Source: a virus | IMG/VR virus record: IMGVR_UViG_3300025701_000040 | Coordinates: 1-28,863 of that record | Length of the DNA stretch: 28,863 bases | Strand: one strand, 5' to 3' | In this document: positions 1 through 28,863 of the stretch, one piece after another | How positions within the stretch are numbered: position 1 is the first letter of the stretch | How the letters are laid out: the number at the start of each line of letters is the position of its first letter | Translations under genes and position numbers: made by a program | Notes under the pieces: generated by a model | The model's database searches: none | Told to the model about the DNA's origin: nothing | The model's input: the letters and a program-made list of their open reading frames with translations, nothing else

Positions 1-1
1 G

Positions 2-616
2 TATAACTTTTACAACCCATATTATAGTAGAACTCAAATGTGGAATGATTGGGTATGGGGATACAATTGGCATTCACCTCATTGGTGGTCACCATTTGGA
101 TATGATCGATGGGGATATAATAACTATGGATACGGAATGGGATGGTCTTATAGTTGGAATAATAGACGTTGGTCAAGTAATAGTTGGAATAATCCTTATG
201 GATGGAATAATTATTATGGATGGGGTAACGGATATAATAGGTATAGAAACACTAACGTATCATATCATTCAGGAAGAAGAGGAAGAATAGCACAAACAGG
301 TACAGTAGGTAATACATTAAGCAATAAAGTAATAACAAAGACAGAAAAGAGAAAACCAAGAATAAATAACACGAACAATGATCAAACTATCAGACATAAT
401 TCTAGAAGGATCATCAAGCCCGAAAGCAGTAATAATGGCGGGAGGAGCAGGATCAGGCAAAACATACCTTCTAAACCAGTTAGGGTTAGACAGCCTAACA
501 CAGTTCAACCCAGACAAGTACGTGGAGGATCCAGACCACCCGTATTACAACAAACTAGGACCCGCAGCCAACCAAACGTCCAAAGACGCAATGGCAGCAG
601 CACAACAAAAAACTAG
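2..616 (+). CDS. Asn/Tyr/Trp/Gly-rich protein with Arg-rich tail, 5' end outside window
   Basis: The reading frame is open to the left edge, so the true start lies upstream; 204 residues are visible. The first internal Met is at 38, but the codons before it (YNFYNPYYSRTQ) have the same composition as what follows. The first ~80 visible residues are extremely rich in Trp, Tyr, Asn and Gly (for example GWNNYYGWGNGYNRY). The remainder is rich in Arg, Ser, Asn, Gln and Pro, with no visible catalytic motif. This two-part layout recalls low-complexity, probably exported proteins common in Flavobacteriia; that match is from memory and function is unknown. The last 239 bases (378-616) overlap the kinase gene in another frame. 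The Arg/Ser/Gln/Pro bias continues smoothly through the overlap to the stop, which argues that this frame is also translated. Alternatively, stop-codon loss has extended it into the kinase gene. Confidence 0.6.
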   Translation, partial: YNFYNPYYSRTQMWNDWVWGYNWHSPHWWSPFGYDRWGYNNYGYGMGWSYSWNNRRWSSNSWNNPYGWNNYYGWGNGYNRYRNTNVSYHSGRRGRIAQTGTVGNTLSNKVITKTEKRKPRINNTNNDQTIRHNSRRIIKPESSNNGGRSRIRQNIPSKPVRVRQPNTVQPRQVRGGSRPPVLQQTRTRSQPNVQRRNGSSTTKN

Positions 617-1319
617 TTTCGTTTGGGATACAACTGCTTCAGGAGAAGGCTTCCAGAAGAACTTAGATGAGATTCTCTCTCTAGGTTATGAAGTATATAT
701 GGTAATGGTGTATGCACACCCTATGATTTCTTATGTATCTAACTTTATGGCTAGAGATAGAAATATACCTGGTGATGCAGTATTTTCTACTTGGAGAAAT
801 GTATATACAAAGATAGAAGATTTTAATAAACAACTAAAAGGTAGATTATCGATTTTTGTGTCTGACAGAGGCGGTAAATATAAAAGTGAAGTTGAAGGGT
901 TTGATACAGCTGCAAAAAATGGTTTAAGCGGAGTAAAGGATTACTTACAAAAGTTTAACGATAAAAATGGCGTTGGAGGTTCTTCTTTCTTTAAACCGGT
1001 AGAAATGACTCCTGAAGAAGAAGAAGAGTTTTTAAAACATGTTGGTAGCGTTGATTGGGATAAGGACAATAGATCAGAAGATAAGGCTATTAAACAAACA
1101 TTCTTAAAAGCATATCAGAAGAACGGAGTAGGACCTGGTCAGGATAAACTTAGAGCTGCAGTAACAAAGTATAGAGAGAGTAGTGAAAAGAGAAAACAAA
1201 AAGCTGATGAAGTATTAGATAATATTGTTGAAATGATTTACAGTCCAATATTTCAAGAAAAACTAAAACATTCAACACCGAGAGAAATAGATCAAAAAGT
1301 ACAAGAATTTTTAGCATGA
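378..1319 (+). CDS. P-loop kinase, zeta-toxin/AAA_33-like
   Basis: The 313-residue protein has a clear Walker A motif at residues 22-29 (GGAGSGKT). It is followed by NPD at 44-46, a TSFVWDTTASG strand at about 79-89 (probable substrate-side region), and a basic segment with R126, R128 and R140 (MARDRN, TWRNVY). These resemble phage zeta-toxin-like kinases, which phosphorylate small molecules such as nucleotides or sugar nucleotides; the substrate here is not predictable. The C-terminal ~120 residues are charged and helical. The first ten residues (MIKLSDIILE) form a short amphipathic leader ending in I-L-E, like several other genes here. Because the P-loop must be included, the out-of-frame overlap with the upstream gene is real for any plausible start. 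The stop overlaps the next start by four bases (ATGA), indicating translational coupling. Confidence 0.8.
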   Translation: MIKLSDIILEGSSSPKAVIMAGGAGSGKTYLLNQLGLDSLTQFNPDKYVEDPDHPYYNKLGPAANQTSKDAMAAAQQKTSFVWDTTASGEGFQKNLDEILSLGYEVYMVMVYAHPMISYVSNFMARDRNIPGDAVFSTWRNVYTKIEDFNKQLKGRLSIFVSDRGGKYKSEVEGFDTAAKNGLSGVKDYLQKFNDKNGVGGSSFFKPVEMTPEEEEEFLKHVGSVDWDKDNRSEDKAIKQTFLKAYQKNGVGPGQDKLRAAVTKYRESSEKRKQKADEVLDNIVEMIYSPIFQEKLKHSTPREIDQKVQEFLA

Positions 1320-3217
1320 TAGCATTATACCCGGGAGCATTTAAACCACCTCATAGAGGACATTTTAACTTAGTTAAGGCATTACTTAGTAATACTTACT
1401 CAGGTGCCCTGTATGATAAGGATAATTATAAAGAAAAAGGAGCAGACCTATTAGGTGGCTCTTCTGGTGAAAAACCTAAGATAGATAAGGTTATTATTTT
1501 TGTAGGAGGCGGCGAGAGAAACGGTATAAATAAGGAAGAGTCAATGTCTATATGGAAGATATATGCTTCACATTTAGGTAATGTAGAGATATTAGATGGA
1601 GAAAAGAATCCTATGTTTGCAGCTAAAGATTATGCCCAAGCTAATCCTGAGCAAGAGTTTGCAGCAGTAACAGGTATAAGAGGAGAAAAAGATTTTGTAG
1701 ACTTAAGAAGAGTAACTACATTTAAAAATGCTCCTAATGTAAAAGGACTTGCCTTTGCAGCAGCACCTGATTCAACAACAAGAGCTACAGACTTCCGTAA
1801 TAGTATACTTTCTGGTAACTTAGATAAGATTACAGACTTCTTTCCTTCAGAGCTAAGTAAAGATCAAATACTATCTATACTTACAGATTTAAAAGATAAA
1901 ATTGTAGCCGAAATATTATCAAATAATATTGATGGATTTATTAACGAATATTTTGGTATAGAAGAAAATGAAGAAAGTGAAGTAAAAATAGAAGATACTA
2001 AAGATACTGAAACTAATTCTGCAGTATATACAAAGTATATTGGGTCTATATTAGAATATATGTTAGACGAAGGTATGAATATTCAACCTCTACCTGAAGT
2101 TAAAGTAAGGTATGATGAAGATAATGCTAAAGACTTTTTCGGTAAAACAGCTTATTACGATCCTAATAATAAGGAGATAGTGCTATATGCTACAGGTAGA
2201 CATCCAAAAGATATATGTAGATCGTTTACTCATGAAATGGTTCACCATATACAAAACTTAGAAGACAGACTTCACAATATCCAAACTCAAGACACAAACG
2301 AAGATGATAGATTGCTAGAGTTAGAAAAAGAAGCTTACCTAACCGGAAATATAACATTCCGAAATTGGGAAGATAAGTATAAGAATAATACAGATACAGT
2401 AAAAGAAGTTATGGCAGAAGGAAAATACGATTCTATTACTACCTACCTTACTAATAAAAGTATAGCAGCAGTTAAGAATGGTTTAAATAAAAAAATTAAC
2501 TTCTACAAAGAAGGCTATTTTGGGGATGTTAAAACACAAGATGCTCAAATAGGTATGAAAAAAGTAGTAGAAGATTCGTACCCTATTATGCTTTTTAGTA
2601 TACCAGATGATATAGATAAAGACTTTCAAAAAGAGACTGAATTAGAGTTCGACTTTGAATTAAAAGCTATATTTGTAAAAGGAGTTGACTCAATTATGAG
2701 AAACGGAGGAGCATATAAAGGAGGATTACAAAAGGATGATAGTTGGATTCAACCTAAAATAGAATTAGAGTTTGTATTAGATCCATATAACTTCCCTAGA
2801 GACTTTGAAGAACTATCAGCACAGATTTCTGATGTACTCAGACATGAAATAGAACACCTTACACAAGCAGGCGGTAATGCAAACGGCAAATCGTTCGGCA
2901 AAGGAGCACAGTTTAATGGTGAGTTTGGCACTAAAGAAGAAATGAAATTCCGAACTAAGATTAGAGACGGCATAATAAAGAACGGATCTGCCTATCTAAC
3001 AATACCTTCAGAAATAGATGCTAACATTCAAGGACTGTATTTATCAGCAAAAAAAGCAAAAAGACCATTCGAAGACGTAGTAGATCAATATCTATACGAC
3101 TTCACTAATCAATTCGATGATGACGGTAATCCATTCTTAACTAAACAGGATGTTGAGGATGTAAAAAAAGTATGGTCTTTAAGATTACCATCATTAGGTA
3201 TAAAACAAAAACTATAA
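1316..3217 (+). CDS. Nucleotidyltransferase fused to two zincin-type metalloprotease domains
   Basis: The 633-residue protein has three parts. Residues 1 to ~200 form a cytidylyltransferase-like (NMNAT/FAD-synthetase type) domain: PGAFKPPHRGH contains the HxGH motif (H13, H16), and STTRATDFR at 153-161 fits the C-terminal nucleotide-binding signature. After an acidic linker (~215-235), a first zincin carries HEMVHH at 306-311 with a probable third ligand in EKEAY (337-341). A second zincin carries HEIEH at 510-514 with SEIDA at 565-569 as the probable third-ligand region. The family reactions would be nucleotidyl transfer from NTP and zinc-dependent peptide hydrolysis; actual substrates are unknown. 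The gene starts inside the kinase stop (ATGA overlap), so the two are co-translated. Unlike its neighbours it has no obvious N-terminal [I/L]xE leader; the transferase fold starts immediately. Confidence 0.8.
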   Translation: MIALYPGAFKPPHRGHFNLVKALLSNTYSGALYDKDNYKEKGADLLGGSSGEKPKIDKVIIFVGGGERNGINKEESMSIWKIYASHLGNVEILDGEKNPMFAAKDYAQANPEQEFAAVTGIRGEKDFVDLRRVTTFKNAPNVKGLAFAAAPDSTTRATDFRNSILSGNLDKITDFFPSELSKDQILSILTDLKDKIVAEILSNNIDGFINEYFGIEENEESEVKIEDTKDTETNSAVYTKYIGSILEYMLDEGMNIQPLPEVKVRYDEDNAKDFFGKTAYYDPNNKEIVLYATGRHPKDICRSFTHEMVHHIQNLEDRLHNIQTQDTNEDDRLLELEKEAYLTGNITFRNWEDKYKNNTDTVKEVMAEGKYDSITTYLTNKSIAAVKNGLNKKINFYKEGYFGDVKTQDAQIGMKKVVEDSYPIMLFSIPDDIDKDFQKETELEFDFELKAIFVKGVDSIMRNGGAYKGGLQKDDSWIQPKIELEFVLDPYNFPRDFEELSAQISDVLRHEIEHLTQAGGNANGKSFGKGAQFNGEFGTKEEMKFRTKIRDGIIKNGSAYLTIPSEIDANIQGLYLSAKKAKRPFEDVVDQYLYDFTNQFDDDGNPFLTKQDVEDVKKVWSLRLPSLGIKQKL

Positions 3218-3228
3218 AAATTAAGGTT

Positions 3229-3771
3229 ATGGGAAAATTAGTAGATTTATTAGAAGCGTATCCGCTTCCAGAAGTTAAAGAAAAGCCGCCGTATAAGATA
3301 TATTGCGATATGGACGGTGTATTAACAGATTTTGAAACGAGATTTGAACACTTTAGTGGAATGCATCCTCAAGAGTATGAAAAAGCAAAAGGCACTCCAG
3401 CATTTTGGGAATTAATAGACAACAAAATTGGGGTAAGATTTTGGGTAGGAATGGACTTTATGCCGCAAGGTAAAGAGCTATGGGATTTTATTAAACCATA
3501 TCAACCAGACTTATTAACATCTCCTTCAAGGCATAATAATTCTAGGTTAGGTAAAAACCTTTGGGTAAAGAATAATCTAAACCCTAAACCGAAAGTAATA
3601 TTTGCATACTCTGCTGTTAAGCAAAGATATGCTAATGAAAATAGTATACTAATTGACGATAAAAAGTCAAACATTAACGAATGGACAGCTAAAGGTGGTA
3701 TAGCTATTAGATGTAAAAACGGAGATGTTAATCATGTTATAGAAGAGTTAAAGAAATTAGGTTATGAGTAA
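3229..3771 (+). CDS. HAD-superfamily 5'-nucleotidase-like phosphatase
   Basis: From the ATG at 3229 the product is 180 residues. HAD motif I is CDMDGVLTDF with nucleophile D27 and general acid D29. LLTSPSR fits motif II (Ser/Thr), and ILIDDKKSNINEW near the C-terminus fits motif IV (paired Asp) with the usual following Asn. The pattern and size match the 5'(3')-deoxyribonucleotidase-like branch, which removes phosphate from nucleoside monophosphates; substrate is inferred. An in-frame ATG at 3172 would add a basic stretch lying mostly inside the upstream gene. I prefer 3229 because it begins just after the upstream stop and gives MGKLVDLLEAY, a leader of the same [I/L]xE type as neighbouring genes. 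The next gene overlaps this stop by eight bases. Confidence 0.75.
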   Translation: MGKLVDLLEAYPLPEVKEKPPYKIYCDMDGVLTDFETRFEHFSGMHPQEYEKAKGTPAFWELIDNKIGVRFWVGMDFMPQGKELWDFIKPYQPDLLTSPSRHNNSRLGKNLWVKNNLNPKPKVIFAYSAVKQRYANENSILIDDKKSNINEWTAKGGIAIRCKNGDVNHVIEELKKLGYE

Positions 3772-4345
3772 AAATGAATCACTACTTAAAAAAGAATTCA
3801 AACAATCAGACGTCCAGAGAGTTAGGAACCTAGTAAACAAAGACTTTACAGGTAAGACTAAATTACAATCTGGTTACCAAAAATCTTATGTATCTCATAA
3901 AGAAGGCGATGAATGGGAAGAAGGTAATAAGACCTGGACAATAAAGAACGGAATTAAACAGAACGTTACTAAGCTTGATGCAGCTAAAAAAGCTGTAAGA
4001 GTTCCTTTATCTTGCCCTAAGTGTGGAGGTTCAATGAAACATCATCTTGCAAAAAAAATGTATAAACTACATGGCTTTTGTTTTGACTGTACTATTGACT
4101 ATGAAGCAGAGCTAAGAAAGGCTGGTTTATACAGTAAGTATGAAAAAGAAATGATTCAGGGGAATATGAAAAACTTTGCTAAAGATTTAACTTCTTGGGT
4201 TGATATGTACGTACAGCATCAAAATACATTTGTTACAGAGCAAGGTGTCATTGAAGATTGGAAAAGTAATGCTACCGCTCAAAATAATAAGATTCAAAAT
4301 ACTCTGCAAGAATATCTCAAATTCCTTAACGAACACTTAGACTAG
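3764..4345 (+). CDS. Zinc-ribbon protein of unknown function
   Basis: The 193-residue protein contains a probable zinc ribbon: CPKCGG with C84 and C87, then CFDC with C106 and C109, separated by 18 residues. The N-terminal ~75 residues are polar, with the segment KTWTIKNGIKQNVTKLD directly before the ribbon. The C-terminal ~80 residues look alpha-helical and contain no catalytic signature I recognise. I recall similar conserved hypothetical proteins in marine T4-like phages, but cannot name a function; nucleic-acid or protein binding through the ribbon is the reasonable guess. The start overlaps the upstream stop by eight bases, so the two genes are coupled. It ends the cluster of coupled genes that begins at the kinase; a TATTTAT-type box follows it. 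Confidence 0.7.
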   Translation: MSKNESLLKKEFKQSDVQRVRNLVNKDFTGKTKLQSGYQKSYVSHKEGDEWEEGNKTWTIKNGIKQNVTKLDAAKKAVRVPLSCPKCGGSMKHHLAKKMYKLHGFCFDCTIDYEAELRKAGLYSKYEKEMIQGNMKNFAKDLTSWVDMYVQHQNTFVTEQGVIEDWKSNATAQNNKIQNTLQEYLKFLNEHLD

Positions 4346-4348
4346 ATC

Positions 4349-4356
4349 TATTTATT
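4349..4356 (+). promoter_or_regulatory. Candidate late promoter box (weak variant)
   Basis: CTATTTATTAGTA lies in the 37-base gap before the membrane-protein gene, about 34 bases ahead of its ATG. It differs by one base from the TATTTATA box found in other intergenic gaps of this window. Function as a promoter is inferred from position and recurrence only. Confidence 0.4.
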
Positions 4357-4382
4357 AGTAAGTCGACTAAATCACTTATTAA

Positions 4383-4739
4383 ATGACACAGAGAGAAATA
4401 CTAGATTCACTTCTTCACGAAATTAAGCATATCAAAACGCATATGCCAAATGGTGAATTGAAACAAATGGCCAGAGATTTTGAGAATATGAAAGAAGATA
4501 TTTCTGATCTCAAGTACACAATGTTGAACCCTGATAACGGATTAATAGTCAACACTAATAAAAATACAGATTTTCGTAAGAAGATCGAAGGAGGAGAGAA
4601 AGAATTTCAAGTTCAAGTCATGGAAGTAGAAGAGTTAAAGAGATGGAAAAATGGAGTCAATAAAGCCCTTTGGATTCTGTTCACAGTGGTTGCAGGTATT
4701 ATAATCCGAATGCTTATAGCTCATTCTGATAAAATATAA
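4383..4739 (+). CDS. Small C-terminally anchored membrane protein, XhlA/holin-like
   Basis: The 118-residue protein has a polar, probably coiled-coil N-terminal region and a single hydrophobic segment at about residues 93-112 (NKALWILFTVVAGIIIRML), followed by a short polar tail. The architecture (cytoplasmic helices plus one C-terminal membrane anchor) resembles XhlA-type lysis accessory proteins and some holins, but no specific motif proves this. Lysis or membrane remodelling is only a hypothesis. The N-terminus MTQREILDSLLHEIKH contains L-H-E, a weak version of the leader seen elsewhere. It sits behind a candidate promoter box and five bases before the next small gene, and probably shares its transcript. 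Confidence 0.6.
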   Translation: MTQREILDSLLHEIKHIKTHMPNGELKQMARDFENMKEDISDLKYTMLNPDNGLIVNTNKNTDFRKKIEGGEKEFQVQVMEVEELKRWKNGVNKALWILFTVVAGIIIRMLIAHSDKI

Positions 4740-4744
4740 TAAAT

Positions 4745-5008
4745 ATGAAAAACTCTGAATTAATAAACGCAATCAAAGAAGTATTAGCAGAAAAAAAGAG
4801 ACCTGGATTATGGGCTAATATAAACGCAAAGAAAAAAAGAGGTGAGAAAGCTTCTCATGGTAATTCTAATGCCCATAAAGATGCAGTATCAGCAGGTAAT
4901 GCTATGAAAAAAGAAGGTGAAGATACCAAGCATCAAGGTTCTAACTATAAATGGCCAATGTCAAAGGCTACTAAAGATAGAAAAGATGCAGATAAAAAAG
5001 ATAAGTAA
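4745..5008 (+). CDS. Small basic virion-type protein
   Basis: The 87-residue protein is strongly basic and Lys/Ala/Gly-rich. After a helical leader, MKNSELINAIKEVLAE, comes KKRPGLWANINAKKKRGE, a motif I recall in small proteins and protein tails of marine T4-like phages. There is no enzymatic signature. The leader ends in L-A-E, which fits the T4 prohead protease consensus ([I/L]-x-E); a basic mature peptide of ~70 residues would be plausible as a DNA-associated head protein. That role is inference. It starts five bases after the membrane protein and is followed 12 bases later by the unknown 209-residue gene. Confidence 0.6.
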   Translation: MKNSELINAIKEVLAEKKRPGLWANINAKKKRGEKASHGNSNAHKDAVSAGNAMKKEGEDTKHQGSNYKWPMSKATKDRKDADKKDK

Positions 5009-5020
5009 AATCTAGAATGA

Positions 5021-5650
5021 ATGAAACTAGCGAATACAGTATTACATAGTGAGCCGTATTTTCTTGATGCTATTGAAGACGTAGAAGTTCTTAAACATAA
5101 AAACTGCGTAGACCTATTTGATCAAAATGGGTACCATTTAACTCTTGCTGAACAACAATACCTTAGTCGTAATGGATTTTCCCCTGTCGAAAGACGTCAT
5201 GAAGACTGTCTTAGGTACGACTGGTTGGTTTGCGATAAGAGAAACGGAGCACACATAAATCACTCAGACTTATTTGAACGTAAAGGTTTTAACGACTGTG
5301 CTCTAGATCAATTACATGCTATAGCAGAAGTTCATAACCCTATGTTATATAAATTGATTAAAATGAAACCTAAATGGGGGATAGACATATCAATCGATTA
5401 TGTATCTGAAGAATCAGTATTTGAAGTATTCCATTATGAGTGGGATTCTTTTGTATACGAGGAAGTAATAGAAAAGAAAAAAGAAATAGAACAATTAGTA
5501 TTAAGGTTGGATTGGGATGAAGTTGCAAAGGACATCTGGGAATTAAGAGACGAATGGTTTAACTTGAGCTTTTTTGACCAAACCAAATGGAGAACAAACT
5601 ATTTCGGTATATCTCCAGAGAAATTTAAAAATGTAATTTGGTCAAAATAA
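5021..5650 (+). CDS. Hypothetical protein, 209 residues
   Basis: I do not recognise this protein. It is soluble-looking, acidic and rich in aromatic residues (many Trp, Tyr, Phe), with several Cys in the first half (CVDLF, DCLRYDW, VCDKR, DCALDQ) that do not form a regular CxxC ribbon. The C-terminal half is helical and charged. There is no signal peptide, membrane segment or nucleotide-binding loop. The ATG at 5021 immediately follows TGA in another frame. The stop abuts the start of the glycosyltransferase-like gene directly (TAA then ATG, no spacer), so the two are very likely translated together and may act in one process. Confidence 0.6.
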   Translation: MKLANTVLHSEPYFLDAIEDVEVLKHKNCVDLFDQNGYHLTLAEQQYLSRNGFSPVERRHEDCLRYDWLVCDKRNGAHINHSDLFERKGFNDCALDQLHAIAEVHNPMLYKLIKMKPKWGIDISIDYVSEESVFEVFHYEWDSFVYEEVIEKKKEIEQLVLRLDWDEVAKDIWELRDEWFNLSFFDQTKWRTNYFGISPEKFKNVIWSK

Positions 5651-6301
5651 ATGAAAACGAGGAATTTAATTATAAGCGCTGTAGGACGTACAATGCGCGA
5701 ATACTACTTAGATCATTGGTTAAGAACACCTGAAGCACATGATTACAACATAACATTAATTACAGATTGGCCTCATAGGTATAGTGACCCTCCAGAGGAT
5801 TCATGGCCTAAGATTACAGTACATCAATATTTCGGAGCTAGATACAATTACCATGATAAGTTTATATACGCTCTTACTATTATAAGCAAAACCAAACAAC
5901 CAGCTTTCTTATGGGATGCAGACGAACTACATAGCTTTAGTAAATCTATATCCCTATATAATGAGAATTCAGATATACCGCAAGTAGGTAGACTATGGTA
6001 TGATAATGCTAAGCTTAGTGATGATAGAATCAGGCCATGGTGGTTTTTAAATAGGTATATTTCAAGCATAGGCGTTAGTCCTAAAGACGTAACACCTATA
6101 CAAGAAGATAAAATATGGTTCCCAGCATTAGATTATACTCAGACAATCAAAGTAATGGAAGATATTAAAGCCCAAGTTCATGTTAGCCATAGGCCTCCTA
6201 TGAATAAGTGGAATGTAAATGGGCAAGGAGAAGGAGTAGCTCTTGCAACAGGTCTACTTAAATCTGGAATACCTATTAAATTAGTAGGAGAATACAAATA
6301 A
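5651..6301 (+). CDS. Glycosyltransferase-like protein
   Basis: The 216-residue protein opens with a beta-strand-like segment (RNLIISAVGRT), followed by YNITLITDW. It carries FLWDADELHSF at about residues 87-97, in which D-A-D resembles the metal-binding DxD motif of GT-A glycosyltransferases. The overall pattern (N-terminal Rossmann-like strand, mid-protein DxD, C-terminal VSHRPPMNKWN) recalls small families of putative glycosyltransferases in phages and bacteria. If so, it would transfer a sugar from a nucleotide sugar to DNA, a virion protein or a host glycan. Neither donor nor acceptor can be inferred. It starts at the base following the upstream stop. The call rests on weak motifs; a non-transferase alpha/beta protein is possible. 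Confidence 0.45.
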   Translation: MKTRNLIISAVGRTMREYYLDHWLRTPEAHDYNITLITDWPHRYSDPPEDSWPKITVHQYFGARYNYHDKFIYALTIISKTKQPAFLWDADELHSFSKSISLYNENSDIPQVGRLWYDNAKLSDDRIRPWWFLNRYISSIGVSPKDVTPIQEDKIWFPALDYTQTIKVMEDIKAQVHVSHRPPMNKWNVNGQGEGVALATGLLKSGIPIKLVGEYK

Positions 6302-6335
6302 TAATCGTATCTTACATGTAGTTATATAACCCGAC

Positions 6336-6347
6336 TATTTATTTATA
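6336..6347 (+). promoter_or_regulatory. Candidate late promoter box
   Basis: The 71-base gap before the giant gene contains CTATTTATTTATATAC. This is two overlapping copies of the box, TATTTAT at 6336-6342 and TATTTATA at 6340-6347, about 33 bases before the ATG at 6373. CCCGA just upstream resembles the ACCC found ahead of the copies near 16631 and 27403. Confidence 0.5.
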
Positions 6348-6372
6348 TACGTATTTTAAATAACATTTATAA

Positions 6373-9300
6373 ATGACATATCAAGAGATAAAGGATAAGC
6401 TGACTCAATGCGAGATATCCCTGGAAAGGATTAAAGCTTCGTCTATCAAAAAACCACTCCCGGCTACTAAGTTAGCAGAAGTAAGTAAGCTTCAAATATT
6501 GAAAGAAGTCCTTGAAAATAAACTCAAGGAATCTAACTCTAAAACATACTTAGTCACTCCTTCAAAAGGACAGACAACAGCTGTATCCTTAGGAGACGAT
6601 GAAAAAGATGCATTAAAAGATGCAGATGATGTAAAAGCAATCAAAGGGATCGATGGAGAAGAGATAAAAGAAAGACTCAATAAGAATAAAGGAACATTAT
6701 ATAGTGTAGAAGATACTAAGTTAATTGCTAGGGCAGTGGGTAAAGCAGTTGCTAAAGGTCTTAAAGCTTTAGGTGATGAAATTAATCACATGAAAGCAAA
6801 AAACATTGAAGAAAATTCTTTTGAAATATACGTAGAATACAAAAGGAATGATAGAGATGATGAATTCGCATTTCATATTATAGACGATAGCTTACATTTA
6901 GCAGACTTTTCATTTAATAAAAAAATGGGAGAAGTAGGTACTAAGCCTTCTGGTGAACCTATAGTACAGGTAGACGTTTTAGCTAATGAATTAAAAAAAC
7001 ATTGGCAATCCTTATCTGAAGAAGAAATGAGTCCTAAAGATGTAGAATTTGAAAAAGCTAAAGAAGCAGAAAGATTAAATAATCATCCAGAAAAAGGTAC
7101 TATAGCTAAAATTAAGGCATTACTAGCAAAAGAAAAAGCAGCTAATGAAGAAGATGGAGATTATAATCCTGACCAAATGCAAAAAGATGATGAAGAAGAT
7201 CACGGAGTAGGATATGATGACGAAGGTCGTCCACTAGGCGAAGGAGAAGGAGATGATCATCACTATATTAAAGTAACAAAATCTGATTATAAGTCTGCAA
7301 TGGCTATATTAGATGATAATATAGATCCAACTTATGTTAAGATGGATGTAGTAGATGACGATGGTGCAGGTAATGTTATTATTTACTTTATGTTTAAACA
7401 TGAAGACGGTTTTGACGATATGTACGATGACTCAGAGAATCCAGATTCAGAATTTTATCAAGAACCAGACGAAGATCCTAATGCATTTATGTATGATATG
7501 GTAATGGATTTAGCTGCAAGAGGAGTAGATGTAGTTGATTCAAGCAATGAAGATGATGTAGACGAAACAATGGATATCAACGATCCTGTAATGCTTAAAG
7601 TAAGACAGGCTAAAATGCATTCCGATAAAATGAAAAAATTAGATGCTTATTCTAAATCCCCTGAAGGTAAATCTGCAGCTAGATCATTTGCTAGTTCAGA
7701 AAGAAAAGAAGAAAAAGCAAGAGAGATTGTTCGTAAGTTAAAGATTAAAAGAGCTCAAATAATGAGCGATATGGAGAACGATCCAGAAATCGAAACAACA
7801 GGAGGTCCAGTAGCTGATATGTATGGAGATCAATTAAATAAGATTGATAATGCTATAGAAAAAGCAGCATTGGTATATAATAAAGCTACAGACTACGATA
7901 CAGCTGTCGGTAAGATAAGAGAAGATGAAGAAGAGGATGCTAGAAACGATGCTGACTATGAAGCTGGATGGAATGACGATCCAAGAAAAGATGAAGCAAC
8001 TGGTGACGGTGAATTAGTTACCTTTGGATATGAATTAAATATGATTCAACAAGTAGTAGATCATTTACAAAACAACTATAAAGAAGGAGAAGATTTTGAA
8101 CTTCATATAGGATACGGAGATGATTTACCAAACGCAGTAACTTTAAAAAATCCTAATTTACAAAAGGATTATGACTTAAACGATATGTTAAACGCAGCAC
8201 AAAGTGATGAAGATAGGTATGATGCTTATACCGACGGTGAAGATACAGACTACGCTAAACGTAGAAGAGAAGAAGACGATTATTATGAAGATCCAGACTA
8301 CTATAAAGAAGGAACAGGAGAACACCCAGAAGGCGGACCTGATCAAGGAGGTGATTTAGATGTTGGTCATCAAGACGATGAACCTAATATGATTCAAAAA
8401 GATCTTTATGATATTGCTCATTATGCAGCAAAGTTACACAAAAGACTAAAGAAATATGATGCACATGATGGAGAAGTAGATTTCCCTCATTGGTGGCAAA
8501 AGAAAGTAACATTAGCAAGAGAATATATATCTTCAGCACAACATTATTTAGAAGCAGAAGAAAACCAACCTGCTATGGATCAATTAGCTTTAGAATCTGT
8601 TAGTGAAATTTCTTTAAATAAGATACAAAAATCTTACGACCAGACAATTAGTATAATGAAAGATCTTGCTAAAAAATATAAAGCAGGAGATAAATCTGTT
8701 GTTGATCAATTAAAAACTTTAACTATAACAAAGAAAAAGTTAGAAAAGCAATTAGATGATAAAATATCTGGCACAGGAAGAGATCAAGAATTAGCTATTA
8801 ATGAATCAGCATCTAGAGATTTAGATGATATATTTGGAGCTATAGGATATAGACAAGGCTTTGACGAATTTATAGAAGATAATCCAGGAGCAGTAGAAGT
8901 ATTAATGGACTGGATCGGAAGCATTCCAGAATTTAGAACTAGAATAGGAGATGAATATTCTAAAGAAGAACAAGAAGACTTAGGCTTCTATTATGGTGAT
9001 GATGATGAAGATGAATATAACGAATCTACAGTTAAAGAAGGAAGAGGAGATCTAGATATTATCGTAAGAGTAATTACTGATATGGCCAATGAAGACGGCA
9101 TAACACCTAAAGAAGCAGCATTAGAAATAATAGAAGCAATTAGAGATGCATATATAATTGATGCTTACGACGAAGGAGTTATAAAAGAATCATTAAATCC
9201 TGAAGTATCTAATGCTGTAAATCGATTTATTAAAGCAATGGCTAAACGATATGATTATAGCGAACAAGATGCTGTATATGCTATCATGGCTGCTTTAAAA

Positions 9301-10263
9301 CAGAGAGAATTTGATGGTGTAAATGAAGGTGAAAAAACACTAAAGGAATTTACAGACAATTCATTTAAAGGTTCAGAACTAATCGACGATGCTAATAGTA
9401 ACGCACCTGATATGTTCGGTAAACAAGTATTTGCAGACCTACTACCTAAAGGAGTAGCTAGTGAAAACGATGCAATTGAAGCTTTAAAGAAACATGATAA
9501 GAGTGGCATCAAAGCTAGAATGAAACAGTATGCACCAATGTTTGTTCACGTTCAATACCATGAATTAGAGCATGAAGGTGAATACTATAGAATGCATCAA
9601 AGACAATACTATAACAGTAACTTTAAAGATAGAGACCCAGACTTTAATCCTGCAGTATCTAAAATTACATTATTTAAGATTACTAAGAAAGCAGCAGATA
9701 GACGTGATAAGGAAGAAAGTGAGAACTTAGGAACTATACTAGTTAAGACAGATGTGTACGTACAAGACTTAAGAAACTTACCTGGTTTAGGTAAGAGACA
9801 TATGGAAGAAGCTACTAGACAAGATTTAGGAATGGTATCATCTATATCTAAACGTAGAGCTAAAGCACACTTAAAGAACCCATCTAATGATGGATCTAAA
9901 GTATACGGTTTAGATAAAGACGGTAAAAGAGTTCGTATTAAAAGTATCAACGATGTAGATAAATTTACAAAATTCGAAATTGATGCTGATTTGAATGAAG
10001 AAAAAGCAACATATTGCGGCGGATGCGGAACTACTCATAAGAAGAGTTCTGGATGCCCTAAAAAAGAAGCTAAAAATGAAGCTAAAGGAGGTCAAATTAT
10101 GCCTGGAGATTATGTTAAAAATCAACACGGTAATATTTACAAAAGAGTAGATGGAAAAGTTGGAAGACATGATGCTTATGTTAGAGTTTCACCAGACGGT
10201 AAGGTAGGTAAAAAGAAAACTGGCTTACATGATTCTTTTAAATTAACTTTAGTTAAAAAGTAA
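6373..10263 (+). CDS. Giant acidic multidomain protein with C-terminal zinc ribbon, putative virion protein
   Basis: The product is 1296 residues, mostly Asp/Glu/Lys-rich and modular. It has an N-terminal helical region (1-60), a mixed alpha/beta segment around 165-235, long acidic low-complexity linkers (about 255-280, 360-390, 600-665), and a compact helical module at ~677-732 (DLYDIAHYAAKLHKRL through FPHWWQKKVTLAREYISSAQHY). I recall that module in other marine phage proteins. Another helical block lies at ~900-1000. Near the C-terminus there is a zinc-knuckle-like motif with C1215, C1218, H1222 and C1228, then a small beta-rich domain (MPGDYVKNQHGNIYKRVDG). No enzyme motif is evident. 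It has its own candidate promoter and opens the block leading to terminase. Role unknown; a structural, internal or scaffold-associated virion protein is the best guess from context. Confidence 0.7.
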   Translation: MTYQEIKDKLTQCEISLERIKASSIKKPLPATKLAEVSKLQILKEVLENKLKESNSKTYLVTPSKGQTTAVSLGDDEKDALKDADDVKAIKGIDGEEIKERLNKNKGTLYSVEDTKLIARAVGKAVAKGLKALGDEINHMKAKNIEENSFEIYVEYKRNDRDDEFAFHIIDDSLHLADFSFNKKMGEVGTKPSGEPIVQVDVLANELKKHWQSLSEEEMSPKDVEFEKAKEAERLNNHPEKGTIAKIKALLAKEKAANEEDGDYNPDQMQKDDEEDHGVGYDDEGRPLGEGEGDDHHYIKVTKSDYKSAMAILDDNIDPTYVKMDVVDDDGAGNVIIYFMFKHEDGFDDMYDDSENPDSEFYQEPDEDPNAFMYDMVMDLAARGVDVVDSSNEDDVDETMDINDPVMLKVRQAKMHSDKMKKLDAYSKSPEGKSAARSFASSERKEEKAREIVRKLKIKRAQIMSDMENDPEIETTGGPVADMYGDQLNKIDNAIEKAALVYNKATDYDTAVGKIREDEEEDARNDADYEAGWNDDPRKDEATGDGELVTFGYELNMIQQVVDHLQNNYKEGEDFELHIGYGDDLPNAVTLKNPNLQKDYDLNDMLNAAQSDEDRYDAYTDGEDTDYAKRRREEDDYYEDPDYYKEGTGEHPEGGPDQGGDLDVGHQDDEPNMIQKDLYDIAHYAAKLHKRLKKYDAHDGEVDFPHWWQKKVTLAREYISSAQHYLEAEENQPAMDQLALESVSEISLNKIQKSYDQTISIMKDLAKKYKAGDKSVVDQLKTLTITKKKLEKQLDDKISGTGRDQELAINESASRDLDDIFGAIGYRQGFDEFIEDNPGAVEVLMDWIGSIPEFRTRIGDEYSKEEQEDLGFYYGDDDEDEYNESTVKEGRGDLDIIVRVITDMANEDGITPKEAALEIIEAIRDAYIIDAYDEGVIKESLNPEVSNAVNRFIKAMAKRYDYSEQDAVYAIMAALKQREFDGVNEGEKTLKEFTDNSFKGSELIDDANSNAPDMFGKQVFADLLPKGVASENDAIEALKKHDKSGIKARMKQYAPMFVHVQYHELEHEGEYYRMHQRQYYNSNFKDRDPDFNPAVSKITLFKITKKAADRRDKEESENLGTILVKTDVYVQDLRNLPGLGKRHMEEATRQDLGMVSSISKRRAKAHLKNPSNDGSKVYGLDKDGKRVRIKSINDVDKFTKFEIDADLNEEKATYCGGCGTTHKKSSGCPKKEAKNEAKGGQIMPGDYVKNQHGNIYKRVDGKVGRHDAYVRVSPDGKVGKKKTGLHDSFKLTLVKK

Positions 10264-10267
10264 TAAC

Positions 10268-11578
10268 ATGAAAGAAGTAGAAAAACTTATACTTGAAGCT
10301 TATAGCGCTGTATTAACAGAGGATGATTTTGCTCAAGATAAAAAAAATACATATAAGATGCAAGATCTTCCTAAATCTCTACAGGATAGATTAGAAGCAC
10401 AGCATGGGGAATTTCATAAGAATGACTTTGTGTCATCAGATATGACTACCTACTTCAAAACTAGCTCTGTAAATAAAGAGACTGGATCTATTGGACATAC
10501 GATTATTAAGCTACCTTCATTTGAAAAAATGTATTCTGATTATAATGATATTGTGAAAGATATTAAAAACCTAATGAGATCAGATGATGTTAGACAAGAT
10601 GCAGCTGCAAGAGAGTTATTTGAATTAATTAAGACTAATTTTAGAAAATTACAAAGGTACTTACGTACCGAAAGACCTGAGCAGTACGCTATGATTAGAA
10701 TGCAAAGTTCCTTACAAGAGCTTGTAAATATGTTTAACTCACACGTCAACATATTAAAAGAAGAATCATTGAGTAGAGACGCTAAGACAAACACTATCAC
10801 AGAGGAAACTAGAAGATACTCTACATATGAATTAGATCTTTTAGATTTAATATCTCATCATAGATTTAATAACGATTTTGAAAAACTTAGTCCTGAAGAT
10901 CAAGAATGGGTCAAAGCAGATGCTAAGAAAAGAAAGATGGTTAAAGAAGCTATAGAGAAGTATAAATCTAATCCTCAAATGAAAGTCATTTTAGAAGGAA
11001 TGCTTGATGAATTAGAAGACGAACCTACAGAAGAACCTACACCAGAGGAAGAACCAGATGAAACTGCACCAGCAGAAACTGTACTAGAAGATGCGACAGA
11101 TAAAATACTAGGTAAGTTTCCAACAGTTAGAGCTGCAATAGTAAAATTACAGACAGAAGATTTTAAAGAATTTGTAGAGTCTATTGATTGGATTTCTCCA
11201 AGGCCTACATCATTTAGAGTTAACCTAAAAAATGGTCAAGATTACACTCTTAAATGGACAGGTAAAACATTTGAAGCTCAAATTCTAGGTAAAAGATACA
11301 TACTATCTAATATTGCAGAATATCAACAAGCATTAGATAAATTAGCTATACTCTATAAAGAAGCTCCTTTAACAGGTGCAGGCGAAGGTGAAGCAGCAGA
11401 TTCCGATACCGGAGGTTCCGGAGGCGGTGGTGGTGGAGATTTTCCTGGCGAAGAAGGTGGTGGAGACGCCGTTGATGATTTAGGAGGAGAAGAAGGTGGA
11501 GAAGAACCAGCAGCAGAACCAGCAGACTTAGGAGGAGAAGAAATAGACTTCGAAGACGGAGCAGAACCAGAAGCATAA
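10268..11578 (+). CDS. Putative internal/virion structural protein with Gly/Glu-rich tail
   Basis: The 436-residue protein begins with the leader MKEVEKLILEAYS (I-L-E at 8-10). It continues with a helical region (85-235), a Glu/Pro-rich linker at about 249-270 and a small beta-rich domain at ~313-345 (SFRVNLKNGQDYTLKW, TFEAQILGKRYIL). It ends in a low-complexity tail of Gly, Glu, Asp and Ala (368-436) that includes six consecutive Gly. I recall the small beta domain in hypothetical structural proteins of marine phages, without a known function. It starts four bases after the giant gene and is followed by a run of TAA triplets. The leader suggests head packaging and cleavage by the prohead protease, as inference. 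Confidence 0.65.
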   Translation: MKEVEKLILEAYSAVLTEDDFAQDKKNTYKMQDLPKSLQDRLEAQHGEFHKNDFVSSDMTTYFKTSSVNKETGSIGHTIIKLPSFEKMYSDYNDIVKDIKNLMRSDDVRQDAAARELFELIKTNFRKLQRYLRTERPEQYAMIRMQSSLQELVNMFNSHVNILKEESLSRDAKTNTITEETRRYSTYELDLLDLISHHRFNNDFEKLSPEDQEWVKADAKKRKMVKEAIEKYKSNPQMKVILEGMLDELEDEPTEEPTPEEEPDETAPAETVLEDATDKILGKFPTVRAAIVKLQTEDFKEFVESIDWISPRPTSFRVNLKNGQDYTLKWTGKTFEAQILGKRYILSNIAEYQQALDKLAILYKEAPLTGAGEGEAADSDTGGSGGGGGGDFPGEEGGGDAVDDLGGEEGGEEPAAEPADLGGEEIDFEDGAEPEA

Positions 11579-11596
11579 TAATAATAATAATAATAA
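11576..11596 (+). repeat. (TAA)7 microsatellite at a gene stop
   Basis: Seven tandem TAA triplets begin with the stop codon of the 436-residue gene and run to two bases before the next ATG (11598), giving seven consecutive in-frame stops. It fills the whole intergenic space and provides the A/T-rich context that precedes starts in this genome. Confidence 0.9.
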
Positions 11597-11597
11597 A

Positions 11598-11888
11598 ATG
11601 GAAAATAATTTCGACCTTAGAAAATTCTTGACAGAGAATAAACTTACAACTAACAGCTCAGTAACAAAAGAAGCATGGGGATTCCAATCAGATTTTGCTA
11701 AAAATATAGAGAAAAAAGGAGGCGTACCTACTGCAAAAGCAGATCCTAAAGTCTTACAAGTAAGTAAGGGACCTAATGCTGAACAAGAGCAGAGGGTAAT
11801 TGATATTGCTAGAGATGCAATCGCACTTATGGACGAACAACCAGGAACAAGCGCAGAAGCTGCTCTTAACTCTGTATTAGAAGTATAA
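11598..11888 (+). CDS. Hypothetical protein, 96 residues
   Basis: I do not recognise this small soluble protein. It has a polar N-terminus (MENNFDLRKFLTENKL, with L-T-E at residues 11-13, a weak match to the leader pattern), a central stretch EAWGFQSDFAKNIEKKGG and a helical C-terminal third ending in AALNSVLEV. There are no Cys, membrane segments or catalytic motifs. It sits between two genes with strong [I/L]xE leaders and three bases before the next start, so it is part of the same co-transcribed block upstream of terminase. A small virion or core component would fit the neighbourhood. Confidence 0.6.
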   Translation: MENNFDLRKFLTENKLTTNSSVTKEAWGFQSDFAKNIEKKGGVPTAKADPKVLQVSKGPNAEQEQRVIDIARDAIALMDEQPGTSAEAALNSVLEV

Positions 11889-11891
11889 TAA

Positions 11892-13127
11892 ATGAGTCTT
11901 ATAGATAGAGTCATATTAGAATGGTCATATAAAACCAAAAAAGGATATCCTGACATTAACAGTCAAGAGGATATGGCTTTGTTTGAATCTATATTTGGCT
12001 TTGAATTAGGAGAATCAAATATGGGGGGTAAAGCAACAGGTTATCCGTCTACTACTGGAACATTTGAAAAATACGTTAGAGATAAAAAAGACTCTAGTAC
12101 CTTTATGTACTCCGCAGATAAGGACACTATATTAATACCAACATCAGAAGACGATGAACAGTTAAATATAAAAAAAGGTGAAGAGTTTAATATTATATCT
12201 AAATCAGAATTAGATTTAATTAAAAAAGGAGCAAGTAAATTTGCTACTGTAAAATACGGCGGTAAAGAGTATTTAATAAACCTTACAGCAATTAATAAAC
12301 CTACAGGAAAAGGAGTAGAAAAATTTGAACCAGGAGATTCTAAAAAACTTAAAACAGGAGTTTTACATCCCTTTATACCTGGACATGCTCAAGAAAAAGA
12401 TGTAGCTTTACTTTTCCAAAATGCTTCTGATGAAAATTACGAGTTTGAACATAAAGGAAAAAAACTTGAAGTTACCTATATAGGAGAACCGAGAGGAAAG
12501 ACACCAGGTAAACCTAAAACAGATTTATTTGTAGAACTAAAACAAAATATCTCAGAAATTAATTCTAATAAGTTAAAGATTAGTCTTAAAGCAGGAAACG
12601 CTACTTTTGTAGAAAATTGGACAAGACCATCACGTGCCATTCAGATATTTGATAAAGATAAGTTAAAGCAAGAAGTAATTAAAATCTATAATGGCATTGT
12701 AGATAATACATTATTAAAGAAAGGTACAACTACTTTAAACTTAGCATTTTTTATTAGCACATCGTCTAAAACATATTCTGTAGAAGGAAGAGGCCCACTA
12801 AAACTAAATGATGTAGAAGCATTAGAAGCCTATACTGCAACAAATAAATTTGGAGCAGATAGTGAATTAACACCTAACTGTTTCTTTAAAGGAAATGTTC
12901 CTGAGAGCATATCAGAGTTTATAGACAATCTTGTTCCTTTTGATTCAGGAGCTCTTAAGTATTTAGAGGATCTATATATTCATATTAGAGGTTCTAACGA
13001 ATCTAGAGGTGGTTCTTTATTTATAAAAAGAGAATCTATTGACTCACCATGGTACATCAATCCCGATTGGGCAACTGCTTTAGATATTAAAGAAGAAGAA
13101 GTAGACGGTGTAAGGAAATATAAATAA
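11892..13127 (+). CDS. PD-(D/E)XK-like nuclease candidate with N-terminal leader
   Basis: The 411-residue protein starts with MSLIDRVILEWSYK, a leader ending in I-L-E at residues 8-10. In the middle, PKTDLFVEL (D211) is followed by a strand KLKISLKAGNATF with S231-L-K233. Spacing and order match the PD-(D/E)XK nuclease core (Asp, then [E/S]-x-K), as in several restriction-endonuclease-like proteins with a KTD...SLK pattern. The C-terminal half (about 255-411) contains alternating strands and helices that I cannot assign. If the assignment is right, it would cleave DNA using Mg2+. It lies three bases upstream of the terminase gene, so a role in DNA processing at packaging, or delivery with the genome to attack host DNA, is possible. 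Function is inferred from a short motif only. Confidence 0.5.
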   Translation: MSLIDRVILEWSYKTKKGYPDINSQEDMALFESIFGFELGESNMGGKATGYPSTTGTFEKYVRDKKDSSTFMYSADKDTILIPTSEDDEQLNIKKGEEFNIISKSELDLIKKGASKFATVKYGGKEYLINLTAINKPTGKGVEKFEPGDSKKLKTGVLHPFIPGHAQEKDVALLFQNASDENYEFEHKGKKLEVTYIGEPRGKTPGKPKTDLFVELKQNISEINSNKLKISLKAGNATFVENWTRPSRAIQIFDKDKLKQEVIKIYNGIVDNTLLKKGTTTLNLAFFISTSSKTYSVEGRGPLKLNDVEALEAYTATNKFGADSELTPNCFFKGNVPESISEFIDNLVPFDSGALKYLEDLYIHIRGSNESRGGSLFIKRESIDSPWYINPDWATALDIKEEEVDGVRKYK

Positions 13128-13130
13128 GTT

Positions 13131-14705
13131 ATGGCACAAGATATAAAAAAGATAATAGCACAAGAATATATTAAGTGTGCTAAAGATCCGGCGTACTTTA
13201 TGAGAAAGTATTGTCATATTCAACATCCTCAAAGAGGTCGAATTCTTTTTGCTCTTTACCCTTTCCAAGAAAAAGTACTTCATTTATTTAGAGACGAGCA
13301 GTTTATCATTACTCTTAAATCTAGGCAATTAGGTATTTCAACATTAGCAGCTGCATATAGTTTATGGTTAATGTTATTTCATAAAGATAAGAACGTTTTA
13401 GCATTAGCAACTACACAAGCAACAGCTAGAAACCTTGTAACAAAGGTAATCTTTATGTACGATGAATTACCAAGATGGTTAAAACTACCATCAGTAGAAA
13501 AAAACAAACTGTCCTTAAGACTAAAAAATGGATCTAAAGTTCAAGCTAAATCATCTAATGCGGATGCAGCAAGATCCGAAGCAGTATCCTTACTACTTAT
13601 TGACGAGGCCGCCTTTATTGATAACATTGACGAAACGTTTGCAGCAGCACAACAAACACTAGCTACCGGTGGACAATGTATGGCATTATCAACACCTAAC
13701 GGAATTGGTAACTGGTTTCATCAAACTTGGGAAAAAGCAGAAACAGGAGAGAATTCATTTATACCAGTTAGATTACCTTGGACAGTACATCCTGAACGAA
13801 ATCAATCATGGAGAGATATGCAAGATAGAGACTTAGGTCCTAGAATGGCAGGTCAAGAGTGTGATTGTGATTTCCTTGCATCTGGAGATACAGTGTTTGA
13901 ACCAGAAGATATGGCTTTCTATGAAGAAACATATCAAAAAGATCCTCTTGAAAGAAGAGGTATAGATGGTAATTTATGGATATGGGAAGGAGTTGATTAT
14001 ACTAAATCCTATATGGTCGTAGCAGACGTAGCGAGAGGTGATTCTGCTGATTATTCCGCATGTCATGTTTTTGATATTGAAACTGCTACTCAAGTAGCTG
14101 AATATAAAGGTAAATTATCCCCTAAAGATTATGGTAACTTCTTAGTTGGTTTAGCAACAGAATATAATAATGCTTTATTAGTAATTGAAAACGCTAATAT
14201 AGGCTGGGCTACAATAGAACAAGCTATAACAAGAGAGTATAATAACATATATTATAGTTCTACAACTCAAGTAGAATCAGTTGAATCATATATGAACAAG
14301 TACGAGAGAGATAAGCTAGTACCTGGCTTCACTATGTCTGCACGTACCAGACCGCTAGTAATAGCAAAGATGATAGAATACATCAGAGAACACTCAGTCA
14401 CTATTCAGTCAAAAAGGTTAATGGCTGAGATGAGAGTATTTGTTTGGAAGAACGGTAAGCCTCAAGCCCAAGTTAGATATAATGATGATTTACTTATAGC
14501 TTGTGCAACTGCACTTTATGTAAGAGATACAGCATTAAAACTAAGACAACAAGGTATAGATTTAGCAAGAGCTCAATTATCATCATTTAATAATATGAAT
14601 GCTAGAAACAAAGCAGTCATAAAAAATGTTGGTAATCAGCAAAATAATCCTTATCTTATAGAAACACCTGGAGGACCAGAAGATATCTCTTGGCTTTTAA
14701 AATAG
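13131..14705 (+). CDS. Terminase large subunit, gp17-like
   Basis: The 524-residue protein is the ATP-driven DNA-packaging motor with a headful nuclease. ATPase motifs are visible: YPFQ at 43-46 (adenine-binding Q46), a deviant Walker A TLKSRQLGIST (61-71), Walker B LLLIDEAAF (154-162, D158/E159) and coupling motif STPNG (187-191). The C-terminal RNase-H-like nuclease has VADVARGDSADYS (D299), VIENANIG (E353) and YNDDLLIA (D452/D453), the three acidic positions expected of the family. It is somewhat shorter than T4 gp17 (610 residues). It is followed directly by the portal gene behind a candidate promoter box; in T4 the sheath and tube genes lie between the two. No small terminase subunit is recognisable nearby. 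Confidence 0.95.
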   Translation: MAQDIKKIIAQEYIKCAKDPAYFMRKYCHIQHPQRGRILFALYPFQEKVLHLFRDEQFIITLKSRQLGISTLAAAYSLWLMLFHKDKNVLALATTQATARNLVTKVIFMYDELPRWLKLPSVEKNKLSLRLKNGSKVQAKSSNADAARSEAVSLLLIDEAAFIDNIDETFAAAQQTLATGGQCMALSTPNGIGNWFHQTWEKAETGENSFIPVRLPWTVHPERNQSWRDMQDRDLGPRMAGQECDCDFLASGDTVFEPEDMAFYEETYQKDPLERRGIDGNLWIWEGVDYTKSYMVVADVARGDSADYSACHVFDIETATQVAEYKGKLSPKDYGNFLVGLATEYNNALLVIENANIGWATIEQAITREYNNIYYSSTTQVESVESYMNKYERDKLVPGFTMSARTRPLVIAKMIEYIREHSVTIQSKRLMAEMRVFVWKNGKPQAQVRYNDDLLIACATALYVRDTALKLRQQGIDLARAQLSSFNNMNARNKAVIKNVGNQQNNPYLIETPGGPEDISWLLK

Positions 14706-14708
14706 AAC

Positions 14709-14716
14709 TATTTATA
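14709..14716 (+). promoter_or_regulatory. Candidate late promoter box
   Basis: CTATTTATAATTA lies in the 28-base gap between terminase and portal, starting 25 bases before the portal ATG. It is one of the exact TATTTATA copies. Confidence 0.55.
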
Positions 14717-14733
14717 ATTAAAATAATACCGTA

Positions 14734-16626
14734 ATGGCGGATACATCACTTTTTGGTAGATTAAGGAGGCTCTTTTCAAATGACGTAATTATACGTAATA
14801 TTGGAGGAGACGAGTTAAAGATCGCCGACACTAATTCTATACAGCAAACAGGTCGATATGAAACTAATTCATTAGTTGATCGATTTAGTAGACTGTATAT
14901 GAATAATAATAGGAATATATATAATCCTAATCTAAACTACCAGACTCTTAGAATACAGTTATATGCTGATTACGAGGCAATGGACACAGATCCTATTATA
15001 GCTTCAGCATTAGACATTATAGCTGATGAAGCTACTATTAAGAACGATCAAGGAGAGGTAGTAGCTATAAAATCATCAGACGAAAATATACAAAGAGTTC
15101 TTTATAACTTATTTTATGATGTTTTAAATATAGAATTTAATTTATGGTCTTGGACACGTAATATGTTAAAGTATGGGGACTTCTTCCTTAAATTAGAGAT
15201 AGCAGAAAAATTCGGAGTATATAACGTCTTACCTTATACAGTGTACCATATTATAAGACATGAAGGTAACGATCCTGAAAACCCAGCTAAAGTAGAATTC
15301 CAATTAGAATTAGATGGCATAGCAGCATCAGCAGACCCAAACTACAGAAAAAGACCTACTGACAAAACAATAGTATTTGATAATTATGAGATGGCTCATT
15401 TTAGATTACTATCAGATACATCATACCTACCTTACGGACGTTCTTACTTAGAACCAGCTAGAAAGATATATAAGCAAGTTAACTTAATGGAGGATGCTAT
15501 GTTGATACATAGAATAATGAGAGCTCCAGAGAAGAGAATGTTCTATATTAATGTAGGTTCAATTCCTCCTAATGAAGTTGATCAGTTCATGCAAAAGACT
15601 ATCAACACTATGAAAAAGACTCCTTATGTTGATCCCCAAACTGGTCAATATAACTTGAAGTTTAACATGCAGAATATGATGGAAGATTTCTATCTACCTG
15701 TTCGTGGAGGAGATACATCTACTAAAATAGATACAACAAAAGGACTAGAGTATGACGGTACTAACGATGTACAATATCTACAAGCTAAATTATTTGCAGC
15801 TTTAAAGATTCCTAAAGCATACTTTGGATACGAAGGAGACTTATCCGGTAAAGCTACTTTAGCAGCTGAAGATATTAGATTTGCTAGAACTGTAGAAAGA
15901 ATACAAAAGATATTAGAATCAGAATTAACAAAAATAGCCTTAGTACATTTATATACTCAAGGATTTACAGGTGAGTCGTTAACTAACTTTGAAGTTAAAT
16001 TATCTACCCCTTCTATTATATTTGAACAAGAAAAAGTAGCTCTATTAAAAGAAAAAGTAGATTTAGCTGCTCAAATGAAAGATAGTCAACTATTCTCATC
16101 AGACTATATTTATGAGAATATATTCGATATGTCTGAAGACTCTTATATGGAAATGAGAGATTTAGTTAGAGAGGATACTAAACGTAAGTTTAGGTTAGCT
16201 CAAATCGAAGCGGAAGGTAACGATCCTGCTAAATCTGGAACTACTTACGGTACTCCTCATGATCTAGCTTCTATGTACGGTAGAAGATCAGTTGCAACTC
16301 CTAAAGGAGGATCAGCTGACGATGTACCAAAAGGATATTCAGAGACTGAACCTGAGTGGGGACAGCCTGGACCTGAAGGCGGAAGACCAATAGAAAAAGC
16401 TTCTGTATACGGCACTAATGATGCACTTGGAGGAAGAGATCCTCTAGGGCAGCATGGTATGAAAGGTGGGTATCCATCCGATAATGATAATGTAATGGAA
16501 AATGTTTCTACTAAATCAGTTTATTATAAAAATAAAGATATGTTAAAAAATATAGTATTTGATGCTGTAGAGGAAAAGGAGTCAGAAATGTTAAAAGAAG
16601 GCAACATCAAAGATTTAGGTAATTAA
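14734..16626 (+). CDS. Portal protein, gp20-like
   Basis: The 630-residue product matches T4-type portal proteins, which form the dodecameric ring through which DNA enters and leaves and which nucleate the prohead. Typical stretches include YEAMDTDPIIASALDIIADE in the N-terminal third, LKYGDFFLKLEI, a middle region with YLPYGRSYLEPARKIYKQ, RIMRAPEKRMFYINVG, and KLFAALKIPKAYFGYEGDLS followed by ATLAAEDIRFARTVERIQ. It is longer than T4 gp20 (524 residues), mainly through a Gly/Pro/Asp-rich C-terminal extension from about residue 500 and a helical tail. It has its own candidate promoter and comes immediately after terminase. Confidence 0.95.
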   Translation: MADTSLFGRLRRLFSNDVIIRNIGGDELKIADTNSIQQTGRYETNSLVDRFSRLYMNNNRNIYNPNLNYQTLRIQLYADYEAMDTDPIIASALDIIADEATIKNDQGEVVAIKSSDENIQRVLYNLFYDVLNIEFNLWSWTRNMLKYGDFFLKLEIAEKFGVYNVLPYTVYHIIRHEGNDPENPAKVEFQLELDGIAASADPNYRKRPTDKTIVFDNYEMAHFRLLSDTSYLPYGRSYLEPARKIYKQVNLMEDAMLIHRIMRAPEKRMFYINVGSIPPNEVDQFMQKTINTMKKTPYVDPQTGQYNLKFNMQNMMEDFYLPVRGGDTSTKIDTTKGLEYDGTNDVQYLQAKLFAALKIPKAYFGYEGDLSGKATLAAEDIRFARTVERIQKILESELTKIALVHLYTQGFTGESLTNFEVKLSTPSIIFEQEKVALLKEKVDLAAQMKDSQLFSSDYIYENIFDMSEDSYMEMRDLVREDTKRKFRLAQIEAEGNDPAKSGTTYGTPHDLASMYGRRSVATPKGGSADDVPKGYSETEPEWGQPGPEGGRPIEKASVYGTNDALGGRDPLGQHGMKGGYPSDNDNVMENVSTKSVYYKNKDMLKNIVFDAVEEKESEMLKEGNIKDLGN

Positions 16627-16630
16627 CCCA

Positions 16631-16638
16631 TATTTATA
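16631..16638 (+). promoter_or_regulatory. Candidate late promoter box
   Basis: ACCCATATTTATAATAG lies in the 28-base gap after the portal gene, starting 24 bases before the next ATG. The upstream ACCC is shared with the copy near 27403. Confidence 0.55.
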
Positions 16639-16654
16639 ATAGTAAACGTGTAGA

Positions 16655-17509
16655 ATGAAAGTAAAACACTCAAAATTTCGAAATACAGGTCTTATCTTTG
16701 AATTGCTAGTTAAGCAAATCGCTGCGGATACTCTATCTAAAAAAGATTCTCCAGCTTTAGCTATACTCAGAAAGCACTTCACTGGTAAAACAGTACTTGT
16801 AAAAGAGTTTAAATTATATGAATTTATACTTAAGAATAAAGGCGTAGGACAGAATAAAGCTGAATCTATACTATCAACTATTACTGAGATATCTAGAAAG
16901 TTTGATCAAAAGATTCTTAAAGCTCAAAAATACGCATTAATATCTGATATTAAAGAAGCATATAAGAGTGATGAATTTTTCAATATTCAATCAACAGATT
17001 ATAAAGCATTAGCTTCACTATACTGTTTATTAGAAGCTCAGAATAATAATGACTTAGTAGATCCTAATTTATTGATTAATTTTAAATCAACTTTATTAGA
17101 GCATTTAACTACTAAGAAACAAAACAACACAGACGTTAAAGATACTTTAATAGAAGAATACTCTAAGTACGATAAAGACTTAAAGCTATTAGCATTTAAA
17201 ATATTACTTGAAAAATTTAACGATAAATATAAAGACCTACTCCCGGAACAAAAAAGAATCTTGAGAGAGTTTATTACTTCTGTTAATTCTACAACTAAAC
17301 TACGTACTGTAGTAAATGAAGAGTTAGAATTAATAATTAAAGAAGTAAAAAAATCTACAAGCAAAGTAAAGGATAAGGTAGTGTTAATAAAATTAGAAGA
17401 GATAACTAAGTCTATTAAACCTCTTACAAATAAAGAGAAGATATCAGATACTCATCTAATTAACTTATTACAATATTACGACTTAGTACAAGAATTGAAA
17501 AGACTGTAA
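16655..17509 (+). CDS. Hypothetical helical protein in prohead-core gene position
   Basis: The 284-residue, Lys-rich, almost entirely helical protein has no Cys-rich site, membrane segment or catalytic motif. The N-terminus (KHSKFRNTGLIFELLVKQI) resembles conserved hypothetical proteins I recall next to portal genes in marine T4-like phages. It lies between portal and protease genes, where T4 carries core genes 67 and 68, so a role in prohead core assembly or as an internal protein is plausible but unproven; I see no sequence similarity to gp67 or gp68. The stop overlaps the next start by one base (TAATG), indicating translational coupling. Confidence 0.65.
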   Translation: MKVKHSKFRNTGLIFELLVKQIAADTLSKKDSPALAILRKHFTGKTVLVKEFKLYEFILKNKGVGQNKAESILSTITEISRKFDQKILKAQKYALISDIKEAYKSDEFFNIQSTDYKALASLYCLLEAQNNNDLVDPNLLINFKSTLLEHLTTKKQNNTDVKDTLIEEYSKYDKDLKLLAFKILLEKFNDKYKDLLPEQKRILREFITSVNSTTKLRTVVNEELELIIKEVKKSTSKVKDKVVLIKLEEITKSIKPLTNKEKISDTHLINLLQYYDLVQELKRL

Positions 17510-17697
17510 TGAAAAGAGCAGACCTAGTATCTTTAGTTAGAGAAGTAATACAAGAGTTAGATGAAGCTAACGTAACTGGAGGATCAGCATCATTCACAGC
17601 TGGTACTGGAGCTACTTACGCTACACCTAATTTTCTAGGTAAAGCTACAAAGGCTAAAAAGACATTAAAAAAACAAGGATATAAAGAAATAAAATGA
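17509..17697 (+). CDS. 62-residue protein resembling the capsid protein N-terminal arm
   Basis: This short gene is supported by coupling on both sides: TAATG with the upstream gene and ATGA with the downstream gene. Residues 1-19 are an amphipathic helix (MKRADLVSLVREVIQELDE). They are followed by ANVTGGSASFTAGTGATYA, then a basic C-terminus (GKATKAKKTLKKQGYKEIK). The middle aligns with residues 59-79 of the major capsid protein in this window (EANTNTQGGAGFTAGSGENW), including the Glu-Ala that in the capsid protein is the probable protease cleavage point. It may be a core or decoration peptide that copies the mature capsid arm, or a cleaved assembly factor. The position corresponds to T4 gene 67, which also encodes a small core protein. 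Confidence 0.7.
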   Translation: MKRADLVSLVREVIQELDEANVTGGSASFTAGTGATYATPNFLGKATKAKKTLKKQGYKEIK

Positions 17698-19994
17698 GAA
17701 AAGTAACTGCAACAGAAAAGTACAGAGCTGTAAACGAAGGACAAATGTCCGAAGGAGAGTTCGTAAGACAAATGCGATTAGCATTTCCTCAGCATATTAA
17801 CCAATTTAATGGATATCACGACTCAGTAGCTATCCTTAGAAATAGAGGCGTTCTTTCTGAATCTACTCTTGAAAAGATGAACCCTGACACAGTATCAGAT
17901 GATTCTCTTAGAAGAGCTTTAGACATAGAATTAACAGCTATGGGACATGATCCTGTTACTTGCTCAGACGGAGAAGCACAAACAAAAGCAAAAGATAAAG
18001 CTTTAAAAAACTTAAGCAAAGATCCTTTACATTACTATAACCTATTGGCTCAGGAATCATCTAAAGTAGATAAAAACGATAAGATGAAAGAAACTAAGCC
18101 TGGAGCGAAAGATAAAGACACCTTCAACGGTATGAAGAAGGCTGATTTAAGAGAAGAGGTTAGTGAAAGTAATCAAGAAGAATCTATTGCAGATTTTATC
18201 ATTAAACACTATACAAACCCTAAAACAGGTAAGAGTTTAATTGATGATGAAATTATAGGAGACTTCTTTAGAACTCACCCTGAATCAAAAGATGAACAAG
18301 ATCCTCAAGATGCTTTAGATAACTTCGAAGAGTACCTATCAGTAAATTATGAAATGCCTGGTGACTATATGCAAGAAAAAGTTGCTGCATCAGCAGATGA
18401 CGTAATTGATCCTGCTGACTATGGAACTATAGGTGCTAACTATTTAAAAGGATTTGAAAAAGCACATTCACTTAATCAAGATCAATTAGAACAGCTTGGT
18501 CGTAAAATAGTAGATCAACTATATAAAGGAGACTTTGATGCTGCTAAAGAAAAGCACATGCAAGAAAATAACGTAAGTGAAGAGTCTAAGCCATTCGCTC
18601 CTGGAGATATGTTTTCTACCGATTTCGATTATAAAGGGATGTTAAAATATGCTACTACAGTATCATGTAATACTCCTTTATCTACATTACAGGCTTTGTT
18701 TGATTCTTTTGAAGACGTAAATTACCATAGAGAAGCAAGTCACTTATCTTTTGCTATTGAAGAATTAGAAGAAGGTAATAAAGAAGGATGTCAAGAACAT
18801 ATAGATGCTTTTAAGAAAGAAGTAAAAGTTACTATTAAGAATATAATTCAAGAAAACGGAGGATTTGTTAGAGAAGCAGAAGTTGAAGAAGGTTTTAACG
18901 ACCACTTATCATCTGACGATCTTAGAGATTTAGCTCAACACTTTCAAAATAACGGTAATGCAGAGGCAGCTAAACATATAATGGCAGCAGCAGCAAGTTG
19001 TGATTCAGAACCAGAAGCAATTGCAGAAGGTCGTAAGAAGACTAAAGGAGGAAAAGTAGTAACTGAAAACGATTACGAAACAGGAGGCTATGTAGAAAGT
19101 ATGGGTCCTAAATTTGACAAAGGTGTCAATTTCTTAATCAAAGCTTGGGAAGAGTGGAAGATGGGTCCTATGACAGAACCTGGAATGATAGAATTCGCTA
19201 AAAAAGATATACTTGGTTACTTAGAAACTCAATTTATGGTTGAGAACTTAGAAGAAAAGAAAGGTAAAAAATTAGAAGAAGAATACGAACCAGGATCTAT
19301 TGCTCCTGAAGATTTATACTACTCTGATAAGCACGGTAGATTAGTTGCTATGGACGATGTAGACGATAAGTATCATGACAGCCTAGAATTAGTCTACAGT
19401 AAAGGAGACACGATCGAAGGTCCTATGGATGAAAACAAAGGTAAAGATCATGACGGCGACGGAGATGTAGATAAAGACGATTATAAACATGCTAAAGATA
19501 AAGCTATTAAAAAAGCAATAGGCAAGGATGAAATCGTAAAAGAGCATCTTAAAGCTATTATAACTAAAGTATTAGCAGATAAAGAAACATTATCGGAAGC
19601 AGCAACTCAAGAACTTTCTAAATTTGCAGATGACTATTCAGGATTTGATGGAATGAAGTCTTCTATAAATGGACTAGAAAACATCGTAACAGATATAGAG
19701 CAATACTTCGATAAGACTAGAGCTAAGATACAGAAAATATACGATACATTAGGAGAGATTAGAAATGAAGAAGGCTTAAAGGTAGGTGGATTTTTAGCAC
19801 CAGCAATAGAACAAGCATTCATTAAAGATCTTAAACCAGTAATTAAAATGGGCTTTACAAAAGGATTAGATCAACCTAAAGTAAAAACAATCTCTAGTGC
19901 AGAAATTGATATGGCAAAGAGACAGCAAGGTATATCAGAATTCGAAGCAGAGCCTAAACAAACAGTTTTTGGTTTAAACGAAAAGAAGAAATAA
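17694..19994 (+). CDS. Large acidic multidomain protein with EF-hand loop, putative core/virion protein
   Basis: The 766-residue product begins with MRKVTATEKYRAVNEGQM followed by a small helical module (SEGEFVRQMRLAFPQHI, NGYHDSVAILRNRG) that I recall from marine phages. Acidic helical modules and linkers follow. At residues 585-596 there is a canonical 12-residue EF-hand loop, DHDGDGDVDKDD, with Asp at loop positions 1, 3, 5, 9 and 12, Gly at 6 and Val at 8, flanked by helices; calcium binding is likely. The C-terminal ~130 residues are helical and end in EPKQTVFGLNEKKK. No enzymatic motif was found. Coupled to the 62-residue gene and one base before the protease gene, it occupies the prohead-core region; a scaffolding or internal-head role is inferred. 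Confidence 0.7.
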   Translation: MRKVTATEKYRAVNEGQMSEGEFVRQMRLAFPQHINQFNGYHDSVAILRNRGVLSESTLEKMNPDTVSDDSLRRALDIELTAMGHDPVTCSDGEAQTKAKDKALKNLSKDPLHYYNLLAQESSKVDKNDKMKETKPGAKDKDTFNGMKKADLREEVSESNQEESIADFIIKHYTNPKTGKSLIDDEIIGDFFRTHPESKDEQDPQDALDNFEEYLSVNYEMPGDYMQEKVAASADDVIDPADYGTIGANYLKGFEKAHSLNQDQLEQLGRKIVDQLYKGDFDAAKEKHMQENNVSEESKPFAPGDMFSTDFDYKGMLKYATTVSCNTPLSTLQALFDSFEDVNYHREASHLSFAIEELEEGNKEGCQEHIDAFKKEVKVTIKNIIQENGGFVREAEVEEGFNDHLSSDDLRDLAQHFQNNGNAEAAKHIMAAAASCDSEPEAIAEGRKKTKGGKVVTENDYETGGYVESMGPKFDKGVNFLIKAWEEWKMGPMTEPGMIEFAKKDILGYLETQFMVENLEEKKGKKLEEEYEPGSIAPEDLYYSDKHGRLVAMDDVDDKYHDSLELVYSKGDTIEGPMDENKGKDHDGDGDVDKDDYKHAKDKAIKKAIGKDEIVKEHLKAIITKVLADKETLSEAATQELSKFADDYSGFDGMKSSINGLENIVTDIEQYFDKTRAKIQKIYDTLGEIRNEEGLKVGGFLAPAIEQAFIKDLKPVIKMGFTKGLDQPKVKTISSAEIDMAKRQQGISEFEAEPKQTVFGLNEKKK

Positions 19995-19995
19995 C

Positions 19996-20574
19996 ATGAC
20001 ACAACTATTAGTAGACGTAACACCATTTAAACCAGTAATTAGAGAGTCCAAAACTAAACCTGGAGTATATGAGGTAGAAGGAGTATTACAAAGAGCAGTT
20101 GCTCAAAACCAAAACGGCCGTACATATAGTAAAGACATTCTATTAAGAGAGTCAGAAAGATATACTAAAGAGTTTGTTGAGGTTGGTAATGCTTTTGGAG
20201 AACTTGATCACCCTGAGTCTCCCGTTGTCTCCTTAAAGAACGCATCACACGTAATAAAGAAGTTATGGTGGAAAGGAGACGACCTTATGGGACGTGTTGA
20301 GCTATTAAATACACCAGCAGGTAATATCGTTAAAGAAATCTGTAAAGCAGGTCATACTATTGGTATCTCATCTAGAGGTACAGGATCAGTTCAACAAACA
20401 AACGAAGGAGCTTTAGAAGTTCAAGACGACTTTGAATTAGTATGTTGGGACTTTGTATCTAATCCTTCTACTCATGGAGCATTTATGAACCCTATAGCTT
20501 TACAAGAAGGTAGAGTAAAAGTAAACAAGTATAGCGGATTAGATTCTATCATAAACGATATATTAAGAGCATAA
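19996..20574 (+). CDS. Prohead core protease, gp21-like
   Basis: The 192-residue serine protease resembles T4 gp21 (the herpesvirus-assemblin-like fold), which cleaves scaffold, capsid and internal proteins after [I/L]-x-E during head maturation. Visible signatures are NGRTYSKDIL near residue 40, GELDHPES with catalytic His72, and HTIGISSRGTGSV, where S125 or S126 is the nucleophile. DDFELVCWDFVSNPSTHGAF is typical of the C-terminal part. It is close in length to T4 gp21 (212 residues). The stop and next start overlap by one base (TAATG). Its own likely substrates in this window are discussed under the leader-peptide finding. Confidence 0.92.
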   Translation: MTQLLVDVTPFKPVIRESKTKPGVYEVEGVLQRAVAQNQNGRTYSKDILLRESERYTKEFVEVGNAFGELDHPESPVVSLKNASHVIKKLWWKGDDLMGRVELLNTPAGNIVKEICKAGHTIGISSRGTGSVQQTNEGALEVQDDFELVCWDFVSNPSTHGAFMNPIALQEGRVKVNKYSGLDSIINDILRA

Positions 20575-21080
20575 TGAAATTACATTCTATTTTACTAGAA
20601 AGCGAGGAGAAGCAATTAGCACTTCAGCTAAAACAAGCTTTAGATAAGGAAATGGAAGACGGTCAATTAGACGAGTCTTTAACTGCACTTGGATTATTAA
20701 GTTGGTTGCTTGCATCTAATACAGTAATAGACATATTAGGTAAGTATGCAGCAAAAGCTTTAAGAAAGTTAAACTTAGATAAAGCTGCTGATAAAGCAGA
20801 AGCAATCCACCATTGGGCTCATAATAATGAAAAAGCAATGGTTAATGTAATTGCCCAAGTTATATCTCCTTTTGTTAAAGATAAAAATAAAAGACAAAAC
20901 ATTGCAAAAGGTTTATTTATCGCAATTTTAGCCGGACTTGGAGTTAAAGCCGGAATTGGAGCACTTAATGCTATTAGAGGAGCAAACGTTGGTTCCGCAG
21001 CACTATCACTTACTAAAGGTGCTTTGAAAGGTAGAGATATAGCCAATGTTGGTAAAGAGATAGTAGGTTCAATGGTGTAA
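20574..21080 (+). CDS. Small hydrophobic protein with two membrane segments, putative internal head protein
   Basis: The 168-residue protein opens with the leader MKLHSILLESEE (L-L-E at 7-9). It has two hydrophobic stretches, at about 35-56 (SLTALGLLSWLLASNTVIDIL) and 111-134 (AKGLFIAILAGLGVKAGIGA), separated by a basic, Ala-rich helical region. The C-terminus is Gly/Ala/Lys-rich. I do not recognise a family. A membrane-active protein encoded between protease and scaffold genes and carrying a packaging-type leader could be an internal protein ejected into the host envelope, but this is inference. It is translationally coupled to the protease by TAATG, so the two should be made together. Confidence 0.65.
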   Translation: MKLHSILLESEEKQLALQLKQALDKEMEDGQLDESLTALGLLSWLLASNTVIDILGKYAAKALRKLNLDKAADKAEAIHHWAHNNEKAMVNVIAQVISPFVKDKNKRQNIAKGLFIAILAGLGVKAGIGALNAIRGANVGSAALSLTKGALKGRDIANVGKEIVGSMV

Positions 21081-21082
21081 AA

Positions 21083-21829
21083 ATGCAAAAGTTAATTACT
21101 TTTGGATGTAGTTATACAGCAGGGTTTTTAAATGATGGTAGCATTCCCCTAAAAGGTGCATATAGAGACTACTACGATTGGAGAGGCGGGAACTTTCCTA
21201 AAATATACCCAGAATTACTATCAGAGCAAAATAATCTACAACTACATAATCATGCTAGTCAAGGTTCTTCCAATTCTTTACAATTTTGGAAAGCAACAGA
21301 ATCATACCACACATGGAATAAAGACGACATAATAGTATTTCAATCTACATTCGTTCAAAGACTTGAATTTTTAAACTTTAGTAACGGTGGATATGAATGG
21401 CATATACTTGAATCAGATCCACATCCATCAACGGAAAAAACATTTAATCCGTCTATTTCATATAAAGCACAAGAAGAGCTTCTTATTAGTAGAGACAACA
21501 TATTACAAAATAGAGAAGTAATAGCATACGTAAGAGCAATGAAAGCATTGACAGATGCTAAGCAGTGTCACTTTTTATGGGTACCTTTTGATACCTATTC
21601 ATTAGAGTACGTATTAGATAGAGAAAAAGAATGCAGAGACGTAATAGACTTAATGGTAACTCATACACCGAAAGACGGTACTATGACGATTATAGACGAT
21701 TTGCCTGAAGAAATTAAAGGTACAATTACTAAAGAAACAAATGGTATAGTAGACGATAATCACTATGGTGAAATAGGTAATAAAACACAAGCAGAAATTA
21801 TTTCCCCCTACTTACGTAGGTTTTTGTAA
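21083..21829 (+). CDS. SGNH/GDSL-type hydrolase-like protein
   Basis: The 248-residue protein has the SGNH-hydrolase blocks in order. Block I is ITFGCSYTAG with the nucleophile Ser10; the ASQGSSNS stretch supplies Gly61/Asn64 of block III; block V is IVDDNHYGEIGN with Asp224 and His227 spaced as D-x-x-H. Such enzymes hydrolyse ester bonds, for example removing acetyl groups from polysaccharides; the substrate is unknown here. There is no signal peptide. It sits two bases after the small membrane protein, between protease and scaffold genes, an unusual place for an esterase. It may be a moron or a virion enzyme acting on host surface glycans. A 110-base gap with regulatory features follows. 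Confidence 0.75.
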   Translation: MQKLITFGCSYTAGFLNDGSIPLKGAYRDYYDWRGGNFPKIYPELLSEQNNLQLHNHASQGSSNSLQFWKATESYHTWNKDDIIVFQSTFVQRLEFLNFSNGGYEWHILESDPHPSTEKTFNPSISYKAQEELLISRDNILQNREVIAYVRAMKALTDAKQCHFLWVPFDTYSLEYVLDREKECRDVIDLMVTHTPKDGTMTIIDDLPEEIKGTITKETNGIVDDNHYGEIGNKTQAEIISPYLRRFL

Positions 21830-21832
21830 ACA

Positions 21833-21848
21833 GTATATATTTATATAC
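21833..21848. repeat. Inverted repeat containing the TATTTATA box
   Basis: GTATATA-TT-TATATAC is a perfect 7-base inverted repeat with a two-base centre, four bases after the hydrolase stop. It encloses the box at 21838-21845. All A/T except the ends, so it is more likely a protein-binding or promoter element than a terminator. Confidence 0.5.
21838..21845 (+). promoter_or_regulatory. Candidate late promoter box upstream of scaffold gene
   Basis: An exact TATTTATA copy lies 102 bases before the scaffold ATG, farther than the other copies. This implies a longer 5' untranslated leader for the scaffold-capsid transcript if it is used. Confidence 0.45.
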
Positions 21849-21896
21849 ATAATATGCTATTCAATATGGCATCAATTAAATTTTATAACTTCACAT

Positions 21897-21916
21897 TATA
21901 GCTCTAAATAGCTATA
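21897..21916. repeat. Hairpin-forming inverted repeat in the scaffold leader
   Basis: TATAGCT-CTAAAT-AGCTATA is a perfect 7-base inverted repeat with a 6-base loop, ending 23 bases before the scaffold ATG. It lacks a U-tract, so it is not an intrinsic terminator. It could be an mRNA hairpin or an operator-like site. Confidence 0.55.
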
Positions 21917-21939
21917 CGAAACCCACAAACATTTTTAAA

Positions 21940-23025
21940 ATGGCAAACAAAGATTTATTCAAGCAAGCTATTGCTGAAGCTAAGTCTGTACGTGAAGCCG
22001 CTATTGCTAACGCCAAGGAAGCTTTAGAAGAGACTTTAACACCTCACTTAAAAGATATGTTAGCTGCAAAACTACAAGAGATAGATAACGATACTCTTGA
22101 AGAAGCATCAGCAACATTCGAAGCAGAGGAAGTAAAAGAGTCAGAATCTAAAGAAGACAAAAAAGACGAAGCGATTGAGGAAAACGACGGATTTACTGCA
22201 GTTGAAGAAGCTGAAGAAGACGAAGAACCAGTAGAGGATGATTCAGAAGAATCTGATGACGACGCTGAAGACGCAATCGAAGAACCAGGAGAAGAAGTAG
22301 AAGGAGAAGAAGAAATCGACGGAGACGAAGATTTATCTAACCTTTCTGTTGACCAGTTCAAAGATATGATTAGAGACATTATTTCTGCAGAAGTAGGCGG
22401 CGGCGCTGAAGTAGATGATATGGACGCTGGTGATATTGAAGGAATGGGCGATGAAGCTCCAATCGAAGAACCAGGTATGGAAGGTGAACCAGAAATGGGC
22501 GCTGACGAAGAAGAAATTGACTTAGACGAACTATTAAGAGAGTTAGAAGGAATTTCAGAAGGTGATGAAGATGGTAGTAAAGATGAAGACGCAATGGAAG
22601 AATCTACAGAAGTAGAGGTATCTCATGAAGCTGATTCAAAAGATGCTAACATTAACAGAACTATGAAAGAAGATCTAGCAGAAGCAATGACTACTATCGA
22701 AACTCTAAAATCAGAGTTAAACGAAGTAAACATTCTTAATGCAAAGTTACTTTATGTTAATAAAATCTTTAAGGCACAGAACCTTTCAGAATCTCAAAAA
22801 GTTAATGTTATTGCTGCTTTTGATAAAGCAGAAACAGTTAAAGAAGTAAAATTAGTATTCGAAACTGTAGTTGATAACGTTGGAACTAAAAAAGAGACAA
22901 CAATTAAAGAACACAAAGGATCAGCTAGTAAAGCAACTGGCATCACGGCTAAAAAGCCTGAAGTCATTTCTGAAGTATCTGATGCAGTCTTAAGAATGCA
23001 AAAATTAGCAGGAATAATTAAATAA
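21940..23025 (+). CDS. Prohead core scaffold protein, gp22-like
   Basis: The 361-residue acidic scaffold has an N-terminal helical segment, MANKDLFKQAIAEAKS, with the I-A-E-A protease-type site at residues 11-14. A long Glu/Asp/Ser-rich middle (about 50-225) is followed by a helical, coiled-coil-like region (~235-320). The C-terminus is AVLRMQKLAGIIK, a signature I recall from gp22-like scaffolds of marine T4-like phages. It assembles the inner core on which the capsid shell forms and is then degraded by the gp21-like protease. It lies directly upstream of the capsid gene, as in T4, behind a 110-base leader with two inverted repeats. Confidence 0.85.
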   Translation: MANKDLFKQAIAEAKSVREAAIANAKEALEETLTPHLKDMLAAKLQEIDNDTLEEASATFEAEEVKESESKEDKKDEAIEENDGFTAVEEAEEDEEPVEDDSEESDDDAEDAIEEPGEEVEGEEEIDGDEDLSNLSVDQFKDMIRDIISAEVGGGAEVDDMDAGDIEGMGDEAPIEEPGMEGEPEMGADEEEIDLDELLRELEGISEGDEDGSKDEDAMEESTEVEVSHEADSKDANINRTMKEDLAEAMTTIETLKSELNEVNILNAKLLYVNKIFKAQNLSESQKVNVIAAFDKAETVKEVKLVFETVVDNVGTKKETTIKEHKGSASKATGITAKKPEVISEVSDAVLRMQKLAGIIK

Positions 23026-23045
23026 TTAAATTTAAAGAAATTAAC

Positions 23046-24623
23046 ATGGAAATTAATAACCTATTAGAAGACGCTAGAGGAACCCACAAAGTAATGTTGG
23101 AAGACTCTGCAAAACTTGCTACAAAGTGGCAAGCTTCAGGATTATTGGAAGGATTAGAAGGAAAGAAAGCTTCTAACATGGCCGTAATCTTAGAAAACCA
23201 AGCTAAGCAAGTAGTTGCTGAAGCTAACACAAATACTCAAGGTGGTGCAGGCTTTACTGCTGGATCTGGTGAAAACTGGGCTGGAGTTGCTTTACCATTG
23301 GTAAGAAAAGTATTTGCTCAAATCGTTGCTCAAGATTTCGTATCTGTTCAGCCAATGTCATTACCTTCAGGTCTAGTATTTTATCTAGATTTTAAATACG
23401 GTGATGCTTCAGCTAACAGAGCAGATGGAGACAACTTGTACGGTAACGTAACAGAAGGTGCAACAAAAATGATCAAAGATGCAGATGTATCTGGAGGTCT
23501 TTATGGAGCTGGACAATTCGGTTACTCTATCAACAACACTTCAGGAACTTTTACTCCAACAGCAACTGCAGCAGGAACTTTAGCAGATGTAGGATTTGAT
23601 GCTGAATTCGCAACTGGATCAGTAGAAACAGTAGAAGTAGATTTAGCTGGAAAATCAGCTGACCTATTAGCTGCAAGAGCATTCGTACTTAAAGTAGGAG
23701 CTGAAATTGTATCTGTATATCCACAGTTTACTACAGTAGCAGGAGACAAAGTAACTTTTGTTACTGCTGCAGGTAAAGTAACAGGAGATGTAACAGTAAT
23801 ATACTCTAAGCAAACTAAAGATAACGACAGAGGAGACTTTGAAGCAGATTCAGACAGAGCAGTAGATACTTCTATTTCTATTCCAGAAATCGACGTTAAA
23901 CTACAAAGTGAGGCAATTGTTGCTAAGACTAGAAAGTTAAAAGCACAATGGACTCCAGAATTTGCACAAGATTTAAATGCTTATCATTCAATTGATGCTG
24001 AAGCAGAATTAACATCTTTACTATCTGAATATATCTCTATGGAGATCGATTTAGAGATCTTAGATATGTTGATCTTAGAAGCTAACACAACTGAAAGATG
24101 GTCTGCACAAAACAATAAAGTTTGGGCAAACGGAGCATGGTCTTCTGCAGGATCTGATTTTTACAATACTCAAGGACAATGGTTCCAAACATTAGGAACT
24201 AAAATCCAAAAAGTATCTAACAAGATTCACCAGAAAACATTAAGAGGTGGTGCAAACTTCCTAGTATGTTCTCCAAGTGTTGCTACAATCCTAGAATCAA
24301 TTCCTGGATATGCTGCAGCTACTAACGGTGATCAAGATCAATTCGCAATGGGCGTTCAGAAAGTTGGTGCTTTGAATAACAGATTCCAAGTTTATAAGAA
24401 TCCTTACATGACTGAAAATACAATCCTTATGGGTTATAGAGGAAGTCAATTCTTAGAAGCAGGAGCAGTATATTCTCCATATGTACCATTAATGATGACT
24501 CCATTAGTATACGATCCAGAAACCTTCACTCCAAGAAAAGGTTTAATGACTCGTTACGCTAAGAAGATGATCAGACCAGAATTCTACGCGAAAGTATTTG
24601 TATCTGATTTAGGTCAGATATAA
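23046..24623 (+). CDS. Major capsid protein, gp23-like
   Basis: The 525-residue precursor matches the T4-type major capsid protein (gp23, 521 residues) in size and motifs. The propeptide ends around VVAE-AN; cleavage after Glu59 would parallel T4 gp23 (after Glu65) and give a mature N-arm starting ANTNTQGGAGFTAGSG. Family stretches include WAGVALPLVRKVFAQIVAQD, VQPMSLPSGLVFYLDFKYG, the highly conserved KTRKLKAQWTPEFAQDLNAY, and the C-terminal YDPETFTPRKGLMTRYAKKM. The region of about residues 165-260 (Thr/Ala/Val-rich, beta) looks like a surface-domain insertion. It is followed by an intrinsic terminator, as expected for a very highly expressed gene. Confidence 0.96.
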   Translation: MEINNLLEDARGTHKVMLEDSAKLATKWQASGLLEGLEGKKASNMAVILENQAKQVVAEANTNTQGGAGFTAGSGENWAGVALPLVRKVFAQIVAQDFVSVQPMSLPSGLVFYLDFKYGDASANRADGDNLYGNVTEGATKMIKDADVSGGLYGAGQFGYSINNTSGTFTPTATAAGTLADVGFDAEFATGSVETVEVDLAGKSADLLAARAFVLKVGAEIVSVYPQFTTVAGDKVTFVTAAGKVTGDVTVIYSKQTKDNDRGDFEADSDRAVDTSISIPEIDVKLQSEAIVAKTRKLKAQWTPEFAQDLNAYHSIDAEAELTSLLSEYISMEIDLEILDMLILEANTTERWSAQNNKVWANGAWSSAGSDFYNTQGQWFQTLGTKIQKVSNKIHQKTLRGGANFLVCSPSVATILESIPGYAAATNGDQDQFAMGVQKVGALNNRFQVYKNPYMTENTILMGYRGSQFLEAGAVYSPYVPLMMTPLVYDPETFTPRKGLMTRYAKKMIRPEFYAKVFVSDLGQI

Positions 24624-24647
24624 GCACTAGCTTAGATTAATATTAAG

Positions 24648-24671
24648 AGAGGCCTTCGGGCCTCTTTTTTT
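24648..24671 (+). terminator. Intrinsic terminator after major capsid gene
   Basis: AGAGGCC-TTCG-GGCCTCT forms a perfect 7-base-pair stem with a UUCG tetraloop, directly followed by six more T residues. It lies 24 bases after the capsid stop and is the only textbook terminator I see in the window. Confidence 0.93.
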
Positions 24672-24677
24672 ATGTGC

Positions 24678-24685
24678 TATTTATA
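24678..24685 (+). promoter_or_regulatory. Candidate late promoter box restarting transcription for neck genes
   Basis: GCTATTTATAATAAAAT begins six bases after the terminator T-tract and 23 bases before the ATG at 24701. The terminator followed by a box strongly suggests a new transcript for the neck genes. Confidence 0.6.
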
Positions 24686-24700
24686 ATAAAATCTATATTA

Positions 24701-25846
24701 ATGGCTAATGTAACAATTTGGGATGGTAATGCGAATTTTAATTCTGGCAGTGCCACACCTTTCGGATTCTACGACAGTGATCTTGACTTTCAAAATGATG
24801 CTATAAAAGTAGCTAAATTCTGTGGTACTAGATTAGGGTACCCTTTAATGGACGTAGAACTACAAGATACATCTTTCTTTGCTTGCTTTGAAGAAGCAGT
24901 AACAACTTACGGTAATGAAGTATTTCAGTATAAGATTCGAGAAAATTACCTTAGCTTAGAAGGTTCATCAACTGGTAGTAGAATGAACAACCAATTAGTT
25001 GATCCAACTATAAGCAGGGTTATACAGATGTCTAAACATTACGGTACTGAAGCAGGAGTAGGAGGTAATGTTACCAAGTATTCGGGTTCATTAGATATTG
25101 TAGGAGGTAAACAAAGCTACGATTTAGATGCATGGTCAAAAGATAAAGGTATACAAGGAGGAATAGAGATAAGAAAAGTCTTTCATGAAGCACCTCCTGC
25201 TATTATGAGATACTTTGATCCATATGCTGGTACAGGAACAGGAGTACAATCGTTAATGTCAGCATTTGACTTCGGTAAATTCTCCCCAGGTATTAATTTT
25301 ATGTTAATGCCTACATCATATGACGTTCAATTACTACAAGCTATTGAATTTAATGATCAAATTAGAAAGTCAACATATTCTTTTGAGATAGTAAACAGTC
25401 AACTTACAATATTCCCAGTTCCTACTAATACAGGAAGGTTATGGTTTGAGTATTATCAAAATCAAGATAAGAATCAGGTCAATTATAACAATGCTTCTGA
25501 TGTTATTACCAATGTAGGTGAAGTTCCTTATACTAATCCTCAATATAGTAACATAAACAGTGTGGGTAGACAGTGGATATTCAGATATGCATTAGCATTA
25601 TCAAAAGAACTATTAGGATACATCAGAGGTAAATATACAACACTACCAGTACCGGGTTCTGAAGCTACTTTAAATCAAGCTGACTTATTAGCTGATGCTA
25701 GAACTGAAAAAATAGAGCTAATGACTAGCTTAAGAGAGATGTTAAACGCAACAGGTCGTGCAGCACAGTTAGAAGCACAAGCTAAAGAATCTGAAGATGT
25801 AGAAAACATCTTAAAATCAGTACCAATGGTAATATACGTAGGATAA
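24701..25846 (+). CDS. Neck / head-completion protein, gp13-like
   Basis: From ATG 24701 the product is 381 residues. An in-frame ATG at 24674 is rejected because the extension (MLFIIKSIL) would lie across the candidate promoter box. The N-terminal part (LDFQNDAIKVAKFCGTRLGYPLMDVELQDT, then CFEEAVTTYGNEVFQYKI) resembles neck proteins of marine T4-like phages, where an adaptor attaches to the portal. The centre is beta-rich; the C-terminal part (about 285-365) is helical (WIFRYALALSKELLGYIRGKY). It probably forms the head-tail connector. The stop overlaps the following start by one base (TAATG). The gp13 assignment rests on family resemblance and on the gp14- and gp15-like genes downstream. 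Confidence 0.7.
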   Translation: MANVTIWDGNANFNSGSATPFGFYDSDLDFQNDAIKVAKFCGTRLGYPLMDVELQDTSFFACFEEAVTTYGNEVFQYKIRENYLSLEGSSTGSRMNNQLVDPTISRVIQMSKHYGTEAGVGGNVTKYSGSLDIVGGKQSYDLDAWSKDKGIQGGIEIRKVFHEAPPAIMRYFDPYAGTGTGVQSLMSAFDFGKFSPGINFMLMPTSYDVQLLQAIEFNDQIRKSTYSFEIVNSQLTIFPVPTNTGRLWFEYYQNQDKNQVNYNNASDVITNVGEVPYTNPQYSNINSVGRQWIFRYALALSKELLGYIRGKYTTLPVPGSEATLNQADLLADARTEKIELMTSLREMLNATGRAAQLEAQAKESEDVENILKSVPMVIYVG

Positions 25847-26145
25847 TGAAATTAATTCCACTACTATTAGAGTTAGACTATAAGACATTTGAAGCTATGG
25901 TACAAATACAGTACGGTGAAGATGGTCCTAAGGGGTATGATGATGCTATTAGAGCTTTACCTGGTGTAACCACAGTAACATTAGCTTCTGAAGATAGTGA
26001 ATTGAAGGTAGCTAGATATAAAATAAAAATCATCACTCAAAAAGAAGCTATAGAAGCTTTTAAAGCATTTAAACTCAATATTAAAGAGAAATACAGTGAT
26101 ATAGTTTCAGTTAAGGTAGGAGAAGAAACAATTGAAGAAAAATAG
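25846..26145 (+). CDS. Small alpha/beta protein, 99 residues, in neck operon
   Basis: After the leader MKLIPLLLELDYK (L-L-E at 7-9) the protein reads as a small alpha/beta domain: a strand GVTTVTL, a strand ARYKIKIIT, a helix (KEAIEAFKAFKLNIKEKY), then a strand IVSVKVGEETIEEK. This is a ferredoxin-like order of secondary structure. I recall similar small proteins beside phage neck genes but no function. It is coupled to the upstream neck gene by TAATG and lies three bases before the gp14-like gene, so it is made with the head-completion set. It may be a minor head component packaged through its leader. Confidence 0.6.
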   Translation: MKLIPLLLELDYKTFEAMVQIQYGEDGPKGYDDAIRALPGVTTVTLASEDSELKVARYKIKIITQKEAIEAFKAFKLNIKEKYSDIVSVKVGEETIEEK

Positions 26146-26148
26146 CAT

Positions 26149-26634
26149 ATGAGATTCGGATCTGATAGAGATATAAGTTTAATGGTTAATATAGGTAGAG
26201 AACTTCTACATGATATCATTGAACAAGAGTGTTTATACCATAAAATTAGCTTAGAAGATACAGATGTTAATTTATACGGGGAATCCACTAGTAAATCTTA
26301 CTGGAATGCAGTTAAACTGAATTGTTTAATAACTAGAGGTGATCAAGTAATTAGTATAGATGATTTTGGACCAGATTTAGGTAGAGAAGCATCATTTGCC
26401 TTTATTAAACAAGATTTAGTCGATACTAAAGTAGTTCCAGAGGTTGGAGACGTAATAGAGTGGCATAACGACTTCTATGAAGTAGATACTGTAAGAGAAA
26501 ATTCACTTATGTTAGGTACTGATAATAATTATAACATTGGAACATCAACATCAGGCTTTGGACGTTCGATGTCTATCATAGTAGACTGTCATCTTACTAG
26601 AGCTGATAGAGTTGGTATAACAGAATCAAGATAA
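26149..26634 (+). CDS. Neck protein, gp14-like
   Basis: The 161-residue, mostly beta protein contains DVNLYGESTSKSYWNAVKLN, then DFGPDLGREASFAFIKQDL, then VVPEVGDVIEWHNDFYEVDTV. That order (GE-S/T box, acidic strand with F-x-I/V, PxxGD-I-x-W/Y, EV) resembles the central domain of T4-family gp14 neck proteins, which form the second ring closing the filled head. T4 gp14 is longer (256 residues), so this would be a reduced version. It lies between a small gene and a gp15-like gene, in the T4 order 13-14-15. No leader peptide is evident. The assignment is moderate. Confidence 0.6.
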   Translation: MRFGSDRDISLMVNIGRELLHDIIEQECLYHKISLEDTDVNLYGESTSKSYWNAVKLNCLITRGDQVISIDDFGPDLGREASFAFIKQDLVDTKVVPEVGDVIEWHNDFYEVDTVRENSLMLGTDNNYNIGTSTSGFGRSMSIIVDCHLTRADRVGITESR

Positions 26635-26635
26635 C

Positions 26636-27391
26636 ATGGACGAAAAGACACAAAAACAAAGAGAGTATCAAATTACTCGAGATACTGATTCAGTTAAGGT
26701 AAGTACGGTAGGTATACAGGATATAGATGAAGCTATTTTCTATTACTTCAACGAAGTACTAAAACCTCAAGTAACTCAGAACGGAAAAACTATAAATGTA
26801 CCACTAGTATATGGTTCTCCTGAAAGATGGGCATCAATGCAGAAGGATGGATACTATAGAGATAAGAATGGCAAGATGCAAGCCCCTATTGTAGTGTTTA
26901 GAAGAGAAAGTATAGAGAAAAATAGACAATTAGGTAATAAATTAGACGGTAATTCACCTCATAACTACGGTATATTCGAACAGAAGTTTAATAAGAAGAA
27001 CGCTTATGATAAATTTGATATACTAAACAATAGAAAACCAGTTAAAACGTACCATGCAGTAGCAATACCCGATTATGTTAATATAACTTACTCATGTATA
27101 GTATATACAGATTATATGGAGCATAATAATAAGATTGTAGAAGGTATTAACTTCGCTTCTGACTCATATTGGGGCTCTCCTGATAGGTATCGCTTTAGAG
27201 CAATGATAGATACGTTTACAACCGCTACAGAATTAGTACAAGGTAATGATAGGATAGTTAAAACAACTTTTAATATAAAATTATTAGGCTATATAGTTAC
27301 GGATGCCGTTAATGCTCTTGCATTTAACACTAAAAAATTCTTCGATAAATCAGAATTTAAGATTACTCAAGAAAGTTCAGGTAAGCTTTAA
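26636..27391 (+). CDS. Tail completion / sheath-terminator protein, gp15-like
   Basis: The 251-residue protein resembles T4-family gp15, which caps the sheath and tube and joins the tail to the neck. Shared features are an N-terminal helix (IDEAIFYYFNEVLKPQV), the strand NVPLVYGSPERWAS (gp15 proteins have a similar VPVVYG segment), and the mid-protein VVFRRESI. The C-terminal half has VNITYSCIVYTDYMEHNNKIVEGI, a beta-helix unit like that used in tail-terminator folds. It starts one base after the gp14-like stop and ends the neck block. Length is close to T4 gp15 (272). The identification comes from motif resemblance and gene order. Confidence 0.65.
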   Translation: MDEKTQKQREYQITRDTDSVKVSTVGIQDIDEAIFYYFNEVLKPQVTQNGKTINVPLVYGSPERWASMQKDGYYRDKNGKMQAPIVVFRRESIEKNRQLGNKLDGNSPHNYGIFEQKFNKKNAYDKFDILNNRKPVKTYHAVAIPDYVNITYSCIVYTDYMEHNNKIVEGINFASDSYWGSPDRYRFRAMIDTFTTATELVQGNDRIVKTTFNIKLLGYIVTDAVNALAFNTKKFFDKSEFKITQESSGKL

Positions 27392-27402
27392 GAGTTACCC
27401 CA

Positions 27403-27410
27403 TATTTATA
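27403..27410 (+). promoter_or_regulatory. Candidate late promoter box upstream of tail-fibre gene
   Basis: ACCCCATATTTATACTA lies in the 76-base gap before the fibre gene, 65 bases ahead of the ATG. A short inverted repeat, AGGTG-GTAT-CACCT (27415-27428), follows and could be a 5' leader hairpin. Confidence 0.5.
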
Positions 27411-27467
27411 CTAAAGGTGGTATCACCTCTGTTACATTAGAAAATTTAATAATAGAGAAAGTAATTC

Positions 27468-28863
27468 ATGGCAGGATTCTCCACAGAACTTTCAGGCTCG
27501 GTAGTATTTAACTCCGGTAGTCTGACTCAAGCAGCACTTGTACCGTCGCTTAATGCATTGGCGCTTACAGGTTCTTTTAATATAACAGGTTCTGAGTTTA
27601 CCTTTAACGGGACTAACGTAATGGACCGTATAGCTGCACTTGAAGCTGGTGGAACTGACAATGCATCAATACTTCCTCTTAATGCACACTCAGCATCTAT
27701 TAACTTATATACTGGTTCTCAGCTAGTAATTAATAATAACAATATAGTTGATAGTGCTTCGTTCGATAGTAGGATAGATACGCTGAGATCTAATACAGGT
27801 ACCAATACATCTGCTATTACAGACCTAGAAAACAAAACATATATATCAGCCTCTAGTCAAATAAGTGACTTTGGGTTTATTTCATCAAGTAATTCAAACT
27901 TATACTCAAGTTCACTCCAGCTATTAGAGGATGGATTTGTAACCGCATCGCTAACAGAGATTCCTGCCGGAACTATCTCTTCATCTGCACAGATAAGCGT
28001 ACTAGGTTACATTACAGCATCTGAATCAGCTTCGTTTGCAACTACAGCATCGTATATCTCAGTAGATAATATTGACGGAATAGTCAATACGAGTATAAGT
28101 TCGTCGTATGCTATCACAGCATCCTATATAGACCCGTTATTTATATCAGCATCTGCAGCAGCAGCAGGATTTGGAGAAGGAGGAGACATAATACCAGCAG
28201 GTACTATCTCTTCTTCAGCACAAATTACTGGATTAGGGTTTATAACATCATCTACTGAGTTCGATATACAAGCTATTGGTAGGATTAATGCTTATACAGC
28301 TTCTACTAATCCTAGACTAGATAATTTAGAGAATTTTAGTTCTTCTCTTGATGCTACTTATGCATCTGATAGTGAATTAACAGTTTTATCTAGCTCTATT
28401 GTTAATACAATAAGTAATTTAACTAAAACAGATATAAGTTCATTAAATACATTTACTTCTTCTATTCAAAATGAGGTAGATGCATTAACAAACTTTTCTT
28501 CTTCTTTAGACCTTACATATGCATCAGATAGTGATGTCACATCCTTATCTCAATCAGCTCATATAGCTAGATTAAATATTACATCATCTGTAATAGATAC
28601 TGGTTCGATTAATGATAGACTATCCTCTTTAGAATCAGTAACAGGATCATTTTCAACTGGGTCTCATACAAGTATAGGAGCTTTAAATAACTTTACAGCT
28701 TCATATTTAACAGATAGTGCTTCTTTTGATAATAGAATAAGTAATATATCAGTAGATACAAGCTCTTTAGACTCTAGATTAGATGATTTAGAAGCAGCTA
28801 CAGGATCTTACCTAACATCTGAAACAGATTCACAAACTATATCTATAATTGGCGATCAATTAA
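27468..28863 (+). CDS. Tail-fibre-like repetitive protein, 3' end outside window
   Basis: The frame from ATG 27468 is open to the right edge; 465 residues are visible and the gene continues. The product is Ser/Thr/Ala/Asn-rich with repeated units. PAGTISSSAQI followed by LG[YF]IT[AS]S occurs at residues 166 and 243, with a relative (ISASSQISDFGFISSS) near 126. NFSSSLD[AL]TYASDS occurs twice, starting near 289 and 342. DSASFD[SN]RI occurs twice, with coiled-coil-like L-xx-L spacers (RLDNLENF, RLSSLESV, RLDDLEAA). Such composition and heptad spacing suit a trimeric fibre shaft or a virion surface fibre. The start (MAGFSTELSGSVVFNSG) is typical of a globular N-terminal attachment region. No receptor-binding tip is visible because the end is missing. 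Confidence 0.7.
   Translation, partial: MAGFSTELSGSVVFNSGSLTQAALVPSLNALALTGSFNITGSEFTFNGTNVMDRIAALEAGGTDNASILPLNAHSASINLYTGSQLVINNNNIVDSASFDSRIDTLRSNTGTNTSAITDLENKTYISASSQISDFGFISSSNSNLYSSSLQLLEDGFVTASLTEIPAGTISSSAQISVLGYITASESASFATTASYISVDNIDGIVNTSISSSYAITASYIDPLFISASAAAAGFGEGGDIIPAGTISSSAQITGLGFITSSTEFDIQAIGRINAYTASTNPRLDNLENFSSSLDATYASDSELTVLSSSIVNTISNLTKTDISSLNTFTSSIQNEVDALTNFSSSLDLTYASDSDVTSLSQSAHIARLNITSSVIDTGSINDRLSSLESVTGSFSTGSHTSIGALNNFTASYLTDSASFDNRISNISVDTSSLDSRLDDLEAATGSYLTSETDSQTISIIGDQL

Follow-up and report, generated by a model that had tools for sequence, protein, structure and literature searches.

Candidate T4-type capsid-targeting leaders on unrelated proteins of an uncultured relative of a Flavobacterium phage

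Head genes and leader peptides in the window

The source phage is uncultured, T4-like and related to a Flavobacterium phage. The window – the whole stretch of 28,863 nucleotides that was analysed – encodes a prohead protease, a scaffold and a major capsid protein, together with nine genes that begin with a short candidate leader. All six peptides reported by a first-pass annotation, at 378, 3229, 10268, 11892, 20574 and 25846, are present there on the + strand. Among the weaker forms that it listed, those at 4745 and 17509 (MK[NR]-x-x-L type) and at 11598 (MENNFDLRKFLTEN type) fall in related leader classes. The form at 4383 fits the strict pattern described below, yet conservation of this N-terminus across the family (57/60) makes it indistinguishable from a coiled coil; 4383 was set aside as a carrier. 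The features are:

378..407, +, leader MIKLSDIILE of a zeta-toxin-like kinase (gene 378-1319)
3229..3255, +, leader MGKLVDLLE of a HAD 5'-nucleotidase (gene 3229-3771)
4745..4780, +, leader MKNSELINAIKE of a small basic protein (gene 4745-5008)
10268..10297, +, leader MKEVEKLILE of an acidic protein (gene 10268-11578)
11598..11636, +, leader MENNFDLRKFLTE, class B, which is common to body-unrelated families (gene 11598-11888)
11892..12008, +, N-terminal module of ~39 residues, MSLIDRVILE plus WSYKTKKGYPDINSQEDMALFESIFGFEL (gene 11892-13127)
17509..17556, +, leader-like N-terminus MKRADLVSLVREVIQE, class A by PSSM (gene 17509-17697)
19996..20574, +, prohead protease, Peptidase_S77, gp21 type (Pfam E 6.8e-32; phrog_207 E 2.6e-50)
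19996..20046, +, possible protease propeptide ending in VIRE before S ([IL]xE in homologues)
20574..20600, +, leader MKLHSILLE (gene 20574-21080)
21940..21978, +, scaffold N-terminus MANKDLFKQAIAE(A), start MANKDLFKQAIAEA (conserved N-termini)
22990..23022, +, scaffold C-terminus LRMQKLAGIIK (conserved motif)
23046..23069, +, major capsid protein N-terminus MEINNLLE ([IL]xE conserved)
25846..25872, +, leader MKLIPLLLE (gene 25846-26145)

The Pfam match bears out the earlier call of a gp21-like protease. Relatives of this protease were found in 10 of 11 related records, and no Peptidase_S78 was found in the window. All 56 protease homologues have [IL]xE within residues 9-24, followed in 52 by S, A, G or T. 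Scaffold N-termini are identical across 16 residues in 49 of 65 sequences, with one difference in 5 more. At the other end of the scaffold, LRMQKLAGIIK closes 27 distinct C-termini in the phage group, and this motif recurs near the N-terminus of two genes of Flavobacterium phage immuto, 188 (RMQKLAGII) and 41 (RMQFLAGII). Major capsid protein homologues have [IL]xE at residue 8 (66/66), residue 35 (65/66) and residue 50 (58/66); the N-terminus of this protein does not match the strict pattern.

Enrichment and conservation of the leader pattern

The strict pattern, PHI-x-x-PHI-[IL]-x-E with E at residues 8-14, was derived from residues 4, 7, 8 and 10 of the capsid-targeting sequence of T4 IPIII as published (PMC9026906). 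Expected counts were taken from internal windows of the same proteins. Seven of the 27 genes called in the window start with the pattern (378, 4383, 10268, 11598, 11892, 20574 and 25846), against 0.3 expected; 3229, 4745 and 17509 do not match. Beyond the window, the pattern was enriched in the clade (38/794 with one member per family, 8.3 expected, p 2.6e-14) and in immuto (13/239, 2.5 expected). In T4 the count was 11/291 against 2.5, the matches including ipII, ipIII and gp24, the last annotated as gp21-cleaved. Counts in other phages were 8/270 against 2.8 for Mel-JY01, 3/157 against 2.6 for RM378, 4/242 against 1.5 for P-HM2 and 4/224 against 1.6 for Melnitz-3. Gene calling, checked on immuto, recovered 221 of 239 annotated stops, 207 with the same start, and gave 9 extra genes.

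The pattern clusters near head genes. It starts 66 of 364 genes around the protease (-26 to +6.5 kb) and 29 of 1104 elsewhere; by family, the counts are 17/101 and 15/552 (p 3.7e-7). Bare [IL]xE, with E at 7-13, was rejected as a signal because it is too common – genome-wide it is nearly uninformative, with 94 observed and 74.3 expected among single members of 794 families. Within families it is strongly retained, in 170 of 175 homologues of the kinase, the nucleotidase, 20574 and 25846. Conserved [IL]xE can also stem from a domain: the 16655 family has it in 36/36, within its own domain, and 16655 was rejected as a carrier. In families without a carrier call, [IL]xE at residues 4-16 was found in 20/38 (17694), 4/24 (terminase), 3/62 (24701) and 4/57 (26636), and leaders were absent from the homologues checked for 1316 (0/41), 3764 (0/67), the portal (0/34) and 26149 (0/59).

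An AT-rich genome could by composition yield starts rich in K, I, L and E, from which the best were picked, and bare [IL]xE is indeed common. This explanation by chance is extremely improbable, and is already contradicted by the enrichment over internal windows in both the window and the clade, by the conservation of [IL]xE in four families, and by a sharing of exact 8-mers between families that is gone past residue ~27 (see below).

In an alignment of 19 kinase sequences E10 is invariant and L4 and I8 almost so. Comparison of N-termini across relatives, an earlier suggestion, favoured the leader: [IL]xE is present in 32/32 of the kinase family while the four residues behind Glu vary. The Pfam Zeta_toxin match (E 1.2e-10) begins at residue 12. 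The kinase had no match in phages or in the PDB, and no relative in an alignment search of bacterial genomes. The nucleotidase leader was missed by the strict pattern and by the PSSMs, and the case for it depends on family conservation (63/67). Its phrog_2643 match begins at residue 20, and 4 of the 7 homologues fetched from outside the clade begin at or near the DxD motif. In one relative, G004, Asp replaces the leader Glu (MNTSIIDLLDAH).

Among the other carriers, [IL]xE was found in 8/9 homologues of 4745 (placed in class A by its PSSM score, with a net charge of +10), in 26/27 of 20574 and in 10/10 N-terminal homologues of 10268, whose C-terminal domain sits directly behind a leader in several relatives. 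For 17509 only 7/17 homologues have strict [IL]xE at residues 4-16, the others listed having [LV]V[RK]E. The motif is present in 49/49 homologues of 25846, a small ferredoxin-like and likely structural protein with 55 homologues in the fetched records. The predicted fold of 25846 has a mean pLDDT of 58 at residues 1-10 and of 87-93 in every later ten-residue block. The leader thus lies outside the folded domain in two families, by the model for 25846 and by homologues lacking the leader for the nucleotidase. In the 25846 family I, L or V usually comes directly behind the Glu and the fold begins almost immediately, so cutting there is uncertain.

Leader classes, shared starts and swapped bodies

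The phage group uses several leader classes, one of them the ~40-residue module of 11892 described below. The PSSMs of classes A-E, scored on genes of at least 60 aa, matched 0/193 in P-HM2, 0/194 in Melnitz-3, 0/142 in RM378, 1/230 in Mel-JY01 and 2/241 in T4. On held-out families the class C PSSM gave 24 N-terminal matches against ~0.5 expected (10 overlapping splits, with 2441 held-out families in total), a real signal but one of few matches. On T4 its top match was what we take to be the DNA ligase gene; gp24 ranked third of 291 genes, and neither ipII nor ipIII was in the eight best. Leader peptides of the group include MKLSELILE and MENFDLKKFLVEN, the first shared exactly by a relative of 20574 (L379) and a relative of the kinase (L195). 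Immuto genes bearing leaders include 176, 177, 179, 184, 188 and 193-195.

Class A helices also adjoin baseplate genes (MKLDLLKKLIKEAV), and the motif is therefore not head-specific. The leaders could instead be retained helices that dock on the head or on another part of the particle (scaffold, portal, tail), with [IL]xE an uncut helix cap or binding residue. The baseplate-associated helices, which show no obvious connection to the head, fit this, as do the 25846 family, with its first strand directly behind the Glu, and the Asp in G004, since in T4 Asp at position 10 is described as stopping cutting with targeting intact (PMC9026906). Retention is nonetheless unlikely: the kinase Glu is invariant amid varying neighbours, and the capsid protein and protease have such sites too.

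Exact 8-mers shared between body-unrelated families are confined to the first ~27 residues. Pairs by start position numbered 33 at 1-4, 26 at 5-8, 14 at 9-12, 4 at 13-16 and 1 at 17-20, with none in ten later windows tried and none at the C-terminus. Proteins shorter than 70 aa, on the minor strand or at locus edges, 672 of 2983, were left out of this test. Before filtering there were 60 pairs at 1-4, 77 at 1-8, 35 at 11-18, 16 at 21-28, 10 at 31-38, 2 at 41-48 and none from 61-68 onwards; short minor-strand ORFs or gene fragments make up many of the unfiltered examples shown.

Some fused genes retain an internal class A or class B leader, in three cases without Met at the leader start; immuto gene 192 and G001 36342-37934 encode fused proteins of this group. 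This survival inside fused genes bears on two further explanations. A cause at the DNA level, in which recombination or translation signals at the shared starts and not protein function maintain the similarity, is scarcely credible, given these internal leaders and the differing synonymous codons of shared leaders (printed examples), although the 11892 module does resemble an unchanging 5' segment joined to exchanged 3' segments. N-terminal helices that place their proteins at the host inner membrane or in a compartment present during infection, independent of the capsid, would suit peptides that are short and amphipathic, and 20574 had been labelled a membrane protein in the first-pass annotation. 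This too is very unlikely; it fits poorly with the clustering near head genes, with the similar start of the major capsid protein and with the leaders inside fused proteins.

The ~40-residue module of 11892 was found on nine body clusters. At 52 of 64 loci the match to 11892 lies solely inside residues 1-130, and in 49 of these solely inside 1-65. Comparison of the nine bodies by hhalign (36 pairs) gave one clear link, between clusters 3 and 5 (93% over ~77 residues), the other pairs reaching at most 9.7%. An alignment search found no relative of the 11892 body in bacterial genomes and, in viral contigs, 11 loci, none more distant than those already known. The AlphaFold model of 11892 (mean pLDDT 43) was too poor for a fold search. 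The earlier label "nuclease-like" keeps as its basis a short motif: D...[SE]xK stretches resembling the catalytic D...(E/x)-x-K motif of PD-(D/E)XK nucleases were spotted by eye in the nine clusters, while no nuclease family appeared in Pfam matches of 10 proteins and 11892 had no PDB match. It is no more than an idea that 7-deazaguanine DNA shields the phage against a nuclease that it encodes itself; in addition to immuto, 2 of 12 records gave a DpdA match, which in one case was weak.

A probable packaging signal and its known counterparts

The leaders are probably capsid-targeting propeptides of the T4 kind. From the motif, its spacing, conservation and modular reuse, and the protease gene, all of them read from sequence, we infer docking, cutting, packaging and injection. 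While the head is being assembled, a 9-17 residue amphipathic leader would attach its protein to the core or the inner shell of the prohead, and the S77 protease would probably then remove it after [I/L]-x-E, ahead of DNA packaging. The capsid protein, scaffold and protease bear the same kind of site. Carriers would thereby end up trapped in the head, and the enzyme-like ones (the zeta-type kinase, the 5'-nucleotidase and the 11892 family) would reach the next host with the DNA.

As to what defines the T4 signal, 378, 10268, 11598, 11892, 20574 and 25846 have hydrophobics matching T4 positions 4, 7 and 8 and a Glu matching position 10. The terminal [L/I]-x-E is conserved, weakly so for 17509, and the leader is carried by unrelated proteins in a phage that encodes an S77 protease. 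The claim of a T4-type leader is supported by spacing, conservation, unrelated bodies and protease, but not for 4383. To see an injected arsenal in the whole set is an overstatement, because the major capsid protein, the scaffold and the small, probably structural 25846 carry the signal as well. The first-pass annotation had missed that there are more leader classes, that polymorphic bodies follow the 11892 module and that fused genes contain internal leaders. The carriers were also considered as homologues of the T-even IPI-III and rejected as such, since these have small basic bodies; here 4 of 9 carriers have a positive net charge after residue 10, and sizes are 62-436 aa.

Tentatively, the arrangement could be a large injected-effector system of interchangeable parts, with a few leader "zip codes", fast-changing cargo, polyproteins split in the capsid and a leader class that copies the scaffold C-terminus (RMQKLAGII). 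The cargo would be the kinase, the nucleotidase and a polymorphic cassette adjoining the terminase gene, in which a constant ~40-residue entry module is joined to swapped nuclease-like warheads. The head protease would split the fused genes with internal leaders as polyproteins inside the capsid.

What is known of capsid targeting in T4 comes from a handful of coliphage internal proteins. In the present case a signal of that kind can be recognised, with nothing but sequence to go on, on many unrelated proteins of a common uncultured phage group – capsid protein relatives are encoded on at least 600 IMG/VR stretches – which may load its particles with varied protein cargo. If so, the products of uncultured-phage genes that enter the particle and reach the host as infection begins could be predicted by rule, new leader tags would become available for putting proteins into heads, and attention would turn to a polymorphic family adjoining the terminase whose members may be injected. 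The isolate immuto (host Flavobacterium sp. LMO8) makes this reading testable.

The closest known systems are the T4 IPI, IPII, IPIII and Alt proteins, described as having capsid-targeting sequences cut by gp21 (PMC9026906, PMC3012670, PMC5694885). As far as those accounts go, both share a short N-terminal propeptide with hydrophobics at the 4/7/8 equivalents, Glu 10, [L/I]-x-E, an S77 protease and one leader on divergent bodies. Unlike T4, this group has several leader classes, mostly non-basic candidate carriers including some putative enzymes, leaders kept in fused genes and a constant ~40-residue module on nine body clusters. T4 gp24 and gp23 also have propeptides, and the capsid protein of this phage begins in a similar way; gp24 and gp23 are shell proteins, in contrast to the carriers, which would be cargo. 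Phage P1 is reported to carry the anti-restriction proteins DarB and DarA in its head, DarB with an N-terminal packaging signal of which 30 residues suffice for a reporter, and DarA thought to be proteolytically processed (PMC9024508, PMC12810830); the likeness is one of description. In the giant phage SPN3US, the prohead protease is described as stripping N-terminal propeptides from head proteins, and two diverged proteins as having identical N-termini (PMC5694885). Several of the SPN3US propeptides in that account exceed 100 residues, whereas the leaders here span 9-17.

Leader peptides in the head module

The window record, a virus record by IMG/VR classes, is a 28,863-base fragment of a T4-like myovirus and contains its head module. 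It was compared with the complete annotated genome of Flavobacterium phage vB_FspM_immuto_2-6A (immuto, MW353175) and with eleven related IMG/VR contigs; the comparator phages were Mel-JY01, RM378, P-HM2, T4 and Melnitz-3. A flavobacterium is our guess, judged from immuto, for the host. A DpdA-type 7-deazaguanine DNA modification gene is found in immuto (L081, 34089-34883) and contig G002 (47665-48462; 75% identity), with a weak match in G001; neither the window nor any of the nine remaining phage records gave a match.

The head genes of the window include:

19996-20574 (+), prohead protease of the gp21 family (Peptidase_S77 E 6.8e-32; phrog_207 E 2.6e-50)
23046-24623 (+), major capsid protein (65% identity to the immuto protein and 51.5% to its counterpart in Microcystis phage Mel-JY01)

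The first-pass annotation had reported a gp21-like protease, confirmed by these matches, and six similar N-terminal peptides ending in [IL]xE, proposed as capsid-targeting leaders. All six lie exactly where it placed them, in the genes starting at 378 (zeta-toxin-like kinase), 3229 (HAD 5'-nucleotidase), 10268 (acidic protein), 11892, 20574 and 25846 (small ferredoxin-like protein). In the 10-residue leader of T4 IPIII, targeting depends on residues 4 and 7 and processing on residues 8 and 10, according to T4 work summarised in PMC9026906. Most of the six peptides have an IPIII-like register (MIKLSDIILE, for example, has L4, I7, I8 and E10), and the pattern PHI-x-x-PHI-[IL]-x-E was therefore tested, with the Glu within residues 8–14 and the expectation taken from internal windows of the same proteins.

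This strict pattern was found in 7 of the 27 called window genes (0.3 expected), among them 4383; the leader of 3229 does not match it. The pattern was also enriched beyond the window: 13 of 239 immuto proteins (2.5 expected) and 38 of 794 families of the phage clade, one random member each (8.3 expected, p 2.6e-14). Enrichment was weak in contigs G008 (2/41, p 0.019) and G011 (2/48, p 0.094), and the bare [IL]xE gave a weak signal (94 against 74.3 expected). Among the comparators, T4 had 11 of 291 (2.5 expected), including ipII, ipIII and gp24, the last cleaved by gp21 according to the T4 record annotation; Mel-JY01 had 8/270 (2.8), P-HM2 4/242 (1.5), Melnitz-3 4/224 (1.6) and RM378 3/157 (2.6).

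Leader-like starts with the same pattern also occur in T4 (NC_000866) in gp2, the DNA end protector (MAIFQIINES; 76061-76885), and gp61.1 (MKTFKEFIKED; 18966-19130). In Mel-JY01 (W01), the adjacent genes 60276-60926 and 60923-61105 have near-identical leader-like starts, MIKLKSLL[KQ]EIISDRVWHLTT, and similar onward sequence.

Carriers were concentrated around the protease. From -26 to +6.5 kb of it, 66 of 364 genes had the strict pattern, compared to 29 of 1104 outside; by family, the figures were 17 of 101 and 15 of 552 (p 3.7e-7). Some outside carriers recur between genomes, e.g. MSLINEIKQILSEV and MIKLIDLLTES. A helix adjoining baseplate genes, MKLDLLKKLIKEAV, also fits, and the pattern by itself is therefore no proof of head targeting.

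Conservation and position outside the fold

Comparison of N-termini across relatives supports the leader reading. The [IL]xE was conserved in 32/32 kinases, 63/67 nucleotidases (the exceptions are three apparent wrong starts and one Asp), 26/27 relatives of 20574 and 49/49 of 25846. In the 32 kinases the Glu is invariant, position -2 is I/L in all and position -3 L/I in 31, and the four residues after the Glu vary strongly; an alignment of 19 kinase sequences shows no variation at E10 and almost none at L4 and I8. Window genes taken as leaderless had few or none: 1316 (0/41), 3764 (0/67), portal (0/34), 26149 (0/59), 24701 (3/62), 26636 (4/57) and terminase (4/24). In 16655 the [IL]xE (36/36) belongs to the protein's own domain, and 17694 has it in 20/38.

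The leaderless gene 1316-3217 starts MIALYPGAFKPPHRGH; its immuto homologue is annotated as a nicotinamide mononucleotide adenylyltransferase. An ORF rich in W, Y and N, with a basic tail, occupies window 2-616 (+) and is open at the window's 5' end. At 378-616 it overlaps, in another frame, the first 79 kinase codons, a long dual-coding overlap, and this frame is open for 77–79 codons in 14 of the 18 kinase relatives inspected out of 43 loci. Third-base T is 0.01–0.18 in the overlapped kinase codons, compared to 0.36–0.51 further on and 0.31–0.45 in the four relatives without the overlap.

In two families, one by comparison and one by prediction, the leader lies outside the fold. Among seven nucleotidase homologues from other phages, those of pf16, Cr30, OLIVR1 and Atu_ph07 lack a leader and start at or near the catalytic DxD motif. 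The N-terminus of HTVC008M is a different one, phiM5 has a long N-terminal extension, seen in part, and Melnitz-3 starts MKSIVEVTSINE, possibly a related leader, since it contains [IL]xE. For 25846, structure prediction (45 sequences, mean pLDDT 87.6) gives a ferredoxin-like order of strands and helices, with a mean pLDDT of 58 for residues 1–10 and 87–93 in later ten-residue blocks. The closest folds belong to viral proteins that are unnamed or uncharacterised (best E 9.2e-7), with weak likeness to S6, eEF1B and ACT domains; the PDB gave no match at E 0.001 or better. The fetched records hold 55 homologues of 25846, which is therefore probably structural, and a leader alone does not prove injected cargo.

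Sharing of leaders between unrelated proteins

Of 2983 proteins, 672 were set aside as short, on the minor strand or at locus edges; the remaining 2311 fell into 438 body families. Exact 8-mers common to families without body similarity numbered 33 pairs at start positions 1–4, 26 at 5–8, 14 at 9–12, 4 at 13–16 and 1 at 17–20; the ten windows tested further along the filtered proteins had none, nor did their C-termini. Some unfiltered sharing extends to start positions 41–48, with fragments and short ORFs of the minor strand among its examples. MKLSELILE is the start of a kinase relative (L195) and also of a 20574 relative (L379), and KLSDIILE is common to the window kinase and the 25846 relative in G008. 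Synonymous codon sites differ in the printed examples of shared leaders, suggesting that selection acts on the peptide.

Leader classes (labels A–E are our own)
Class A: MKKSQLRQIIKEAL type
Class B: MENFDLKKFLVENKLTTNS type
Class C: MKLSDIILE type
Class D: MKKQILSEQFRRMQKLAGIITE, immuto gene 188; gene 41 with RMQFLAGII
Class E: the ~40-residue module of 11892

The class D core is also the end of 27 distinct scaffold C-termini. With clade-trained thresholds, which miss 3229, classes A–E were found in 7 of 27 window genes and 12 of 212 immuto genes of at least 60 aa; any class or the strict pattern was found in 9 and 17, respectively.

A search with 11892 gave 64 loci. In 52 the match was confined to residues 1–130, and in 49 of these to 1–65, with identity up to 97%. 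The module stands on nine body clusters (45 distinct proteins) that match differing PHROG families (1462, 8438, 12709, 2496), and profile comparison gave one clear link in 36 pairs. Two of the bodies have cyanophage homologues; the module is absent from the N-termini in the five records fetched, three of which are annotated gene cluster T4-GC 533. A D...[SE]xK-like stretch, PD-(D/E)XK nuclease-like, was seen by eye in each body cluster, with no library match in support and a poor 11892 model.

The C-terminal domain of 10268 (10268-11578, residues ~263–375) ends relatives' proteins of widely varied length and make-up, and in many fetched loci lies immediately upstream of an 11892-type gene. Relatives have small proteins in which it stands directly behind a leader (MKKSDLKKIILEAYVEVLREAE, G010). 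Fusions that place it after other segments occur in immuto (841 aa) and G001 (659 aa), with the leader retained internally (SKSELKEIMLEAYIEVLQ and SKKELKEIMLEAYVEVLQ, respectively; only that of immuto passes the PSSM threshold). Internal class B leaders likewise occur in G001, G003, G010 and L370; those of G010 and L370 lack an initial Met. Since leaders persist inside fused genes, the peptide seems to be maintained in its own right rather than as a start signal, and may then serve as a cleavage site or as a docking site.

Probable processing and comparison with T4

The head proteins have similar sites. In the capsid protein, [IL]xE is at residue 8 in 66/66 relatives, residue 35 in 65 and residue 50 in 58, though its start, MEINNLLE, lacks the strict spacing; the scaffold starts MANKDLFKQAIAEA. 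The protease has [IL]xE within residues 9–24 in 56/56, with S, A, G or T as the next residue in 52, and T4 gp21 has a similar site near its N-terminus (PMC9026906). These sites fit a single protease acting on capsid protein, scaffold and itself. Between 20574 and the scaffold, ORF 21083-21829 has no relative in the fetched loci; its start, FGCSYTAG, resembles SGNH-type proteins.

Motif spacing, conservation, modular sharing and the S77 protease make it well supported that the peptides are a set of T4-type capsid-targeting leaders, as the first-pass annotation proposed. On the favoured reading, the leader would dock onto the core of the prohead or onto its inner shell, cleavage after [IL]xE would be the work of the S77 protease, and the protein body would remain in the head. 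Enzyme-like carriers would be injected, by extrapolation from T4 IPI and Alt (PMC3012670 and PMC9026906); a putative injected arsenal is plausible. A literature search by title and start of abstract, covering subscription journals little, found nothing on capsid-targeting leaders in this phage group.

Three differences count against a strict copy of the T4 system: most carriers here are not basic, in 25846 the residue that follows the Glu is mostly bulky, and contig G004 has Asp in place of the leader Glu. In T4, Asp at this site blocks processing but not targeting, according to PMC9026906. N-terminal packaging signals are shown or suggested to be in use beyond T4, in P1 DarB (PMC9024508) and SPN3US (PMC5694885).

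What the first reader, a model, noticed from the sequence alone, without database searches (positions are those of the whole stretch)
17509..17697. 62-residue protein that mimics the mature N-arm of the major capsid protein
Residues 19-38 (E-ANVTGGSASFTAGTGATYA) line up with capsid residues 59-79 (E-ANTNTQGGAGFTAGSGENW), including the Glu-Ala at the expected protease cleavage site. A tiny protein sharing the processed edge of the capsid protein could be an assembly chaperone, a core plug, or compete for the same binding groove. It occupies the T4 gene 67 position.
Basis: seen in the sequence. Interest (0 to 1): 0.62.

Follow-up and report, generated by a model that had tools for sequence, protein, structure and literature searches.

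The report
Head protein mimicking capsid's N-terminal arm
In a large group of uncultured T4-like phages, a tiny protein that is probably cut inside the forming virus head carries, right after its predicted cut site, a copy of the stretch that starts the mature capsid protein, and the two stretches have changed together through evolution, which suggests they fit the same place in the shell.

Summary
The resemblance is real and specific. The 62-residue ORF (17509-17697) sits between portal and protease genes of a T4-like phage. Its residues 19-38 match capsid residues 59-78 better than any other stretch of 27 window proteins. A family profile finds only itself and the capsid cleavage site in viral contigs up to 156 kb. 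All 143 distinct short relatives keep an [LIVM]xE site there.

Across 88 distinct small-protein/capsid pairs, the F-x-x-G motif is in both (47) or in neither (28); 12 keep it only in the capsid, 1 only in the small protein. On a tree built without these segments, each trait changes 12-13 times and correlated evolution is strong (likelihood ratio 32-39; null maximum 16.6 in 200 simulations). Controls do not covary: the small protein's other parts, and a look-alike neck protein. Codons argue against gene conversion.

Best reading: a processed internal head protein whose mature N-terminus imitates the N-fist equivalent of the capsid and docks at the same lattice site, tethering a basic tail. Docking is inferred, not shown. 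It is not a gp67 homologue: position only partly matches, charge is opposite, no similarity found.

The parts
17509..17697 (+). 62-aa head-protein candidate (capsid N-arm mimic)
   Evidence: ORF with 58 close relatives and 143 distinct short members downstream of p284; start overlaps the p284 stop and stop overlaps the next ATG
17509..17565 (+). N-terminal helical propeptide (residues 1-19), capsid-targeting-like, ending in the predicted cut L-D-E|A
   Evidence: AlphaFold helix 3-20; E12, E19, A20, N21 invariant in A1 although 3 residues are deleted upstream in some relatives; [LIVM]xE in 143/143 short members vs 26.8 expected
17566..17622 (+). Capsid N-arm mimic (residues 20-38, ANVTGGSASFTAGTGATYA)
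   Evidence: Profile hit to the capsid cleavage site; covariation with the capsid N-arm
17623..17694 (+). TPxFLGK...AKKxLKKxGYK basic C-terminal module (residues 39-62)
   Evidence: P40, G44, A49, L53, K55, G57, K59 invariant in A1; predicted mature peptide 20-62 has net charge +7; helix 47-55
23046..24623 (+). Major capsid protein, gp23 family
   Evidence: Pfam Gp23 E 7.6e-85; a single gp23-family gene in each of 8 related phage records tested
23220..23279 (+). Capsid cleavage Glu59 and mature N-arm residues 60-78, ending at invariant W78 (N-fist equivalent)
   Evidence: E59 and W78 invariant in 58 capsid proteins; profile aligns this start onto the start of mature T4 gp23*
19996..20574 (+). 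Prohead protease, gp21-like, presumed to cut both proteins
   Evidence: Peptidase_S77 E 6.8e-32
16655..17509 (+). p284, conserved unnamed gene directly upstream; used as synteny anchor

Best explanation
The gene encodes a small internal head (core) protein. Residues 1-19 act as a targeting propeptide that carries it into the prohead core; the gp21-like protease cuts after Glu19 while it cuts the capsid protein after Glu59. The freed 43-residue peptide then starts with a segment that imitates the mature capsid N-arm (the region of the T4 N-fist) and docks at the lattice site used by that arm, either where a capsid arm is missing (for example next to the portal) or in competition with it during maturation, tethering a basic tail to the shell or DNA. 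Shown: gene, synteny, protease gene, cut-site motif, similarity, co-evolution. Inferred: cleavage, presence in heads, docking site, role of the tail.
For: Specific two-protein match: profile A7 of the shared segment finds exactly the small protein and the capsid protein in motif-positive contigs of 114-167 kb, and only the capsid protein (weakly) in most motif-negative ones. Correlated evolution: Pagel LRT 32.3 (p 1.7e-6) for the F motif and 39.1 for long linker, against 3.2 (p 0.53) for a control trait; 0 of 200 null simulations reach it, maximum 16.6; independent pairs go the same way in 7-8 and the opposite way in 0. Partial Mantel linker vs N-arm r 0.51, p 0.0005; propeptide vs N-arm 0.05; tail vs N-arm -0.01. 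Protease distance does not track either segment (r 0.09, 0.05). Fine matches in distant pairs: GNSPAY/GNSEAW (L242), TGGGAGAAGF/TGGGAGAGTF (L278), GENY/GENW (L283). Same-codon use 309 of 703 vs 373 expected speaks against DNA copying. The motif in the small protein is nearly confined to phages whose capsid has it (47 of 48). In T4 the N-fist contacts four subunits and is internal before expansion (PMC9958956); it is disordered where it faces the portal (PMC7136217).
Against: 12 of 88 pairs keep the motif in the capsid but not in the small protein. Within motif-positive pairs the tail control also shows some correlation (r 0.19-0.27 vs 0.30-0.34 for the linker), and within motif-negative pairs the linker signal is weak. 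The segment is predicted as coil with low confidence in the small protein and the capsid model is poor, so nothing structural supports docking. No proteomic data show that the protein is in virions or is cut. The propeptide is not significantly amphipathic.
Confidence: 0.5

Rival explanations
1. Both segments are recognised by a third head protein (scaffold, portal, or another core protein), not by the capsid lattice; the small protein is a core component that competes for or shares that partner.
For: Gene lies in the scaffold/protease block; scaffold distance shows a small residual correlation with the linker (r 0.15, p 0.007) and N-arm (0.11, p 0.06).
Against: These correlations are far below the direct linker/N-arm value of 0.51.
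Confidence: 0.22
2. The two segments bind each other or self-associate (like with like), for example as a small strand-rich contact in the prohead.
For: Like-to-like matching, including indels in distant pairs (L278, L242).
Against: No structural support; both are predicted with low confidence; capsids keep the motif in 12 pairs where the small protein has lost it.
Confidence: 0.1
3. The shared segment is an extended substrate signature for the prohead protease (P' side), so similarity reflects shared cleavage only.
For: Segments start at the predicted cut; P1' and P2' residues covary (LRT 19.6 and 20.5, p 6e-4 and 4e-4).
Against: The key motif lies about 8-18 residues past the cut; protease divergence does not track the segments; the T4 protease needs little more than L/I-x-E (PMC9026906); whole-contig searches find no third protein with it.
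Confidence: 0.1
4. Chance or low-complexity Gly/Ser/Thr resemblance kept by shared ancestry.
For: Segments are rich in G, S, T and A; a gp13-like N-terminus looks similar too.
Against: Correlated changes on a tree, with controls that do not covary, including that same gp13 segment (r -0.08 and 0.10 vs 0.56 for linker/N-arm on the same 46 phages).
Confidence: 0.05

Closest known systems
T4 internal proteins IPI-III with capsid targeting sequence
   Same: Works like them as far as can be seen: short N-terminal propeptide ending in a gp21-type Glu site, basic mature part
   Different: No homology claimed; T4 internal proteins are not known to me to copy the gp23* N-terminus, and they are larger
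T4 gp67 (PIP) and gp68 core proteins
   Same: Genes lie between portal and protease
   Different: No detectable similarity; gp67 is strongly acidic (-25), mature small protein +7; neither gp67 nor gp68 resembles the T4 N-fist above shuffles
T4 gp23* N-fist/N-arm
   Same: The segment in the small protein corresponds to the first 19 residues of this phage's equivalent region
   Different: Here a copy sits in a separate small protein

Membership tests
T4 gp67 (prohead core protein PIP) | Sequence similarity to gp67 | tested here: not met
   No Pfam hit; profile A6 and BLAST do not list gp67
T4 gp67 (prohead core protein PIP) | Gene directly after portal gene 20 | tested here: not met
   p284 lies between; the small gene is second of three before the protease
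T4 gp67 (prohead core protein PIP) | Strongly acidic composition | tested here: not met
   Net +5 full length, +7 mature, against -25 for gp67; family median +8
Processed internal head proteins (T4 IP-like) | N-terminal propeptide ending in (L/I)-x-Glu | tested here: met
   LDE at 17-19; 143 of 143 short members have [LIVM]xE in residues 9-26 vs 26.8 expected
Processed internal head proteins (T4 IP-like) | A gp21-type protease is encoded in the same genome | tested here: met
   Peptidase_S77 at 19996-20574
Processed internal head proteins (T4 IP-like) | Found inside heads and cut by the protease | not testable with these tools
   Needs proteomics; the paper read on Baltic Flavobacterium phages does not mention immuto or mass spectrometry
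gp23 major capsid family (for 23046-24623) | Gp23 profile match | tested here: met
   E 7.6e-85; profile also matches T4 gp23* structures

The most novel reading that the evidence does not exclude
The phage encodes a separate protease-released peptide that imitates the mature N-terminal arm of its own capsid protein and occupies arm-binding sites in the shell (for instance those left empty around the portal): a co-evolving capsid-arm mimic, not described before to my knowledge.
Probability: 0.4. Interest if true: 0.8.

Novelty: new variant of a known kind. Interest (0 to 1): 0.64.

Why it matters
Small core proteins of T4-like heads are poorly understood. A co-evolving mimic of the capsid arm points to a definite binding site and gives a testable handle on how shells fill arm sites, mark the portal vertex or time expansion. 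The family is widespread in uncultured T4-like phages, yet its only clear relatives among 50,697 phage records are the four records of Flavobacterium phage immuto, where it is called hypothetical.

Tried and rejected
Low-complexity chance match: rejected by correlated evolution and controls. Gene conversion between the two genes: rejected, codons are no more alike than expected. A third protein with the segment: none in whole contigs. The gp13-like neck protein (MANVTIWDGNANFNSGSATPFGF) looks similar but does not covary. gp67/gp68 homology: none. PHROG 4482 hit at E 0.029: too weak to use. Structure: small protein 72 pLDDT with a low-confidence segment, capsid model 60 pLDDT, so no fold search or docking was attempted. 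A search of phage isolates with the window protein found nothing; a longer relative found the immuto homologue. A scan with the 179-aa Microcystis phage protein found no relatives.

Full report
WHAT IS THERE. The window is a head-gene block of a T4-like phage: terminase 13131, portal 14734 (Pfam Portal_T4 E 5e-73), p284 16655, the 62-aa gene 17509, p766 17694, protease 19996 (Peptidase_S77 E 7e-32), scaffold-like 21940, capsid protein 23046 (Gp23 E 8e-85), gp13-like neck protein about 24701. The 62-aa gene overlaps the stop of p284 by one base and the start of p766 by four.

IS THE MATCH REAL. Residues 19-38 of the small protein align with capsid residues 59-78 from the same Glu-Ala. For this pair alone the shuffled-segment p is 0.0006 and no other stretch of 27 window proteins scores as high. 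A profile of the small-protein family (no capsid sequence in it) finds in 13 of 14 long viral contigs only itself and the capsid cleavage site (E 3e-5 to 0.04; in the 14th the contig ends soon after the small gene). A profile of the shared segment finds exactly these two places in motif-positive contigs of 114-167 kb.

FAMILY. Viral-contig scans with the small protein, its alignment and p284 gave about 325 loci. The small gene follows p284 in most relatives; short members run from 53 to 123 residues, some with a second TPHAF...GYK module. In more distant phages the same segment sits inside larger proteins at the same place in the gene order (L242, L271, L278). The isolates found are Flavobacterium phage immuto and, less alike, Microcystis phage Mel-JY01. 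All 143 short members have [LIVM]xE in residues 9-26 (expected 26.8).

CO-VARIATION. I extracted 88 distinct pairs of linker and capsid N-arm. F-x-x-G is in both in 47, in neither in 28, only in the capsid in 12, only in the small protein in 1. On an IQ-TREE tree of p284 plus the capsid body, with both segments left out, the traits change 13 and 12 times; supported independent pairs agree 7-8 to 0 for long linker (p 0.008-0.03). Pagel tests: 32.3 (p 1.7e-6) and 39.1 (p 7e-8); the control trait, C-terminal extension, gives 3.2 (p 0.53); P1' and P2' residues also covary. A parametric null of 200 simulations reached at most 16.6. Partial Mantel correlation of linker with N-arm is 0.51; of propeptide 0.05; of tail -0.01, and stays 0.49-0.51 with three trees. 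Within motif-positive pairs it is 0.30-0.34 while the tail control rises to 0.19-0.27, so most of the signal is the gain and loss of the motif. Fitted rates say that the small protein's motif is gained only where the capsid has it and is lost fast where it does not, which I read as the small protein following the capsid. Codons show no sign of gene conversion. The look-alike gp13 N-terminus does not covary.

MECHANISM. In T4 the protease cuts after L/I-x-E and internal proteins enter the core by N-terminal propeptides (PMC9026906). The freed gp23* N-terminus, disordered inside the prohead, forms after expansion the N-fist that contacts four subunits (PMC9958956). Five N-fists that face the portal are disordered (PMC7136217). 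The capsid profile aligns the start of our mature capsid protein onto that region of T4 gp23*. The simplest account is that the small protein is cut in the same compartment and that its new N-terminus fits the site of the capsid N-arm. The basic tail (+7 in 43 residues; family median +8) could touch DNA or the portal. Cleavage, head location and docking are inferences. Only one gp23-family gene is present in each of 8 related records, so no separate gp24-type vertex protein was seen.

WHAT IT IS NOT. It is not a gp67 or gp68 homologue by sequence, charge or exact position. T4 itself shows no such mimic in gp67, gp68, gp22 or gp24.

LIMITS. Metagenomic contigs, no proteomics, poor structure models, one coding of the motif by regular expression, the cut Glu chosen by rule when linkers were extracted, and searches capped at 80 loci each.

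Noticed in passing
window 24701-25846: gp13-like neck protein starts (M)ANVTIWDGNANFNSGSATPFGF, resembling the same segment; it does not covary with it, so probably coincidence or separate constraint.
   Followed up: yes
window 4745-5008: 87-aa protein starts MKNSELINAIKEVLAE, like the propeptide of the small protein; may be another head-targeted protein.
   Followed up: no
window 378-1319: P-loop protein with N-terminus MIKLSDIILEGSS that also resembles a cleavable targeting sequence.
   Followed up: no
window 16655-17509: p284 has no confident Pfam or PHROG match yet is conserved directly upstream of the small gene in hundreds of contigs, and is present in Flavobacterium and Microcystis phages.
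   Followed up: partly
window 21083-21829: 248-aa ORF between p168 and the scaffold gene was not found in the first 58 related loci; looks like an insertion.
   Followed up: no
L126, L127, L139, L142-L147 after p284: Longer versions of the small protein carry a second TPHAF...TEEMGYKL module, apparently a tandem duplication of the C-terminal part.
   Followed up: no
L242, L264, L271, L278: The segment plus TPxAF module is embedded in different larger proteins at the same locus, suggesting a mobile module.
   Followed up: partly
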